DNA of 64,000 bases from Phenylobacterium sp. (GTDB lineage Bacteria > Pseudomonadota > Alphaproteobacteria > Caulobacterales > Caulobacteraceae), in the NCBI GenBank assembly GCA_018001015.1, contig JAGNIV010000020.1, positions 1 through 64,000 of the forward strand, written 5' to 3'. Below are positions 1 to 64,000 of this stretch, piece after piece. The notes under the pieces were generated by a model that was given only the letters and a program-made list of their open reading frames with translations, searched no databases and had not been told where the DNA came from. The stretch's first letter is position 1; each line of letters begins with the position of its first letter. A program made the position numbers and the translations under genes.

Positions 1-263
1 CGGTGATGCCCTCGGAGAGCCACATCGTCCCGGTGCTGGTGGGCGATCCCATCCACTGCAAGATGATCAGCGACATCCTGCTGGAAGAGCACGGCGTCTA
101 CGTCCAGCCGATCAACTACCCCACCGTCCCCCGCGGAACCGAGCGCCTGCGCTTCACCCCCAGCCCCGCCCATACCGACGAAATGATGGACGACCTGGCC
201 AAGACCCTGGAAATGCTCTGGGCCCACTGCAACATCAAACGCGTCGGCGGACTGGCGGCCTAA
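1..263 (+). CDS. hemA: 5-aminolevulinate synthase, C-terminal end (partial)
   Basis: This is the last ~87 codons of a gene that enters from before the window; the reading frame begins at base 3. The residues include [10 protein letters not shown], the loop ending in [18 protein letters not shown] and the FTPSPAHT stretch, all typical of the C-terminal domain of the PLP-dependent enzyme that condenses glycine with succinyl-CoA to 5-aminolevulinate, the first step of heme synthesis in alphaproteobacteria (C4 pathway). It lies directly upstream of fixL, which suits a heme-supply gene beside a heme sensor and heme-rich oxidases. The N-terminal catalytic part is not visible, so intactness cannot be judged. 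Confidence 0.9.
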
Positions 264-316
264 CTCCGACACACTTGACCCTTGCGCGGGCCGGACGGGC
301 GGCCTAGCCCAGGCGA

Positions 317-1807
317 ATGCGAGCGTCGCTTCCCCTGGTTCGGTCCCCTGGCGCAGTCTTGAGCGGCTATGGGGGCGCGATCCTGCTCTCGGGCCTGGCC
401 ATCGCCGCCCGATGGGCCCTGACCCCGATCTTCCAGGACCGCCCTTTTTTCCTGCTGTTCCTGCCGGCGGTCATCCTCAGCGCGGCCTTCTGGGGGCCCG
501 GCCCGGCCCTGCTGGCGACCGGCCTGACCCTGGTCGCCGGCATCGCGTTGGGCGGCATAGCCCTGCAAGCCCACCCGGCGGATGTGGTCGACGCCCTGCT
601 GTTCCTGGCGATGGGGCCAGCCATCGCCTTTGGAGGCTGGCGTCTGCGCCGGCAGACCGATCAGACCGCCGACGCCCTGACCCACCTCGGCGAACGCGAA
701 GCGCACCTGCGATCGATCCTCGACACCGTGCCCGACGCCATGGTGGTGATCGATGAGCACGGGATCATGCAGTCGTTCAGCGCCGCCGCCGAGCGCCTGT
801 TCGGCTGGCGGGCCGAGGAAGTGACCGGGCGCAATGTCAGCGTCCTGATGCCCCACCCCTACCGCGACGCGCACGACAGCTATCTGACGCGCTACCTGAC
901 CACCGGCGAGCGACGGATCATCGGCATCGGCCGGGTCGTGGTGGGCGAGCGCAAGGATGGCTCGACCTTCCCCATGGAGCTGTCGGTCGGCGAGATGCAG
1001 TCCCGGGCCGAGCGCTACTTCACGGGCTTCATCCGCGACCTCTCCGAAGCCCAAGCCACCGAACGGCGGCTGCAGGATCTGCAGGCCGAGCTGGTCCATG
1101 TCTCCCGCCTGACCGCGCTGGGCGAAATGGCCTCGGCCCTGGCGCACGAGCTGAACCAGCCGCTCTCGGCCATCGCCAACTACGTGAAGGGCTCGGTGCG
1201 CATCCTCGACCAGGACCAGCCGGACGCCGCCAAGGTCCGCAACGCCCTTGTCCAGGCCGGGGACCAGGCGCTGCGCGCCGGCGAGATCATCCGCCGACTG
1301 CGCGACTTCGTCTCCAAGGGGGAATCGGAGCGGCGGGTCGAGCCCCTGGCCAAGCTGATCGAGGAGGCCGGCGCCCTGGCCATGATCGGCGCCAAGGAAA
1401 CCGGCGTGCGGGTGACCTTCGCGCTCTCGGCCGAAACGCCCTACGTCCTGGCCGACAAGGTGCAGGTCCAGCAGGTTCTGCTCAACCTGATGCGCAACGC
1501 CATCGAGGCGATGCAGGAGAGCCCCCGCCGCGACCTGACCATCACCTCGACGCCCGGGGAGGACGACACCGTCCTGATCCAGGTGACCGACACCGGCCCC
1601 GGCATCACCCCCCAGGTGGCCGCCCGACTGTTCCAGCCCTTCGTCACCAGCAAGAACAATGGAATGGGAGTTGGCCTTTCTATTTCGCGCACGATCATCG
1701 AAGCTCACGGCGGCCGCATCTGGGCCGAGCCCGCGCCAGGCGGCGGGACCATCTTTTCGTTCACCCTGCGAACGATCCCCGAGGAGGAGCTGAACGGTGT
1801 CGTCTGA
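317..1807 (+). CDS. fixL: Oxygen-sensing sensor histidine kinase FixL
   Basis: A 496-residue membrane-anchored kinase. Residues ~15-108 hold hydrophobic segments, ~125-245 a PAS domain, ~262-330 HisKA and ~375-488 the ATPase domain. The PAS domain carries the FixL heme signature: [10 protein letters not shown] with the likely proximal heme His186, followed by [16 protein letters not shown], whose arginine contacts bound O2 in known FixL proteins. The phosphoacceptor is His277 in [11 protein letters not shown]; ATPase motifs are [16 protein letters not shown] and GMGVGLSIS. The 91-residue spacing between heme and phosphoacceptor histidines equals that in Bradyrhizobium FixL. Its last 11 bases overlap fixJ, so the two are translationally coupled. 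In known systems loss of O2 from the heme turns on kinase activity toward FixJ. Confidence 0.93.
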
Positions 1808-2405
1808 GGTTCTCGTGCATGTGATCGACGATGACGAGGCCATGCGCGAGTCCCTGTCATTCCTGCTCGATAGCGCCGGATTCGAGGCGCGCACCTACGA
1901 CTCGGCCTCCGCCTTTATCGAGGGCGCGGCTCGCCTGTCGGGGGGCTGCATCATCACCGACGTGCGCATGCCTGGCATGAACGGCCTGGAGATGACCCGC
2001 CATCTCAAGGGTCTCCACATCGACCTGCCCATCATCATGATCACCGGCCACGGCGACGTGCCTCTGGCGGTGGAGGCCATGAAGGCCGGGGTGGCCGACT
2101 TCCTGGAAAAGCCCTTCGACGACGAGGCGCTGTTGCGCGCCATCCGCGTGGCCATCGACCAGGCCCGACCGGGCGCGGTCCGCGCCGGCGCCGAGCCCTT
2201 CCAGGCCCTGCTGGCCAGCCTGTCGCCCCGCGAGACCGAGGTCTTGCGCGGTGTGATCGAGGGCAAGGCCAATAAGGTGATCGCCTTCGAGCTGGGGATC
2301 AGCCCACGAACGGTCGAGGTCTATCGCGCCAACGTCATGACCAAGACCGGCGCCTCGGGCCTCTCCGAGCTGATCCGCATGGCGCTTACGGCTGGCTTCT
2401 CCTGA
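1797..2405 (+). CDS. fixJ: Response regulator FixJ
   Basis: A 202-residue NarL/FixJ-family regulator starting with GTG inside the end of fixL. The receiver domain (1-~120) has the acidic pocket DDD at 11-13, phosphoacceptor Asp55 in ITDVRMPG and Lys105 in EKPF. A LuxR-type helix-turn-helix occupies ~140-200, with [19 protein letters not shown] and the recognition region [12 protein letters not shown]. Phosphorylated FixJ normally activates fixK, which then drives cbb3 oxidase genes. No fixK lies next to it here; the only Crp/Fnr gene in the window is at 35.5 kb. Partner and function follow from the family and the gene order. Confidence 0.93.
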
Positions 2406-2416
2406 GCACGACCGCA

Positions 2417-2430
2417 TTGCGCTGTATCAA
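2417..2430 (+). promoter_or_regulatory. Degenerate FNR/FixK-like box
   Basis: TTGCG-CTGT-ATCAA keeps the TTG-N8-CAA core but has two deviations in the left half-site. It lies 52 bases before the TTG start of the receiver-only gene, the same spacing as the better boxes in this window. Weak on its own. Confidence 0.25.
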
Positions 2431-2482
2431 AGCCGGCCAGAACCCCGGCCCCTAGGATTTCCAGATCGCCTGGAGTCCTGCC

Positions 2483-2860
2483 TTGCCGCCACCGCCGCCC
2501 TACGCCCGGAATGTTGTCCTGGTCGATGACGACAGCGCCCTGCGTCTGGCCCTGATCTTCATGCTGGAGCTCGAAGGTTTCGCGGTCACCGCGCACGACA
2601 GTGGCGAGGCCCTGCTGCTGGCGACCCTCCCGCCGGCCCCGGTCTGCCTGGTGCTGGACCAGAACATGGGCGGCCTGACGGGGCTCGAAGCCCTCGCGGC
2701 GCTGCGCGCCAGGAACCAGAACCTGCCTGCCCTGCTGATCACCAGCAACCCGCGCCCCGGAATCCGAGACGCGGCCGCCGCCCTGGGGGCCGTGATCGTC
2801 GAGAAACCTCTTCTGGGCGACTCCCTCAGCGCGGCGATCAACGCAGCGCTGATGACCTAG
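2483..2860 (+). CDS. Single-domain response regulator (receiver only)
   Basis: A 125-residue protein consisting of one CheY-like receiver: acidic pocket DDD at 15-17, phosphoacceptor Asp59 in LVLDQNMGG, Thr/Ser at ~87-88 (LLITS) and conserved Lys108 in VEKPL. There is no output domain. It starts with TTG 77 bases after fixJ on the same strand. Stand-alone receivers next to FixL/FixJ could act as a phosphate sink or a feedback element on the kinase, in the way FixT (a different receiver-like protein) does in Caulobacter; this is inference. It could equally serve another kinase. Confidence 0.8.
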   Translation: MPPPPPYARNVVLVDDDSALRLALIFMLELEGFAVTAHDSGEALLLATLPPAPVCLVLDQNMGGLTGLEALAALRARNQNLPALLITSNPRPGIRDAAAALGAVIVEKPLLGDSLSAAINAALMT

Positions 2861-2932
2861 CGCCAGGGTTAAACGGAACCCGGTTCGCCCGCCCTGCGCG
2901 CGCTGTCACCTTGAATTTGGAGGCTCAAAGCG
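2861..2932. repeat. Intergenic repeat family, copy A
   Basis: The stretch cgccagggttaaacggaa, then cccggtt, a GC-rich arm and gcgcgctgtc, is closely similar to copies at 12.52 kb and 14.22 kb. The core is imperfectly palindromic (GGGTT...AACCCGG) and lies between convergent genes. It resembles the dispersed intergenic palindromes known from alphaproteobacteria. It may act as a bidirectional terminator for the response regulator and hemN. Confidence 0.6.
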
Positions 2933-4319
2933 CCTTGGAGTGTCGCCCGGCCTCCGGAGCGAAATAGGTGTCGAACACCGCGCATACCGAGCGGACGACC
3001 AGCCGGCCCAGGTCCGTGACCGTCAGCCGGCCCTCCTGAATCGCCACCAAGCCGTCATCGGCGAACGCCCGCAGGTCGGAAAGCTCGTCGGCCAACCCGG
3101 CCAGGGTCCGGCCATGGCGATCACAGACCGCGCCCAGGTCCACCGCCAGGTCGCACATCAGCCGCTCGATGATCTCGCCCCGGAAACGGTCCTCATCGGT
3201 GACGATGACGCCGCGAGCGATCGGCAGGTCGCCGGCGACCACCGCGGCGCGCCAGGGAAGCTCTTGGGCGATGTTCTGAACCAGACCCTGCGGCAGGCTG
3301 CCGATCGAGGACGCCCCCAGTCCCAGCAGGGTCTGCGCGCTGTCGGTGGTGTAGCCCTGGAAGTTGCGCCGCAGCCGGCCCTCACGCTGGGCGACCACCA
3401 GACTGTCGGTGGGCAGGGCGAAGTGATCGAGCCCGATGCGGACATAGCCTTCCGAAACCAGCCGTTCGGCGGCGGCCTCGCTCTGGTCGAGGCGCGCCGC
3501 GGCGCCCGGCAGGGCGTTCTCGTCGATCAGCTGTTGATGCGCCTTCATCCACGGCACGTGAGCATAACCGAACAGGGCGATCCGCTCGGGCCGCAGGGTC
3601 ACGATCTGGTCGACGGTGCTCAGGGTGTTGGCCGTGGTCTGATGCGGCAGGCCGTACATCAGGTCGAGATTGATCGAGCCGATGCCGAATTCCCGCAGCC
3701 AGGCCACGCACTGGGCGATCTCCTCGAAGCTTTCCTGGCGGTTCACCGCCGCCTGGACCTGGGGCGCCAGGTTCTGCACCCCCAGGCTGGCGCGCGACAG
3801 GCCGTGGGAGGCGGCCGCCCGGACCCAGTCACGGCTCAGCACGGCGGGATCGAGTTCCGCGGCGATCTCGGCGTCGGGCGTGACGTCGAAGATCCGTCGC
3901 AGAGCGCCGAAGATGACGTCCATCTCCTCGGGCGCCAGCATGTTGGGGGTGCCGCCACCGAGGTGGATGGCGTTGGCCGGCAGCCGGCCCGGCAGGGCGC
4001 CCTGCAACCGCTCGGCCTCGATAATCAGATGTTGGACATAGTCGCTCACCGGCTCATGCCGGTTTACCGCCCGCGTGTTGCAGCCGCAGTACCAGCAGAG
4101 CCGCGCGCAGAACGGGATATGCAGGTAGATCGACACAGGGTCGGTCAGCGGCAGGGCCGCCAGCCAACCCCGATAGGTCGCCGCATCCACCTGTGGGGTG
4201 AACTGCACGGCGGTGGGATAGCTGGTGTAGCGGGGCGCGCGACCGTCATACTTGGCGATCAACTCGTCCAACGCCAGGGTGACGGGCTTGGGAGCGTGCA
4301 GGACGGAAGGCGAAGTCAC
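2925..4319 (-). CDS. hemN: Oxygen-independent coproporphyrinogen III oxidase
   Basis: A 464-residue radical-SAM enzyme converting coproporphyrinogen III to protoporphyrinogen IX without oxygen, needed for heme during anaerobic growth. The iron-sulfur motif is C71-x3-C75-x2-C78 in PFCARLCWYCGCN, followed by HLGGGTPN and, further on, NLDLMYGLPHQT. Length and the N-terminal YTSYPTAVQF region match true HemN rather than the shorter HemW-type homologues. It lies downstream of ccoS on the same strand with a 30-base gap and has its own FNR/FixK-type box inside the end of ccoS, so it can be induced separately from the oxidase operon. Confidence 0.93.
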   Translation of the reverse strand: MTSPSVLHAPKPVTLALDELIAKYDGRAPRYTSYPTAVQFTPQVDAATYRGWLAALPLTDPVSIYLHIPFCARLCWYCGCNTRAVNRHEPVSDYVQHLIIEAERLQGALPGRLPANAIHLGGGTPNMLAPEEMDVIFGALRRIFDVTPDAEIAAELDPAVLSRDWVRAAASHGLSRASLGVQNLAPQVQAAVNRQESFEEIAQCVAWLREFGIGSINLDLMYGLPHQTTANTLSTVDQIVTLRPERIALFGYAHVPWMKAHQQLIDENALPGAAARLDQSEAAAERLVSEGYVRIGLDHFALPTDSLVVAQREGRLRRNFQGYTTDSAQTLLGLGASSIGSLPQGLVQNIAQELPWRAAVVAGDLPIARGVIVTDEDRFRGEIIERLMCDLAVDLGAVCDRHGRTLAGLADELSDLRAFADDGLVAIQEGRLTVTDLGRLVVRSVCAVFDTYFAPEAGRHSKAL

Positions 4320-4349
4320 GGCGGAATCTCCAGGCTACTCTCGTCCTAT

Positions 4350-4541
4350 TCAGCCGGGATCAGCCTCCCTTGCCCTGACCTGGATCAAAGCGGGCGCGTC
4401 ATCGGCGTCGTCCATCAGGATCCGGGCGGCGTCACCGGCCGGATCGTCGTACTGACCGCTGCGCACCGTCCACCAGAAGCCGGCCAGGCCCATCAGGGCC
4501 AGCAGCACCGAGAAGGGCGCCAGGAGGAAGAAGATGGTCAT
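4350..4541 (-). CDS. ccoS: cbb3 oxidase maturation protein CcoS
   Basis: A 63-residue protein with one transmembrane helix near the N-terminus (IFFLLAPFSVLLALMGLAGF) and the short cytoplasmic tail typical of CcoS/FixS, including WTVRSGQYDDPAGDA. It is required in other bacteria for putting heme and copper into the cbb3 oxidase. Its start overlaps the end of ccoI by four bases (ATGA), and it closes the ccoGHIS assembly cluster. The last third of the gene contains a regulatory box serving hemN. Confidence 0.9.
   Translation of the reverse strand: MTIFFLLAPFSVLLALMGLAGFWWTVRSGQYDDPAGDAARILMDDADDAPALIQVRAREADPG
4375..4388 (-). promoter_or_regulatory. FNR/FixK-type box for hemN, inside ccoS
   Basis: On the - strand this reads TTGAT-CCAG-GTCAG, one mismatch from TTGAY-N4-RTCAA. 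It lies 55 bases before the hemN ATG and is embedded in ccoS coding sequence, giving hemN an internal promoter. Confidence 0.6.
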
Positions 4542-6709
4542 CGGCCGGCCCTGTGCATGCGCAGGGCGTTCAGGGTCACCACCAAGGATGAACCCGACAT
4601 GGCCAGGGCGGCGACGAAGGGGTTGATCAGGCCCAGCATGGCCGCGGGCGCCGCGATCAGGTTGTAAAGCGCCGAGAAGCCGAAGTTCTCCAAGGCCCGG
4701 TGGCGCGCCGCCCGCGCCACGTCGATGGCGGTGACCACGGCCCCAAGCCCTTCGCCGGAGAACACCAGGTCGGCGGCGTTCTGGCTGGCGTCCAGCGCCG
4801 TCCCGGGGGCCATGGCGGCATGCGCCGTCGCCAGGGCGGCCGTGTCGTTCAGGCCGTCTCCCACCATCAGCGACCGGTGGCCGACCGTGGCCAGGCTCTT
4901 GACCCAGGCGGCCTTGTCAGCCGGCGTCATACCCGCCCGCCACTGGCGGACGTCCAGGGCCTCGGCCACCGAACGGACCGCGCCGGGCAGGTCGCCGGAG
5001 AGGATCTCCACGCTCAGGCCACGCGCGCGCAAGGCGTCGATGGTCTCACGCGCGTCCGGGCGAAGGCTGTCAGCGAACTGGAAGCGAATCTTGGTGTCCC
5101 CCTCGAAGGCGAACCAGAGTTCGGTCTCCGCACCCTGGGCGCCCTCGACCCCCACAAAGGCCGCGCGACCCAGCCTGGCGCGCCGTCCGTGGATCAGGCC
5201 CTCGATCCCCTGCCCGGCGGTCTCCACCACGTCCTGCGCCAGGGCCGTTCCGCCGTCCTGCGCCGCAAGGGCGCGAGCGAGGGGATGGGACGAGGCGCGC
5301 GCCAGCGGCGCGGCCAGGGCCACGGCCTCCGGCATGGGATCGATCAGTGTCGGACGCCCAAGAGTCAGCACTCCCGTCTTGTCGAACACCACATGGGTCA
5401 CCTCGGCCAGGCGCTCCAACGCCGCGCCGGACTTCACCAGCACCTGCTTGCGGAACAGCCGCGCGGAGGCCGCCACCTGCACCGCCGGCACCGCGAGACC
5501 CAGGGCGCAGGGACAGGTGATGATCAGCACCGCCACGGCCCGCAGAAGCGCCTCGCGCGGCCCCAGGCCCAAACTCCAGCCCAGCACGAAGGTGAGGGCC
5601 GCGGCGGTGTGAACCACCGGCACATAGATGGCCGCCGCGCGGTCGGCGAGGCGGACATAGCGCGACTTCGACTGCGCGCCCGCTTCCACCAGCCGGGCGA
5701 TGGCGGCGACGGCGGAGTCATCGGAGCGAGCCTCGGCCCGCAGGGTGAGCATCCCCGACAGGTTCAGCGCCCCGGCCCGGCAAAGCTCGCCGACGCCGAT
5801 CGGGACGGGCCGCGACTCCCCGGTCAGCAGGGCGTTGTCCAGTTCGGAGGCTCCAGCCTCGACCCGGGCGTCGACGGGCAGGCGCTCGCCCGGCCGCACC
5901 AGGATCAGGTCTCCCACCACGATGTCGGCCAGGGGGCGCCGATGCTGGGCGCCGTCCGCGGTCAGCACCGTGGCGGCCGGCGCCTGCATGGCCAGCAGAT
6001 CGGCGGCGGCGCCCCGCGCCCGGCTGCGCAGCTTGTGGTCCAGCCAGCGGCCGATCAGCAGCAGGAAGAGCAGGGAAACGGCGGCGTCGAAATAGGTGTC
6101 ACGGCCGCGCAGCAAGGTCTCGGCGAAGCTGATCGCCAGCGTCAGGATCACCCCGATGGAGATCGGCACGTCCATATTGGCACGGCCCACGCGCAGGGAA
6201 CGCCAGGCCGACTGAAAGAAGGGCATGCCCGCATAGAGGGCGCAGGGCGTGGCGATCAGACCGCTTGCCCACTGCATCATGATCAGGGCCGCGGGCCCGA
6301 GCTCCTGGCCGAAAAGGCCCGCCCAGATGGGCACGGAGAACATCATGGCGTTCCCGGCCCCGAAGGCCGCGACGCCGAGGGCCATGGTCAGGCGTCGGCC
6401 CTCGCGATCCTGCGCGGCGGCGGCCTGGCCTGGATCATAGGGCGCGGAGTCGTAGCCCAGCTTCTCCAGGGTCGACATGACCCGGCCCGGGTCCCCCGAC
6501 CGCCCCTCGAAGTCGACCGACAGCTTGCCGCTGGTGAGGTTGAGGCGCGCGCTGCGCACACCTGGCAGGCGCGCGACCCCGCCCTCGATCTTGGCCATGC
6601 AGGCGGCGCAGCGGGCGCCCTTGACCAGCAGGTCGAAGGTGGCGCCGCCGTCCTTGGCGGGCTTCAGAAACGCCGAGTAGTCCGGCGCGGCGTCATAGGT
6701 CAGGGCCAC
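4538..6709 (-). CDS. ccoI: Copper-translocating P1-type ATPase CcoI (FixI)
   Basis: A 723-residue heavy-metal P-type ATPase that exports copper for assembly of the CuB centre of cbb3 oxidase. An N-terminal metal-binding domain has C34-A-A-C37; transmembrane CPC is at 399-401, the phosphorylated aspartate is ~443 in DKTGVLTLG, TGES is near 296 and GDGLNDTAA lies toward the C-terminus. The single N-terminal metal site and the cco neighbours indicate CcoI rather than a detoxifying CopA. It overlaps ccoS by four bases and ccoH by ten. Confidence 0.93.
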   Translation of the reverse strand: MALTYDAAPDYSAFLKPAKDGGATFDLLVKGARCAACMAKIEGGVARLPGVRSARLNLTSGKLSVDFEGRSGDPGRVMSTLEKLGYDSAPYDPGQAAAAQDREGRRLTMALGVAAFGAGNAMMFSVPIWAGLFGQELGPAALIMMQWASGLIATPCALYAGMPFFQSAWRSLRVGRANMDVPISIGVILTLAISFAETLLRGRDTYFDAAVSLLFLLLIGRWLDHKLRSRARGAAADLLAMQAPAATVLTADGAQHRRPLADIVVGDLILVRPGERLPVDARVEAGASELDNALLTGESRPVPIGVGELCRAGALNLSGMLTLRAEARSDDSAVAAIARLVEAGAQSKSRYVRLADRAAAIYVPVVHTAAALTFVLGWSLGLGPREALLRAVAVLIITCPCALGLAVPAVQVAASARLFRKQVLVKSGAALERLAEVTHVVFDKTGVLTLGRPTLIDPMPEAVALAAPLARASSHPLARALAAQDGGTALAQDVVETAGQGIEGLIHGRRARLGRAAFVGVEGAQGAETELWFAFEGDTKIRFQFADSLRPDARETIDALRARGLSVEILSGDLPGAVRSVAEALDVRQWRAGMTPADKAAWVKSLATVGHRSLMVGDGLNDTAALATAHAAMAPGTALDASQNAADLVFSGEGLGAVVTAIDVARAARHRALENFGFSALYNLIAAPAAMLGLINPFVAALAMSGSSLVVTLNALRMHRAGR

Positions 6710-7188
6710 GTGAGCCTCCGCTCGGCCTCGAAGCGCGCGCCGGCGCCGTCGTGGGCCACCAGGCTGAGATCCCAGACTCCGCTAAGGGCGCCGGGCCGCG
6801 CGGAATAGGCGCCGGGCGAGGTCTCGGTCAGGAAGACGGTCTTGCGTCCGGCCTCCGTGGCGGGGCGCTCCAGCTTGGCGGCGACCTTGAGGCCGGTCAC
6901 CGGACGCCCGCGCCCATCCAAGAACGTCACCGCCACCCCGCCATCCGGCTGCGCCTGCGCCGCCGCGCGCCAACCGAGGCGGGACTGGGCCTCCAACTGG
7001 GCCAGCTTGGCGTTGTAGGCCACCCCGTCCTCATAGGGCGTTTTCGAGACCTGACCCGGATAGGTGCGGATAGCCAGCACCGTGAACACGACATTCACGG
7101 CGATGACCACCAGGAAGAAACCCACGAACAGGGCGAGCACATGCAGACCGTTCAGCCGGAAGCCGCCGTTTTGTGGAATGTCTGTCAT
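6700..7188 (-). CDS. ccoH: cbb3 oxidase assembly protein CcoH (FixH)
   Basis: A 162-residue FixH-family membrane protein. A single N-terminal transmembrane helix (about 13-35, LHVLALFVGFFLVVIAVNVV) precedes a periplasmic domain of roughly 120 residues with TPYEDGVAYN, typical of the family. It interacts with CcoN during cbb3 assembly in other bacteria. Overlaps with ccoG (4 bases) and ccoI (10 bases) show a tightly coupled operon. Confidence 0.88.
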   Translation of the reverse strand: MTDIPQNGGFRLNGLHVLALFVGFFLVVIAVNVVFTVLAIRTYPGQVSKTPYEDGVAYNAKLAQLEAQSRLGWRAAAQAQPDGGVAVTFLDGRGRPVTGLKVAAKLERPATEAGRKTVFLTETSPGAYSARPGALSGVWDLSLVAHDGAGARFEAERRLTWP

Positions 7189-8681
7189 GGCGCGTTCGCG
7201 GCTCCCGAGAGGAAGTTGGTCTTGACGGTCATGGCGTCGCGCCCTGTCCGCACGGAGAAGGCGGCGGGCATGTTGGTGGCGTCGATGGCGGCGGCCGGGA
7301 CGGTGACGAAGACCCGCACGGCGCGCACCTCGTTGGGTTCGACGCGGAAGCTGAGGGTTTCGCCAGCCACCTTGGCGCCGGGGGTGCGCAGTTTCGCGCC
7401 GGCCGGACCGACAAACGACACCTGGACGTCCTCGGCTTCGAAGCTGCGGTTGGCGATCTTCAGCGTATAGCCGTCGCGGATCGCGCCGTCGTGCAGCCGC
7501 ACGAACATCGGATTGCGGTCGCGCAGGACGTGGAGATCCAAGGCGCTGCGATGGGTGAGGCCCCAGATCATCAAGGCGCTGACCAGGGTGAGCGCCACGG
7601 CGTAATAGGCGGTTCTTGGCCGCAGCAGCTTGTAGACCGGCGTCTGCCGCATCTCGCGGGCGGCCACCGCCGCATCGGTGTCATAGGCGATCAGGCCCCG
7701 AGGGCGCTCGACCTTGTCCATGATCTCGTCACAGGCGTCGATGCAGAGGCCGCAGTTGATGCACTCCAGCTGCGAGCCGTCGCGGATGTCGATGCCCATG
7801 GGACAGGCCACCACGCAGGCGTTGCAGTCGATGCAGTCGCCGCGGCCCTCCCAACTGGAGCCCTTCTTGTGGGGGCCACGGGTCTCGCCCCGGTAGCGCA
7901 GATAGGTCACCTGCAGCGAATGCTGGTCCAGCATCGCGCCCTGAATTCTCGGCCAGGGGCAGAGATAGATGCAGACCTGTTCGCGCATGAAACCGGCGAA
8001 GGCGTAGGTGGTCACCGTCAGCAGGGCGCAGAAGATATAGGCCGTGGCCGGCGCCTGACCGATCCAGAAGTGAGTGATCAGGGTCGGAGCGTCGTGGAAG
8101 TAGAAGATCCACGCCCCACCGGTCCCGAAGCCGATGCCCAGCCAGACCGCGTGTTTGCCGATCTTGCGCCAGGCCTTGTTGAAGGACCAGGGTTCGGCGT
8201 CCAGCTTCATCCGCGCGTTGCGGTCGCCCTCGAAGGCGCGCTCCACATAGATGAACAGGTCGGTCCAGACCGTCTGCGGGCAGGCGTACCCGCACCACAG
8301 ACGGCCAAACATGGCGCTGACCAGGAACAGGCCGAGCGCCCCGATCACCAGTAGTCCGGTGATGAAATAGACCTCCTGCGGCCAAAGCTGGATGCCGAAG
8401 AAGTAGAACCGCCCACCGGCGAAATCGACGAGCACCGCCTGGTCCGGAAGCGCGCCGGGACGCTCCCACCGGATCCAGGGGGTGACGTAGTAGATCGCCA
8501 GCATGACGATCAGCAGGATCCACTTGATCCGCCGCCACTGGCCATGGACCAGCTTGGGGTAGATCGGGGTCCGGGGCTTGTAGAGGCCCAGGGTGAAACC
8601 CTTGGCCCGCGCCTTGGCCGCCGCGGAAACGGGGCCGGTCTTCGGGGCTTCGGGCTTGGTCCGATCAATGACGACGGTCAT
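7185..8681 (-). CDS. ccoG: cbb3 oxidase maturation ferredoxin-like protein CcoG (RdxA/FixG)
   Basis: A 498-residue polytopic membrane protein with two cytoplasmic 4Fe-4S cluster motifs, CIDCNACVVACPMGID and CINCGLCIDACDE, and extra conserved cysteines in CGYACPQTVW and YLCPWPRIQG. The C-terminal ~150 residues form the FixG immunoglobulin-like periplasmic domain. CcoG is thought to reduce copper for delivery to cbb3 oxidase. It sits between ccoP (6-base gap) and ccoH (overlap) and precedes the copper pump ccoI. Confidence 0.93.
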   Translation of the reverse strand: MTVVIDRTKPEAPKTGPVSAAAKARAKGFTLGLYKPRTPIYPKLVHGQWRRIKWILLIVMLAIYYVTPWIRWERPGALPDQAVLVDFAGGRFYFFGIQLWPQEVYFITGLLVIGALGLFLVSAMFGRLWCGYACPQTVWTDLFIYVERAFEGDRNARMKLDAEPWSFNKAWRKIGKHAVWLGIGFGTGGAWIFYFHDAPTLITHFWIGQAPATAYIFCALLTVTTYAFAGFMREQVCIYLCPWPRIQGAMLDQHSLQVTYLRYRGETRGPHKKGSSWEGRGDCIDCNACVVACPMGIDIRDGSQLECINCGLCIDACDEIMDKVERPRGLIAYDTDAAVAAREMRQTPVYKLLRPRTAYYAVALTLVSALMIWGLTHRSALDLHVLRDRNPMFVRLHDGAIRDGYTLKIANRSFEAEDVQVSFVGPAGAKLRTPGAKVAGETLSFRVEPNEVRAVRVFVTVPAAAIDATNMPAAFSVRTGRDAMTVKTNFLSGAANAP

Positions 8682-8687
8682 GGGCGC

Positions 8688-9554
8688 CTACTGACCGCCT
8701 GCGTTGGCGTGGACGTAGACGGCGAGGGCCTTGATGGTCTCGGGGCTGAAGCGGCCCTGCCAGGCAGGCATGACGCCGCCGCGGCCGTTCCAGATCTGCT
8801 CGCGGATGTCGGCCTGGTTCCCACCATAGAGCCAGTCGGCGTCCGTGAGATCGGGGCCGCCCAGGGCGACGTTGCCCTTCCCTTGCGGGCCGTGGCAGGC
8901 GACGCACTGCTCGGCGAACACCGGGGCGGCGCGGGCCACCGCGGCGGCATTGGCCGGCCGCCGGGATAGGGCGACCACATACTCGGTCAGATCATCGATC
9001 TGAGCCGGCTTCAGGATCTGGTCGCGGCCGAAGGCCGGCATCTGCGACTGTCGGGTCTGAGGATCTTCCGAGCGCACCCCGACCTGGATGGTGTGTTGGA
9101 TATCCTGCAGGCTGCCGCCCCAGAGCCAGACGTCGTCACGGAGGTTGGCATAGCCCTTGGAACCGGTGCCCCCCACGCCGTGGCAGGTGGCGCAGTTGTC
9201 GCCGAACACAGACTGGCCGACGGCGAGCGCATAGGCCTGCAGCTTGGGATCGGCCTCGATGGTCTCCAGAGAGGCGCTGCGGAGCATCGCCCCTTCCGCG
9301 CCGCGCTGCGTCTGCAAGGCTTCCAGCTGCTTGGCCACATCGACCCGGTCGGACTGGTTCAGCATCCCCTTGGCGTAGGAATTCACGCCGGGCCAGGAGG
9401 GCATGAACACCCAGTAGATCGCGGCGATCACGATGCAGCCGTAGAAGATGTAGAGCCACCAGCGCGGCAGGGGATTGTCCAGCTCGCGGATGCCGTCCCA
9501 CTCATGGCCGGTTGTCTCGACGCCGGAATGTTCGTCGGTTTCACGATGGGACAT
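8688..9554 (-). CDS. ccoP: cbb3 oxidase diheme cytochrome c subunit CcoP
   Basis: A 288-residue membrane-anchored diheme cytochrome. The N-terminal part has WDGIRELDNPLPRWWLYIFY and a transmembrane helix (~33-52), typical of CcoP. Two c-type heme sites follow: C121-A-T-C-H125 and C217-V-A-C-H221. It passes electrons from cytochrome c to CcoO and CcoN. The start overlaps ccoQ by 14 bases. Confidence 0.95.
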   Translation of the reverse strand: MSHRETDEHSGVETTGHEWDGIRELDNPLPRWWLYIFYGCIVIAAIYWVFMPSWPGVNSYAKGMLNQSDRVDVAKQLEALQTQRGAEGAMLRSASLETIEADPKLQAYALAVGQSVFGDNCATCHGVGGTGSKGYANLRDDVWLWGGSLQDIQHTIQVGVRSEDPQTRQSQMPAFGRDQILKPAQIDDLTEYVVALSRRPANAAAVARAAPVFAEQCVACHGPQGKGNVALGGPDLTDADWLYGGNQADIREQIWNGRGGVMPAWQGRFSPETIKALAVYVHANAGGQ

Positions 9555-9720
9555 GGTCGTCCTCGCAGTCCTCCAGCGGCAGGGCCGCCAGGCGTTTGAA
9601 GGTCTCGGTGTGACGGGGCCAGAGGGCGTAGATCACGACGATGAAGAAGAGGACGCCGAAGTAGACGGTCCCTCCCTGCTGGGCGAAGCGGGCGACCGCC
9701 TCGTAGGACAGGCCGCTCAT
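9541..9720 (-). CDS. ccoQ: cbb3 oxidase small subunit CcoQ
   Basis: A 59-codon gene between ccoO and ccoP. The product has one transmembrane helix at ~20-34 ([16 protein letters not shown]) followed by a charged tail, the expected size and shape of CcoQ/FixQ, which stabilises the oxidase complex. ATG overlaps the ccoO stop by four bases and the 3' end overlaps ccoP by 14 bases, so the ccoN-O-Q-P order is complete. Confidence 0.88.
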
Positions 9721-10454
9721 CGTTGGTTCTCCGGGGCTTCGGCGCGATAGGTCCGGAAGTCCACCAGCCCGCCCAGCATCTGCAGATAGGCGATGAGGGC
9801 GTCCATCTCGGTGAGCCGATCAGGATCGCCGTCGAAGTCCCGCTGGGCCAGCTTGGCGCCGTAGCGCTTCTTCAGGGCCGTGGCTCGGCTGTCGAAGGGA
9901 TCGGCCTGGGCCTCCAGATCCGCCGTGGCGTTGTCGATCTGGTCCTGGGTGTAGGGCACCCCGACCTTGGTCATGGCCGACAGCTTGGCCTGGACCTGGC
10001 GGTAGTCGAGGTCCTTGTCGCGCAGGAAGGCGTAGGGCGGCATCACCGACTCCGGCACCACCGAGCGAGGATCGGTCAGGTGATCCTTGTGCCAGCTGTC
10101 AGAGTACTTGCCCCCGACCCGGGCCAGGTCCGGCCCGGTGCGCTTGGAGCCCCACTGGAAGGGATGGTCGTACATGCTCTCGGCGGCCAGGCTGTAATGG
10201 CCGTAGCGTTCGACCTCGTCGCGCAGCGGCCGGATCATCTGCGAGTGGCAGGTGTAGCAGCCCTCACGGATGTAGATGTCGCGGCCCTCCAGTTCCAACG
10301 GGGTGTAGGGACGCATCCCGTCGACCTCCTCCACCGTGCTCTCCAGGTAGAAGAGCGGCGAGATCTCCACGAGGCCGCCGATGGAGACGACGATGACGAT
10401 GCCGATGATCATCCAGAGCGAATGACGCTCGAACTTGGCGTGTTTGGTCCACAT
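9717..10454 (-). CDS. ccoO: cbb3 oxidase monoheme cytochrome c subunit CcoO
   Basis: A 245-residue protein with an N-terminal membrane anchor (about 13-32) and a single c-type heme motif C66-Y-T-C-H70 ([15 protein letters not shown]). The sequence [31 protein letters not shown], read as conserved FixO blocks, identifies the family. It lies 12 bases downstream of ccoN. Confidence 0.95.
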
Positions 10455-10466
10455 GGTCAGGGCTCC

Positions 10467-12125
10467 CTACTCAGCCGCCGCAAGGGCGGGCAGTGAGGCA
10501 AGGCCCTGAGGCTGGGCCTCATGACCCGGCATCCTGACGGTCCGCCAAAGGTTGTAGGACATGATCACCGCGCCCGAGAGGTACATGAGCCCCCCCACCG
10601 TGCGGATGATGTTCTCGACGTGCTTGGCCGCGACGGTCTCGACGAAGCTGTTGGCGAGGAAGCCCTGCGGCGTGTACTCGCGCCACATCAGGCCTTCCAT
10701 GATGCCCGACACCCACATCGCCGCGATGTAGAGCAGGATGCCCGTGGTCGCGATCCAGAAGTGCCATTCAATCAAGGTGTTGGAGTAGACCCGGTCCTTC
10801 TTCCAAAGCCAGGGAACCATGCAGTAGACGGCTCCGAAGGAGATGAAGCCCACCCAGCCGAGCGCGCCGGAGTGCACGTGGCCGATGGTCCAGTCGGTGT
10901 AGTGGGAGAGCGCGTTGACCTCCCGCAGGCTCATCAGCGGGCCTTCGAAGGTGGACATGCCGTAGAAGGCGAGCGCCACCACCATCATCCGGATGACCGG
11001 GTCGGTGCGCAGCTTGTCCCAGGCCCCCGAGAGCGTCATGAGCCCGTTGATCATGCCGCCCCATGAGGGCATCCACAGCATGATGGAGAAGGTGGCGCCC
11101 AGGGTCTGGGTCCACTGCGGCAGGGCCGTGTAGTGCAGGTGGTGCGGGCCCGCCCAGATGTAGATGAAGATCAGCGACCAGAAGTGGACGATGGACAGGC
11201 GGTACGAATAGACCGGCCGCTCGGCCCGCTTGGGCACGAAATAGTACATCATCCCCAGGAAGCCGGCGGTGAGGAAGAAGCCGACGGCGTTGTGGCCGTA
11301 CCACCACTGCACCAGGGCGTCCTGGACCCCGGAATAGAGCGAGTAGCTGCGGTGGTGCAGCAAGGCCACCGGCAGGGCCATGTTGTTGACCAGGTGCAGG
11401 ATCGCCACGGTGATGATGAAGGCCAGGTAGAACCAGTTGGCCACGTAGATGTGGGGTTCCTTGCGCTTCCAGATGGTGCCCAGGAAGACCAGCAGATAGG
11501 CGACCCAGACCACGGTCAGCCAGAGGTCAACGTACCATTCGGGCTCGGCGTATTCCTTCGACTGGGTGATGCCGGCCAGGTAGCCCGTGGCCGCCAGGAC
11601 GATGAACAGCTGGTAGCCCCAGAACACGAACCAGGGCGCGACGCCGCCGGCCAGCCGTGCGCGGCAGGTGCGCTGCACGACCCAGAAGGACGTGGCGATC
11701 AGCGCATTGCCGCCGAACGCGAAGATCACGCCCGAGGTATGGAGCGGACGCAGCCGACCAAAGTTCAGCCAGCCGGCCTCGGGGAAGTAGAAGATGTTGG
11801 GCCAGCTCAGTTGGGCGGCGATCACAACCCCCACCAGCATGGCCACGACCGCCCAGAACATGGTGGCGATCACGCCCGCGCGGATCACCCCGTCGGCGTA
11901 ACGCGTCGGCTCGGATCGGAACTTTCCGTAGGCGACACCGGCCGTCATCACCCCGGCGGCCAGCACGAAGGCGGCCAGGAAGATGAAACTGTGGAACTGG
12001 AACAGGGGATCCTTGGTGAAGGCTGCGGCAAGCAGCGCCGCGAAGGCTCCCACCCCCGTGAAGATGTAGAGCAGCATCACGTCGAACGGCGCGCCCTCAT
12101 CATGTTGGACAGTTAGTTGTGTCAT
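10467..12125 (-). CDS. ccoN: cbb3-type cytochrome c oxidase catalytic subunit CcoN
   Basis: A 552-residue polytopic heme-copper oxidase subunit. Metal ligands fit the family: H129 (RPLHTSG, low-spin heme), H278 in [11 protein letters not shown] (CuB), the H328-H329 pair in [10 protein letters not shown] (CuB) and H416/H418 in GHVHSGALG (hemes). It reduces O2 to water with high affinity. The reading frame is open to 12224, but I place the start at ATG 12125 (MTQLTVQHD) because an exact FNR/FixK box lies at 12186-12199, inside the longer frame, 60 bases upstream. It is the first gene of the ccoNOQP-ccoGHIS transcript. Confidence 0.94.
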
Positions 12126-12185
12126 TGATCCCCGACCCAAGCTCCGAAGTGGACCCCGCAATGCCGGGCTTCGGTACGGAGGGCT

Positions 12186-12199
12186 TTGACCGAGATCAA
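12186..12199. promoter_or_regulatory. FNR/FixK-type box between ccoN and a divergent small gene
   Basis: TTGAC-CGAG-ATCAA on the + strand, TTGAT-CTCG-GTCAA on the - strand: an exact match to TTGAY-N4-RTCAA in both orientations. It is 60 bases from the ccoN start and 63 bases from the divergent ATG at 12263, so it could activate both. Confidence 0.78.
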
Positions 12200-12262
12200 G
12201 GTCGGCAAAGCGTCGCAGTTTCAAATGGGGTCAAGCCGATCTCCGGCTCGGAGTTTCTCGCC

Positions 12263-12514
12263 ATGGTGCCGCCTACCCGGTCCAGCCCCCCGCCACTGCT
12301 GGCCGCCACCGCCATCCTCGCCGCATCGGCGGTCGTGACCGGCGTGATCGCGGCCGTCCACATGTGGCTGACCGCCCTGCGCGGCCCGATGTGCGGCCCC
12401 TCGGACGGCCACTGCTGGGCCTGTTATGTCGCACCCCTCCTAGCCATGAGCGCCCTCACCGCCTGGCACGCCCATCGCGGGCGATTCACCCTCGTCAGGG
12501 CGCGCACGCGCTAG
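12263..12514 (+). CDS. Small hypothetical membrane protein
   Basis: An 83-residue protein with two predicted membrane segments (about 11-33 and 56-70) flanking a cysteine-containing loop, GPMCGPSDGHCWACY, and a basic tail. I do not recognise a family. The frame is open from 12119, but the upstream part crosses the ccoN control region, so I start at ATG 12263. The C-x6-C-x2-C pattern with a histidine could bind metal or a cluster; this is speculative. It is transcribed away from ccoN and shares the anaerobic box. Confidence 0.5.
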   Translation: MVPPTRSSPPPLLAATAILAASAVVTGVIAAVHMWLTALRGPMCGPSDGHCWACYVAPLLAMSALTAWHAHRGRFTLVRARTR

Positions 12515-12622
12515 GGCGCGCCAGGGTTAAGTGGAACCCGGTTAACCCGTCCGGCGCGCTCTACGTCTTTGAGATTAGAGCCTCGGGTCAGATGATTCCA
12601 TTTGACCCTAAATGGCTCTAGC
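12515..12622. repeat. Intergenic repeat family, copy B (double inverted repeat)
   Basis: The first half, from gcgcgccagggttaagtgga to gcgcgctc, matches copies A and C. It is followed by a second inverted repeat, AGAGCC...GGCTCT, enclosing GGGTCA...TGACCC. One GATTC site, a target of the CcrM methyltransferase of alphaproteobacteria, lies in the loop near 12595. It separates the small membrane protein from the alternative oxidase operon. Confidence 0.65.
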
Positions 12623-12686
12623 GCCTCCGTAGTCCCCCCTAGGGACCGCTCCCGAATTTCGGCGACCGGTCTTGGGAGGTAGGTCT

Positions 12687-13412
12687 GTGGCATCGCAGTA
12701 TCCGGAGTTCGCCATGACCCTCGCCACCCCGCCCCTGGTCGATCTGAGCATCCACCATCCGCCGATCAACATGTCTGATCGCGTGGCGCTCGGGATCACC
12801 AAGTTCCTGCGGCTGTTCGCCGACACCTTCTTCGCCAAGCGCTACGGCCACCGGGCGGTGGTTCTGGAAACCGTCGCCGCCGTGCCCGGCATGGTGGGGG
12901 CGACCCTCAACCACCTCAAGTGTCTCCGCCGCATGGAGGATGACCGCGGCTGGATCCGCACCCTCATGGACGAAGCCGAGAATGAGCGCATGCACCTGAT
13001 GACCTTCATCGAGGTCGCCAAGCCCACCGCCTTCGAGCGCTTCATGGTCATCGCCGCTCAGTGGGTGTTCTACCTGTTCTTCTTTGGCCTCTACCTCATT
13101 GCGCCGAAGACCGCGCACCGGCTGGTGGGCTATTTCGAGGAAGAGGCCGTGATCAGCTACACTCACTACCTCGCTGAGATCGACGAGGGCCGCTCGCCCA
13201 ACGTGGCCGCGCCGGCCATCGCCATCCGCTACTGGGACCTGCCGGCCACCGCCACCCTGCGCGACGTGGTCCTGGTGGTCCGCGCCGACGAGGCGCACCA
13301 CCGCGATGTGAACCACGGTTTCGCCAATGATCTGGCGGGCCTGCCCCAGGGCGCCGTGGCCCCCTGCCCGCCGCATGTCGAACTGACGCCCCACTGGAAG
13401 ACCGCGGCCTGA
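12687..13412 (+). CDS. aox: Alternative (cyanide-resistant) ubiquinol oxidase
   Basis: A 241-residue di-iron quinol oxidase that takes electrons from ubiquinol to O2 without pumping protons. All ligand motifs are present: [10 protein letters not shown] (E61), [10 protein letters not shown] (E100, H103), FEEEAV (~151-153) and [12 protein letters not shown] (E202, H205). Hydrophobic membrane-binding helices lie at ~64-72 and ~118-140. I start at GTG 12687, seven bases after GGGAGG; ATG 12714 is an alternative. A cytochrome c (25-base gap) and a truncated hemoglobin follow. Such oxidases resist nitric oxide, cyanide and sulfide, which suits a nitrate-respiring host. It is scarce among bacteria but known in some alphaproteobacteria. 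Confidence 0.92.
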
Positions 13413-13437
13413 CCCTCGGCCGCCTGGAGAATCGATC

Positions 13438-13779
13438 ATGCGTTCCAGCCTGCTGTATCTGGTTCTCCTGGCGGCGCCCGTCGCCGCGACGGCCGCGGAG
13501 AATCCCCTCTCCGCGGCCCAGGCGCGCGGTCACGCCCTCGCCGCCGGTGTCTGCGCGACCTGCCATGGCGTGGAGGCGACGGGGAACAGCCCCAACGCCA
13601 AGGCCCTGCCCTTCCGCGCCCTGGCGGGACGCTATGTCCCCCTCACTCTGCAGCGTCACCTGGCCGAGATCGCCGAGACGGGCCACTCCAACATGCCGCA
13701 GATCAACGTCCACGCTGACGACGTCCAGGACATCGTGGCCTATATCAACAGCCTGGAATCTCCCGCCGACCCGCGCTAG
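13438..13779 (+). CDS. Periplasmic cytochrome c (class I, small)
   Basis: A 113-residue exported monoheme cytochrome. A signal peptide of ~20 residues ends near ATAAENP, and the heme site is C39-A-T-C-H43. A distal methionine is likely in GHSNMPQINV, a common axial ligand context. It lies between the alternative oxidase and the truncated hemoglobin with gaps of 25 and 9 bases, so it is almost certainly co-transcribed. Its electron partner is unknown; the alternative oxidase uses quinol and does not need it. Confidence 0.85.
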   Translation: MRSSLLYLVLLAAPVAATAAENPLSAAQARGHALAAGVCATCHGVEATGNSPNAKALPFRALAGRYVPLTLQRHLAEIAETGHSNMPQINVHADDVQDIVAYINSLESPADPR

Positions 13780-13788
13780 GGCGGTCCC

Positions 13789-14223
13789 ATGACCAGCCAG
13801 GCTCCGCCCTCCCGCCTCAGTCCCGGCGCAGCCGCGGGGGTCACCGAGGCCATGATTGTGGATCTGGTGCACGGCTTCTACGCCGCTGTCCGCGCCCACC
13901 CGCTCCTGGGGCCCATCTTCGACCGCGAGATCGGCGACGGCTGGGACGCGCACCTGGCGAAGCTCTGCGACTTCTGGTCTTCGGTCCTGCTGATGACCGG
14001 ACGGTTCCAGGGTTCACCCATGGCCGCCCACACCGCCCTGCCCGACATCACACCGAGCCACTTCGTCGCCTGGCTGGCGCTGTTCCGTGAGACCGCGGAG
14101 CGTCTATGCCCGCCGGACGCGGCCGCCTTGTTCGTGGCGAGGTCGGAAATGATCGCCCGGAGCCTGCAACTCGGCATCGCCGCCCGACGCGGCGAGCTAC
14201 CGCCCCTGCATGGCGCGGGTTAG
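13789..14223 (+). CDS. Group III truncated hemoglobin
   Basis: A 144-residue globin of the truncated type. FYAAVRAHPLLGPIFDREI and LCDFWSSVLLMTGRFQGSP are characteristic of group III (trHbP). The segment HTALPDITPSHFVAWLALF gives the probable heme-pocket helix with its histidine. Such proteins bind O2 and NO and are often found in microaerobic or denitrifying bacteria. It closes the aox-cytochrome c-globin operon, which suggests protection against NO. Confidence 0.85.
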   Translation: MTSQAPPSRLSPGAAAGVTEAMIVDLVHGFYAAVRAHPLLGPIFDREIGDGWDAHLAKLCDFWSSVLLMTGRFQGSPMAAHTALPDITPSHFVAWLALFRETAERLCPPDAAALFVARSEMIARSLQLGIAARRGELPPLHGAG

Positions 14224-14291
14224 AGCGCGCCAAGGATAGGTGGAACCCGGCTCACCCGGACAGCGCGCGCTTTTCTTTCAGTTTAGAGCCT
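14224..14291. repeat. Intergenic repeat family, copy C
   Basis: Begins agcgcgccaaggataggtgg, continues aacccggctcacccgg and ends with gcgcgcgc, then tttagagcctc. It aligns with copies A and B. It lies between the globin gene and the convergent methyltransferase and may end both transcripts. Confidence 0.6.
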
Positions 14292-14292
14292 C

Positions 14293-14829
14293 TCAGTCCG
14301 GTCGCGGCGTGGCGATGACGAAGAAGCCTCCGGGCGCCTCCACAAGATGCTCGATGGCGAAGTGCCGCTCCAGCCGCTCCCGCCACCAGGCGATCGGCTG
14401 CTGGATGAGATGGGCGTTGCGGCCGTCCGCCAGCACCTTGCCCGCCGGGCCGGTATGGACCGAGAAGAAGCCGTGCCTGACCGTGATGCGCTCCAGGTCT
14501 GACAGCACATTGTCCAGGAACTCGGGCTCGATGTGCTCCAGGACATCGATGCAGCAGACGAGGTCCGCCGGCTGTGGCTCACCATATTCGGGGAAGGCCG
14601 GATCGTAGGCGGCGTAGCCGACCTCAACGCCGCGGGCTTCCAGAGCCTTACGAAGGTTCTGCTTGCCCGCCCCATAGTCGCTAAGCGTCTTGGCGCCATT
14701 GCGGCTGAGCACCTGCGCCACCAGTCCGGCGAAGCCAATGGAGGCGACCCCATAGTCCGGGTTCAGGTGCAACTCCTGCTGCTGCTTCCGGTAGCCTTCA
14801 GAGATCACGGGCGCTGGGGAGGCGGTCAT
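14293..14829 (-). CDS. SAM-dependent methyltransferase, class I
   Basis: A 178-residue protein with a Rossmann-type methyltransferase core: TLSDYGAGKQNLRKAL is motif I and VCCIDVLEHIEPEFLDNVL is motif IV, of the kind seen in UbiG/BioC-like enzymes. The N-terminal ISEGYRKQQQELHLNPDYG resembles methyltransferases linked to surface sugar loci, but nothing nearby fixes a substrate. It stands alone between the aox operon and the tRNA-end repeat. Confidence 0.7.
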   Translation of the reverse strand: MTASPAPVISEGYRKQQQELHLNPDYGVASIGFAGLVAQVLSRNGAKTLSDYGAGKQNLRKALEARGVEVGYAAYDPAFPEYGEPQPADLVCCIDVLEHIEPEFLDNVLSDLERITVRHGFFSVHTGPAGKVLADGRNAHLIQQPIAWWRERLERHFAIEHLVEAPGGFFVIATPRPD

Positions 14830-14962
14830 GGCGTCAGCATTTCATGGCGGCTGTTTCCCCGCCAGTTTCACCGGCGTCGCGGATCGCCAGGCTGGCTGGA
14901 GGCCATCAGCGCCTGGAGACCCTAGGCCTGGACGCCTGGGGTACGGCAGTCGGAACGTCTGT

Positions 14963-14977
14963 TGGGCCCGGTAGGAC
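14963..14977. repeat. Direct copy of the tRNA(CAU) 3' end (possible attachment site)
   Basis: TGGGCCCGGTAGGAC is identical to 45666-45680, the last 15 bases of the tRNA gene before CCA (acceptor strand and T-stem), in the same orientation. The tRNA is on the - strand with its 3' end facing this copy 30.7 kb away. This is the arrangement left by integrases that target tRNA 3' ends. No integrase is visible. Confidence 0.5.
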
Positions 14978-15024
14978 GCGCGCAAACTGCACGGATCAAG
15001 TCTGACAGGCCGTGTTGGCGGGCG

Positions 15025-15681
15025 TTATGGAGAATTCGCCGGGGCCCAAAGCTCTTGCTGAACCTGCGCAGCGAGGTGCAGCAGGTCCAGCAGGTGTTGG
15101 ACTTCGTCGTGAGGCGCTCCTACCCAAGCCATGCCCTCCAGCAGGCGGAGGCTCAGGCCGTGGAGCCCCGGGCCGAAGCCACCCGGCGACGCCTGACGCA
15201 TGGAGCAGGTCTGAGAGCCCTTGCCTTGCGGATGGCCCGCGGCGGCGGCCAGCCGGGCGCGCATCCGCGAGTTGGTGCGTGCGCAGCCCTCAAGCTCGAC
15301 GATCGCGATGAATGGCCGCTCCTGCAGCAGCGCCCAATAGGCCTCCACCGCCAAGACCGGATGGTCGCCATGGGACACATCCATCAAGGTCTTCACCCGC
15401 TCGGCCTTCAGCCGTTGGAGGTGACCGACGAGGGCGTCAGCCAGGGAATCCTGGTCGGGGAAGTGATAGTTGATCGCCGTGCGGACGAGGCCCGCAGCCC
15501 TGGCGATCCGCTGGTGGGTCGCGGCGTGATAGCCCTCGTCGGCGACCACGGCCACGGCGGCGTCCAGGATTCGCTGGCGGGTAGCGTCCCCCTTGCTGGA
15601 ACGCCGGACGGACTTGACCCCGCGTTTCGGCTGCGAACGCGATATCTTACGCGGCCGCGGTCGTTCTTGTTCGATCCACAT
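15025..15681 (-). CDS. TetR-family transcriptional regulator
   Basis: A 218-residue regulator. A basic N-terminal tail (RPRKISRSQPKRGVK) precedes the TetR helix-turn-helix at ~33-80, with TRQRILDAAVAVVADEGY and ATHQRIARAAGLVRTAINYH. The C-terminal ligand-binding region (80-218) is not recognisable. It lies just inside the left end of the putative island, and neither neighbour is an obvious target. Confidence 0.82.
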   Translation of the reverse strand: MWIEQERPRPRKISRSQPKRGVKSVRRSSKGDATRQRILDAAVAVVADEGYHAATHQRIARAAGLVRTAINYHFPDQDSLADALVGHLQRLKAERVKTLMDVSHGDHPVLAVEAYWALLQERPFIAIVELEGCARTNSRMRARLAAAAGHPQGKGSQTCSMRQASPGGFGPGLHGLSLRLLEGMAWVGAPHDEVQHLLDLLHLAAQVQQELWAPANSP

Positions 15682-15825
15682 ACGCCCTCAGGCTCCGAGA
15701 GATGAGCCAGACGGCCCTGGCCAAGGGGGCGGGAGCCCTCCGGCCGCGCCGGAGACTCTGGCCTCGAACCCGGCCGATCGGCGTGCTCGATCCTTGCCGA
15801 ACGGCCGGGCGGCCCCCGGTGAGGA

Positions 15826-16218
15826 TCAGCGCGCCGAGAGCACGATGTTCGTCGAGACCTGGGCGAACTCGCCGCCCGCCAGACGGTTATGCTTCACGAT
15901 GGCGCGGTAGCGGGTCATGGCCTTGTCGGCTGAGGCCGTGCTGCACCAGTCGAGGTCGAAGACCGCCAGCTCGCGGTTGAGGTAGGCGTTGCGGCAGACC
16001 CGGCTGGCGACCTGGCGAACCTCCAGGCGGACGACCCTGACATCCTTGCCGCGAAGGCTGATGGCCTCATGGGTCGGCGCCCGGGTGACGGTGACACCCG
16101 ACAGTTCCTGGGCCTGGGCGGCCGGCGCGGTGGCGAGGATGGCGGCGCTGGCCAGCAGGGTGGATGCAAGGGCCGCGAGGCGGCGGGTCGGGGTCGCGGG
16201 GGAACGGGTGGCGGGCAT
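15826..16218 (-). CDS. UrcA-family secreted protein
   Basis: A 130-residue exported protein. The signal peptide runs to about AQAQ (residue 36). The mature part has paired cysteines (VCRNAYLNRE and LDWCSTASADKAM) and ends IVLSAR, the pattern of the UrcA family of small periplasmic proteins common in Caulobacterales and Sphingomonadales; no function is established for the family. I start at ATG 16218, preceded by AAGGAGG six bases upstream, instead of seven codons earlier. A degenerate FNR-like box lies 53 bases upstream. Confidence 0.72.
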   Translation of the reverse strand: MPATRSPATPTRRLAALASTLLASAAILATAPAAQAQELSGVTVTRAPTHEAISLRGKDVRVVRLEVRQVASRVCRNAYLNRELAVFDLDWCSTASADKAMTRYRAIVKHNRLAGGEFAQVSTNIVLSAR

Positions 16219-16271
16219 GTGAGCCTCCTTCAATGACACCCCCAGCCTAGGCCAGACATCGCCCCCGACCT

Positions 16272-16285
16272 TTGCCGGCCATCAA
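16272..16285 (-). promoter_or_regulatory. Degenerate FNR/FixK-like box before the UrcA gene
   Basis: Reads TTGAT-GGCC-GGCAA on the - strand, one mismatch from TTGAY-N4-RTCAA. It lies 53 bases before the start of the UrcA-family gene, within the range seen for the stronger boxes. Confidence 0.38.
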
Positions 16286-16380
16286 CGGCGACCTTGATGT
16301 CTGCCGGAGGGTGCGACACCCCCGCTTCCCCCGTGGGCCGCCGCATGTCGCACCCCCGCTCACCGGCGTGGCGCTGCGGT

Positions 16381-16394
16381 TTGATCCCGATCAT
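16381..16394 (+). promoter_or_regulatory. FNR/FixK-type box of the quinone-biosynthesis operon
   Basis: TTGAT-CCCG-ATCAT, one mismatch at the final base. It lies 51 bases before ATG 16446 and inside a longer open frame, so it supports that start. It heads the FAD dehydrogenase-ubiTUV-D-amino acid dehydrogenase operon. Confidence 0.65.
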
Positions 16395-16445
16395 TCGGAT
16401 CTGCCCCCGGGGAGAGGAGACTGTCCTCAAACCCCTGGAGGTGAA

Positions 16446-17816
16446 ATGGATAGCCTGCTAGCCGACCTTGAGGCGCTGTTGGGCGCCGAGCACGTGCTGA
16501 CCGGCGAGACGGCGGCCGGATGGGCTTTCAGCCCCTGGACCCGGCTGGGAGCGCCGCGGGCGATCCTGCGGCCCGCGAGCACGCAGGAGGTGTCTGGGAT
16601 TCTGCGCCTGGCCCACGCCGCCGGCGCGGCCGTCGTCCCCTGGGGCGGGCGCACCGGCCTGGTGGACGGCGCCTTCGCCGAGGGCGCCCTGGCCCTCAGT
16701 CTCGACCGCATGGCCGCCATTGAGGAGATCGATCCGGTCGGCGCCACCATGACCGTCCAGGCAGGCTGCGTGCTGGAGACCGCCTGCGGCGCGGCGACGA
16801 GCCAGGACCTGTTCCTGCCGGTGGACCTGGGCGCGCGGGGCTCGGCCACCATCGGCGGCGTGATCTCCACCAATGCCGGCGGCAATCGAGTGCTGCGCTA
16901 TGGGATGACCCGGGAGTCGGTCCTGGGGTTGGAGGCCGTACTGGCCGACGGGACGGTGATCTCCTCCCTCAACCACCTGATCAAGAACAACGCCGGCTAT
17001 GATCTCAAGCAGCTGTTCATCGGGTCGGAAGGCACCCTGGGCGTCGTGACCCGCGCGGTGTTCCGCCTGCGGCCCAGGCCGGTGTCGCAGGAGACCGCCT
17101 GGCTGGCGGTGGACCGGTTCGAGGCGCTCTCGCCCCTGCTGCGGTCGCTGGAATCCTCCCTGGCCGGATCGCTGTCGGCTTTCGAGGTGATGTGGCCGGC
17201 CTTCTACGACCTGGTGACCACCCCGCCGGCGGCGGGCCGCCCGATCCTGCCGGCGGGCCACGCCTACTACGTCTTGGTGGAAGCCCTGGGTCCGGACCTG
17301 ACCCACGACGCAGCGCGGTTCGAGCGGATGCTGACCGACGCCCTGGAGAATGGTCTGGTGGCCGACGCGGCCATAGCCAAGTCCCAGGCCGAGCGGGACC
17401 GCATGTGGGCGCTACGGGACGACGTGGCCCAGACCGCGCGCAACGGCCCGATCATCACCTTCGACGTCAGCCTGCCGATCGCCGCGATGGCGGCCTATGT
17501 GGCCGAGGTGCGCGTGGCCCTGGCCGCTCGCTGGCCCCAGGCGGGGATGACCGTCTTCGGCCACCTGGGCGACGGCAACCTGCACCTGATCATCGGCGTC
17601 GCCCAGCCGGACGCCCGCCCGGAGATCGAGGAGATGGTCTATGAGCCCCTGCGCGCCCGCGCCGGGTCGATCTCCGCCGAGCATGGGATCGGCCTGCAAA
17701 AGCGCCCCTACCTCGCCTATTCCCGCAACCCGGCTGAGCTCGCCCTGATGCGAGCGCTGAAGACGGCCCTGGACCCGCTGGGCATCCTCAATCCCGGCAA
17801 GGTCATCCCCGCTTGA
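16446..17816 (+). CDS. FAD-linked 2-hydroxyacid dehydrogenase (GlcD/D-lactate dehydrogenase type)
   Basis: A 456-residue PCMH-type flavoprotein. The FAD-binding half includes VVPWGGRTGLVDG, SATIGGVISTNAGGNRVLRY and FIGSEGTLGVVT. The C-terminal half has TVFGHLGDGNLHLII and SAEHGIGLQKRPYL, typical of D-lactate, D-2-hydroxyglutarate or glycolate dehydrogenases that give electrons to quinone. ATG 16446 is preceded by GGAGGTGAA. It precedes ubiT by 73-109 bases on the same strand behind an anaerobic box, so it may be an electron donor to the quinone pool made by the next genes. The substrate cannot be read from sequence. Confidence 0.85.
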   Translation: MDSLLADLEALLGAEHVLTGETAAGWAFSPWTRLGAPRAILRPASTQEVSGILRLAHAAGAAVVPWGGRTGLVDGAFAEGALALSLDRMAAIEEIDPVGATMTVQAGCVLETACGAATSQDLFLPVDLGARGSATIGGVISTNAGGNRVLRYGMTRESVLGLEAVLADGTVISSLNHLIKNNAGYDLKQLFIGSEGTLGVVTRAVFRLRPRPVSQETAWLAVDRFEALSPLLRSLESSLAGSLSAFEVMWPAFYDLVTTPPAAGRPILPAGHAYYVLVEALGPDLTHDAARFERMLTDALENGLVADAAIAKSQAERDRMWALRDDVAQTARNGPIITFDVSLPIAAMAAYVAEVRVALAARWPQAGMTVFGHLGDGNLHLIIGVAQPDARPEIEEMVYEPLRARAGSISAEHGIGLQKRPYLAYSRNPAELALMRALKTALDPLGILNPGKVIPA

Positions 17817-17925
17817 TGATCGGCAAAGCCTGACTTGAGCAAGATCTGCGGGTGCGGCGGCGATCGCCCGGTTCCCCGCGCCGCAGGGCGTGACGCAGGT
17901 TGGTGTCCTCCAAGAGGTTCCAGTC

Positions 17926-18450
17926 ATGCGTACGCAACACAGGCCCCGAGCAGCCCGGCGGGGCGACCCCGCCCAGGTGCTGATGACGCTGCGGCCACCG
18001 GCCGAGTGGTTGCTGACCTCGGCCCTGCGTCGGGTGGCGCAACGGAGGCCCGAGGTCTTCGAGCGGCTGGGCGCATTTGCCGACGCCGCCTTCGTGATCG
18101 CGCCCGACGGCTGGCCGGTGGTGTTCCGGCTGGCGCCCCAGGGCGCGTCATCAGGCGTCCAGGTGCGGCGGCGCGATGATCGCTCGCCCTGCGCCGCCCG
18201 GATCGAAGGACCGCTCGGCGCCCTGCTGGGGTTGTTCGACGGCTCCCTGGACGCCGACTCCGCCTTCTTCTCGCGGGCCATCCGGGTCAGCGGCGACATC
18301 GATGCGGTAATGGCCCTCCACAACACCCTGGAGGCCGCCGAACTAAGCCTGGCCGACCTGCTGGGTCTGCCGGCGACGGCGGGGAATGCGGCCAACGCCG
18401 CCCTGCGCTTTGTCCGCCAGGCGGCGGCCGCCAAAGCCGCGTGGGCCTGA
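17926..18450 (+). CDS. ubiT: Anaerobic ubiquinone biosynthesis accessory factor UbiT (SCP2 domain)
   Basis: A 174-residue SCP2-type lipid-binding protein. The domain spans about 30-140, with FADAAFVIAPDGWPVVFRL, then ARIEGPLGALLGLFDGSLDADSAFFSRAIRVSG, matching UbiT/YhbT. UbiT binds isoprenoid quinone intermediates and is needed for oxygen-independent ubiquinone synthesis. A longer version from GTG 17890 is possible; ATG 17926 is preceded by AAGAGG. It ends 10 bases before ubiU. Family context (ubiT-ubiU-ubiV) makes the call firm. Confidence 0.88.
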   Translation: MRTQHRPRAARRGDPAQVLMTLRPPAEWLLTSALRRVAQRRPEVFERLGAFADAAFVIAPDGWPVVFRLAPQGASSGVQVRRRDDRSPCAARIEGPLGALLGLFDGSLDADSAFFSRAIRVSGDIDAVMALHNTLEAAELSLADLLGLPATAGNAANAALRFVRQAAAAKAAWA

Positions 18451-18460
18451 GATGGGATCG

Positions 18461-19444
18461 ATGGAACTCGTCTGCCCGGCCGGCTCTCCGGCCATGCTTC
18501 GTGCGGCGATCGAAGCCGGCGCCGACAGCGTCTATTGCGGCCTGCGGGATGAGACCAACGCCCGCAACTTCCCCGGCCTCAACTTCTCCACCGCCGAGCT
18601 GAAGGCGGACGTCCTCTGGGCGCATGATCGCGGCGCCAAGGTGCTGGTGGCGATCAACACCTTCGCCCGCGCCGGCGAGACCGACGCCTGGCGAGCCTCC
18701 GTGAACAGCGCCGCGGCGGCAGGCGCCGACGCCATCATCGTCGCTGACCTGGGGGTGCTGGCCTACGCCCACGCCGAGCATCCCGACCTGCGGCTGCACC
18801 TGTCGGTCCAGGCCGCCGCGGGCTCGCCCGAGGCCATCGCCTTCTACGCCGGAGCCTACGGTGTGAAACGCGTCGTCCTGCCGCGGGTGCTCTCCGCGCC
18901 GGAGATCGCGGCCCTGGTGCGCGAGACCGATGTGGAGGTGGAGGCCTTCGTCTATGGCGGACTCTGCGTGATGGCCGAGGGCCGCTGCGCGCTGTCTTCC
19001 TACGCCACCGGCAAGTCCCCCAATCTCTCCGGGGTGTGTTCGCCGCCGGAGGCGGTCTCCCTGGAGGAGACCGACGGACTGCTGACCCCTCGTCTCGGGG
19101 GCTTCATGATCGACCAGGTCGCGCCCGGCGCGGCCGCCGGCTACCCGACCCTCTGCAAGGGCCGCTTCGAGGCCGAGGGGGCGGCGTCCCACCTGTTCGA
19201 GGACCCCACCAGCCTCAACGCCATGGCCCTGCTGGCCGAACTGCGGACCGCCGGGGTGCGGGCGGTGAAGATCGAAGGTCGCCAGCGTGGCAAGGCCTAT
19301 GTGGCCCGCGTGGCCGCGGCCTTCCGGGCGGCGCTCGACGCCCTGGACCGGGGCGAGACCACCGCCCCCTATGAAGCCAGGCTCACCCATCTCGCCGAGG
19401 GCGGCCGGGAGACGGCCGGCGCCTACCGGAAGACCTGGCGATGA
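18461..19444 (+). CDS. ubiU: Oxygen-independent ubiquinone hydroxylase subunit UbiU (peptidase U32 family)
   Basis: A 327-residue protein beginning MELVCPAGSP, as UbiU does. From this start the four 4Fe-4S cysteines are C169, C176, C193 and C232, the same numbers as in E. coli UbiU (GGLCVMAEGRCALSS, LSGVCSP, PTLCKGRF). ATG 18452 is three codons earlier. UbiU and UbiV form a heterodimer that carries out the ring hydroxylations of ubiquinone without O2. The end overlaps ubiV by four bases (ATGA). Confidence 0.94.
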   Translation: MELVCPAGSPAMLRAAIEAGADSVYCGLRDETNARNFPGLNFSTAELKADVLWAHDRGAKVLVAINTFARAGETDAWRASVNSAAAAGADAIIVADLGVLAYAHAEHPDLRLHLSVQAAAGSPEAIAFYAGAYGVKRVVLPRVLSAPEIAALVRETDVEVEAFVYGGLCVMAEGRCALSSYATGKSPNLSGVCSPPEAVSLEETDGLLTPRLGGFMIDQVAPGAAAGYPTLCKGRFEAEGAASHLFEDPTSLNAMALLAELRTAGVRAVKIEGRQRGKAYVARVAAAFRAALDALDRGETTAPYEARLTHLAEGGRETAGAYRKTWR

Positions 19445-20349
19445 GCGGCGCGCCGATCGAGATCGCCCTCGGGCCGCTGCTGTTCAACTGGTCGGCTGAC
19501 CGTATCGCTGACTTCTACGCCGCGATCGCCGACGAGAGCGAGATCGACCGCGTCTATCTGGGCGAGGTGGTCTGCGGAAAGCGCGAGCCCTTCATCTTCA
19601 GACCCCTGGCCGAGGCCGCCGAGCGCCTGACCCGAGCCGGCAAGACCGTCGTCTGGTCGACCCTGGCCCTGCCGGCGACGCCGCGTGACCGGCGCGGGAT
19701 GGCTCAGATGGCCGCCGACGAGACCCTGGTGGAGATCAACGATGTCTCGGCTCTGGCCCATCGCCCGCTTGGCGCGCCCTTCGTGGCCGGCCCCCTGCTG
19801 AATATCTACAACGAGGCCGCCGCACGGGAGCTGATCGGGCGCGGCTGTGTGCGCCTCTGCCCCAATGTCGAGCTTTCGCTCGCGGCGATCGGCCGCCTGG
19901 CTCAGTCCTGTCCGGGGCTGGAGATCGAACTATTCGCCTATGGCCGCCTGCCGCTGGCCCTGTCGGGGCGCTGCTATCACGCCCGCGTCCGGGGACTGCA
20001 CAAGGACGCCTGCCAGCTGGTCTGCGACCGCGATCCCGACGGCCTCACGGTGCGCACCCTGGAGGGTCAGGACTTCCTGGCGGTGAACGGGGTGCAGACC
20101 CTGTCCCATGGGGTGCAGGTGGCCGACCTGCCGATCACCCAACTCCGCGCCGCCGGGATCGGGGCCCTGCGCCTGTCGCCTCAAACCGGGGACATGCGCA
20201 AGGTGATCACGGCCTTCCGGGACTTCAGCCACGAACGGTTGTCGCCCCAGGACCTGGCGGCCAGGGTGCGGGAGGCCGGGCCGCCGGGCCCGCTGGTCAA
20301 CGGCTATCTGCACGGCCGGGCGGGCGTCGACTGGGCGCCGACGTCATGA
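19441..20349 (+). CDS. ubiV: Oxygen-independent ubiquinone hydroxylase subunit UbiV (peptidase U32 family)
   Basis: A 302-residue U32-family protein. Its cluster cysteines are C45 (LGEVVCGKREPF), C178, C191 and C195; the C-x12-C-x3-C spacing of the last three is that of E. coli UbiV. It partners UbiU. ATG overlaps the ubiU stop, and its own stop overlaps the next gene by four bases. The presence of ubiTUV means this organism can make ubiquinone during nitrate respiration without oxygen. Confidence 0.94.
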   Translation: MSGAPIEIALGPLLFNWSADRIADFYAAIADESEIDRVYLGEVVCGKREPFIFRPLAEAAERLTRAGKTVVWSTLALPATPRDRRGMAQMAADETLVEINDVSALAHRPLGAPFVAGPLLNIYNEAAARELIGRGCVRLCPNVELSLAAIGRLAQSCPGLEIELFAYGRLPLALSGRCYHARVRGLHKDACQLVCDRDPDGLTVRTLEGQDFLAVNGVQTLSHGVQVADLPITQLRAAGIGALRLSPQTGDMRKVITAFRDFSHERLSPQDLAARVREAGPPGPLVNGYLHGRAGVDWAPTS

Positions 20350-21563
20350 CCGCCTGTCCCTCGCGCCAGGTCTTCGATGTGGTGGTGCTGGGCGGCGGCA
20401 TCGCCGGGGCCGCCCTGGCCGCCCAACTTGCAGGCGACCTGCGGGTGGCCCTGGTGGAGCGGGAGTCGCAGCTTGGCTATCATACCACCGGGCGTTCCGC
20501 GGCGATGTACATCCCCTCCTATGGCGGCCCCGCGGTCCAGCCGCTCACCGCCGCAAGCCGGGGCTTCTTCCAGGACCCTCCGTGGGGCTTCGCCGGGCGC
20601 CTGCTGAGCCCGCGTCCAGTGCTGCATGTCGCGCGCGCCGACCAGGTGCAGCGCCTGGAGGACTTCGCGCACCAGAATCGGGACACCGCCGCCCTGCGGC
20701 GACTAAGCCGTGACGGCGCCCGGGTGCGGGCTCCGATTCTGCGGCCCGAGGCGGTTCACGCCGCCCTGCTGGAGACCGGGGCGGGCGACCTGGACGTGGC
20801 GCGGCTGCACGGTGGCATGGTGCGCCGGGCCCGGGAGGCCGGCGCCGTCATCCTCGCCGACGCCGGCAAGCCCGACATCGTCCGCGAGGGGTCGCGGTGG
20901 CAGGTGCGGACCCGGCAGGCCAGCCTCATCGCCCCGACCCTGGTCAACGCCACCGGCGCCTGGGCCGACGAGACCGCGCTGGACGCCGGCCTGTCCCCCA
21001 AGGGCCTGACGCCGTTGCTGCGGACCGCCATCCTGGTGGACGCGCCCCGTGAACTCGGCTTCCACGACTGGCCGGTGGTGAAGGACATCGACGAGCGGTT
21101 CTATTTTCGTCCCTTCGGCGGACGCCTGTTGATCACGCCGGCCGACGAGGCCCCGAGCCCGCCCTGCGACGCCGCGCCGGATGAGCTGGACATCGCCTGC
21201 GCCGTGATGCGGTTCCATGACGCCGCCGATCACCCGGTGACTCGGATCCACCACCGCTGGGCGGGCCTGCGCACCTTCGCGAGCGACCGCGCCCCGGTGA
21301 TCGGCTGGTCGGAGACGAGCCCGGGGTTCTTCTGGCTGGCGGGGCTGGGCGGCTTTGGCATCCAGACCGCCCCGGCCGTGGCCCGGCTGGCCGCCGCCCA
21401 GGTGCTCGGCCATCGCACGCCTCAGGACCTGGCCGACCATGGGGTTGAGCCCGCGGCCTACGATCCGGGCCGGCTCAGCGCGACCCGGCGCCCGACTGCT
21501 CCGTCGGCGCCCGGTCGGGACCCGCGGGTGGCTGATAGGCCGCCAGGTCTTCGAGCGTGTTGA
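20346..21563 (+). CDS. FAD-dependent D-amino acid dehydrogenase (DauA/D-arginine dehydrogenase-like)
   Basis: A 405-residue DAO-superfamily flavoprotein. The N-terminal dinucleotide fold is VVVLGGGIAGAALAAQL. GYHTTGRSAA, LTAASRGFFQDPP, LLSPRP and WAGLRTFASDRAPVIGW closely follow the catabolic D-arginine dehydrogenase DauA, and FGIQTAPAVARLAA ends the FAD domain. It is coupled to ubiV by ATGA. The natural C-terminus seems to be about YDPGRLS (residue ~378); the remaining ~27 residues are Pro/Arg-rich and overlap convergent mobA by 89 bases, so the gene may have lost its original stop. The substrate is not determined. Confidence 0.8.
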   Translation: MTACPSRQVFDVVVLGGGIAGAALAAQLAGDLRVALVERESQLGYHTTGRSAAMYIPSYGGPAVQPLTAASRGFFQDPPWGFAGRLLSPRPVLHVARADQVQRLEDFAHQNRDTAALRRLSRDGARVRAPILRPEAVHAALLETGAGDLDVARLHGGMVRRAREAGAVILADAGKPDIVREGSRWQVRTRQASLIAPTLVNATGAWADETALDAGLSPKGLTPLLRTAILVDAPRELGFHDWPVVKDIDERFYFRPFGGRLLITPADEAPSPPCDAAPDELDIACAVMRFHDAADHPVTRIHHRWAGLRTFASDRAPVIGWSETSPGFFWLAGLGGFGIQTAPAVARLAAAQVLGHRTPQDLADHGVEPAAYDPGRLSATRRPTAPSAPGRDPRVADRPPGLRAC

Positions 21564-22101
21564 GATTGACGAAGGGATCGGGTCCGGCGACCTCCCAGGC
21601 CACCTCACGCAGACCGACGTACTCTGCGAAGCCGCGCAGGGACGAGCGGCCCGACGCCACATAGGCCTCCAGCCGATCGCGCGTGCCGACGCGCCAGAGG
21701 CCGCAGACCGGATGCACGCGACCGTCGCTCACCGGCAGGACCGCGCCGACGCCGGACTCCAGGGCCTGGGCCAGCTGATCGCTGAGGTCGGCCGGCAGAT
21801 AGGGCATGTCGCAGGCCAGGGTCTGGACCCAGGGCGCGCCGCGCCGACGGCCGAAATCGAGGGCCGAGGCGAGGCCCGCCAGGGGGCCGCCGATGTCCGG
21901 CGGATCGAACAGCAGCGGAATTCCGGCCCCCTGCCCCACCTGGCCGGCGTCCCGTACGGCCACGGCGACGTGGGGCGCATAGCTCCGCGCCAAGCCCAGG
22001 GCCTGGGCCAGCAACGGGCGGCCATCCCAGGCGCGCAGCGGCTTGCCGCCCCCCATCCGACGGCCTTCGCCCCCGGCCAGGACGACAGCGGCGCCGCTCA
22101 A
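21475..22101 (-). CDS. mobA: Molybdenum cofactor guanylyltransferase MobA
   Basis: A 208-residue nucleotidyltransferase adding GMP to molybdopterin to form the MGD cofactor that NarG needs. The signature is VVLAGGEGRRMGGGKPL at the N-terminus, followed by FDPPDIGGPLAGL, ACDMPYLP and FVNLNTLEDL. The start is TTG 22101 overlapping the can stop (TTGA), with GAGGA upstream; the frame is open further but the upstream part lies inside can. It is the last gene of the nar transcript. Confidence 0.88.
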   Translation of the reverse strand: MSGAAVVLAGGEGRRMGGGKPLRAWDGRPLLAQALGLARSYAPHVAVAVRDAGQVGQGAGIPLLFDPPDIGGPLAGLASALDFGRRRGAPWVQTLACDMPYLPADLSDQLAQALESGVGAVLPVSDGRVHPVCGLWRVGTRDRLEAYVASGRSSLRGFAEYVGLREVAWEVAGPDPFVNLNTLEDLAAYQPPAGPDRAPTEQSGAGSR

Positions 22102-22763
22102 GATCTTGTCCTCGCGGCCTTGCGGCGCGGCTCGCCGCCCGTGGGCGCGCCGGCCAGAGCCCGGGCCTGATGCAGGTCGCTGACGGTGGTCTCCAGGTCG
22201 CGCAGCAGGCCGTCGTGGATGGAATAGATCCACCCGTGCACCGCCAGGGGCTGACCGCGACGCCAGGCGTCATGCGCCAAGGGGTTGCCGGCGAGGCTGA
22301 TCACTTGCTCGATCACGTTGTGCTCGCACAGGTGGTTGACCCGGGCCTCGACGTCGAGGATCGCCTCCAGCTCCTCGGCATGGCGCCAGAACAGGCTGCG
22401 CACCGGTTGCAGCCAATGGTCCACCAGGCCGTGGCGCGCGCCGCTCAGGGCCGCCCGTACCCCGCCGCAGCCGTAGTGGCCACAGACGATCACGTGCCGC
22501 ACCTTGAGAACCTCCAGCGCGTATTGCAGGACCGAGAGGAAATTGGAGTCCTGGGCCGGGGCGAGGTTGGCCAGGTTGCGGTGCACGAAGAGCTGACCAG
22601 GCGCCAGGCCCGTCAAGTCATGGGCCGGCAGATGGCTATCGGCGCAGCCGATCCACAGATAGTCCGGCGCCTCCTGGGCCGCGAGGTCGGGAAAGTAATT
22701 CCGGTCATCCCGCGCCCTGGCCGCCGCCCAGGCCAGGTTGCGTCGGAACAGGGCCTGGGTCAC
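22098..22763 (-). CDS. can: Beta-class carbonic anhydrase with Arg-to-His change in the active-site dyad
   Basis: A 221-residue beta carbonic anhydrase (CO2/bicarbonate interconversion). Zinc ligands are C40, D42, H96 and C99 in IGCADSHLPA and VIVCGHYGCGG. The residue at 44 is His (codon CAT) where the family has Arg (CADSRVP), the partner that pairs with the Asp in the open active site. It lies in the nar operon, overlapping the hemerythrin gene by four bases and mobA by four. It may supply bicarbonate during anaerobic growth; whether it is active or permanently in the closed, Asp-ligated state is unknown. Confidence 0.88.
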   Translation of the reverse strand: MTQALFRRNLAWAAARARDDRNYFPDLAAQEAPDYLWIGCADSHLPAHDLTGLAPGQLFVHRNLANLAPAQDSNFLSVLQYALEVLKVRHVIVCGHYGCGGVRAALSGARHGLVDHWLQPVRSLFWRHAEELEAILDVEARVNHLCEHNVIEQVISLAGNPLAHDAWRRGQPLAVHGWIYSIHDGLLRDLETTVSDLHQARALAGAPTGGEPRRKAARTRS

Positions 22764-23275
22764 GCGCTTGGCTCGTGGAGGACGCGGCCCCGACGGGCGG
22801 CCAGCCGCCGACCCAGGGTCGCCAGATCGTCAGCGTCCAGCCGTAGCCGGGCGATGGGCAGGATGACCGCATTCTCCAGCCCCAGGTGGCGGCGCTCCTG
22901 GCTGGCGAACTCCGAGAGGATCTTGCGCCGGGCCGGGTCCAGACCGGGCGCGGTCTCTTTCAGCAGGCATGTCTTGAGCAGGTCGCTCACCTGGCTGGCC
23001 TTGGCCACGTCGGCGCGATGCTCGGCCGAAAGCATGCCCAGCACGCCCTCAACTTCGTCCTCCGGGCGGCACCGCCGGCGCAAAAGCGGAAAGAAATCCT
23101 CCTCCTCGTCGATCACGTGGAGGGCGAGGTCGTGGGCCAGAAAGGCCACCACCCTGCCGATCCGCTCGCCATCAAACACCGTGGCGGCGCTGATCTCGTC
23201 GATCATCTGGCAGAGTTGCCGGTGGCGATAGTGCTCCGCGAAGAACCAGTCGAGGGGTTCGGCGAGCAGTTCCAT
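22760..23275 (-). CDS. Hemerythrin-like HHE-domain protein
   Basis: A 171-residue all-helical di-iron protein. Histidine and acidic ligands lie in WFFAEHYRHRQLCQ, LAHDLALHVIDEEEDFFP, LSAEHRAD and FASQERRHLGLENAVILP, a complete HHE pattern. ATG 23275 follows GAGGAGGT at good spacing; GTG 23308, also with an RBS, would add 11 residues. It sits between the porin and carbonic anhydrase genes of the nar transcript. Related proteins handle O2, NO or iron release under nitrosative stress; here this is inference. Confidence 0.83.
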   Translation of the reverse strand: MELLAEPLDWFFAEHYRHRQLCQMIDEISAATVFDGERIGRVVAFLAHDLALHVIDEEEDFFPLLRRRCRPEDEVEGVLGMLSAEHRADVAKASQVSDLLKTCLLKETAPGLDPARRKILSEFASQERRHLGLENAVILPIARLRLDADDLATLGRRLAARRGRVLHEPSA

Positions 23276-23331
23276 GGGGACCTCCTCGATCTCGGTCGTT
23301 TGTTTCACCGCCCCCTCCTCTCGACCTTGGG

Positions 23332-24519
23332 TCAGAGCTTGAATTCAAGCGTCAGCCAGATCTTCGTCCGATCGGGGAAGGCCGGCCGGTCGCCCTGGAA
23401 GGCGGCGGCCTTCAGCTCGGCGCCGATCTTCGGGGTCAGGGGCACGGAGATCGAGGCGTCCAACTCCCGGCCTAGCCCCGCGCCGCCGCCGGCCTCGTCG
23501 AACTGGTGCAGCGCCGCCTGGATCTTCACCGGTTTGCCCCGCGGACCCCTGAGCACCGAACTGCCGGTCAGGCTCAGGTCGCGCACGCCGCTGGCCGGCG
23601 TGGTGAGGAAGACATCGGCCCACCCCTGATAGGCGTGCAGGGTGGCCAACGGCGTCGAGAACCCGCGGCGACCGTCGCCGTCCAGTTGCTCGAAGCCCAG
23701 CGCAACGGCGTTCGTCTTGGTCTTCAGGCCGGCCGACAGGGCGATGTAATCGAGGTCGAAGCTGGTGGGGCTGTTGCGATAATCGGTCTGGCGGGCGTAC
23801 TCGGCCTCATAGGTGGCGCTGAGGCCCGCGTTCAGCGGCCGCGAGCCGGTGAGCCGCGCGCCCCAGGTGGCGCTCGACTGGGTCGGCGAATTGGCGAAGT
23901 CCAGCAGGTAGCCATAGGCTGAGACCTGGCCGAGGCCGGTCTTGGCGTCGAGCTGCGCCAGGTGGGAGTCGCTGCGCCAGTTTCCCTGAGGGTGGTCCTC
24001 GCCGAAGATCCGGTGGACCTTGTCGATATAGGCGTAGGTCACGCTGACCTTGGGCGACGGCCGGTAGACCAGCTTCACGGCGTCGAAGGTCTGCTCGTTC
24101 TGGCGGAAGCCGACATTGCCCACGAAGCGGGCGTTGTTGAGGATCAGGCGCTGCCGCCCAACCACGGCCTCGCCCTGCGTTCCCGTCCAGGAGATTTGGG
24201 CGCGGTTCAACTCGGTCGTCTCGGGATCGGTGACCAGGGGATAGGCGGTCTTGCCGTTCGTGCTGCTGTTGTAGCGGTCCGATAGGGCGGTGACGTTCTC
24301 CCCCTCCACCAGGGCCTTGAAGCCGTGGAAGGCCGGGGTCTCGTAGCCCAGCCGGGTGCGCAGGGTGACCGCCTGGGCGTCCTTGGCGAAGCCGTCCTGG
24401 GACACGGTCTCATAGCGGAGCCGCGACTCCAGGATCAGGCCCTTGGGCGCTTCGGCCGCGGTGGCCAGGACGGGGGCGGCCAGGGCCGCCAGGCTCAGAA
24501 GGCCGGGAACGAAACGCAT
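23332..24519 (-). CDS. Outer-membrane beta-barrel porin, alginate-export/OprE-like
   Basis: A 395-residue exported protein: the signal peptide ends about ATAAEAP (residue 23), followed by regularly alternating strands and an aromatic C-terminal strand ending LTLEFKL, typical of barrels. VVGRQRLILNNARFVGNVGF and FRQNEQTFDAV are characteristic of the alginate-export family of porins. It lies three bases after ppiC and 23 bases before the hemerythrin start. An anaerobically expressed porin could admit nitrate or release nitrite across the outer membrane; this is inferred only from position. Confidence 0.78.
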   Translation of the reverse strand: MRFVPGLLSLAALAAPVLATAAEAPKGLILESRLRYETVSQDGFAKDAQAVTLRTRLGYETPAFHGFKALVEGENVTALSDRYNSSTNGKTAYPLVTDPETTELNRAQISWTGTQGEAVVGRQRLILNNARFVGNVGFRQNEQTFDAVKLVYRPSPKVSVTYAYIDKVHRIFGEDHPQGNWRSDSHLAQLDAKTGLGQVSAYGYLLDFANSPTQSSATWGARLTGSRPLNAGLSATYEAEYARQTDYRNSPTSFDLDYIALSAGLKTKTNAVALGFEQLDGDGRRGFSTPLATLHAYQGWADVFLTTPASGVRDLSLTGSSVLRGPRGKPVKIQAALHQFDEAGGGAGLGRELDASISVPLTPKIGAELKAAAFQGDRPAFPDRTKIWLTLEFKL

Positions 24520-24522
24520 GAC

Positions 24523-25644
24523 TCAGACTCTCCGGACGATGGTGTAGGTGCGCGCCTTGGGCGTCAGCTTGGTTCTCAGCAGTGAGGCCATGGCGGCGAT
24601 CGCCGGGTCCTTGGCGCCCTGGGCCGCCGAGATCAGGTGGGTCCAGCTCTCGTCCCCGGCGTTATCGACGAAGTGGGCCACCGCGCGGCGCACGAAGACC
24701 GGGACGTCCAGGTTGTCGGCCAGGGCGGCGGCTCGCACGCGGTCGGCCAGCTCCGGGTCGGTGGCGTCGAGCCAGGCCCCCAGCTCATCGGCCGCCCCAC
24801 CCTGGGAGAGCAGTTCACCGAGCGACAGGGACCCGGTGGCGAACCGGCCATCTCGACTGATGCTGAAGGCGACGCCCTGGGCGCGGGCGCGGTCAGCCAG
24901 GTCGGAGACATAGCGGGTGGCCGAGGCGGTCCAGGCGCGGCTCTCCAGATGGAGGGCGATCTTGTCCTCCACATAGTCGAAGGGCAGCTCGCGCCCCTCG
25001 ATCCGGCGTTCCAGCTTGAGGATGTGCCAGCCGAAGCGCGAGGCGACGGGGCGCGGAAAAATGTCTCCAGCCTGCAGCCCACCGAGGGCGCGCTCGATCT
25101 CACCGACCACGTCGCCGGGCCCGAGCTGGCCCAGGGAGCCGCCGACCTTGCCCGAGGGACAGTCCGAGAGGGTCCTGGCCAGGTGCGCGAACTGCGATGG
25201 CTCGGCCAGGCAGCGGACCAGGATGCCCTGGGCGGTCTGACGCGCCTGCTCCAGGGCCTCGGCATCCTCACCCTTGGCCTCGACAAGGATGTGGGCGGCC
25301 TCCAGCAGAGGGGGGCTCGTGAACTGCGAGCGCTGCGTATCGTAGACCCGGCGGCACTCGGCGGAGCTCGGAGACTCGATATCGATCTCCGCGTCGAGGA
25401 CGGCCCGGATCAGGGCCTCCTCATCGGTCTCCTCTCGGCCGGCCTCATCCCTGATGGGGTGGGGCGTGAGGCCGAGTTCGTCGGCCCGGTGCAGCAGTAG
25501 GGCCTTGACCGCGAGCGCCTTGCCGGCGGCGGCGCGGGCCTCGGCGGCCGAGAGGCTGGGGTGGTTCTGGACCTCCTCGGCGATCAGGAACTCGGGGATC
25601 TCGACCCCTTCGACGACGACGGTGGCGGAGGCGGCTGCGGTCAT
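24523..25644 (-). CDS. Peptidyl-prolyl cis-trans isomerase, parvulin (PpiC) type, nar-associated
   Basis: A 373-residue protein with a rotamase domain at ~120-240 (AAHILVEAKGEDAEAL, FAHLARTLSDCPSGKVGGSLG, FGWHILKLERR). The N-terminal ~110 and C-terminal ~130 residues are helical, with a NifM-like layout. No signal peptide is visible, so it is probably cytoplasmic. The frame is open to 26151, but the upstream part is an unused frame of narI; ATG 25644 lies five bases after the narI stop. A similar gene follows narI in Pseudomonas aeruginosa, which suggests a folding role for the nitrate reductase. Confidence 0.85.
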   Translation of the reverse strand: MTAAASATVVVEGVEIPEFLIAEEVQNHPSLSAAEARAAAGKALAVKALLLHRADELGLTPHPIRDEAGREETDEEALIRAVLDAEIDIESPSSAECRRVYDTQRSQFTSPPLLEAAHILVEAKGEDAEALEQARQTAQGILVRCLAEPSQFAHLARTLSDCPSGKVGGSLGQLGPGDVVGEIERALGGLQAGDIFPRPVASRFGWHILKLERRIEGRELPFDYVEDKIALHLESRAWTASATRYVSDLADRARAQGVAFSISRDGRFATGSLSLGELLSQGGAADELGAWLDATDPELADRVRAAALADNLDVPVFVRRAVAHFVDNAGDESWTHLISAAQGAKDPAIAAMASLLRTKLTPKARTYTIVRRV

Positions 25645-25649
25645 GGCGG

Positions 25650-26453
25650 CTACTCCCCGGCCTTGAGGGGCGAGGGCCTGACCGCCGGGGTCGTCGAACG
25701 GGTGGTCGCGGGCTGAACACCGGGCCTGGTCGGATAGATCGGGGCGGCGTTGTCGCGGCGATGCGGCAGGAGACGCCGCGTGCGGACCAGCTGCCAGCCT
25801 CGGCGATTGAGGTACCAGACCGGGGCCGAGAGCATGTGGACCAGGCGGGTGAAGGGGAAGACCAGCAGGATGGTCATGCCCAGCACCAGGTGGGCCTTGA
25901 AGATCGGGTGCACGTCGGCGACGTGGTCGGCGACATTCGGCTGGAAGGTGAAGACCCCCTGGGCCCAGCTCATGAACTTCAGCATCTCGCCGCCGTCGAG
26001 GTGGCCGAGGGACAGCGGGATGGTGGCCAGGCCGAGGCTGAGCTGGACCATCAGGATGATCAGGATGGCGGTGTCGCCGAAGCTGGAATTGTGGCGGATC
26101 CGGGGGTCGAACAGACGCCGGTGCAACAGCAGGAGCCCGCCGGCCAGGCACAGGATCCCAGCGGCGCCGCCGGCGACGATGGCCAGAACCTGCTTGGCCC
26201 CGTGGGGCACCCCCAGGGCGTCGAACACCCAGATGGGGGTCAGCAGGCCGACGAAGTGGCCGCCGAAGATGACCAGGACCCCGACATGGAACAGGATCGA
26301 GCCAAGCACCAGTTGCTTGCGGCGCAAGAGCTGCGAGGAGCCTGAGCGCCAGGTGTACTGTTCACGGTCGAAGCGGATGACCGAGCCCAGGACCAGAACC
26401 GCCAGGGCGATGTAGGGATAGACGCCGAACAAGATCTGATTGAGCAGTTGCAT
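25650..26453 (-). CDS. narI: Respiratory nitrate reductase gamma subunit (cytochrome b) NarI
   Basis: A 267-residue membrane protein with five transmembrane helices. Heme b histidines are evident in LFHVGVLVIFGGHFVGL and in DVHPIFKAHLVLG with FTRLVHMLSAP. It oxidises quinol at the outer face of the membrane and passes electrons to NarH. The C-terminal ~45 residues are a Pro/Arg-rich tail longer than in E. coli NarI. It starts 13 bases after narJ. Confidence 0.94.
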   Translation of the reverse strand: MQLLNQILFGVYPYIALAVLVLGSVIRFDREQYTWRSGSSQLLRRKQLVLGSILFHVGVLVIFGGHFVGLLTPIWVFDALGVPHGAKQVLAIVAGGAAGILCLAGGLLLLHRRLFDPRIRHNSSFGDTAILIILMVQLSLGLATIPLSLGHLDGGEMLKFMSWAQGVFTFQPNVADHVADVHPIFKAHLVLGMTILLVFPFTRLVHMLSAPVWYLNRRGWQLVRTRRLLPHRRDNAAPIYPTRPGVQPATTRSTTPAVRPSPLKAGE

Positions 26454-26466
26454 CTTCAGGGGCTCC

Positions 26467-27174
26467 TCAGGCGGCCGCGCCCGCGCGGCGTGAGGCGCGC
26501 GGCGGTTCGATGTTCATGGCCTCGACCAGGGCGCTTGCCTTGGGGCAGTCGGAGTCGGACGGGCCGAAGGTGACGGCGGTTTCGGCCCAGGCCTTGTCGA
26601 GGGCCTCCAGGTCGTTGGGGTTCTCCTCGGGCTCGCTGAGCAGGGCCGCGAGCACGCCGGGATCGGCCCGGGTGTCGGCCAGGCGGCCCAGGGCGCCGAA
26701 CACGGCGCGATAGGCGCTGCCGCGGGTCTTGAGCCGCTCGCCCATCGCCTCCAGGACATGGCTGGCCTCGCCCAGCAGGGACGCGGCCTGGGGCTCGGGC
26801 AGGGTCGAGAGAAATTCCAGGAACACCGGCAGGAAGTCCGGCAGCTCGTTGGCCGCCAGATCGAGGCCCTGGGCCCGATAGAGCCCCAGCAGCGCCACCA
26901 TGGCCTCGCCGCGATCGCGGCTCTCGCCGTGTACGTGCTCATAGAGGTTGAGAGACAGCGACCGGGTGCGGTCGAAGAGCTCGGTGTAGCGCTCCTGCAG
27001 GTCGTAGATATCGTCCCCGGTGATCTCGGCCACCAGTTTGCGCAAAGCCTGGACCAGGGCCTTGCCCAGCAACCCCTCGGCCTCGATCACGGCCAGGGCC
27101 TCGGGGGCGAAGGTCTGCAGGTCGCGGTTGGGATAGGTGAGCAGCAGCGCGAGCGCCTTGTAGGTGCGGGCCAT
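26467..27174 (-). CDS. narJ: Nitrate reductase assembly chaperone NarJ
   Basis: A 235-residue helical TorD-family chaperone that guides molybdenum cofactor insertion into NarG. ALALLLTYPNRDLQ at the N-terminus, LYEHVHGESRDRGEAMVAL and ELPDFLPVFLEFLST are the family's conserved blocks. It lies three bases after narH and 13 before narI. Confidence 0.92.
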   Translation of the reverse strand: MARTYKALALLLTYPNRDLQTFAPEALAVIEAEGLLGKALVQALRKLVAEITGDDIYDLQERYTELFDRTRSLSLNLYEHVHGESRDRGEAMVALLGLYRAQGLDLAANELPDFLPVFLEFLSTLPEPQAASLLGEASHVLEAMGERLKTRGSAYRAVFGALGRLADTRADPGVLAALLSEPEENPNDLEALDKAWAETAVTFGPSDSDCPKASALVEAMNIEPPRASRRAGAAA

Positions 27175-27177
27175 GTC

Positions 27178-28701
27178 TCAGACCTCCATGGGGGTTTTGG
27201 CGCGCGAGCGCTTGTTGGGACCAAACAGGCCCAGCTCGGTCCGGCCGCCGGAGCAGCCGTTGCCGAAGGAGAAGCCGCAGCCACCGCGCATGTCGTAGGC
27301 GTCCTCGGCGGTCTCGCGATGCGCCGAGGGGATGACGAAGCGGTCTTCGTAGTTGGCGATCGCCAGGTAGCGGTACATGGCGTCGATCTCCGCCGCCGTC
27401 AGGCCGACCCGTTCGGCGAGCGCGTGATCGATCACCCCCTCCACCGTCTTGGCGCGCATGTAGCCACGCATGGCCAGCATGCGTTCCAGCGCCAGCTGGA
27501 CCGGAGCTTCCTTGCCGGCGGTCAGCAGGTTGGCGAGGTACTTGATCGGGATCCGCAACGCGTGGACGTCGGGCATGTCGCCGTCCATCTCCAGGGCGCC
27601 GGCGGCCACCGCCGACTGGATCGGCGAGAGCGGCGGCACGTACCAGACCATCGGCAGGGTCCGGTATTCCGGGTGCAGCGGGAAGGCGATCTTCCAGTCG
27701 ATGGCCATCTTGTAGACGGGGCTCTTGCGGGCCGCCTCCAGCCAGGCTTCCGGCACGCCGTCGGCGCGCGCCTGGGCGATCACCGCCGGATCGCTGGGAT
27801 CCAGGAAGACGTCGAGCTGGGCCTGGTAGAGGTCCTGCTCATCGGGGGTCGAGGCCGCGGCCTCGATGCGGTCGGCGTCGTAGAGCAGGACGCCGAGATA
27901 GCGGATGCGGCCGACGCAGGTTTCCGAGCACACGGTCGGCTGGCCGACCTCGATGCGCGGGAAGCAGAAGGTGCACTTCTCCGACTTTCCGGATTCCCAG
28001 TTGTAGTAGATTTTCTTGTAGGGGCAGGCCGAGACGCACATCCGCCAGCCGCGGCACTTGTCCTGGTCGATCAGGACGATGCCGTCCTCCTCGCGCTTAT
28101 AGATGGCGCCCGAGGGGCAGGCCGCGACGCAGGTGGGGTTCAGGCAGTGCTCGCACAGCCTGGGCAGGTACATCATGAAGGTGTTCTCGAAGGCGCCGTA
28201 GATCTCCTTCTCGACGCCTTCGAAGTTGTAGTCGGCCGACCGCTTGGAGAACTCGCCGCCGAGAATTTCCTCCCAGTTGGGCCCGCGCTCGATCTTCTCC
28301 ATCCGCTGACCGGTGATCTTCGACCGCGGCCTGGCGGTCGGGAAGGCCTTCATCTCCGGGGCCGTCTGCAGGTGGGCGTAGTCGAAGTCGAACGGCTCAT
28401 AATAGTCGTCGATCTCCGGCAGGTCGGGGTTGGCGAAGATCTTCGCCAGGATCCGCCACTTGGCCCCCATCTTCGGCTCGATCTTGCCGTTGGCCTTGCG
28501 GGTCCAGCCGCCATTCCAGCGCTTCTGGTTCTCCCAGTCCCGGGGGAAGCCGACGCCGGGCTTGGTCTCGACGTTGTTGAACCAGGCGTATTCAACGCCT
28601 TCGCGGTTGGTCCAGACGTTCTTGCAGGTGACCGAACAGGTGTGACACCCGATGCACTTGTCGAGGTTCAGCACCATGCCGATTTGCGCACGAACCTTCA
28701 T
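27178..28701 (-). CDS. narH: Respiratory nitrate reductase beta subunit NarH
   Basis: A 507-residue iron-sulfur protein that carries electrons from NarI to NarG. Cluster motifs are CIGCHTCSVTCKNVW near the N-terminus, CEHCLNPTCVAACPSG, CRGWRMCVSACPYKK and EKCTFCFPRIE with CSETCVGRIRYLG. The tryptophan in CRGWRMC marks the 3Fe-4S site, as in E. coli NarH. It overlaps narG by four bases. Confidence 0.96.
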   Translation of the reverse strand: MKVRAQIGMVLNLDKCIGCHTCSVTCKNVWTNREGVEYAWFNNVETKPGVGFPRDWENQKRWNGGWTRKANGKIEPKMGAKWRILAKIFANPDLPEIDDYYEPFDFDYAHLQTAPEMKAFPTARPRSKITGQRMEKIERGPNWEEILGGEFSKRSADYNFEGVEKEIYGAFENTFMMYLPRLCEHCLNPTCVAACPSGAIYKREEDGIVLIDQDKCRGWRMCVSACPYKKIYYNWESGKSEKCTFCFPRIEVGQPTVCSETCVGRIRYLGVLLYDADRIEAAASTPDEQDLYQAQLDVFLDPSDPAVIAQARADGVPEAWLEAARKSPVYKMAIDWKIAFPLHPEYRTLPMVWYVPPLSPIQSAVAAGALEMDGDMPDVHALRIPIKYLANLLTAGKEAPVQLALERMLAMRGYMRAKTVEGVIDHALAERVGLTAAEIDAMYRYLAIANYEDRFVIPSAHRETAEDAYDMRGGCGFSFGNGCSGGRTELGLFGPNKRSRAKTPMEV

Positions 28702-31700
28702 TGGGCGAAATCCTTGGCGTTGAGGGGTTCTTCCAACCAGTCGACCTTGGTCATCTTGCGCAGCACCACGAACTCATCGCGGTTGGCGCCGACCGTGCCG
28801 TAATAGTTGAAGCCGTAGGCGAGCTGGGCGTAGCCGCCGATCATGTGGGTGGGCTTGAGGACCGTGCGGGTCACCGAGTTGTGGATGCCGCCACGCTTGC
28901 CGGTGATCTGGGAGCCCGGCGTGTTCACGATCTTTTCCTGGGCGTGATACATGAAGGTCGTGCCTTCACGGATCCGCTGGGAGACCACCACGCGGGCGGT
29001 GAGCGCCCCGTTGGCGTTGAAGGCCTCCACCCAGTCGTTGTCCACCAGACCGACCTTCTTGGCGTCGGTCTCGGAGACCCAGATGACAGGGCCGCCTCGG
29101 TTGAGGGTCAGCATCATCAGGTTGTCGGAGTAGGTGGAGTGGATGCCCCATTTCTGGTGCGGGGTGATGAAGTTGAGAACGATCTCTTTCTCCCCGTTGG
29201 GTTTGAGGCCCTTGACGTGGGTGGTCTTCAGATCGATTGGCGGGCGGTAGACGCAGAGCGCCTCCCCGAAGGCCCGCATCCACAGGTGATCCTGATAGAG
29301 CTGTTGCCGGCCGGTCAGGGTCCGCCACGGGATCAGCTCGTGGACGTTGGTGTAGCCGGCCGTGTAGCAGACCTTCTCGCTTTCGATGCCCGACCAGGTC
29401 GGCGAGGTGATGATCTTGCGCGGCTGGGCCAGCAGGTCGCGGAAGCGGATCTTCTCGTCTTCCTTGGGCAGGGCCAGGTGAGTGTGCTCGCGGCCGGTCT
29501 GCTTCTCAAGGGCTTCCCAGGCCTTTACCGCAACCTCGCCATTGGTCTCCGGCGCCAGCATGAGGATCGTTTCACAGGCGTCGATGTCGGTCTCAATCTG
29601 GGCCAGGCCCTGGGTCTGACCCTCCTCAAGCACCGCGCCGTTCAGCGCCGTCAGCAGGTCCACCTCGTGGTCGGTCTTCCAGCTGATTCCCTTGCCGCCG
29701 TTGCCGGTGGCCTTGAGCAGCGGCCCTAGGGCGGTGAAGCGCTTGTAGGTGTTGGGATAGTCGCGCTCGACCACGGTGATCTGCGGCATGGTCTTGCCGG
29801 GGATCGCCTCGCACTCGCCCTTGGACCAGTCGCGGACGTCGAAGGGCTGGGCCAGTTCGGCGGCGCTGTCGTGCTGGATCGGGGTGAGAACCACGTCCTG
29901 CTCGACCCCCAGCACCTCGGGGGCCACGTCGGAGAAGGTCTTGGCGATCGCCTTGAAGATCTCCCAGTCCGACTTCGATTCCCAGGCCGGATCCACCGCC
30001 GCCGACAGCGGGTGGATGAAGGGGTGCATGTCGGAGGTGTTGAGGTCGTTCTTCTCGTACCAGGTGGCCGTCGGCAGGACGATGTCGGAATAGACCGCCG
30101 TGGTGGACATCCGGAAGTCGAGGGTGACCAGCAGGTCGAGCTTTCCCTCCGGCGCCTTGTCATGCCAGACGACCTCGTTGGGCTTGCGCCGCCCATCCTC
30201 GCCCAGGTCCTTGCCCTGGACGCCGTGGTTGGCCCCCAGCAGGTGCTTGAGGAAGTACTCGTGGCCCTTGCCCGAGGAGCCCAGCAGATTGGAGCGCCAG
30301 ATGAACATGTTGCGCGGCCAGTTGGCGGGATCGTCGGGGTCCATGCAGGACATCTTCAGATCGCCGCTTTTCAGCTGGGCCAGCGCGTAGGCCTTGGGGT
30401 CCTGCCCCGCCGCCGCGGCGGCCTTGGCCACCTCCAGCGGGTTGGTCTGTAGGGCGGGCGCCGAGGGCAACCAGCCCAGACGCTCGGCCTTGGCGTTGAA
30501 GTCGATCATCGCTCCGTCCCACACACCCTCCGGCGCGGTGGGTGAGAGGATCTCGCTCATCTCGACGGTCTCGTACCGCCACTGGTCGGAGTGGGCGTAG
30601 AAGAAGGAGGTGGAGTTCTGTTGGCGCGGCGGTTTCGCCCAGTCGGTGGCGAAGGCGAGCGGGGCCCAACCGGTCTGGGGCCGCAGCTTCTCCTGGCCGA
30701 CATAGTGAGCCCAGCCGCCGCCGGACTGACCGACGCAGCCGCACATGACCAGCATGTTGATGGCCGCGCGGTAGTTCATGTCCATGTGGAACCAGTGGTT
30801 CATGGCCGCGCCGATGATCACCATCGACTTGCCATTGGTCTTCTCGGCGTTGCTGGCGAAGCCGCGGGCCACGGCGATGATCTGGTCTTTCGGCACCGAG
30901 GTGATCGCCTCGGCCCACGCCGGGGAATAGGGCTCCACCTCGTCGTAGCTGGCGGGCATGTGGTCGCCGCCGAAGCCCTGGTCGACGCCGTAGTTGGCCA
31001 GGAACAGGTCGTAGACGCAGGCCACCAGGGTCTCGCCCTCGGGCAGCATCATGCGCTTGACCGGCACGTTGCGGACCAGGACGTCGGGGTGATTGGTCAT
31101 GGCGAAGCCATTGGTGGCCGCCCCGCCGAAATAGGGGAAGCGCACCGCGGCGACCTCGTCGTGGACGCCCTTGAGACCCAGGCGCAGGGTGGTCTCACGG
31201 CCGGCCCCGTCCTTTTCCTCCAGGTTCCACTTGCCGTCCTCGCCCCAACGGAAGCCGATGGAGCCATTGGGGACGATGACCTCGCCGGTGGTCTCGTCGA
31301 GGGCGACGGTCTTCCAGTCGGGATTGTTGGTCTCGCCCAGCGCCTTGTCGAACTCGGCGGCGCGCAGCAGGCGCTCGGGAACATAGGCGCCGTCCTGCGG
31401 GACCAGGCGCACCAGCATCGGCAGGTCCGAGTACTTCCGCAGGTAGTCGCGGAAATAGGGCACCTGGCGGTCGATGTGGAACTCCTTGAGGATCACGTGG
31501 CCGAAGGCCATGCCCAGCGCCGCGTCGGTCCCCTGCTTCACCGGCAGCCACAGGTCGGAGAACTTCGAGGCTTCCGAATAGTCGGGGCAGATCACCACCG
31601 ACTTGGCGCCGCGGTAGCGGGCCTCGGTGTAGAAGTGAGCGTCCGGCGTGCGGGTCTGCGGGACGTTGGAGCCCCAGAGGATCATGAACCCGGAATTGAA

Positions 31701-32429
31701 CCAGTCAGCGCTCTCGGCGACGTCGGTCTGCTCGCCCCAGGTCTGTGGCGAGGCCGGCGGCAGGTCGCAGTACCAGTCGTAGAAGGATCCGCAGACCCCG
31801 CCGAGCAGCTGCAGGTAACGGGCGCCGGCGGCGTAGGAGACCATCGACATGGCCGGGATCGGCGAGAAGCCGAAGATGCGGTCGGGCCCCCACTCCTTGA
31901 CGGTGTAGGCGTTGGCCGCGGCGATGATCTCGGTGACCTCGTCCCAGGTCGCGCGGATGAAGCCACCCGCGCCGCGCATGGTCACATAGGAGGCGCGCTG
32001 GGTCGGGTTCTTCTGGATCGAGGCCCAGGCGGCGACCGGGCTGAGGGTGGCCCGCGCGGCGCGCCACAGCTTCAGCAGGCGCGAGCGGATCAGCGGGTAT
32101 TTCACCCGGTTGGCGGAGTAGAGGTACCAGCTGTAGCTGGCGCCCCGGGCGCAGCCGCGCGGCTCGTGGTTGGGCAGCTCCGGCCGCGTGCGCGGATAGT
32201 CGGTCTGCTGGGTCTCCCAGGTGACGATCCCGCCCTTGACGTAGATCTTCCAGGAGCAGGAGCCCGTGCAGTTCACCCCGTGGGTGGAGCGAACGACCTT
32301 GTCGTGCTGCCAGCGGCGCCGATAGGCCTCCTCCCACTTGCGATCCTCGTCGGTGAGGACGCCGTGGCCGTCGGAGAACAGCTCGGTCTTGCGGGCGAAG
32401 AAGGTCAGGCGATCAAGGGTATGGCTCAT
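28698..32429 (-). CDS. narG: Respiratory nitrate reductase alpha (catalytic) subunit NarG
   Basis: A 1243-residue molybdenum enzyme reducing nitrate to nitrite on the cytoplasmic side of the membrane. The FS0 cluster ligands are H50, C54, C58 ([12 protein letters not shown]) and C93. The molybdenum ligand Asp222 lies in [10 protein letters not shown], at the same number as in E. coli. No twin-arginine signal is cleavable, as expected for Nar. The frame is open to 32786, but ATG 32429 overlaps the narK2 stop by four bases and begins [11 protein letters not shown], as NarG does. Confidence 0.97.
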
Positions 32430-33853
32430 GCCACGATTTCCATCTTCGAAGGGGTTTGGGGCGCGTGCAGCAGCGAGGACTTGCGGGCGTAGAAGCCCCA
32501 GTTCACCGCGACGCAGCTGAGGTAGAAGGCCAGGAAGACCAGCAGGGCGGCGCTCGGCCCGCCGGTGGCCTTCATTGCGTTGCCGAAGGCCAGCGGGATG
32601 AAGAAGCCGCCGAAGGCGCCGATGGCCGAGCTGAAGCCGACGATGGCCGCCGACTCCATCTCCGCCGCCTTCAGGCGCGCGGCCGGATCGGCTTGCGGCA
32701 GCAGCCGGGGCATGTCGGCCCGCACGATCGCGGGGATCATCTGGAAGGTCGAGGCGTTGCCGACCCCGGTCCAGAAGAACAACCACATGAAGCTGGCGAA
32801 GAAGATCGGGAAGGATGGCGCCGCGCCGAAGCCGCCGACGCTGTACATTACCGAGAGCACGCCCAACGCCAGGGCGATGAACACCCAGTGGGTCACGTTG
32901 TGGCCGCCGAACTTGTCGGACACCCAGCCGGTGAGCGCCCGCGAGGCCGCGCCGACCAGCGGGCCCAGGAAGACCAGCTGCATGGCTTGGACGTCAGGGA
33001 ACAGCGTCTTCATCAACAGCGGAAAGGCCGCCGAGAAGCCGATGAAGGAGCCGAAGGTGCCGATGTAGAGCCAGCAGATGACCCAGTTGTGCTTACGCTT
33101 GAAGACCACCGACTGCTCAGCGAAGGAGGCCCGCGCCGAGGCGATGTCGTTCATGCCGAGCCAGGCCAGGCTCCCGGCGATGAGAATGAAGGGGACCCAG
33201 ACGAAGCCGGCGTTCTGCAGCCAGATCGTGCTGGACACGCCCTTCTCCACCACGGTCTGGGGCGCGCCCACCAGGGGCAAGAACATCCCGACCCCGATCA
33301 CCACCGGCACCAGGAACTGCATGACGCTCACGCCAAGGTTCCCGAACCCGGCGTTGAGAGCCAGCGCATTGCCCTTCTGGTTCTTCGGGAAGAAGAACCC
33401 GATGTTGGCCATCGAGGACGCGAAGTTGCCGCCCCCCAGGCCGCAGAGCAGGGCCAAGACCACGAACACCTCATAGGGCGTGGTGGGATCCTGCACGGCC
33501 AGGCCGATGCCGATCGCCGGAATCAGCAGGGACAGGGTCGTCAGCGTCGTCCACAGCCGGCCGCCGAGGATCGGGACCATGAAGGTGTAGAAGATCCGCA
33601 AGGTCGCCCCCGACAGGGCGGGCAGAGCGGTGAGCCAGAAGAGCTGCTCGGTGGTGAACTTGAAGCCGACGAGCTTCAGCTTGGCCACCACCATCGACCA
33701 CACCATCCAGACCGAGAAGGCCAGGAGCAGGTTCGGAATCGAGATCCAGAGATTGCGGCTGGCGATCGTCTTGCCCGATCCCGACCAGAAGGCCGGGTCC
33801 TCGGGACGCCAGTCGGTCAGGACATGGCGGGCGGGTTTGCGGGAAGCCATCAA
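32426..33853 (-). CDS. narK2: NarK2-type nitrate/nitrite transporter
   Basis: A 475-residue major-facilitator transporter with twelve membrane helices. The two nitrate signature regions are GGGNFASSMANIGFFFP with NALALNAGFGNLGVS, and the later SAAIVGFSSAIGAFGGFFIP. TEQLFWLTALPALSGATLRI is typical of the NarK2 (nitrate/nitrite antiporter) group. It overlaps narK1 and narG by four bases each, so uptake and reduction are translationally linked. Confidence 0.92.
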   Translation of the reverse strand: MMASRKPARHVLTDWRPEDPAFWSGSGKTIASRNLWISIPNLLLAFSVWMVWSMVVAKLKLVGFKFTTEQLFWLTALPALSGATLRIFYTFMVPILGGRLWTTLTTLSLLIPAIGIGLAVQDPTTPYEVFVVLALLCGLGGGNFASSMANIGFFFPKNQKGNALALNAGFGNLGVSVMQFLVPVVIGVGMFLPLVGAPQTVVEKGVSSTIWLQNAGFVWVPFILIAGSLAWLGMNDIASARASFAEQSVVFKRKHNWVICWLYIGTFGSFIGFSAAFPLLMKTLFPDVQAMQLVFLGPLVGAASRALTGWVSDKFGGHNVTHWVFIALALGVLSVMYSVGGFGAAPSFPIFFASFMWLFFWTGVGNASTFQMIPAIVRADMPRLLPQADPAARLKAAEMESAAIVGFSSAIGAFGGFFIPLAFGNAMKATGGPSAALLVFLAFYLSCVAVNWGFYARKSSLLHAPQTPSKMEIVA

Positions 33854-35241
33854 GGCGCTCCTCTTGCTGAGGTCGCCGCGCGAGCGCGGGCGGGCGCACC
33901 GGAAACCGGGCGCGGTTGAAGGTCGGCGTGCAGCGACGCCATCTCGGGAAGTTCAGGCAGCTCACCGAGCTGCGGGGCGCCGGCGCGCTCCATCCGGCGG
34001 ATCGCGAAGTGCATCCAGGTCAGGGCGCTGGCCACCAGGACGAACAGCAGCATGAAGCAGCTGGTCCAGACCCCGGTCAGGTCATTCAAGGCCCCGAAGG
34101 CGATGGGCAGGACGAAGCCCCCCAGACCGCCCACCATGCCCACCAGCCCCCCAACCGAGCCGATGGTGCCGGGGTAGTAGACGGGGATGTGCTTGTAGAC
34201 CGCCGCCTTCCCCAGGCTCATGGCGAAGCCGAGGCAGAACAGCAGGACGATGAAAGGAACGAGCCCGGTGGCCAGCCGGAAAGCGATTGGCCCGCGGACC
34301 CCGTCCACCACATAGCTGGTGGGCGGGTAGGACAGCAGGAAGGTGGCCACCACGCTGATGCTGAAGGTGATGTACATCACCTTGCGCGCGCCGATCCTGT
34401 CGGAGAGCCAGCCCCCGAACACCCGGAACAGGGAGCCGGGGATCGAATAGGCGGCCGCGAGCATGCCGGCGGTGCGGATATCCAGGTGATAGACCGCCAC
34501 CAGGTAGTGAGGCAGCCAGAGCGCCAGGGCCACGAAGGCGCCGAAGACGAAGAAGTAGTAGAGGGCGAAGCGCCAGACCTGCAGCTTCATAAGCGGCGCG
34601 AACTGCATCGCCGCGGCGACCGGCTTGGCGCCGGTCCGGCGGCGTTCCAGGAGTTCGGGATCGTCACGGGTCAGCAGGAAGTAGACCACCGCGATCACCG
34701 CCAGGGCCGCGGCCCAGACCTGGGCGACCGTCTGCCAGCCATAGGCGATCATCACGAAGGGGGCGGCGAACTTGGTGACCGCCGCGCCGACATTGCCGGC
34801 GCCGAAGATGCCGAGTGCGGTGCCCTGCTTGGTCTTCGGGAAGAACTTCGAGACATAGGCCACGCCGACGGCGAAGGACCCGCCGGCCATGCCGACCCCA
34901 AGCGCCGCCAGCAGGAACTGCGGATAGGTCTGGGCGTGGGAGAGCAGGAAGGTGGCGAGCGCCGCCGACAGCATCACCACCAGGTTCACAACCCGGCCGC
35001 CATACTGGTCGGCCCAGACCCCCAGGACGATGCGGACCAGGGAGCCGGTGAGGATGGGCGTGCCGGCCAGCAGGCCGAACTGGGCCTCGGTGAGGCCGAG
35101 GTTCTGCTTAATCTGCACCCCGATGATGGAGAAAATCGTCCAGACCGCGAAGCACGCGGTGAAGGAGAAGGTGCTCATCCAGAGCGCCATGCCGGCGCCG
35201 GGGGCGTTATCTGTGGTGGCAGGCGCGACTGCGTTGCTCAA
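33850..35241 (-). CDS. narK1: NarK1-type nitrate transporter
   Basis: A 463-residue major-facilitator protein with twelve helices. TEAQFGLLAGTPILTGSLVR and GGSFAVGVAYVSKFFP with GTALGIFGAGNVGAAVTKF mark the NarK1 group, thought to be nitrate/proton symporters. In Paracoccus NarK1 and NarK2 are fused; here they are separate overlapping genes. I start at TTG 35241 (MSNAVAPAT), with GGGGGA upstream; ATG 35292 would put the start only 29 bases from the FNR box. It is the first gene of the 11-gene nar transcript. Confidence 0.9.
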   Translation of the reverse strand: MSNAVAPATTDNAPGAGMALWMSTFSFTACFAVWTIFSIIGVQIKQNLGLTEAQFGLLAGTPILTGSLVRIVLGVWADQYGGRVVNLVVMLSAALATFLLSHAQTYPQFLLAALGVGMAGGSFAVGVAYVSKFFPKTKQGTALGIFGAGNVGAAVTKFAAPFVMIAYGWQTVAQVWAAALAVIAVVYFLLTRDDPELLERRRTGAKPVAAAMQFAPLMKLQVWRFALYYFFVFGAFVALALWLPHYLVAVYHLDIRTAGMLAAAYSIPGSLFRVFGGWLSDRIGARKVMYITFSISVVATFLLSYPPTSYVVDGVRGPIAFRLATGLVPFIVLLFCLGFAMSLGKAAVYKHIPVYYPGTIGSVGGLVGMVGGLGGFVLPIAFGALNDLTGVWTSCFMLLFVLVASALTWMHFAIRRMERAGAPQLGELPELPEMASLHADLQPRPVSGAPARARAATSARGAP

Positions 35242-35321
35242 CTTGTCCCCCGGCCTCTGCGTAGCGGGGCCAGACGCCCTCGCTTCGCCCACGTCTATGC
35301 CGTTGGCCGGGAGGCTTTGAA

Positions 35322-35335
35322 TTGATGATCGTCAA
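35322..35335 (-). promoter_or_regulatory. FNR/FixK-type box of the nar operon
   Basis: TTGAC-GATC-ATCAA on the - strand, an exact match to TTGAY-N4-RTCAA. It lies 80 bases before the TTG start of narK1. Confidence 0.77.
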
Positions 35336-35483
35336 ACAAAATCCCTGATCTTGCTAGTTTCAGGATGCCAAGGTCACGAATAGTGGGCTCAATTTACATT
35401 TTTCGGACGCTCGATTAACGTCGTTAGCGACAACGAATAAAAAATATCAAGTGACTTTGCTGACTGCGACGCATTGGCGTCAC

Positions 35484-35497
35484 TTGATCCAGGTCAA
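35484..35497 (+). promoter_or_regulatory. FNR/FixK-type box of the narR-like gene
   Basis: TTGAT-CCAG-GTCAA, an exact match and the commonest FixK-box form. It lies 53 bases before ATG 35551, so the regulator gene is itself anaerobically controlled or autoregulated. Confidence 0.8.
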
Positions 35498-35550
35498 GGC
35501 TCGACTCGCCGGCCTGGCCGATGGGTGATCGAGGTAAGAGGACCACACGA

Positions 35551-36312
35551 ATGTCGATGCGAACCGTGGACGTAGAGCGCGTCAAGGGCCTCGCCCTGTT
35601 CTCCGGCGTCTCGGACGAGACGTTCAGCGCGGTGACCGCCGGCGCCTTCCTGCAAAAATTCCCGGCCGGCACCACCCTCCTGCACGAGGGCGATCCAGTA
35701 GACTTCCTCTATGTCCTGCTCGACGGGCTGGTGGAGCTGGAGGGCACCTGGAACGATAAGGAGACCACCCTGGCGGTGCTCCGGCCGGTCTCAACCTTCA
35801 TCTTCGCCGCCGTCGCCCTGGACGCCGACGCCCTGATGAGCGCCCGCACCGTCGAGCGGTCGGACATCCTCATGCTCTCGGGCGAGACCCTGCGTCGGGC
35901 GATGCAGACCGACCCCCACTTTAGCTATGCCGCGGCTCTTGAACTCGCCGGCTGCTATCGCGGCCTGGTGCGTTCGCTGAAGAACCAGAAGCTTCGCGGC
36001 GGCGCCGAGCGCCTGGCCAACTACCTGATCACCCAGAAGGTGCGCCAGGGCGGAGGCGAGACCTTCACCCTGCCCCACGAGAAGCGCCTGCTGGCCTCCC
36101 TGTTGGGCATGACACCGGAGAACCTGTCGCGCGCCTTCGCCACGCTCACCGGCTACGGCGTGGTGGTGAACGGCCCGGAGGTGACCATCGCCCGGCCGGT
36201 GGTGCTGGAGCGCCTGGCCAAGCCCGATCCGCTGATCGACAATCACCAGCCTCCTGGCGCGACGCCCGTGGGCAAGGCCGAGCGGGAACTCTGGTCCGCC
36301 CGCGCCAGCTAG
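35551..36312 (+). CDS. Crp/Fnr-family regulator, NarR/Dnr-like
   Basis: A 253-residue regulator. The cyclic-nucleotide-binding-like fold runs ~15-135 (LFSGVSDETFSAV, LHEGDPVDFLYVLLDGLVEL) and a helix-turn-helix lies at ~185-215 (LPHEKRLLASLLGMTPENLSRAF). The E-x2-S-R of ENLSR reads TTGAT half-sites in Fnr relatives. The N-terminal cysteines of FNR are absent, so it cannot hold that oxygen-labile cluster; it is more like NarR or Dnr, which respond to nitrate/nitrite or NO. ATG 35551 follows AAGAGGA. In Paracoccus narR stands in the same divergent position to narK. It converges on moaA with a four-base overlap. Confidence 0.85.
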   Translation: MSMRTVDVERVKGLALFSGVSDETFSAVTAGAFLQKFPAGTTLLHEGDPVDFLYVLLDGLVELEGTWNDKETTLAVLRPVSTFIFAAVALDADALMSARTVERSDILMLSGETLRRAMQTDPHFSYAAALELAGCYRGLVRSLKNQKLRGGAERLANYLITQKVRQGGGETFTLPHEKRLLASLLGMTPENLSRAFATLTGYGVVVNGPEVTIARPVVLERLAKPDPLIDNHQPPGATPVGKAERELWSARAS

Positions 36313-37298
36313 CCGCCGAATTGCGACAGATTGCGGGTGTCCCCGGCTTGGTCGCTGGCGAGGTCGTGGCCCTGAGTCTTGCCCGTCAGCGCCTGGGCGA
36401 TCCGGGCCGCCAATAGGTCCGAAGCCCCCTCACCCGCATCGACGGCCAACAGGTCGCGCAGATTGACCCCGCCCTGGCCGAACAGGCACAGGCGCAGCAG
36501 CCCCTGGGCCGTCACCCGCAGGCGATTGCAGCCGTCGCAGAAGCCCGCGCCATAGGGGGCGATTAGGCCGATCCGCCCGGCGAAGTCGCGATGCCCGTAC
36601 TCCGTCGCCGGGCCATCATCGGAAGCCCGGGCGCGGGCGCTCCACCCCTCCTGGGCCAGCCAGGTTTTCAGCCGCTCGCCGCTGACATGCTGGTCGGCGA
36701 AATAGGCCGCATTGTCGGCTGTGCGCATCAATTCGATGAAGCGGACGGCCACCGGACGGCGGCGGACAAACTCGGCGAAGTCGGTGAAGCCGTTCTCCAG
36801 GCTGTCGCGGAGCAGCACCGCGTTGACCTTCACCGTCGGGACCCCGATGGCGAGCGCCTGGTCGAGGCCGGCCACCACCTGATCAAGACGGTCGTGGCCG
36901 GTCAGGCGAGCAAAGGCCTGGGGGTCCAGGCTATCGATGGAGATGTTGAGATTGGTCAGGCCCGCGGCGCGCCAGCTGGCCACGTGGCGGTCCAGGTTCC
37001 AGCCGTTGGTGGTCATGGCGACCTTGGCGATCCCGGGGACTTCAGCGACCCGGGCGATGATCTGGCCGATGTCCTTGCGCACCGTGGGTTCGCCCCCGGT
37101 GAGCCGCACCTTCTCGATCCCGAGCCGCTGGAAGGTGGAGACCAGCCTGCCGATCTCCTCGACGCCGAGGAAGGCGGGGCCCGCGGTCTTCCGGTAGCCG
37201 TCGGGCAGGCAGTAGGTGCAGCGGAAATTGCACACCTCGGTCACCGAGAGGCGCAGGTAGCGGAAGCGGCGGCCGAACCCGTCGATCAGGGACTCCAT
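36309..37298 (-). CDS. moaA: GTP 3',8-cyclase MoaA
   Basis: A 329-residue radical-SAM enzyme for the first step of molybdenum cofactor synthesis. The SAM cluster ligands are C23, C27 and C30 (VCNFRCTYC). The second, substrate-side cluster is GFCDGCNRLR plus the cysteine in LLRLCLFG. The protein ends in Gly-Gly (QFGG), as active MoaA requires. Together with moaB, moeA and mobA in this window it supports nitrate reductase maturation. A structured leader lies upstream. Confidence 0.94.
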   Translation of the reverse strand: MESLIDGFGRRFRYLRLSVTEVCNFRCTYCLPDGYRKTAGPAFLGVEEIGRLVSTFQRLGIEKVRLTGGEPTVRKDIGQIIARVAEVPGIAKVAMTTNGWNLDRHVASWRAAGLTNLNISIDSLDPQAFARLTGHDRLDQVVAGLDQALAIGVPTVKVNAVLLRDSLENGFTDFAEFVRRRPVAVRFIELMRTADNAAYFADQHVSGERLKTWLAQEGWSARARASDDGPATEYGHRDFAGRIGLIAPYGAGFCDGCNRLRVTAQGLLRLCLFGQGGVNLRDLLAVDAGEGASDLLAARIAQALTGKTQGHDLASDQAGDTRNLSQFGG

Positions 37299-37326
37299 GG
37301 GGACAGGTTCCTCGCGAGACAGAAGA

Positions 37327-37393
37327 GGCGCCGGTTTCCCGGCGCCCCAAGACCCGGCGGATCACCGGTGTCGACGTCGCCCAAGCCGACGCC
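37327..37393 (-). promoter_or_regulatory. Structured leader of moaA (two stem-loops, one with a GAAA tetraloop)
   Basis: On the - strand, 29-48 bases before the moaA ATG, GGCGCCGG and CCGGCGCC form a perfect eight-pair stem closed by a GAAA (GNRA) tetraloop. A second stem of seven pairs, with one G-U, lies at 37373-37393. The leader could be a cofactor-sensing RNA in the place where the Moco RNA motif occurs in other bacteria; I cannot show the full motif. Confidence 0.4.
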
Positions 37394-37496
37394 GGAGGGA
37401 GGATTGGCGTCGCGCGCAACGGGCGGATCGAGGATGAGCCTAGGCGGCTGGGCCCGCCCTGGGTATGACGGCTGAGGGTCGCCGCCTTGACTTCGG

Positions 37497-38690
37497 TTAA
37501 GCCGGAACCGCCCTGCCCCGCGGCCGGGCTGGCCATCCCAGCAACATCGGCCCGTAGGCCACGGCGAAGCCGCCGAAAGCCGCGCTCCAGAGCACGCCGG
37601 AAATCGCCAGCAGGGCTGTCCCCCCCGCCCCTCCGAACCCGGCGCCGACTCGAACCAGGGCGGCGGCGTTGATCAGCAGGTAGATGGCCAGCGTCCAACC
37701 ATCGGCGACTCGGGGCCGGCCGCTGTGGCCGCGAGTGGCCCGGGTCATCATGGCCAGGGTCATGACCCCCACCGCGCCCGCCGTCAGGGCATGGACTCCC
37801 GCGGTGCGCGGCACGCTGTCCGGCGCCAGGATGGTGAGGCCGGTCAGGATCAGTCCGATCCCCAGCCAAGCGTAGCCAAGGTGAAGGATCCAGACCAGCG
37901 GCTCGGTCAGGGTCCGCAGCCCCTGCCAGCGCGCCAGGCGGGCCAGGGCCGCAAGGCCCGCGGCCGTCAGCAGCCCGCCGGCCAGGGGGCTTTCGGGAGC
38001 CGCCGTCCAGGAGACGGCGGCCAGGCCGGTGAGGATCAGGGCGGCCGTGTCGGCGCGATCGGCGGGGGCGGGCAGCGGGCCGGGCGCATGCTGGGTCAGC
38101 CAGTTGCGGGTGAAGCTCGGAGTCACCCGCCCGCCGATCAGGGCGATGAGCAGGGCCACGGCGCCCAGAGCGGCCCGTTGCGCGACCGCCTCGGGCGCGA
38201 GCCCCCCCAGGTGGAAGGCGATATTGGCGCAGGCCAGCACAGTGACCAGGCCGCAGACGGCCAGGTTGCGCCAGTTTCGAGCGGCCAGGACCTCTCGCCA
38301 GATCACGCTCGCGAAGACCACCAGAAAGGCGCTGTCGACCAAGCTCGCCCAGACCCCGAGTTCGGTGGCCGCCAGCATCGCCAGGCGCCCGGCCAGCCAA
38401 AGGCCAGACAGGGCGGCGAGCGGCGCGCCCATCACGGGCAGGCGTCCGGTCCAGTTGGGGACGGCGGTCAGCAGGAAGCCGGCGACGATGCCGGCCAACA
38501 CCCCAAACAGCATCTCGTGGATGTGCCACTCGCGGGTGAGCGCGGTCCAGGGCAGATAGCCCGTGAAGGACAGCAGCCAGAGGGGAACGGTCAGCGCCGC
38601 CCAGATCGAGGCGGCGAGGAAGAAGGGGCGGAAGCCGTAGCTGAAGAGCTTCGGCCCCCGGTAGGCGCGCCGATCGGCGGCGGTGGCCAT
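37497..38690 (-). CDS. nnrS: NnrS family heme-copper membrane protein
   Basis: A 397-residue protein with twelve hydrophobic segments. FSYGFRPFFLAASIWAALTV at the N-terminus, WHIHEMLFGVLAGIVAGFLLT and AVPNWTGRLPV are the NnrS signature. NnrS lessens nitrosative stress and usually travels with denitrification genes controlled by NO-responsive Crp/Fnr regulators. An FNR-like box lies 61 bases upstream. No nitrite or NO reductase accompanies it here. Confidence 0.92.
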   Translation of the reverse strand: MATAADRRAYRGPKLFSYGFRPFFLAASIWAALTVPLWLLSFTGYLPWTALTREWHIHEMLFGVLAGIVAGFLLTAVPNWTGRLPVMGAPLAALSGLWLAGRLAMLAATELGVWASLVDSAFLVVFASVIWREVLAARNWRNLAVCGLVTVLACANIAFHLGGLAPEAVAQRAALGAVALLIALIGGRVTPSFTRNWLTQHAPGPLPAPADRADTAALILTGLAAVSWTAAPESPLAGGLLTAAGLAALARLARWQGLRTLTEPLVWILHLGYAWLGIGLILTGLTILAPDSVPRTAGVHALTAGAVGVMTLAMMTRATRGHSGRPRVADGWTLAIYLLINAAALVRVGAGFGGAGGTALLAISGVLWSAAFGGFAVAYGPMLLGWPARPRGRAVPA

Positions 38691-38751
38691 GGGGGACTCC
38701 GGTCGTCTAGAGGACGGGCCTTCCTTCTAGTCCCGTCCCCGCCCGCCGCCC

Positions 38752-38765
38752 TTGTCGGACATCAA
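38752..38765 (-). promoter_or_regulatory. FNR/FixK-type box before nnrS
   Basis: TTGAT-GTCC-GACAA on the - strand, one mismatch from consensus, 61 bases before the nnrS start. Confidence 0.55.
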
Positions 38766-38778
38766 GCGGCGACCTTGC

Positions 38779-40995
38779 TCATGCGCATTTGGAGTAGCCG
38801 CAGCCGAAGCAGGTGTCGCAGCCCTCCTTGCGGACCAGCTCCAGCCCGCCGCACTGCGGACAACAGGCCTTGCCCGATGTGTGGGCGTGGGGCGCCATGG
38901 CGGCGTGAGCCGGCGCCGCGGCGGCCTCTATCCTCAGGTGGCGCTCGATCACGCCGCCGATGGCCGCAGGTAGGGACGGCACATAGCGCCCGTCGATCCA
39001 GCCGCCGCCGCTGGGGTCGAACACCGCCTTCAGCTCCTCGGCCACGAAGGCCACGTCACCGCCCCGGCGGAACACCGCCGAGATCATTCGCGTCAGGCCG
39101 AGCGTCCAGGCGTAGTGCTCCATGTTCTTGGAGTTGACGAAGATCTCGAAGGGGCGTGGCCCTTCCCCGATGTCGGCGTCGTTGATGGTGACGTAGACCG
39201 CGTGCGCGCTCTGCGGCCATTTGATCTTGTAGGTCGCCCCCTGCAGGACGTCCGGCCTCGGCGAGAGCTTGGGTTCGGCCGGCTCGGCCGCCCCGGGCGT
39301 CGGCGCCACCGAGAGCACCGATCCGGTGACGGCGTTGGGGCGGTAGGTGGTCAGGCCCTTGCAGCCCAGACGGTAGCCTTCGAGATAGATGTCGGAGAAA
39401 TCGGCGAAGGCGATATCTTCCGGACAGTTCACGGTCTTGGAGATCGAACTGTCGATGCAGGTCTGGGCCGCGGCCTGCATACGCAGGTGGTCGGCCGGGG
39501 CCAGGTCCTGGGCGCTGACGAACAGCTCGGCGGGCGGCTCGACCTCGCCCTTCAGCCCGCGCCAAACCGAGAGCGCATAGTCCTCCACCTGCTCCTCCCG
39601 CGAGGAGCCGTCGCGCTGACGCACCTTGCGGGTATAGGCGTAGGCGAAGACCGGCTCGACGCCCGAGGAGACATTGCCCGCCAGCAGCGAGGTCGTGCCG
39701 GTGGGGGCTATGGAGGTCAGGCAGCCGTTGCGCAGCCCATGCTGGGCGATCAGGGCGCGGGTCTCCTCGTCGAGATCGCGCAGGTTGGGCCTCTCCAGGA
39801 TCTGCGGGTCGTAGAGCGGGAAGCTGCCCTTCTCGGCGGCCAGCTCAGCCGAGGCGCGATAGGCCTCGCGCTTGATCACCGTGAGCCAGCGCCGGGTCAG
39901 GGCCACGGCCTCGTCCCCGCCATAGCGGGCGCCGCAGAACAGCAGGGCGTCGGCCAGGCCGGTGACGCCGATGCCGATCCGCCGTTTGGCGCGCGCCTCG
40001 GCCGCCTGCGCCTCCAGCGGGAAGCGCGAGATGTCGATGACATTGTCCAGCATGCGGACCGCGGTGCGGGTCAGCCCCCCCAGCCGCGCCTCGTTCAGTT
40101 CGGCGCCGTCCGAGAAGGGCGCCTCCACCAGCCGGGCCAGGTTCAGCGACCCCAGCAGGCAGGCGCCGTAGGCCGGCAGCATCTGCTCGCCGCAAGGATT
40201 GCTGGCCAGGATCTCCTCGCAATAGGCCAGGTTGTTGTTGGCGTTGACCCGGTCGATGAAGATCACCCCCGGCTCGGCGGCGTCATAGGTGGCGGTCATC
40301 AGCCGCGCCCAGAGGTCGGCGGCCCGAACATTGCGGTGGATCTTTCCGTCGAACACCAGGGGCCACTCGGCGTCGGCCGCCAGGGCCTGCATGAAGGCGT
40401 CGCTCACCAGGACCGAGAGGTTGAAGTTACGCAGACGGCCAGGCTCGCGCTTGGCGTCGATGAAGGCCTCGATGTCGGGATGATCGATGCGCAGGCAGCC
40501 CATCATCGCCCCCCGGCGCTGCCCCGCCGACAGGATGGTGCGGCACATGGAGTCCCACACGTCCATAAAGCTGAGCGGCCCCGAGGCGTCGGCGCCAACC
40601 CCCCGGACCAGCGAACCGTTGGGCCGCACCGAAGAGAAATCCATGCCAACGCCGCCGCCCTGCTGCAGGGTGACGGCGGCCTCGCGGACGTGCTCGAAGA
40701 TGGCGCCCAGGTCGTCGGGGATAGCGCCCATGACGAAGCAGTTGAACAGGGTGACCGACCGCTGGGTGCCGGCCCCGGCGAGGATGCGGCCGGCCGGCAG
40801 GAAGCGGTAGTCGGTGAGCGCCTCCATCACCTCGGCGCGGAAGGCTTCCCGGCGCTCGGGGGCCTCAGGCTCGCTCACCGCGCGGGCGACGCGCGCCCAG
40901 GTCTCGGCGACGCTGGCGTCCCCGCCCCCGCCTTGCGGGGCGAAACGGTACTTGCTGGACCAGATTTCTCCGGCGAGGGGATTGTCGAAGGCCAT
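38779..40995 (-). CDS. nrdJ: Adenosylcobalamin-dependent (class II) ribonucleotide reductase
   Basis: A 738-residue enzyme that makes deoxyribonucleotides using a B12 radical, independent of O2. VTLFNCFVMGAIPDD, LQQGGGVGMDFSSVRPNGS, NPCGEQMLPAYGACLLGSLN and SIAPTGTTSLLAGNVSSG follow the class II/I fold. The C-terminal HTSGKACCPQCG with CDTCFGCGYSKCA carries the redox-active and zinc-ribbon cysteines. The frame is open to 41109, but I start at ATG 40995 (MAFDNPLAGEIW). No cobalamin riboswitch is apparent upstream. It allows DNA synthesis during anaerobic nitrate growth. Confidence 0.94.
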   Translation of the reverse strand: MAFDNPLAGEIWSSKYRFAPQGGGGDASVAETWARVARAVSEPEAPERREAFRAEVMEALTDYRFLPAGRILAGAGTQRSVTLFNCFVMGAIPDDLGAIFEHVREAAVTLQQGGGVGMDFSSVRPNGSLVRGVGADASGPLSFMDVWDSMCRTILSAGQRRGAMMGCLRIDHPDIEAFIDAKREPGRLRNFNLSVLVSDAFMQALAADAEWPLVFDGKIHRNVRAADLWARLMTATYDAAEPGVIFIDRVNANNNLAYCEEILASNPCGEQMLPAYGACLLGSLNLARLVEAPFSDGAELNEARLGGLTRTAVRMLDNVIDISRFPLEAQAAEARAKRRIGIGVTGLADALLFCGARYGGDEAVALTRRWLTVIKREAYRASAELAAEKGSFPLYDPQILERPNLRDLDEETRALIAQHGLRNGCLTSIAPTGTTSLLAGNVSSGVEPVFAYAYTRKVRQRDGSSREEQVEDYALSVWRGLKGEVEPPAELFVSAQDLAPADHLRMQAAAQTCIDSSISKTVNCPEDIAFADFSDIYLEGYRLGCKGLTTYRPNAVTGSVLSVAPTPGAAEPAEPKLSPRPDVLQGATYKIKWPQSAHAVYVTINDADIGEGPRPFEIFVNSKNMEHYAWTLGLTRMISAVFRRGGDVAFVAEELKAVFDPSGGGWIDGRYVPSLPAAIGGVIERHLRIEAAAAPAHAAMAPHAHTSGKACCPQCGGLELVRKEGCDTCFGCGYSKCA

Positions 40996-41095
40996 GGCGC
41001 TCTCTCTGCGTGGGGAGAGGCAGGCTGGCCGATTCCCTGCGGCGCACAGGTCGCGCAATGGATGTCGCAGGCCGACAAGTCGGCCAGGACTCGAC

Positions 41096-41109
41096 TTGGC
41101 GAAAATCAA
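41096..41109. promoter_or_regulatory. FNR/FixK-type box between nrdJ and a RIC-like gene
   Basis: TTGGC-GAAA-ATCAA on the + strand (TTGAT-TTTC-GCCAA on the - strand), one mismatch. It lies 72 bases before the RIC-like ATG and 100 bases before nrdJ, and could serve both. Confidence 0.5.
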
Positions 41110-41181
41110 GCCGGCGTCCGGCGCGGTTCAAGGCGCTTCGCGCACAGGCGGCCTAGTCTCCCCCCAATTGAGGAGACCGCC

Positions 41182-41790
41182 ATGATCCCGATCCCCACCC
41201 CTGAGCTCAATCTATGGGCCCGCGAAATGGTCCGACGATCACCCGAGGCCAACGACGTCTTTCGGCTCCCGGGCCCGCTGACCACGGTTGAAAAGCTCGA
41301 GCGCGACCTGACCCGCGCGCCGCGGGGCGACAAGGCCGCCGACCGCGCGGCCCCCAAGCTCATTGAGCACATCCTCGAACGCTATCACGAGGTCCATCGG
41401 CAGGAGTTCCCCCTGGCCATCGAGCTGGCGCGCACCGTGGAGCGGGTCCACGCCGCCGACGCCGACTGCCCGCGCGGCCTGGCCGACCACCTGGCGATCA
41501 TGGCGGACGATCTGGAAGGCCATCAGCGCAAGGAGGAGAACATCCTCTTCCCCACCATGCTGGCCGGCTCCTGCGGCGTCCTGCGCTTTCCCATCTCCCG
41601 GATGATGTCCGAACATGACGATGTCTATGATCAACTGGCCCGCCTGGCGGCCCTGACCAAGGACTTCACCCCGCCTGGGGAGGCCTGCCATACGTGGCGC
41701 GCCCTCACCCAGGCCTGCAAGAAACTCGATCGCGATCTGCGCGAGCACATGCGCCTGGAGAACGAGGTCCTCTTCCCCCACTTCCTCTGA
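41182..41790 (+). CDS. RIC/YtfE-like hemerythrin-domain protein
   Basis: A 202-residue protein whose C-terminal ~145 residues are a hemerythrin-like di-iron domain: LIEHILERYHEVHRQEFP, HLAIMADDLEGHQRKEENILFP, MMSEHDDVYDQL and LREHMRLENEVLFPHF, as in RIC (YtfE/ScdA), which repairs iron-sulfur clusters damaged by NO or oxidants. The N-terminal ~50 residues lack the Cys-Cys motif of the ScdA_N domain, so it is a short or divergent form. ATG 41182 follows GAGGAGA. It diverges from nrdJ across a shared box. Confidence 0.82.
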   Translation: MIPIPTPELNLWAREMVRRSPEANDVFRLPGPLTTVEKLERDLTRAPRGDKAADRAAPKLIEHILERYHEVHRQEFPLAIELARTVERVHAADADCPRGLADHLAIMADDLEGHQRKEENILFPTMLAGSCGVLRFPISRMMSEHDDVYDQLARLAALTKDFTPPGEACHTWRALTQACKKLDRDLREHMRLENEVLFPHFL

Positions 41791-41819
41791 CCGAAGTCTG
41801 AGACCGGGCTCAGACGCCC

Positions 41820-43007
41820 TCAGAGATCGAGGACCTCGACCCCATCGCCAACCGCCGCCGCGCCATCTCCGGGCCGGCGGCGGATCAGCAGGTCGGCCAG
41901 GGCCAGAGTCTTCTGTGACGAGGAGTCCTGGTCGGCGAGGGGCGAGACGCCGGTCGCGACGTTCCGCGCCCGCACGAAGGTTTCCCGATCACCGCACGCT
42001 TCCAGCCCGACAGCCAGCCGCGCGGCGCGCCAGGCCAGGGCCGTACGCGGATCCCGCCCCCCGAGCCCGGCGATCAGAGGCGCCAGCAGCAGGCGCGCCG
42101 TCACCAGGGCCGCAGTGGGATTGCCCGGCAGGCCCACCACCAGCTTGCCCCCGGCCCGCCCCAGCCAGACCGGCTTTCCGGGCTTGATGGCCACCTTGGC
42201 GAAGACGCAGTCCAGGCCAAAGGGCGCGAACATCGCCTTGGCGTAGTCCCGCTGCCCGACGGAGGCGCCGCCGGTGACCACCACCAGGTCGGCGGCCTCA
42301 AGGGCCGCGCCGGCCGCCGCCTGCAGGAGCGGAAGCTGGTCTCCCAGCCGCCGACGCCCGGCCACTTCCCCACCCCAGGCGCGCACCAGGGCGGCCAGAC
42401 CGAAGGAGACGCTCTCGGGAATCGACCCGCCGACGCCCGTTCCGTGGCCGGGTTCATGCAATTCATCGCCGGTGCTGAGGATCATCACCCTGGGCCGGGA
42501 CACCACCTCAACCTCGGACAGGTCGGCCGCCGCCGCCGCGATCAGCCGCTGCGGCGTAAGCCGCAGGCCCGCCGCCAGGAGTTCGTCGCCTGCCCGGAAG
42601 TCGCAGCCGGCCGCGCGGACATGCCGCCCGCCGCAGGGCGCCTGAGCGAAAAACGCCACAGGCCCCTCATCGCCCACCACTTCCTGCATCACCACCCGGT
42701 CGGTCCCGGCCGGCAAGGGGGCGCCCGTGAAGACGCGCACGCAGGCGCCGCGCGCCAGCGCTTGGTCAAGGCCATGACCGGCATAGGCGGCGCCCATCAC
42801 CGGCAGCCGGACAGGCCCGCCCGCCAGGTCGGCCTCGCGCACGGCGTAGCCGTCCATGGCCGAGACCGCGACGGCGGGGGACGACCACTGCGCCACCACC
42901 GGAACGGCGAGGACCCGGCCATCGGCCTGGTCGAGCCCGATCCGCTCATTGGCAAGAGGGCGGGCCAGGGTGGCAACCAGGGCCACAGCGTCGTCGAAGC
43001 TGATCAA
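41820..43007 (-). CDS. moeA: Molybdopterin molybdenumtransferase MoeA
   Basis: A 395-residue enzyme inserting molybdate into adenylated molybdopterin. Conserved blocks include AVSAMDGYAVREADL, VFTGAPLPAGTDRVVMQE, RPRVMILSTGDELHEPG, VVVTGGASVGQRDYAK and GLPGNPTAALVTARLLLAP. It overlaps moaB by four bases and ends the acyl-CoA dehydrogenase-moaB-moeA unit. Confidence 0.93.
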   Translation of the reverse strand: MISFDDAVALVATLARPLANERIGLDQADGRVLAVPVVAQWSSPAVAVSAMDGYAVREADLAGGPVRLPVMGAAYAGHGLDQALARGACVRVFTGAPLPAGTDRVVMQEVVGDEGPVAFFAQAPCGGRHVRAAGCDFRAGDELLAAGLRLTPQRLIAAAAADLSEVEVVSRPRVMILSTGDELHEPGHGTGVGGSIPESVSFGLAALVRAWGGEVAGRRRLGDQLPLLQAAAGAALEAADLVVVTGGASVGQRDYAKAMFAPFGLDCVFAKVAIKPGKPVWLGRAGGKLVVGLPGNPTAALVTARLLLAPLIAGLGGRDPRTALAWRAARLAVGLEACGDRETFVRARNVATGVSPLADQDSSSQKTLALADLLIRRRPGDGAAAVGDGVEVLDL

Positions 43008-43543
43008 TTGCAGACGCCCCGATAGCGCGGAATCTGGCCCACCAGCGAGCAGGGGCGGAACCGGCTGTCGAATTCCTCGGCCAGCACCAGGTCCCAGGCG
43101 TCCTTGCAGGCGCCGGTCGAACCGGGGACGCAGAAGATGAAGGTCTCGCCGATCTGACCGGCCAGGGCGCGCGACTGCAGGGTCGAGACCCCCACCGTGC
43201 CCCGGCTCGCCTGGTGAAAGACCACCGAGAAGCCGTCCATGGTGCGATCCAGCAAGGGCGTGACCGCCTCAGGCGTCACGTCACGGGGCGAGAAGCCGGT
43301 GCCGCCGGTGGTCAAGATCACGTCCACATCGGCCGCCTCCGCCCAGGCCCGAACCTGGGCCCCGATGGCCTCGACGTCGTCAGTGACGATGGCGCGGCCA
43401 GCCAGGACGTGACCCGCGCTGGTCAGTCGGTCGGCCAGCAGGCCGCCGGAGGTGTCGGTGACCAGAGTCCGGGTGTCGGAGATGGTCAGGACCGCGATGT
43501 TCAGCGGGTGAAAGGGCAACCGTTCGTCGATGCCGGTCTTCAT
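43004..43543 (-). CDS. moaB: Molybdopterin adenylyltransferase family protein MoaB/MogA
   Basis: A 179-residue protein with the MogA/MoaB fold: IAVLTISDTRTLVTDTSGG at the N-terminus, then ILTTGGTGFSPRDVTPEA and FCVPGSTGACKDAWD. It adenylates molybdopterin ahead of MoeA. LTTGGTG plus the short length fits MoaB better than MogA, but the two cannot be separated with certainty. It starts 26 bases after the acyl-CoA dehydrogenase gene and is coupled to moeA. Confidence 0.9.
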   Translation of the reverse strand: MKTGIDERLPFHPLNIAVLTISDTRTLVTDTSGGLLADRLTSAGHVLAGRAIVTDDVEAIGAQVRAWAEAADVDVILTTGGTGFSPRDVTPEAVTPLLDRTMDGFSVVFHQASRGTVGVSTLQSRALAGQIGETFIFCVPGSTGACKDAWDLVLAEEFDSRFRPCSLVGQIPRYRGVCN

Positions 43544-43569
43544 GGGGTGTCGGTTCCAGGATTATGGGT

Positions 43570-44859
43570 CTAGGCCGGAGTCGGGACCTGCCCGGCGTCC
43601 AGCGGCGCGCCGTCGCGCCAGGCCCGCAGGCGGGCGCCGTGGCGGCCCATCTCCAGCTTGGCGATGGCGCGCTTGTGCACCTCGTCGGGACCGTCGGCGA
43701 TCCGCAGGGCGCGCATGCCGGCATAGGCCCGGGCCAAGCCGAAGTCCTCCGACAGACCCGCCCCGCCATGTGCCTGCATGGCGTCGTCCAGCACCTTCAG
43801 GGCGGTGCGCGGCGCGGCCACCTTGATCATGGCGATCTCAAGCTGAGCAGCCTTGTTACCGACCTTGTCCATCATGTCGGCGGCCTTCAGGCACAGCAGG
43901 CGGGTCATCTCGATCTCCAGCCGCGCCTCGCCGATGCGTTCCTCCCAGACGGACTGGTCGGCCAGGCGCTTGCCGAAGGCGACCCGTGACAACAGACGAT
44001 CGACCATCTTCTCTAGAGCCACCTCGGTGGCGCCGAGCGCCCGCATGCAGTGGTGGATGCGGCCGGGGCCCAGCCGGCCCTGGGCGATCTCGAATCCGCG
44101 CCCCTCCCCCAGGATCAGGTTCTCCACCGGGACGCGGACGTCGCGCAGCATCACCTCGGCGTGGCCGTGGGGCGCGTCGTCATAGCCGAACACCGGCAGC
44201 ATGCGGACCACCTCGAAACCTGGCGCGTCGGTGGGGATCAGGATCTGGGACTGCTGGGAATGGCGGGCGCCCTCGGGATCCGTCTTGCCCATCAGGATGG
44301 CCAGCTTGCAGCGCGGGTCGCCAATGCCCGAGGACCACCACTTGCGGCCGTTGATGACGTAGCTGTCGCCGTCGCGGCGGATCGAGGTCTGGATGTTGGT
44401 GGCGTCGGAGGAGGCCACGTCGGGCTCAGTCATCAGGAAGGCCGAGCGAATCTCGCCGTCCATCAGCGGCCGCAGCCACTGGGCCTTCTGGTCGGGCGAG
44501 CCGTACTGGCGCAGCACCTCCATGTTGCCGGTGTCCGGCGCCGAGCAGTTGAACACCTCCGAGGCGAAGCTGACCCGGCCCATCTCCTCGGCGCAGAGCG
44601 CATATTCCAGGTTGCTGAGGCCCGGCCCCTGGAAGTCGTCGCCGTCATGCTCCGACGGATTGAGGAACAGGTTCCACAGCCCCTCGGAGAAGGCCCGCGC
44701 CTTCAGCTCCTCGACGATGGGGATGACGCTCCACCGCGCGGCCCCCTCGCGGGCGGTCTGCTGCTGATAGATCGGGATGGCGGGATAGATTCGGTCGGCC
44801 ATGAAGGTCCGGACGCGGTCGCGCCACATGGTCTCACGCTCGGAAAGGCCAAAGTCCAT
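43570..44859 (-). CDS. Acyl-CoA dehydrogenase (ACAD10/11-like)
   Basis: A 429-residue flavoprotein. [19 protein letters not shown] and [17 protein letters not shown] bind FAD and substrate; [19 protein letters not shown] with [19 protein letters not shown] closes the C-terminal domain, as in the ACAD10/11 subgroup. It oxidises an acyl-CoA at C2-C3; chain length is unknown. It is the first gene of a transcript with moaB and moeA and has an exact FNR-type box 55 bases upstream, so expression should be anaerobic although its pathway has no visible link to nitrate. Confidence 0.88.
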
Positions 44860-44914
44860 GGGCAGGCTCCCTCTAGATCGGGGGCGAACCTAGGGCCACC
44901 GCCGGTCCGACGCC

Positions 44915-44928
44915 TTGATGGGCGTCAA
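44915..44928 (-). promoter_or_regulatory. FNR/FixK-type box of the acyl-CoA dehydrogenase-moaB-moeA unit
   Basis: TTGAC-GCCC-ATCAA on the - strand, exact, 55 bases before the start of the acyl-CoA dehydrogenase gene. Confidence 0.75.
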
Positions 44929-45081
44929 CCCGCCGCTCGACGATAGTCACACCGCGCGGTTCCGACGTTCAGGGCGACGAATTTCCAGGAGGGAGGTGGA
45001 TGTCGGCACGTCCCGTTGGCCGGCGCCGCGCAGGCCTTGGATGGCCTCCCAATACCCCATCAAGGCGATCGGACCCTCGAC

Positions 45082-45095
45082 TTGACCTCCGTCAA
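45082..45095 (+). promoter_or_regulatory. FNR/FixK-type box of a small conserved gene
   Basis: TTGAC-CTCC-GTCAA, exact. Its centre is 41.5 bases from the A of ATG 45130, exactly the distance at which FNR-type activators sit from a transcription start, which suggests a leaderless mRNA. Confidence 0.72.
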
Positions 45096-45129
45096 TGCAA
45101 AGGATGGCGCGCCGGCGTAGTTGATGGGC

Positions 45130-45537
45130 ATGACGGATCGCTCGCACTTCGAGCAGCTTCTGCTTGAGGCTGCCAAACAGCCCGAGAAGCAACGCCTGCT
45201 GTTCGTGTTCGCCCGCGCGGGGCTGCCCGATCACCCCAGCCTGCAACAGAGCGAACGCTTCCGTTCAGGTGAAGGCGGCACACTGACGCCGCTCATGTGC
45301 GTGGACAAGGACCCTTCCGAGCTCCGGGACTTCGACGCCCTGTCAGCGGAGGCCGCACGGGCAGGCCCGCCCTGGCAGGTGGTGTTCGCAGCCGGTCTCG
45401 GCGGCGTGGCGGGACGGCCTCCGACAGAAGCGCAAATTGCGCCGGCCCTTGAAAAGATGGTCCATGCCATATGGTCCGGCAGCGTCGGGCAGTTCGCAGC
45501 CTTCGACCCCACCGGCGCCTCATTGAGCTTCGGCTGA
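45130..45537 (+). CDS. Conserved hypothetical protein, anaerobically controlled
   Basis: A 135-residue soluble protein with no signal or membrane segment. RLLFVFARAGLPD, GGTLTPLMCVDKDPSEL and WQVVFAAGLGGVAGRPPTEAQI look like a compact alpha/beta domain; I have seen similar proteins labelled 'ribonucleotide reductase subunit alpha', a name that is not credible at this length. Starts at ATG 45124 (two codons earlier) or 45130 are possible; neither has a clear RBS, and the upstream box favours 45130 with a leaderless transcript. It lies at the right edge of the putative island next to the tRNA. Confidence 0.65.
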   Translation: MTDRSHFEQLLLEAAKQPEKQRLLFVFARAGLPDHPSLQQSERFRSGEGGTLTPLMCVDKDPSELRDFDALSAEAARAGPPWQVVFAAGLGGVAGRPPTEAQIAPALEKMVHAIWSGSVGQFAAFDPTGASLSFG

Positions 45538-45662
45538 TACGATCGCTGAAGGCTCGGCCGACGGCCGGATCGTCACAGTCGGCTGTACCGTGGGGAAGCG
45601 ACGACAGTGCCGGCGGCGCCAATCAAGCCGCTGTTGTTGAACGGACGTCGACGGAAGCGTGC

Positions 45663-45738
45663 TGGTGGGCCCGGTAGGACTCGAACCTACAACCAGACCG
45701 TTATGAGCGGTCGGCTCTAACCATTGAGCTACAGGCCC
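45663..45738 (-). tRNA. tRNA with CAU anticodon, probably tRNA-Ile2 (lysidine-modified)
   Basis: A complete 76-base cloverleaf including encoded CCA. The acceptor stem pairs GGGCCTG with CGGGCCC, and the anticodon stem GACCG/CGGTC encloses CTCATAA (anticodon at 45703-45705). The T-arm is GTAGG-TTCGAGT-CCTAC. The body (GTAGCTCAATGGTTAGAGC) resembles tRNA-Ile(CAU) more than elongator or initiator tRNA-Met, but this is not certain. Its 3' 15 bases before CCA recur at 14963-14977. Confidence 0.9.
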
Positions 45739-45885
45739 TGCAGCGCGGCCTGCGGGTTACCATGGGCTGCACGCGCATTAAAGCCGCCGTTCAGCTTGGC
45801 CTTGTCATGAAGGAACCAGCCGCCCCGCTCGCCGTTGAGCGACGGGGCGGTTACAGTCAAGCTCGCACCCCCATGGGAGACTAAA

Positions 45886-46623
45886 ATGAAAACCCTCGTC
45901 CGCGCCGGCGCCCTTAGCCTGCTCCTGGCCACCACGGTCGCGGCGCCCGCCGCCCTGGCGCAAACCGCCCCGCCCGCCGCCGACAGCATGTTCCGGTCCC
46001 CCACCCTGAACCTCTCGGCCTATGGCGAGACCCGGGTCGCGCCGGACATGGCCACCATCAACCTGGGTGTGAACACCGAGGCCCCGACGGCCGCCGCCGC
46101 CATGGCCGCCAACGCCACCCAGATGAACAGGATCTTCGCCGCCCTGCGCAGGGCCGGCGTCGCCGACAAGGACATCCAGACCTCGGGCCTGAACCTGAAC
46201 GCGCAGTACGACTATGTGGAGAACAACCCGCCCCGCCTGCGCGGCTACCAGGCGACCAACCAGGTGACCGTCACCGTCCATGACCTGGCCCGCCTGGGCT
46301 CGGCCGTCGACGCCACGGTCAGCGCCGGCGCCAACCAGGTGAACGGCATCTCCTTTGGGCTGAATGACCCCACCGCGGCCGAGAACGCGGCCCGCGAGGA
46401 GGCGGTCAAGGCGCTGTCGGCCAAGGCCAACCTCTATGCCCGCGCCACCGGCTATCGCGTCGGACGCCTGGTCACGCTCAGCGAAGGCGGCGGCTACACG
46501 CCGCCCTCCCCGATGCCGATGATGGCTATGGCGCGGATGGAAAAGGATAGCTCCACCCCGGTCGCCGGCGGCGAGCTGCGGGTGCGGGTGGACGTCACAG
46601 CGCTCTACGAGCTGACCCGCTAG
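45886..46623 (+). CDS. SIMPL-domain (DUF541) periplasmic protein
   Basis: A 245-residue exported protein. The signal peptide ends about ALAQTAP (residue 26). The body has LNLSAYGETRVAPDMATINLGV at its start and ends in a beta strand VRVDVTALYELTR, with GYQATNQVTVTVHDLARLG between, the SIMPL/DUF541 pattern. Related proteins contribute to stress resistance or outer-membrane stability; the role is poorly defined. ATG 45886 follows GGGAGA. It diverges from the tRNA gene. Confidence 0.85.
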   Translation: MKTLVRAGALSLLLATTVAAPAALAQTAPPAADSMFRSPTLNLSAYGETRVAPDMATINLGVNTEAPTAAAAMAANATQMNRIFAALRRAGVADKDIQTSGLNLNAQYDYVENNPPRLRGYQATNQVTVTVHDLARLGSAVDATVSAGANQVNGISFGLNDPTAAENAAREEAVKALSAKANLYARATGYRVGRLVTLSEGGGYTPPSPMPMMAMARMEKDSSTPVAGGELRVRVDVTALYELTR

Positions 46624-46629
46624 GGACGA

Positions 46630-46672
46630 CCTTTCCTCCCCTGTGAAGCGCAGCCGAACGGGGGAGGAAAAG
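46630..46672. terminator. Bidirectional hairpin between convergent genes
   Basis: CCTTTCCTCCCC pairs with GGGGAGGAAAAGG (one bulged A) around an 18-base loop, between the SIMPL gene and the convergent lipoprotein gene. A pyrimidine/purine-rich arm gives a U-like run on each strand. It probably ends both transcripts. Confidence 0.5.
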
Positions 46673-46685
46673 GGAGCCAGACTCC

Positions 46686-47150
46686 CTAGCGCTGGATCAG
46701 GCCGACCTTCACGAAGGCGTTCTTCAGCTTGTCCGCGACCACCACCCCGGGCGGTGTGTTGGGGCCTTCCATGGCGGCGGCGTAGACCAGCTCGTCACGG
46801 GTCTCGATGGGACCGGCGGCCCAGGCCACGCTGCGCGCGCCGTCCGGCGAACTGGCGCAGCTGGCGTTCACCGCCTGCCGGCCCTTGGCGGTGAGGTGCA
46901 ACAGGTCTTCCAGGGTCCGGGTGGCGCCGTCGCAGGCCGGCAGCACCCGCCCGCAGGTGACGTTGGAGCCGAAGCGGTGGACGGTGTCGCCCGAGCCGGC
47001 CTCGCCGATCAGAACGCAGGTGCCGGGGTCGCCGATGGTGGCGTTGATCGCCGCGTCCAGCGCCCCCGCATCCACGCCCTTCAGCGCCGACGGCGAACAG
47101 GCGCTCAGACCCAGCGCCAGGACCGTCGCCAGGGCGAGCCGACCGTTCAC
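46686..47150 (-). CDS. Small putative lipoprotein
   Basis: A 154-residue protein with a lipoprotein signal, LALGLSAC (Cys18). The mature part has six further cysteines and no recognised domain. It overlaps panD by four bases and is probably co-transcribed with it. Unknown function. Confidence 0.65.
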
Positions 47151-47503
47151 GCGGCCTTCTTCATCTCGTTGGCGTCGTCCAGCAGCACGACGGTGGGGGA
47201 ATAGTTGCGGGCCTCCTCAGCCGGCAGCATGCCGTAGGTCACGATGATGACCTTGTCGCCCTTCTGCACCAGGCGGGCGGCGGCGCCGTTGACCCCGATC
47301 ACCTTGGAGCCGCGCGGCGCCTCGATGGCGTAGGTGGTGAAGCGGGCGCCGGTGGTGATGTTCAGCACGTCCACCTGCTCGTGCGGCAGGATGCCCGAAG
47401 CGTCCAGCAGCTCGCGGTCGATGGCGATGGAGCCCTCATAGTCCATGTCGGCCTGGGTCACCGTCGCGCGGTGCAGCTTGGCCTTCATCAGGGTCACCAG
47501 CAT
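47147..47503 (-). CDS. panD: Aspartate 1-decarboxylase
   Basis: A 118-residue pyruvoyl enzyme making beta-alanine for pantothenate. [20 protein letters not shown] contains the self-cleavage site Gly24-Ser25, and INGAAARLV-type NGAAARL and VIIVTYG blocks follow. The length is standard. It lies upstream of the lipoprotein gene on the - strand. Confidence 0.95.
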
Positions 47504-47775
47504 GGGCAGTCCTTAATCACTTGGGCGCGGGAGGGGAGCGGCGCCCCGCGACAGGGACGTGCATATAGCCAGCAAGTGGGGTCGGTTCAATTGCCGCGAC
47601 GCAACAAAGCTGACCTTGCGTCAACCTCGGGCGCGGCGCCGCGCCTCAATCAACGGGTGAATTCGGCGGCATTTTGCGCGTTTTGGCGCGAAAACCAGAT
47701 TGGGGATACAACCCCGGGTTAACAGCGCGGCGCAAATAGGCGAGACTTTGACATTGACGTGATGGCGGGGGGCCA

Positions 47776-48396
47776 ATGCGAAATCCGAAGATCCGGGGCT
47801 TGATCGCGGCGGGCGCAACCCTCGCCGCCGTCACCGCCAGCGCCCAGGTGGCGCCGACCCCCACGCCGCGCCCCGTCATCGCGCCCGTCACCCGTCCGCC
47901 CGGTGGTCCGGGAGGCGTCGATTGGGCCGCTGCGGTCGGCGGGCTGCGCCAGAGCGGCGGCGGCAATTCCCCGGTCGGCCGCGGGCTCAACCAGGCCGCC
48001 GTCGACAAGACCCAGCTCCCGATCCTGCTGCCCGCCGACCCCGACCTGATGGGCGGCGCGCGGATCTATTCCTTCGGCGACTACTACTCCATCACCGCCA
48101 ACCTCCCGGGCGCGCGGGTCTCGCTGACCGGGACGGCGCAGACCATGCCCCTGCCCGCGACGTCGAAACTGAACCTGCCCAATATCGGGCCCGAGCAGCT
48201 GGTGGTCCAACGCACGGTGGACGGCCAGCTGGCCAGCTTCGTGCGCTACGGCGTGCTCTACACCGCCGAACTGCGCTGTGACGCGCCGTCCGACACCCGC
48301 TGCCGGACCGAGACCTATGTGCGGTCCCTGGTGGCCAAGAGCACCGTCGTGGTGATGGGCAAGGCCGCCCGCCTGGCCGCCGGACTGGGGGCTTAG
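47776..48396 (+). CDS. Secreted hypothetical protein
   Basis: A 206-residue protein with a signal peptide ending about TASAQ (residue 24), then a Pro-rich linker (PTPTPRPVIAPVTRP) and a globular C-terminal domain with two cysteines in RCDAPSDTRCR. No family recognised. It is three bases upstream of a metallopeptidase gene, so the two are probably expressed together at the cell envelope. Confidence 0.7.
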   Translation: MRNPKIRGLIAAGATLAAVTASAQVAPTPTPRPVIAPVTRPPGGPGGVDWAAAVGGLRQSGGGNSPVGRGLNQAAVDKTQLPILLPADPDLMGGARIYSFGDYYSITANLPGARVSLTGTAQTMPLPATSKLNLPNIGPEQLVVQRTVDGQLASFVRYGVLYTAELRCDAPSDTRCRTETYVRSLVAKSTVVVMGKAARLAAGLGA

Positions 48397-48399
48397 GAG

Positions 48400-49320
48400 A
48401 TGCGCGCGCCTCTGATCTTCCTTATCCTGATCATCCTCGCGGTCCTGGCCCTGGTGGGCTACAATTCCGGCTGGTTCGGGACCCCGGCGACAGGCCCCGG
48501 CCCCACCTCGGCGGGCGACATCCTGCCGGGCGCCCCGGTGTCCGGCGGTCCTGGGGCCGAGTCCGACGAACCAGTCGGCGACGGCGGCCTCGAACAGCTT
48601 CCCGACGAGCCCCAGGGCCAGACTCCCGTCGATCCGGTCGACACCCCCGACGTTCCCGCGGCCGGAACCTTCGGCCATTTCCCGGCCGGCGAGCTGCTGC
48701 CGAAATCCGGCTCCGGCTATCTCGACCGCACCACCTGGTCGCCCCAGCTCTGCTTCCCCTTCGCCGAGGACGCCTTCGCCAATTCCCAGGTCTATGGGCC
48801 CGGCGGCGGCATGGGGCCCAAGGACAAGCCCAGCCAGTGCGACGCCACCAACTACAGCCTGCCCTGGCGCGACAACTTCTGCGAAAGCCGCGGCCATGCC
48901 AGCCCGCTCTGCGCCAACGGCAAGGGCCACCAGGGTCAGGATATCCGCCCGGCCACCTGCAAGAAGGACAAGCACTGGGTGGTCGCCGCCGAGGACGGGA
49001 TCATCACCGACATGGGGACCTATACCGTCACCCTCACCGGCTCGGCCCCGCCGCACCGGGTCTACCGCTACCTGCACATGCGGATGAACCAGCTGGCGGT
49101 GACGGAAGGCGCCGTGGTCAAGGCCGGCGACAACCTCGGCAAGGCCTCCAACGACTTCGGCGGCACGCCCACCACCATCCACATGCACTTCGAGATCCGC
49201 GCCGGCGTCGCCGGGACCTCGACGGACGGCAAGGCGGTGAAACTGCACACCTTCCTGCCGCCCTATCAGAGCCTGGTGGCCGCCTACGACCGCAAACGCG
49301 CGGGACAGGCGTGTCAGTAG
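48400..49320 (+). CDS. M23-family (LytM-like) peptidase, membrane-anchored
   Basis: A 306-residue protein with an N-terminal membrane helix (5-20, LIFLILIILAVLALVG), an acidic Pro-rich linker and a peptidase domain at ~150-290. Zinc-binding residues fit M23: the His and Asp of GKGHQGQDI and the HxH of TIHMHFEI. VVAAEDGIITDMG, YRYLHM and GAVVKAGDNLG are the usual core blocks. It probably trims peptidoglycan or regulates amidases. It follows the secreted hypothetical gene by three bases. Confidence 0.82.
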   Translation: MRAPLIFLILIILAVLALVGYNSGWFGTPATGPGPTSAGDILPGAPVSGGPGAESDEPVGDGGLEQLPDEPQGQTPVDPVDTPDVPAAGTFGHFPAGELLPKSGSGYLDRTTWSPQLCFPFAEDAFANSQVYGPGGGMGPKDKPSQCDATNYSLPWRDNFCESRGHASPLCANGKGHQGQDIRPATCKKDKHWVVAAEDGIITDMGTYTVTLTGSAPPHRVYRYLHMRMNQLAVTEGAVVKAGDNLGKASNDFGGTPTTIHMHFEIRAGVAGTSTDGKAVKLHTFLPPYQSLVAAYDRKRAGQACQ

Positions 49321-49387
49321 GGGTGGGCTTCATCTGGCGGAGCTAGGTCGGATGAGGGGGCGAATGGCCATTCCAGCAATCCCACGG

Positions 49388-49486
49388 CGTCATCCCGGCC
49401 GCAGCGAAGCGGAGAGCCGGCGACCCAGGGGCCGCGATCAATCCCCCTAGATCCCGGGTCTCCCCTGCGGGTCGCCCGGGATGACG
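49388..49486. repeat. Palindromic intergenic element
   Basis: The ends CGTCATCCCGG and CCCGGGATGACG are inverted copies, enclosing further GC-rich complementary segments. It lies downstream of the peptidase gene. It looks like the common REP-like element of alphaproteobacteria. Confidence 0.6.
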
Positions 49487-49533
49487 TTCGTTCCTGCCCT
49501 GAGAGCGCAACGCGCCCTCATCCGTCAGCCCTT

Positions 49534-49660
49534 TCAGAGCCCGAACGCGTCGCGGATCATCGCCGCGTTCTGCGCCGGCGTCGTCGCCGAGGTGTCGATC
49601 TCCAGGTCGTAAGCGCGCCCCGCATGATGATCTGAACCGAGCCCGACATGACGCCGACGG
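49534..49660 (-). pseudogene. Remnant of a chloramphenicol phosphotransferase-like kinase
   Basis: The - strand encodes a C-terminal fragment, HVGLGSDHHAG followed by RAYDLEIDTSATTPAQN and AAMIRDAFGL-stop. YDLE-D-TS near the end is typical of chloramphenicol phosphotransferase-like P-loop kinases. Nothing of the P-loop or core is present upstream, where an unrelated gene ends at 49682. It is likely a truncated relic. Confidence 0.35.
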
Positions 49661-49681
49661 TGGCGTAACCCCCGGACGGCA

Positions 49682-50128
49682 TCAACCGACCGCGTGCGGG
49701 AAGGCCTGCAGGTCCGGGCCCACCCAGCCCCGGCGAGCCTCGACCGAGAACAGCCGCGCCTTGCTCCAATAGTCCATCAGCCAGCCGGGACGACCGAGCG
49801 GCGAGGCCATCAGGTCATCGACGATCCCATGCAGCGGATGGGCCGGCGCGTACCGGCCGAGGAAGTCCCCCGCCGCGCCGATCGAGGCCAGGGTGATGGT
49901 GTGGTGATAGCCGCCCGTGTCGGTGTTCGGGGTGTCGGTGGCCTCGTTATAGGCCCGGATCAGGCCGGGCATGTCGGCCACGACCGCGGCCAGGGGCCGG
50001 TCGCGCAGCAGCCACAGGGCCGCGGCGAAATGGGCCGCATGGGTCCATTCCGGCTTGGGCAGGGTCCGCGCGATCACGCCGTGGGCGATACGGGCCACGG
50101 CGGCGTCGGTGGCATAGAAACGGGTCAT
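49682..50128 (-). CDS. Conserved hypothetical protein
   Basis: A 148-residue soluble, mainly helical protein beginning MTRFYATDAAVARIAHGVI. EWTHAAHFAAALWLL and TDTGGYHHTITLASI contain several histidines that could bind metal, but I recognise no family. ATG 50128 follows GGAG. It lies behind a short leader reading frame and an intrinsic terminator. Confidence 0.65.
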   Translation of the reverse strand: MTRFYATDAAVARIAHGVIARTLPKPEWTHAAHFAAALWLLRDRPLAAVVADMPGLIRAYNEATDTPNTDTGGYHHTITLASIGAAGDFLGRYAPAHPLHGIVDDLMASPLGRPGWLMDYWSKARLFSVEARRGWVGPDLQAFPHAVG

Positions 50129-50164
50129 GTCTTGGGTCTCCTTCAGGGGAAGCCCGGACGGCAA

Positions 50165-50192
50165 AGAAAAACCCCGCCGGCCAGGCGGGGTT
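50165..50192 (-). terminator. Intrinsic terminator/attenuator hairpin
   Basis: On the - strand AACCCCGCC pairs with GGCGGGGTT around a five-base loop and is followed by a T run. It lies 42 bases before the 49682-50128 start codon and 27 bases after the stop of a 26-codon leader frame. Confidence 0.7.
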
Positions 50193-50218
50193 GGTGGCTC
50201 AGGCGATGTGGACGGGAC

Positions 50219-50299
50219 CTATCCCGAACAGATCGCGCGCCGCCACACCGCCGCAGGACGGTGTTGCTGCTGCTGGGTGCGGGTCGGAGCGAAAGCCAT
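50219..50299 (-). CDS. Possible 26-aa leader peptide
   Basis: A short frame from ATG 50299 encodes MAFAPTRTQQQQHRPAAVW and a short tail ending CSG. Four consecutive glutamines follow TRT. The nucleotides around its middle (CAACACCG...CGGTGTGG) could fold into a hairpin competing with the downstream terminator. The layout resembles an attenuator leader, but codon evidence is thin. Confidence 0.3.
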   Translation of the reverse strand: MAFAPTRTQQQQHRPAAVWRRAICSG

Positions 50300-50340
50300 G
50301 GTGACGCTTTGGCGGCCCGGCGCGAACCTGTCAACCGGCG

Positions 50341-51201
50341 TTACCTGACCTCGGCGTCCAGGAAGGCGCTCATATCGGCCAGGATCGGCGCCTTGCCGCG
50401 GAAGGGGCGCGACAGGGCCAGCACCGCGCCGGCGTGGTCCACCCCGGCATAGTGCTTCTCCACCACCACCCCGCCCGCCGCCCGGATCGCGGCGGCCAGC
50501 TTGCGGGTGTTGCGGGGATAGACGGTGCGGTCGGCGTCACCGGTGGCCAGGAACGCGGCCGGACTGGTCCGGCTGGCATATTGCCCCGGCTGGGTCCCGG
50601 CGAGATCGGCGGCGCCCCCGAAGGTCCGGCGGGTGATCGGCCCGTCGAGCGGCACGAAGTCATAGGGCCCCGAGAGACCCGCCACCGCCTTGATGTCGCG
50701 AGGATCGACCCCCTGGGCCTTCAGGTAGCGATGATCAAAGCCCAGCATCACGGCGTTGTAGGCGCCGGCCGAATGGCCGATCAGCACGATGCGGCCGGGA
50801 TCGCCCCCGAGCGCCCTGGCGTGGTCCACCGCCCATTTCACCGCCATCGCCCCATCCTCCAGGAAGCCGGGATAGGTGACCTCGGGATAGAGTCGGTAGT
50901 CGGGCACGAGGGTCAGATAGCCCTGGGCCGCCAGGGCCTGGCCTGCCCAGCGATAGTCCTGCCGACGGCCGGAATCCCACGAGCCGCCATAGAAGAACAC
51001 CGCCACCGGCGCGGGCGCCTCGGCCTTGCGCGGCGCATAGACGTCCAGCTTCTGGCGCGACAGCGGACCATAGGCCGTCCCCACATCGGCCCGGGTCGCG
51101 GGGTCCTTCGGCGTGAAGGTGGAGAACAGGGTCAGGGGCGAGCAGGCCGCCGTCAGCGCCGCGGTCGCCGCAGCCAGGCCGAGCCGGAGGGGATGGGTCA
51201 T
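50341..51201 (-). CDS. Alpha/beta hydrolase, lipoprotein (carboxylesterase type)
   Basis: A 286-residue hydrolase with a lipoprotein signal ending LTAAC (Cys20). The oxyanion region is FFYGGSW, the nucleophile is in GHSAGAYN, and acid and His are likely in TGDADRTVYP and YAGVDHAGA. It resembles esterases of the BD-FAE/Aes group acting on small esters. I start at ATG 51201, not the in-frame start at 51264. It stands alone, divergent from the next serine hydrolase. Confidence 0.82.
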   Translation of the reverse strand: MTHPLRLGLAAATAALTAACSPLTLFSTFTPKDPATRADVGTAYGPLSRQKLDVYAPRKAEAPAPVAVFFYGGSWDSGRRQDYRWAGQALAAQGYLTLVPDYRLYPEVTYPGFLEDGAMAVKWAVDHARALGGDPGRIVLIGHSAGAYNAVMLGFDHRYLKAQGVDPRDIKAVAGLSGPYDFVPLDGPITRRTFGGAADLAGTQPGQYASRTSPAAFLATGDADRTVYPRNTRKLAAAIRAAGGVVVEKHYAGVDHAGAVLALSRPFRGKAPILADMSAFLDAEVR

Positions 51202-51365
51202 GGGCGGGGTCCGGTCGGCTGCAGGGTCCAGAGTTTTACGCCCAGAGGTCCCTGCCGGACGCAAGGTCGCCGCGCCTTTTGCTTGACGGTGCCTGCGTCA
51301 CCCGGCGCAATCAGCCGGTAATCGCGCGGGCGTGTCGACCCGGCGCCAGCAGGGTGGAAACGAGT

Positions 51366-52616
51366 ATGGACGGCGATCAATCCTTGGGCGGCTTCAATAC
51401 GCAGGGCCTGGCGCAGATCGCGCCCAACCTGCAGGGCGTCGTCGACGCCGGCGACCTCTCGGGCTTCGTCACCCTGCTGTGGCGCAAGGGCGAGGTCGCC
51501 CAGGTCAACACCATCGGCCTGCGCGACATCGCCGCCGGCAAGCCGATGACCCGGGACACGATGTTCCGCATCGCCTCCATGACCAAGCCGATCACCTCCG
51601 TCGCCCTGCTGATGCTCATGGAAGCGGGCAAGGTGAAGCTCGACGACCCCATCACCAAGTGGGCGCCTGAGTTCTCGGACATGAAGGTGCTGAAGTCGCC
51701 GACCGGCCCCCTGGACGAGGTCTATGACGCGCCGCGCGAGATCACCATCGACGACCTGATGACCCACCGCTCGGGCCTGGCCTACGGCTTCACCTCGGTC
51801 GGCCCCATCGCGCATGCCTATGAGAAGGCGTTGGGCTCCCCCATCGGCAATCCGCACGCGCCGGACATCTGGATGGCCCGGCTCGCCGAACTGCCCCTCT
51901 CCTATCCGCCGGGCGAGCGCTTCCACTACAGCCACGCCACCGACGTCCTGGGCTTCCTGGTGGGCCGCATCGCCGGCATGGGCTTCCGCGAATTCCTGAT
52001 GGAGAAGATCTTCCAGCCGCTCGGCATGAACGACACCGACTTCTGGTGCCCGCCGGAGAAGCGCGACCGGATGGCCAAGCTCTACCGCGTCAATCCCGAA
52101 ACCGACAAACTACAAGACGTCTCCTTCATCCATGAGGACGAGGCCCCGGCCTTCTGCGGTGGTGGCGGCGGGCTGATCTCCACGGCCGACGACTACCTGA
52201 CCTTCGCGCGGCTGATGCTGAACAAGGGCGAGTTGAACGGCGTGCGGCTGATCTCGCCCGAGACCTTCGACCTGATGACCACCAACCAGCTCACCGACGC
52301 CCAGCGCGCAATCCCCTTCATGGGCATTCCCTTCTGGATGGGTCAGGGCTTCGGCCTGGGCGTCTCGGTGATCACCGACCCGGAGAAGCAGGCCTGGATG
52401 GGCGCGGGCTCCAAGGGGGCCTTCGGCTGGCCCGGCGCCTTCGGCACCTGGTGGCAGGCCGACCCGGCCGAGGACATGGTCATGCTCTACCTGATCCAGA
52501 ACTCCATGCCGCTCGGCCCCGAGGCCGCCAGCCAGCTGGCCACCGGCCAGCGCATGGGCGGACGCGTAGCCCTGCCGGTGTTCCAGAAGCTGGTCTACGG
52601 CGCGCTCGGGAAGTAG
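51366..52616 (+). CDS. Serine hydrolase, class C beta-lactamase/esterase family
   Basis: A 416-residue protein of the beta-lactamase-related family. The catalytic S-x2-K is in RIASMTKPITS and the second-motif tyrosine is probably in FHYSHATDVLGF; MTHRSGLAYGF and GGGGGLISTADDYLTFARL are typical of esterase EstB-like members. No signal peptide is seen, so it is likely a cytoplasmic esterase. ATG 51366 is preceded by GGTGGAAA. Confidence 0.85.
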   Translation: MDGDQSLGGFNTQGLAQIAPNLQGVVDAGDLSGFVTLLWRKGEVAQVNTIGLRDIAAGKPMTRDTMFRIASMTKPITSVALLMLMEAGKVKLDDPITKWAPEFSDMKVLKSPTGPLDEVYDAPREITIDDLMTHRSGLAYGFTSVGPIAHAYEKALGSPIGNPHAPDIWMARLAELPLSYPPGERFHYSHATDVLGFLVGRIAGMGFREFLMEKIFQPLGMNDTDFWCPPEKRDRMAKLYRVNPETDKLQDVSFIHEDEAPAFCGGGGGLISTADDYLTFARLMLNKGELNGVRLISPETFDLMTTNQLTDAQRAIPFMGIPFWMGQGFGLGVSVITDPEKQAWMGAGSKGAFGWPGAFGTWWQADPAEDMVMLYLIQNSMPLGPEAASQLATGQRMGGRVALPVFQKLVYGALGK

Positions 52617-52979
52617 CTAGAAGCTACTGAGCGGGTCGCGGGCGGCGACGCACATCGCGCGGCCTTCATAGAGGTCGCCGATCAGGCTGCCGTCGCGGGC
52701 GGCGGCCTTGCGCGCTTTCTCATAGGCGATGTTCTCGGCCGGCGCCCGCTCGCCCGGGCCGCAGACCGGGGCGGTCACCTTGACGCCCTCATCGCAGAGA
52801 CAGAAGTCCTCGCGCTTATCCAGACGGCTGGCGGGGACCTTACACACCGCCGGCAGGCTCTGGCCGCCCACGTCGATGCAAATTGTCCGTTCGGTCGGCG
52901 GGTTGCTCATTGGGCCGGCCAGGGCCGCGCCGGCGGAACCGGCCAGGATCAGGGCCGCGATCATCGAGATACGGATCAT
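52617..52979 (-). CDS. Small secreted cysteine-containing protein
   Basis: A 120-residue protein with a signal peptide ending AALAGP (residue ~22). Six cysteines, including CLCDEG, suggest disulfides in the periplasm. No family recognised. It ends adjacent to the convergent serine hydrolase. Confidence 0.6.
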   Translation of the reverse strand: MIRISMIAALILAGSAGAALAGPMSNPPTERTICIDVGGQSLPAVCKVPASRLDKREDFCLCDEGVKVTAPVCGPGERAPAENIAYEKARKAAARDGSLIGDLYEGRAMCVAARDPLSSF

Positions 52980-53114
52980 TGGGAACGCCTCCAGCTAACT
53001 GATCGACAGGACACACCCCGACAGTGGCGCATTTCGGGCGCGGCGTTCACCATCTTTCTAGGCGAAGGCTTTACCGCAGGGGGTCCAGGGTCAGGTTCAC
53101 GGAGGGCCTGATCC

Positions 53115-53336
53115 ATGAACCCCATCGCCACCGCCCAGTACGGCCTGTTCGCCGCCAGCCAACGCTTCGAGGCCTCCGCCCAGCGGACGGCGCAGATGGG
53201 CGACCCGGCCTTCGAGGTGGACTATACCCACGAGGCGATCGAGCAGATCACCGCCAAGACCGAGTTCAGGGCCAACCTGGCGGTGATCCGCACCGCCGAC
53301 GAGATGACCGACAGCCTGCTGGACATCCTGGCCTAG
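53115..53336 (+). CDS. Short flagellar rod/hook-like protein
   Basis: A 73-residue protein whose first ~28 residues (IATAQYGLFAASQRFEASA) resemble the N-terminal helix of rod/hook proteins such as FlgC, and whose end (EFRANLAVIRTADEMTDSLL) resembles their C-terminal helix. The central beta domain is absent. It may be a stand-alone coiled relic or a small protein of its own. No flagellar genes are nearby. Confidence 0.55.
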   Translation: MNPIATAQYGLFAASQRFEASAQRTAQMGDPAFEVDYTHEAIEQITAKTEFRANLAVIRTADEMTDSLLDILA

Positions 53337-53354
53337 GGCGATTAGCGCGGACCC

Positions 53355-53975
53355 ATGTCCACGCGCCCGCTGTTCGTCACCCAGGTCTATGAGGCCTCCT
53401 TCGCCGCCGAGAAGGGCTTCGCGGCCTTCAACGCCGAGCTCGAAGAGGCCTGCCGCATGCTGGCCGACGAGGACCTGGCCGGCCAGCGCTGGTGCCGCGA
53501 CAACGCCTATGGCGGCTACACCTCCTACGCCTCCCTCGACGACCTGCCCCAGCGGGCCAGCGTCTTCGGCGAGCTGAAAACCCGGCTCGACAAGCACGCC
53601 AAGGCCTTCGCCGCCGACCTACAGATGGACCTGGGCGGCGGCCGGCTGAAGCTGGACAGCCTGTGGGTCAATATCCTCAAGCCCGGCGCTGCCCACTCCG
53701 GCCACATCCATCCGCACAGCGTGCTGTCGGGCACGGTCTATGTGGCCACGCCGAAGGGCGCGAGCGCTCTGAAGCTGGAGGACCCGCGCCTGCCGCTGAT
53801 GATGGCCGCCCCGCCCCGGCGGGCGGACGCCGACGAGACCTCAAGAACCTTCGTCTACCTGCAGCCCGAACCCGGCAGCCTGATCCTCTGGGAAAGCTGG
53901 CTGCGCCACGAGGTGCCGCCCAACGCCGCCAAGCGCGAGCGAATCTCCATCAGCTTCAACTACGGCTGGCGCTGA
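53355..53975 (+). CDS. Putative 2-oxoglutarate/Fe(II) oxygenase (TIGR02466-type)
   Basis: A 206-residue protein. The iron ligands are probably the histidine/serine region SGHIHPHSVLSG and the later His in WLRHEVPPN, with the 2-oxoglutarate-binding Arg in KRERISISFNYGW. This is the layout of the TIGR02466 group of putative oxygenases. It follows the small flagellar-like gene by 18 bases. The substrate is unknown. Confidence 0.75.
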   Translation: MSTRPLFVTQVYEASFAAEKGFAAFNAELEEACRMLADEDLAGQRWCRDNAYGGYTSYASLDDLPQRASVFGELKTRLDKHAKAFAADLQMDLGGGRLKLDSLWVNILKPGAAHSGHIHPHSVLSGTVYVATPKGASALKLEDPRLPLMMAAPPRRADADETSRTFVYLQPEPGSLILWESWLRHEVPPNAAKRERISISFNYGWR

Positions 53976-54020
53976 CGACTTCGCGCTGGTCGACGTCGCC
54001 CCCGGCGGCCGGCCGGGATG

Positions 54021-54299
54021 TCACCGCCGCTCGCGGGCGTGGAAGATCCGGATCACGAATACCTCGGTCGCACCGAGGCGATAGCGGATGACATAGCCGT
54101 CTCTACCGTAGACCACAGCGAGTTCACGCAAGTTCGACCGCAATGGACGGCCTCGCTCAGGAAACGCCCCAAGCGATTGGATACCGTCAAGCATGGCGTC
54201 GGCGGCCGCGTGGGCGGCGCGCGGATTCTTCAGGTCCAGGAAATCGGCCAGGCGAGCAAGGTCACGGTACGCCGTGGGCGAAACCCTGACCGGGATCAC
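54021..54299 (-). CDS. RelE/ParE-family toxin
   Basis: A 92-residue toxin of the ParE type: VSPTAYRDLARLADFL, then FPERGRPLRSNLRELAV and VIRYRLGATEVFVIRIFHARE. ParE toxins poison gyrase. It overlaps the antitoxin gene by four bases, antitoxin first, as usual. Confidence 0.88.
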   Translation of the reverse strand: MIPVRVSPTAYRDLARLADFLDLKNPRAAHAAADAMLDGIQSLGAFPERGRPLRSNLRELAVVYGRDGYVIRYRLGATEVFVIRIFHARERR

Positions 54300-54553
54300 G
54301 ACGTCTTCGGAACGCGAGCGAGAAGGGCTTGCCGGAAGTGAGCCACCGACTCTTCGACCGAATAGGAGACGCCGGTGCGGTCGTATTCCTCGGCGATCCG
54401 AAGGTCTTCGGCGACGTCGTCATCGCCGCCCAGGCCGTCGGAGATCAGCTCGGCGGCATAGTCATCTACCGAGCGACCGGCGGCGTCCGCCGCCGCCTTG
54501 AGGCGGCGGGCGGTTTCGTCATCGAGTTTCAGGGTCAGTTCGCCGTCGGCCAT
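54296..54553 (-). CDS. Antitoxin of the ParD/RHH type
   Basis: An 85-residue protein. The N-terminal [18 protein letters not shown] and [13 protein letters not shown] form a ribbon-helix-helix; the acidic C-terminal half binds the toxin. It probably represses its own promoter. Confidence 0.85.
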
Positions 54554-54584
54554 GGCGTGATGCTCATCCCGACGGCGCTGATCG

Positions 54585-56543
54585 TCAACTGTCGAGGAAG
54601 CTGCGCAGCTTGCGCGAGCGGCTGGGGTGCTTCAGCTTGCGCAGCGCCTTGGCCTCGATCTGACGGATGCGTTCGCGGGTCACGCTGAACTGCTGGCCCA
54701 CTTCCTCAAGGGTGTGGTCGGTGTTCATGCCGATGCCGAAGCGCATGCGCAGGACGCGTTCCTCGCGGGGCGTCAGGCTGGCCAGGACCCGCGTGGTGGT
54801 TTCGCGCAGGTTGGACTGGATGGCCGCATCGATGGGCAGGATCGCGTTCTTGTCCTCGATGAAGTCGCCCAGGTGGCTGTCTTCCTCGTCCCCGATCGGG
54901 GTTTCCAGGCTGATCGGCTCCTTGGCGATCTTCAGGACCTTGCGGACCTTCTCCAGCGGCATGGCCAGCTTCTCGGCCAGTTCTTCCGGGGTCGGCTCGC
55001 GACCGATCTCGTGCAGCATCTGGCGGCTGGTGCGGACGATCTTGTTGATCGTCTCGATCATGTGCACCGGAATACGGATCGTGCGGGCTTGGTCGGCGAT
55101 CGAGCGGGTGATCGCCTGACGGATCCACCAGGTGGCGTAGGTGGAGAACTTGTAGCCCCGGCGGTACTCGAACTTATCGACCGCCTTCATCAGGCCGATG
55201 TTGCCTTCCTGAATAAGATCAAGGAATTGCAGGCCGCGATTGGTGTACTTCTTGGCGATGGAGATCACGAGGCGCAGGTTGGCCTCGACCATTTCCTTCT
55301 TGGCCTGACGGGCCTCGCGTTCGCCCTTCTGCACGGTCTGGACGATGCGGCGATAGTCGTCGATCGGCACGCCGGTCTCGGTGGCCAGGGCAGCGATCTC
55401 GTGGCGGATGTCGCCGATCTGGCTGGCGTCATTCTCGACGAACTTGGTCCAGCGCACGCCCAGCGGCTTGACCTGATCGCCCCAGGCGGGGTTCAGCTCG
55501 GAGCCGAAATAGGCCTTCAGGAACTCGTTGCGGCTGATGCCGTAGCTGTCGGCCAGGCGTAGCAGGCGGCCTTCAAGGCCCATCAGGCGCTTGTTGATCG
55601 CGTAGAGCTGCTCGACCAGGGCCTCGATGCGGTTGTTGTTCAGCTTCAAGGTCTTCAGGTGCTGAACGATCGCCAGGCTGGCGGTCTCATAGGCCTTGCG
55701 GTCGGCGTCGGAGAGGTCCTCGCCCTTCAGGCGTTTGCCGACCAGCTTTTCCTGCAGGGCGCGGAAGGCGTCGAACTCGGACGCGATGGCGTCCAGGGTC
55801 ACCATCACGCCTTCGCGCAGTTCGGCTTCCATGGCGCTGATCGTCGGACCCGCGCCGTCGTCGAAGTCGTCGTCGTCGTCGCTCTCGCCCTTGGCCACGG
55901 CCTCGCCGTCGGCGGTGACCTCGGCTTCGGCTTCCTCGGCTTCCTCTTCCTCGGGCGGCGCGTTGGCCAGCGCCTCGGCGGCGGCGGCGGCGTTGATGCC
56001 GTTATAGGTGAGGTCGAGGTCGATGACCTCGCGCAGCAGGATGCGGCCGGTGCCCAGTTCCTCGCGCCACACCATGATGGCTTCGAAGGTCAGCGCGCTC
56101 TCGCACAGGCCGCGGATCATGGTGTCGCGGCCGGCTTCGATCCGCTTGGCGATGGCGATTTCGCCCTCGCGCGACAGCAGCTCCACCGAACCCATTTCGC
56201 GCAGGTACATGCGCACCGGGTCATCGGTCCGGTCGTAGGCGGCTTCCTTGGGGGTCTCGACGACCGCGGTCTCCTCACGGACCGCGACCTCGCCGCCCTC
56301 GGCGTCTTCCTCGGCCTCGACGACGTTGACGCCCATTTCCGACAGCATCGCCAGGGTGTCTTCGATGGCCTCGGAGGTGACTTCCTCGCTCGGCAGCACC
56401 TTGTTCAGCTCGTCCATCGTGACGTAGCCGCGGGCCTTGGCCTGCTTGATGAACTTCTTGACCCCGGCATCGGTCAGGTCGAGCAGGGGCCCGTCGCCGC
56501 CGGTGGTTTCAGTGGGTTCAGCTTCAGCCGTGGTCGTGCTCAT
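54585..56543 (-). CDS. rpoD: Primary sigma factor RpoD (sigma-70)
   Basis: A 652-residue housekeeping sigma factor. The N-terminal region 1.1 and the acidic alphaproteobacterial insert ([12 protein letters not shown], then [11 protein letters not shown]) precede regions 2-4: [37 protein letters not shown] and [20 protein letters not shown]-type [18 protein letters not shown]. Length and order are standard. It lies directly downstream of dnaG, an arrangement common in bacteria. Confidence 0.97.
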
Positions 56544-56646
56544 CTAGGTCTCCGATTTCCGCCGCCACCCTCATGCAAGGGTCGGGCCGAAGATGGTGAA
56601 TGGCGGTCAAAACGGGTTCGCACCCAAGTACGACCCGTCATCCGCC

Positions 56647-58524
56647 CTAATCGTTCCATTCTCTGATCGCGCGTTTCAGTGCGTCGCGTTCACCCTTCAG
56701 GCGCTCGAGGACCTCCATATCGGATCGACCGCGAAGGTTGCCCTTGGCGGATCCGATAGCCTCGTCGAGCGCCGCCAGCCTGGAAAGACGGGCGAAGGCC
56801 TGCGACCACTGCGATCTAGCGGCTTCGAGGGAGACATCCGATTTCATGAAGGGCGCGCCCGCTTGCGATGCGGCCCGGTCGATGTCTGTCAGTAGCGCGT
56901 TAAACCCGCAGGATGCGAGATGGCGTGTCAGGGTCGCAGAGTCAAGGTGTTCAGCGTCCAGACGCAGGCGGATGATTTCCTTGGCCAATCCTGAAAGCAC
57001 CGGATCACCGAACCCCTTGGCGGTGAAGGACTCCTCCAGATGGTCGTCCAGAATCGCCGGATCGCGGATGGCGTATTGGGTGAGCGCGGCCAGGATCGGA
57101 TCCAGCCGGGAACTGTGCGCCACCATGTTCCGGGTCTCCGCCAGGGCCGACTGCGGACGCATGGCTTCATCCTCAGGCTTCCAGAATCGACCCTTGGCAT
57201 AGGGCCTGCGCGCCTGCTGCGGCTGGAAGGCTTGCTGCGGCTGCCGACCGAAGGTCGCGTCGAACCGCCGCAACAGTTCCTCGCGATAGGCCTGCTGCAG
57301 ATCCTTGTCGGCGATGGTGGCCGCGATCTGGCGCAGGCGCCCCTTGAAACCGGCCTTGCGCTCGGGCGTGTCCAGGTTCTCCGCATCTCGCTCGCGGACG
57401 AACAGGGCCTCGACGAAGGGAACGGTGTCGGCGAGCTGGCCGCGCAGGGCGGCGGGCCCCTGCTCGCGCATCACCTCGTCGGGGTCCTTGCCGCCTTCCA
57501 CCACCGCGAACTGGAAGCTCTTCCCAGGCTTGAGGATCGGTAGGGCGCGGTCGATGGCGCGACTCACCGCCTGGATGCCGGCCCGGTCGCCGTCGAAACA
57601 CAGGGTCGGCTCGGCGTGATGGCGCCACAGCAGCTCCATCTGCTCCTCGGTGAGCGCCGTCCCCATCGGCGCGACGGCGGCGATCCCGGCGCGCTGGCAG
57701 GCGATGACGTCCATATAGCCTTCCACCACCGCCAGCGGCGGGGTCTCGCCCGAGGGCGCGGCGGCCAGGATCTTGCGGCTCTCGGCCAGGCCGTACAGCA
57801 GATGGCCCTTGTGGAAGAGCGAGGTCTCCGGCCCGTTCAGGTATTTGGCGCGGGCCTGCGGGTCCATCGCCCGGCCGCCGAACGAAACCACCCGGCCCCG
57901 GGCGTCGGTGATGGGGAAGATGATGCGGTCGCGGAACCGGTCATAAGGCGCCCCGCCCTCCTCCGGCGCGATCAGCATGCCGGTCTCCACCAGTTCGCCC
58001 GGATGGGCGCCCTTGGCGATCAGGTAGTCCTTCAGGGCCGTGCGGCCGCCCGGCGAGAAGCCAAGGCGGAACCGGGCCCACTCGGCCTCCGGCAGCCCCC
58101 GTCGTTCCAGATAGTCACGGGCCGCCTTGCCCACCGGACGGCGGAGCTCGGCCTCGAACCACTGGGCGGCCAGTTCAAGCCAGTCCGACAGGCCCTGGCG
58201 CTGCTTTTCCTGTTCGGCGGCGCGGGGGTCGACGGCGGGCAACGGCACCCCGGCCTCGGCGGCCAGCCGCTCCACGGCCTCCACGAAGGTCAGCCGCTCG
58301 GTCTCCTGCAGGAAGCTGATCAGGTCGCCGGTCTTGCCCGAGGAGAAGTCGAAGAACTGCCCCTTGTCGTCGTTCACATAGAACGAGGGCGTCTTCTCCT
58401 TGGTGAAGGGCGACAGCCCCACATACTCACGCCCCTGCTTCCGCAGCTTCACCGTCTTTCCGATCACATCGGACGGGCGAAGGCGGGATTTGATCTCGTC
58501 CAGGAAGTGTTCGTCGAAGCGCAC
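56647..58524 (-). CDS. dnaG: DNA primase DnaG
   Basis: A 625-residue replication primase. The catalytic TOPRIM core has VVEGYMDVIACQRAG and CFDGDRAG, and the N-terminal GRAMDP region is present. The N-terminal CHC2 zinc ribbon has lost its ligands: where a zinc-binding form has CPFH and CFGCG, this protein reads LSPFTKEKTPSF and FDFSSGKTGD. The fold is retained but without zinc, a change I believe is shared by related alphaproteobacteria. It is 103 bases upstream of rpoD. Confidence 0.96.
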   Translation of the reverse strand: MRFDEHFLDEIKSRLRPSDVIGKTVKLRKQGREYVGLSPFTKEKTPSFYVNDDKGQFFDFSSGKTGDLISFLQETERLTFVEAVERLAAEAGVPLPAVDPRAAEQEKQRQGLSDWLELAAQWFEAELRRPVGKAARDYLERRGLPEAEWARFRLGFSPGGRTALKDYLIAKGAHPGELVETGMLIAPEEGGAPYDRFRDRIIFPITDARGRVVSFGGRAMDPQARAKYLNGPETSLFHKGHLLYGLAESRKILAAAPSGETPPLAVVEGYMDVIACQRAGIAAVAPMGTALTEEQMELLWRHHAEPTLCFDGDRAGIQAVSRAIDRALPILKPGKSFQFAVVEGGKDPDEVMREQGPAALRGQLADTVPFVEALFVRERDAENLDTPERKAGFKGRLRQIAATIADKDLQQAYREELLRRFDATFGRQPQQAFQPQQARRPYAKGRFWKPEDEAMRPQSALAETRNMVAHSSRLDPILAALTQYAIRDPAILDDHLEESFTAKGFGDPVLSGLAKEIIRLRLDAEHLDSATLTRHLASCGFNALLTDIDRAASQAGAPFMKSDVSLEAARSQWSQAFARLSRLAALDEAIGSAKGNLRGRSDMEVLERLKGERDALKRAIREWND

Positions 58525-58563
58525 GGCCTTATCTAGGCGCTAGGCAGGCATCGGTCGACAAGC

Positions 58564-59421
58564 TCAGTGCGGCAGATGCGCCAGCTTGTCAGGATTGCGC
58601 ATCATGTAGATGCCGGCCAGCTTGCCGTCCTCGCCGGGTTGGAAGGCCACCGTCATGGGCCCGTCCTCGCGGATCAGCACCAGGCCGGGATAGCCGTTGA
58701 TCCGCACGGAACGGAAACTGAGCGGGAAGACCTCGCCGCCCCGCCAGGCCAGGCCCTCCAGCAGCCTCACGATATCCTCGCGGCCGATCAGCGGGCGCAG
58801 GGCCGCCTTACGCTTGCCGCCGCCGTCGGTGACCATCACCGCGTCCTCCGCCAGCACCGCCGACAGGGCCGCCATGTCACCCTGGGCGGCCGCGGCCATG
58901 AAGGCGGCGGCCAGCTTGGCGGCCTCCTCCTGGCTGACGGTGAAGCGGGGGCGGTTGTCCTTGACATGGGCTCGGGCGCGGGCAGCCAGTTGGCGGACGG
59001 CGGGCTCGGTCTTGCCCAGGGTCTCGGCCACCTGGGCATAGTCCTCATCGAACACGTCGTGCAGCAGGAACACCGCCCGCTCCAGGGGCGACAGCCGCTC
59101 AAGGGCCAGCAGGAAGGCCACCGACACATCCTCGGCCCGCTCCACCGGATCGACCGAAAGCTCCTCGATCAGCGGCTCGGGCAGCCAGGGGCCACGGTAG
59201 GCGTCGCGTCGAGTCTTGGCCGCGCGCATCCGGTCGATGCACAGGCGGCTGGTCACCCGCACCAGCCAGGCGGCGGGGTCGGCCACATCCTCCCCGGCCC
59301 GCGTCCAGCGCAGCCAGGCGTCCTGCACGGCGTCCTCCGCCTCCGCCACCGAGCCCAGCATGCGATAGGCCAGCCGGATCAGCCGGGGCCGCTGGGCTTC
59401 GAAGGCGTCGGTATCAATCAT
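58564..59421 (-). CDS. ECF sigma factor with SnoaL-like C-terminal domain (SigJ/ECF41 type)
   Basis: A 285-residue sigma factor. Regions 2 and 4 occupy 1-~165: RLIRLAYRMLGSVAEAEDAV, WLVRVTSRLCIDRMRAA and SPLERAVFLLHDVFDEDY. A SnoaL-like domain (~170-280) ends GIYMMRNPDKLAHLPH, with NPDKL typical of ECF41 factors, where this domain modulates activity. It is five bases downstream of a carboxymuconolactone-decarboxylase-like gene; the ECF41 group usually travels with such a gene. Confidence 0.9.
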   Translation of the reverse strand: MIDTDAFEAQRPRLIRLAYRMLGSVAEAEDAVQDAWLRWTRAGEDVADPAAWLVRVTSRLCIDRMRAAKTRRDAYRGPWLPEPLIEELSVDPVERAEDVSVAFLLALERLSPLERAVFLLHDVFDEDYAQVAETLGKTEPAVRQLAARARAHVKDNRPRFTVSQEEAAKLAAAFMAAAAQGDMAALSAVLAEDAVMVTDGGGKRKAALRPLIGREDIVRLLEGLAWRGGEVFPLSFRSVRINGYPGLVLIREDGPMTVAFQPGEDGKLAGIYMMRNPDKLAHLPH

Positions 59422-59426
59422 CGGGA

Positions 59427-59975
59427 TCAGGCCGCGATCAGATGGACGACAGGCGTGGCGATACCCGCCACCGTCACACGCGAGCAGGCCTTTCCATAGC
59501 CCAGGGCGTATTTCAGCGTCGGATACATCCGCGCGGTGGTGAGCGCGAGGCCGATGGCCACCAGCCCTTTGTCGCCCCAGCGCCGCACGATCTCGTCACG
59601 CAGGGGGTCGCAGGCGGCCATGTCGCGGGCCAGGCTGGCGTTGGCGAACCGCCAGGCGAGCGCCGCGGTCTCGCCCATGGCCGCCTCGTCCCCGGCCAGG
59701 ATGGCGCGCAGCACCGTGGGCTTCACGCCCCCGGCGGCGGCCATGTCGACGGAGATCTGGGTGCAGGGCCCGCAGTCCTCCACCAGGGTTCCGGCGATCC
59801 CGGCGGCGGCCAGCGCCTCGGCGGGCGCGGCCTTGCGGTCCACCATCTGGCTGACCAAGCCGAACCTGACGAAACTCGGCGGCGAGGCGTTCAGCAGATG
59901 GCGCAGATAGGCGGCGTCATAGCCCCAGGTGCGCTCCATCTTGTCGATCTGGCCTTTCAGCAGGGCGCGCAGCAT
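59427..59975 (-). CDS. Carboxymuconolactone decarboxylase/AhpD-like protein
   Basis: A 182-residue AhpD-superfamily protein. The redox motif is EDCGPCTQISVDMA, with the C-x2-C pair. Such proteins often accompany ECF41 sigma factors and may be their targets. ATG 59975 follows GGAG inside the end of the upstream membrane-protein gene, which it abuts. Confidence 0.82.
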   Translation of the reverse strand: MLRALLKGQIDKMERTWGYDAAYLRHLLNASPPSFVRFGLVSQMVDRKAAPAEALAAAGIAGTLVEDCGPCTQISVDMAAAGGVKPTVLRAILAGDEAAMGETAALAWRFANASLARDMAACDPLRDEIVRRWGDKGLVAIGLALTTARMYPTLKYALGYGKACSRVTVAGIATPVVHLIAA

Positions 59976-59976
59976 C

Positions 59977-60360
59977 TCAACTCTCCATGGGTCTGCGGAC
60001 AAAGGCGATCCCGGCCGCGAGCAGGGTTGGCAGGAAGACGCCCGGGAAGTCGCGGATCAGATCGCCCAGCGGGCTGGCCGAACAGCTGGCGTCGAACAGA
60101 TGCACGCCGCTGTGGAGGGTCAGGAACAGCGCGCCGGCTGTCAGGGCCGGCCAGCCCTGCGCCGGCCGCCAGGCGAACCAGGCCAGGCCCAGCGCCGCCA
60201 CCAGATAGGCCGCACCGATATCGCGGACGAAGTGGGGGTTGAAGGCGCCGGTGCTCGAAACCCCCGGCACGGCGTCGTACCAGGCCAGCGGCGCCCCCAG
60301 CATGAAGAGGCCGTTGCCCCCCAGGATCACGGCCAGAACCACGGCGATGATGCGTGTCAT
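59977..60360 (-). CDS. Small integral membrane protein
   Basis: A 127-residue protein with four hydrophobic segments. FNPHFVRDIGAAYLVAALGL and LHSGVHLFDA are its conserved-looking parts. ATG 60360 follows GGGAGGG. It is the first gene of the unit with the AhpD-like protein and the ECF sigma factor. No function known. Confidence 0.72.
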   Translation of the reverse strand: MTRIIAVVLAVILGGNGLFMLGAPLAWYDAVPGVSSTGAFNPHFVRDIGAAYLVAALGLAWFAWRPAQGWPALTAGALFLTLHSGVHLFDASCSASPLGDLIRDFPGVFLPTLLAAGIAFVRRPMES

Positions 60361-60419
60361 CGAAACCCTCCCGATCAACACCCCAAGGACGGGGCCGACC
60401 GGGCGGCTGTGACATCAGC

Positions 60420-61121
60420 TCAGGTGATTTTCGCGATCCAGGCCGGCAGGTCCTTGATGGAGGCCAGCTCGACGAAGCGGGCCTGGCCGCTGGGCGCCTC
60501 GGCCAGTTCGTGCGCCCAGGTCAGGGGATAGGGGACGTGGGCGGCATAGGCGCCGGCCTCCAGGGCCGGCAGGATATCCGAGCGCATCGAGTTGCCGCAC
60601 ATTACCGCCTCCCCCGCGCCGGTGCCATGGCGGGCGAACACGCGGCTGTAGGTGCCGGCGTCCTTCTCGCTGACGATCTCCACCGCGGCGAACAGGTCGC
60701 CCAGGCCCGAGGCCGCCAGCTTCTGCTCCTGGTGCAGCAGATCCCCCTTGGTGATCAGCACCAGCCGGTAGCGTTCGGACAGCTCGTCCAGGCAGCGCTC
60801 GACGCCGGGCAGCGGCTCCACCGGCTCGTTCAGCATCTCGCGGCCCGCCGCCAGGATCTCGCGGATCACCGAGGCCGGCGCCTCGCCGTCGCACAGCTCC
60901 ATGGCGGTCTCGATCATCGAGAGCGTGAACCCCTTCACCCCGTAGCCGTAGAGCCGCAGGTTGCGCCGCTCCACCTCGGCCAGCCGCGCCTCAATCGTTT
61001 CGGGATCGGCCACCCCGGTGAGCAGGGCCGCGAACCGGTCGTGGGTCAGGCGGAACAGGGTCTCATTGTGCCAGAGCGTGTCATCGGCATCGAGGCCGAC
61101 GGTGGTGATGGTCGTGGACAT
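60420..61121 (-). CDS. HAD-family hydrolase
   Basis: A 233-residue phosphatase-like protein. Motif I is GLDADDTLWHNE with nucleophile Asp11, motif II is LVLITKGD, and motif III/IV is VSEKDAGTYSRVF with MCGNSMRSDILPAL. The cap is alpha-helical. The frame stays open to 62381, but only the part from ATG 61121 has a coherent protein. Substrate unknown. Confidence 0.85.
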   Translation of the reverse strand: MSTTITTVGLDADDTLWHNETLFRLTHDRFAALLTGVADPETIEARLAEVERRNLRLYGYGVKGFTLSMIETAMELCDGEAPASVIREILAAGREMLNEPVEPLPGVERCLDELSERYRLVLITKGDLLHQEQKLAASGLGDLFAAVEIVSEKDAGTYSRVFARHGTGAGEAVMCGNSMRSDILPALEAGAYAAHVPYPLTWAHELAEAPSGQARFVELASIKDLPAWIAKIT

Positions 61122-61310
61122 GGCGCCTGAATACGCCGCCCTGAGGCCGAAGGGAAAGTCGGTCAAATCCTGGGCGCCGCCGCCCACAATTTGCGCAGCA
61201 GCTATGCGCCCGGGCCGAAATGCGACCCAAGATGGGCGGTGTCGTACTTTCGCAACCAATTGGGCCTGTCGTGATCGGCGTTGATTTGGTGATTCCGCGT
61301 CGGGGTTTTT

Positions 61311-62441
61311 ATGGCAGGGGCTGGGACATCCGGCTGGATCGGACGGCTGCTGCGCGGCCTGGGCCGACGACTGGCCGATCATGCCGTCGCCGCCGCCGAG
61401 GCCGACGCCGCCACCGCCCGCGACCGGCTGCGCGAGGCCATCGACCTGCTGCCGGAGGGCGTGGTCTTCCTCGACGCCGAGGGCCGCTACATCCTGTGGA
61501 ACAAGCGCTACGCCGAGATCTACCACCGCTCGGCCGACCTGTTCCGGGCCGGGGCGCCGTTCTCCGCCACCCTGAAGATGGGCGTGGCGCGGGGCGACTA
61601 TCCCGAGGCCATCGGCCGCGAGGAGGCCTGGCTGGCCGAGCGCATGGACAAGCTGATGAACCCGACCGGGGAGCGCCACGAACAGCGCATCTCCGACGGT
61701 CGCTGGCTGATGATCGAGGAGAAGCGCACCGCCGACGGCGGGGTCATCGGCCTGCGGGTCGACATCACCGCCATGAAGCAGCAGGCCGTGGCCCTGGAGG
61801 AGGCCCTGCGTCGCGCCGAGGCCGCCAGCCACGCCAAGACCGAGTTCCTCGCCGATATGAGCCATGAGCTGCGCACGCCGCTGAACGGCGTGCTGGGCCT
61901 GGGCCAGGCCCTGGCGGCGAGCGACCTCAGCGAGCACCAGCGCGCCCTGCTCTCCGACATGCTGGCCAGCGCCCAGGACCTGGACGGGCTGGTCAACGGC
62001 CTGCTGGACTATGGCGACCGCGCCCGCGCCGCCGACGCCGCCCCGGCCAGCCCCGCGCCCTCCGATGTCCCGCCCCTGCGGGTGCTGGCCGCCGACGACA
62101 ACCCCACCAACCGCAAGGTGGTCGAGCTGATGCTGGGGGCGGCCGGCGCCCAGGTGGTGAGCGTGGAGAACGGCCAGCAGGCGGTGGACGCCTGGCGCGC
62201 CGGCGCCTTCGACGTGGTGCTGATGGACCTGCGAATGCCGGTGATGGACGGGCTGGACGCCATCCGCGCCATCCGCAAGGCCGAGGGCGGGGGCCTGCCC
62301 CGCGCGCCGATCATCGTCATCAGCGCCAACACCTCGGCCACCGACGTGGAGGCCTCGGCCGCCGCCGGCGCCGACCGCCACATCGGCAAGCCCCTGCGGG
62401 CCGAGGACCTGTTCGAGGCGATCTCCGGGGTGCTGGACTAA
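61311..62441 (+). CDS. PAS-HisKA-receiver protein lacking an ATPase domain
   Basis: A 376-residue signalling protein. A PAS domain spans ~40-155 (AIDLLPEGVVFLDAEGRY), a HisKA domain carries His185 in ADMSHELRTPLNGVLG, and a receiver starts at ~256 with Asp306 in VVLMDLRMPVMDG and Lys near FIGKPL-type HIGKPLRAED. No HATPase_c domain (N, G1, G2 boxes) lies between HisKA and receiver, so it cannot phosphorylate itself. It may be a phosphotransfer intermediary or a substrate of another kinase. No disruption of the frame is visible. Confidence 0.85.
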   Translation: MAGAGTSGWIGRLLRGLGRRLADHAVAAAEADAATARDRLREAIDLLPEGVVFLDAEGRYILWNKRYAEIYHRSADLFRAGAPFSATLKMGVARGDYPEAIGREEAWLAERMDKLMNPTGERHEQRISDGRWLMIEEKRTADGGVIGLRVDITAMKQQAVALEEALRRAEAASHAKTEFLADMSHELRTPLNGVLGLGQALAASDLSEHQRALLSDMLASAQDLDGLVNGLLDYGDRARAADAAPASPAPSDVPPLRVLAADDNPTNRKVVELMLGAAGAQVVSVENGQQAVDAWRAGAFDVVLMDLRMPVMDGLDAIRAIRKAEGGGLPRAPIIVISANTSATDVEASAAAGADRHIGKPLRAEDLFEAISGVLD

Positions 62442-62447
62442 GCCGCC

Positions 62448-62777
62448 TCAGCCGCCGTGCTCGTCCACCACGATGGCGACCGTCTTGCCTCGCGACTGCG
62501 GGTCCCAGCCCGCCAGGATGGCCGAGGCGATGGCCCTGACCACCAGCTCCGGCGCGATCATCGACAGCTGCGGCTGCGCGACGCCCTGCCGGGGCGGCGG
62601 ACCGGGCGGAAACTCCAGCATGGCCTCGCGCTGACCGTCCCTGTGGCGCACGGCCACCACCTTGCCGCGCCAGTCGGCGGCAGGCCCCGACCACTGCGGC
62701 CGGCGGTGAAACCGCCAGACATAGGTCTCCCCGTCGACGACGATCTCGAACTCGGTGGGTTGCTTGATGCGCGGCAT
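62448..62777 (-). CDS. Hypothetical protein
   Basis: A 109-residue soluble protein with FEIVVDGETYVWRFHRRPQW at its start and AIASAILAGWDPQSRGK near its end. I recognise no family. It converges on the PAS-HisKA-receiver gene. Confidence 0.6.
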   Translation of the reverse strand: MPRIKQPTEFEIVVDGETYVWRFHRRPQWSGPAADWRGKVVAVRHRDGQREAMLEFPPGPPPRQGVAQPQLSMIAPELVVRAIASAILAGWDPQSRGKTVAIVVDEHGG

Positions 62778-62903
62778 GTCAGGGACCTAGCCCGCCCGGC
62801 GCATCCAAGCCACCCCGTTCCCAAGGCCGGGGCAATGACGCTAGGCTGGCGGCGACAGTCCGGAACCCGGCCGACCACAGGCTGGGCCGCAAGGGAGTAA
62901 AGC

Positions 62904-64000
62904 ATGATCCAGGGACCCATCGAGGGCGGCCGCCACGGCTGGGCCTTCAACCGCCCGCTCATCGACATGGCCGCCCACGGCTTCGTCGAGGCCGAGTATT
63001 TCCTCACCGGCCAAGCCACCACCTACGCCCCGGCCCCCGGCGCCGAGCTCGGCCGTGACGGCAAGTGGCGCATCGAGCCCAGCGGCCAGGTCCCCTTCAA
63101 GACCCGCTTCCTGGTCTACCGCCCCGCCGACCCGGCGAAGTTCAACGGCACGGTCGTGGTCTGCTGGAACAACGTCACCGCCGGCTACGAGCTGTTCTTC
63201 GGCGAGGGTCCCGAAGTGCTCGAGGAAGGCTACGCCTATGTCTGCGCCACCGTCCAAAGGGTCGGCGTCCACGGCTTTGAGGAAAACCCGCAGGGCCTCG
63301 TGGCCTGGGACGGCGAGCGCTACGGCGATCTCAGCATCCCCACCGACGACGCCTCCTACGACATCTTCACTCAGGTCGCCCGCGCCTGCGCGCCGGACCG
63401 CGACCGCACGGTCGACCCGCTCGGCGGCCTGGACGTGAAGACGGTCATCGGCCTGGGCGCCTCACAGTCGGCGGGCCGCCTCTCGACCTATATCAACGCC
63501 GTCCATCCCCTGCCCCGCGCGCAGGGCGGCCACGCCTTCGACGGCTACATGCTACAGATCTATTTCGGCAGCGGCACGGCCATCACCGCGCCCGCCGCCC
63601 CCGCCGTCAACCCGGCGGCGCCGGGCGCCCGGCCCCTGCCCCGCGGCCAGAACCTGATCCGGGACGACCTCGACGTGCCGGCGATGATCGTCAACACCGA
63701 GCTGGAGGCGATCTCCTGCCAGACCGTCCGCCAGCCCGACACCGACCGCTTCCGTACCTGGGAGGCCGCGGCCCTGACCCACGTCTCCTACCAGGCCCAG
63801 CTGACCCGCAATGAGAAGTTCCAGCGCGACTTCGGCCGGGCGCCCGAGCCGCCGTCGGAGCAAATGAACCGCATCTATCTCCAGCCCTTCTATGACGCCG
63901 CCCTGCACCACCTGGCCCGCTGGGTGAACGGCGGCGCCCCGCCCCCCAGCCAGCCGCTGATCGACTTCACCGCCGAGGGCAAGCCCGTCCGCGACGAGGA
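62904..64000 (+). CDS. Alpha/beta hydrolase-domain protein (partial, runs off the window)
   Basis: About 365 residues are visible without a stop. FKTRFLVYRPADPAKFNGTV and the nucleophile motif VIGLGASQSAGRLSTYINA (G-x-S-x-G) fit the family of large secreted-looking alpha/beta hydrolases (Abhydrolase_10 type). ATG 62904 follows AGGGAG. The C-terminal part with the catalytic acid and histidine is outside the window. Confidence 0.75.
   Translation, partial: MIQGPIEGGRHGWAFNRPLIDMAAHGFVEAEYFLTGQATTYAPAPGAELGRDGKWRIEPSGQVPFKTRFLVYRPADPAKFNGTVVVCWNNVTAGYELFFGEGPEVLEEGYAYVCATVQRVGVHGFEENPQGLVAWDGERYGDLSIPTDDASYDIFTQVARACAPDRDRTVDPLGGLDVKTVIGLGASQSAGRLSTYINAVHPLPRAQGGHAFDGYMLQIYFGSGTAITAPAAPAVNPAAPGARPLPRGQNLIRDDLDVPAMIVNTELEAISCQTVRQPDTDRFRTWEAAALTHVSYQAQLTRNEKFQRDFGRAPEPPSEQMNRIYLQPFYDAALHHLARWVNGGAPPPSQPLIDFTAEGKPVRDE

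Follow-up and report, generated by a model that had tools for sequence, protein, structure and literature searches.

A nitrate-respiration block of Phenylobacterium as a probable exchangeable unit in an integration hotspot beside tRNA(CAU)

The placement of genes for nitrate respiration beside a tRNA gene in Phenylobacterium sp. (assembly GCA_018001015.1, contig JAGNIV010000020.1) raises the question of whether these genes form a genomic island, and of how long they have been in their hosts. The stretch analysed, hereafter the window, comprises 64,000 nucleotides, in which 15 identical bases, TGGGCCCGGTAGGAC, occur at positions 14963-14977 and 45666-45680, both on the plus strand; these are the only two exact copies in the 4,007,797-base (4.0 Mb) genome. 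When started at 14960 and 45663, the repeat extends to 18 bases with one mismatch. The copy at 45663-45680 is intact and lies in the 3' end of a tRNA gene with anticodon CAU on the minus strand (45663-45738), the putative integration target, whose 3' end points toward the distal copy (14960-14977, plus strand), probably a decayed attachment site. The block has as one boundary the tRNA 3' end and as the other a direct repeat of that end. A first-pass annotation, made from the window alone, had described this geometry, with the two copies in the same orientation and the leftward-reading tRNA facing the distal one, and the re-checked sequence agreed with it. The tRNA was called as Met by ARAGORN and is presumably a tRNA-Ile(CAU), which we assume from its acceptor pairs C4-G69 and C5-G68. 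Inverted repeats or target duplications were also sought at the block ends, and the window yielded the known 15-mer and one 10-base inverted match.

Profile matches showed the block to hold, broadly as annotated, a nearly complete set of genes for anaerobic growth on nitrate. From its distal end, these are a TetR-type regulator (15025-15681, minus strand; PF00440), ubiT, ubiU and ubiV for oxygen-independent ubiquinone synthesis (17890-20349, plus strand; NF047962, NF047963 and NF047965 over cut-off), and mobA-like, carbonic anhydrase-like and hemerythrin-domain (YtfE-like) genes (21475-23308, minus strand), with NCBIfam scores below the curated cut-offs. The respiratory operon narI, narJ, narH and narG (25650-32786, minus strand) exceeded the curated cut-offs for all four subunits (TIGR00351, TIGR00684, TIGR01660 and TIGR01580, respectively), and is accompanied by two NarK-type nitrate/nitrite transporters (32426-35292, minus strand), the first alone over the TIGR00886 cut-off, and a divergent FtrB-type transcriptional activator (35521-36312, plus strand; NF006901 and NF050815 over cut-off). 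Then follow, all on the minus strand, moaA (36309-37298; TIGR02666 over cut-off), nnrS (37497-38690; PF05940), the B12-dependent ribonucleotide reductase gene nrdJ (38779-41109; TIGR02504 over cut-off), a moeA-like gene and moaB (41820-43543; PF03453/PF00994/PF03454 and TIGR02667 over cut-off, respectively) and, at the tRNA-proximal end, an acyl-CoA dehydrogenase family gene (43570-44859; below equivalog cut-offs). A 138-residue ORF without a Pfam match (45121-45537, plus strand) has a homologue at one end of the nar blocks of three congeneric genomes, G077, G047 and G080. From the known families, this cargo would give nitrate uptake, reduction of nitrate to nitrite and molybdenum cofactor, together with oxygen-independent ubiquinone (UbiTUV), ribonucleotide reduction (NrdJ) and nitric-oxide defence (NnrS and the hemerythrin protein). 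No relaxase or type IV secretion family was among the profile matches of the main ORFs of the block. The left flank (317-14829) is a microaerobic cluster with fixLJ, hemN, a cco cluster, an alternative oxidase, a cytochrome c, an ORF without a Pfam match that we take to be globin-like, and a weak methyltransferase match. The right flank (45835-56543) carries a SIMPL gene, panD, a peptidase, an esterase, a beta-lactamase-fold gene, a 2OG oxygenase and rpoD. The GC content of 2-kb bins was 0.633-0.737 inside the block and 0.645-0.718 outside, without a step, as the annotation had judged.

The same site was compared in a sample of 101 congeneric genomes (382.8 Mb), many of which are fragmented, so that junctions rest on the assemblies. 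Genes of the relatives were named by their matches to genes of the window or to Pfam families. In a core tree of 22 genomes, the window groups with G078 (support 0.993), then with G035 (0.969), G036 (0.987) and G026 (1.000). The annotation had proposed a search for an empty site in relatives, and both G078 and G036 were found to have the same flanks with other content between them. In the sister species, G078, the segment 14876-45660 is missing (alignment breaks at 14875 and 45661) and is replaced by 1.8 kb carrying a carboxylesterase gene (PF00135). One break lies at the tRNA 3' end and the other within 88 bases of the distal copy; no second tRNA-end copy was found at this site within three mismatches, and the block ends in G078 gave 9-10-base matches only in the search for inverted repeats and target duplications. 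The G078 flanks are colinear with the window, including the whole microaerobic cluster, and mostly 89-94% identical, with values of 91.4% (81-12517), 91.2% (12618-14223) and 89.0% (14293-14875) on the left and, on the right, 93.8% over the first 963 bases from 45661 and 88.7-94.4% in later pieces, apart from one 336-base piece at 72.3%. G036 matches the window up to 14209, with the last gene of the left flank falling outside the colinear part, and resumes from 45652; between these points lie 15.6 kb of efflux and TonB cargo (an RND transporter, a histidine kinase, a response regulator and a TonB-dependent receptor), with the tRNA at one boundary and an exact copy of its end at the other. No narG was found in G036 in the search of the 101 genomes at E ≤ 1e-100. 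Three close relatives therefore show three contents between stable neighbourhoods, namely the nar block in the window, the esterase in G078 and the efflux/TonB genes in G036. Across relatives, the right flank adjoins tRNA(CAU) wholly or partly, and the DNA on the 3' side of the tRNA varies. The left neighbour of the tRNA in G004 was considered as an ancestral flank and was dropped, the same DNA lying far from the tRNA in G024 and G011. Similarly, GGAAGCGTGC, which stands beside the tRNA of the window and also in G024 and G026, was first read as an unoccupied flank, and hence as evidence against an island; this was abandoned because G036 has nearly identical bases beside both of its copies, so that the motif seems to belong to the attachment core of the clade.

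The repeat itself is hardly a product of chance. With the reversed pattern as control (26 matches with up to one mismatch in 382.8 Mb), the expected number of matches is 0.001 for a single strand of 30.7 kb and 0.004 when both strands of 64 kb are counted, in line with the annotation's statement that a 15-base match to the tRNA end is unlikely in a stretch of this length. Pure chance was set aside as unlikely on these values and on the independent G078 break 88 bases from the repeat. A looser test in the window (up to three mismatches) gave 6 matches with 4.0 expected and was uninformative. The 24 bases left of the 15-mer resemble the tRNA flank, with 0.3% of 4000 random window segments scoring equally high; 7% of random segments equal the corresponding likeness to the far repeat of G036, so that this extension lends weak support. 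Across the genus, the 18-base tRNA end was matched 128 times with at most one mismatch (109 exact), with matches in 93 of the 101 genomes, two or more in 26 and none in 8. Pairs on the same contig share 25 exact bases in G036, 27 in G077, 26 in G047, 25 in G001, 29 in G020, 22 in G068, 21 in G009, 19 in G061, 17 in G002 and 8 in G097, where a mismatch lies inside the core; nine of these ten thus share 17-29 bases, and the window pair is shorter, with 15. Within 20 kb of narG, a limit that was chosen after the data had been seen and a count that contig ends restrict, such a match was found in 4 of the 29 nar genomes (P = 0.0006, at 1.27 matches per genome), or in 3 of 28 when the window was left out (P = 0.006).

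Integrases were found at this tRNA in other members of the genus. One kind, with PF13356, PF22022 and PF00589 domains, is encoded next to the tRNA, toward its 3' side, in G047 and G077; G061 has a second kind there, with PF20172 (DUF6538) and PF00589, and in G080 another DUF6538 integrase neighbours a copy of the tRNA end. By similarity, the first kind also occurs at the tRNA in G067, G068 and G100 (cut by a contig end) and at a copy in G018, and the second at the tRNA in G026 (cut by a contig end). Matches of 27 and 38 residues to the second kind beside the tRNA in G009 and G012, respectively, look like integrase remnants. The tRNA(CAU) site is, on these findings, an integrase hotspot used by tyrosine integrases of two kinds in congeners. 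The contig of the window gave no match to PF00589 in a profile search, and in tblastn none of four integrases from congeners matched the window with an E-value better than 0.20, in agreement with the annotation that no integrase remains in the block. The repeat-bounded cargo stretches of G036, G001 and G020 likewise gave no match to the tested integrases. The missing integrase and the short repeat of the window speak against an exchangeable segment here.

Beyond this site, narG is patchily distributed, being present in 29 of the 101 genomes (E ≤ 1e-100). In G078 the block (15062-44950) was found whole at another locus (C12:55538-85511), flanked by genes for a TonB-dependent receptor and a phosphonate-binding (PhnD-like) protein, with identities of 92.2% over 21,265 bases and 91.8% over 8,656 bases. 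An attachment-like motif at the TetR end of this G078 block was rejected, as it has the opposite orientation and surrounds a palindromic GGGCCC. In a second clade, G047, G077 and G080 have in common a roughly 30-kb block (86% identity); outside it, the stretches compared share no flank. The nar block of G077 lies between exact copies of the tRNA end 30.8 kb apart, and that of G047, with further genes, between copies 39.0 kb apart. The annotation had proposed a search for the block at other tRNA(CAU) genes, and in these two genomes nar does stand between tRNA-end copies; it speaks against exchange at the tRNA that these copies do not adjoin an intact tRNA gene, which lies on a different contig. 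In G056 a single copy (one mismatch) lies about 1 kb past the moaB end of nar. Stretches around nar, of differing lengths, were compared in 23 of the 29 nar genomes (leaving out G045, G055, G066, G071, G075 and G049), and a tRNA-end copy was found inside four of them (the window, G047, G077 and G056), while that of G024 reaches the tRNA; the others had no copy within three mismatches, in a search part of which charges a C-type core one mismatch. G078, G035, G026 and G080 are among those whose nar genes have no recognisable bounding copies within three mismatches, so that movement there needs another route.

The history of the block within the clade was examined with trees and identities. The nar tree (21 genomes) gives the order (G026,(G035,(G078,window))) and agrees with the core tree, G036 being absent. 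Protein identities between G078 and the window are 98% for NarG, 96% for NrdJ and 92% for NnrS in the block and, outside it, 100% for RpoD, 99% for PanD, 94% for the beta-lactamase-fold protein and 93% for the esterase. Taken together, the DNA identities, the protein identities and the congruent trees indicate that the block predates the split of the window and G078, and it is, as far as sequences can tell, a resident of its hosts since before that time. It has changed place in at least one of these two lineages, and the trees are most simply read as showing its loss from G036. The gradual divergence among carriers, which had been named beforehand as a sign against an island, is thus present, but G036 is without the block and clean junctions exist.

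Alternative contents at one site, nar genes bounded by repeats and integrases at the tRNA in congeners together argue for a hotspot with an exchangeable block, and we consider it likely that the block is such a segment, exchanged at tRNA(CAU) by integrases and long resident in the clade. In this mechanism, integrases recognising the tRNA 3' end, since lost from the locus or acting in trans, would have brought the block in or taken it out, with 14960-14977 as the worn far attachment site, and the nar block, as an old resident, would have moved either whole or as two pieces. Of the tRNA-bounded island that had been annotated, the repeat and the alternative contents at the site stand, recent import finds no support, and the part of an integrase in moving this block is what we infer. 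The readings set against this one overlap with it and with each other in part, and the probabilities given to them need not sum to one.

The strongest rival holds that the window order is ancestral, the block having long been at the tRNA, moved in G078 and been lost in G036, with the far copy an older relic and no recent insertion in the window lineage; this falls somewhat short of an even chance. It draws on G035, which retains 15241-21448 directly at its tRNA in the same orientation (70.9% identity for the TetR piece and 84.9% over 5,636 bases) and has the complement, 21509-44954, on a different contig (88.8%). It also draws on G024, where about 39 kb separate the tRNA from the nearest part of nar and the orientation is unchanged, and on G026, where the alternative oxidase lies about 10 kb away from the TetR end with the relative orientation preserved; in G026 the segments 15079-36312 and 36309-44955 are on separate contigs. 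Parts of a window-like order kept in these three genomes favour an old position near the tRNA, whereas G036 and G078 favour a recent arrival. G036, which lies outside the group formed by the window with G078 and G035, carries other cargo and an exact tRNA-end copy that closes its left flank, and the G035 DNA beyond TetR is not the left flank of the window. A more far-reaching reading, which we hold tentatively, is that in this genus the 30-kb kit is a domesticated mobile unit, inherited yet excised and re-inserted, whole or in halves, so often that its place differs among the window, G078, G035 and G026; the tRNA(CAU) site would serve it repeatedly as a landing pad, with other elements at that site providing the integrases in trans.

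General scrambling of the genome, with no role for the tRNA and the repeat as a coincidence or bystander, is unlikely. The scattered parts in G026 and G035, whose breaks fall at convergent gene ends, would fit it, and Caulobacter genomes are described as scrambled, with transposases tied to about one third of events (PMC4221894). Against it, G078 and G036 are colinear with the remainder of the aligned window and differ in this segment alone, the breaks coincide with the tRNA end or fall close to its copy, and the nar blocks of G077 and G047 are framed by exact copies. Recent import of a nitrate island from a foreign source, to which the patchy occurrence of narG could point, is very improbable and is contradicted within the clade, given that G078, G035 and G026 carry the block with flank-like divergence (92% in G078) and a congruent tree, that neither phylogeny nor composition is out of line with the host, and that a plasmid origin was rejected with the closest narG plasmid relatives at 72-75% (best 20 of 333 records); an older transfer between deeper clades is compatible with these data.

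The preferred reading, an exchangeable segment at an integrase hotspot, recalls P4-type and similar tyrosine-integrase islands, which are anchored at the 3' end of a tRNA gene. The two are alike in the tRNA 3'-end target, the far direct repeat, the variable cargo and the integrases at the tRNA of congeners, and differ in the absence of an integrase from the window, in its decayed far repeat, and in cargo that is inherited vertically in the clade and also found at other loci. The nitrate conjugative element of Thermus thermophilus is likewise a mobile determinant of nitrate respiration, and the same paper infers that narG is vertical in Thermales (PMC10989939); it differs in being described there as plasmid-borne, and no conjugation gene was among the families matched here. 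In Sphingopyxis granuli TFA, narUGHJI with a divergent FtrB-type regulator supports anaerobic nitrate growth and is absent from the other Sphingopyxis strains compared; unlike the present case, the sections of that paper at hand mention no tRNA boundary (PMC4741004). The perchlorate reduction island and the nitrogen-fixation island of Pseudomonas stutzeri are, in the extracts available, metabolic genomic islands with a different metabolism (PMC4623255, PMC4174501). By title, no nar block at this tRNA in Phenylobacterium was among the open-access literature matches listed.

For the genus, the site allows the place and presence of a nearly complete nitrate kit to be compared at one position in about 100 congeners, and it points to a tRNA gene, served by integrases of two kinds, whose metabolic cargo yielded no integrase. 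Since a tRNA-framed block can be inherited vertically, tRNA repeats alone are no proof of recent horizontal transfer.

A nar block of about 30 kb was found to be common to three related species (genomes G077, G047 and G080), with 86% identity. In two of these, copies of the 3' end of tRNA(CAU), the putative integrase attachment site, lie at the bounds of the block (G077:C67:5852-36624, loci L115-L116, and G047:C8:254812-293807, loci L122-L124), unlike in the third, where none framing the block was recognised (G080:C21:48350-78022, L149-L150). No outside flank common to the three blocks was found in the stretches compared.

Among the window's close relatives, the block is split in G026 and G035, and both breaks fall between convergent genes, namely ftrB/moaA in the former (G026:C155:49794 and C121:48156) and an FAD oxidase gene/mobA in the latter (G035:C90:43090 and C1:58073). 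Two short intergenic stretches of the window, of about 110 bases each (12510-12621 and 49375-49487), match several places in the relatives at 72-92%, most of all in G026, and resemble dispersed repeats.

The methyltransferase-like gene of the left flank (window 14293-14829) has the globin-like ORF on one side and the far repeat on the other; a DNA match to it is present in the close relative G078, and none was found in G036 or in a set of 10 genomes compared. In G029, the hemN-cco cluster is located about 7 kb from tRNA(CAU), without nar genes between (L023, G029:C1:355852-365190). This genome holds two narG copies (G029:C2:750052-753747 and C5:4637-8332).

The same tRNA end is used by tyrosine integrases of two kinds, PF13356+PF22022+PF00589 and DUF6538+PF00589 (L119 in G061, L125 in G080, L162 in G077, L164 in G047 and L131 in G067). 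Copies of the tRNA end also bound segments of 12.2 kb (G001:C163:1547-13778, L031; 25 bases in common) and 34.1 kb (G020:C8:62322-96468, L028-L029; 29 bases in common), in neither of which an integrase of either kind was matched; judged by eye, the ORFs of the former look like TonB-receptor and ABC-transporter genes. Short flanking sequences adjacent to the attachment core were found again in different genomes, and they may be integrase arm sites.
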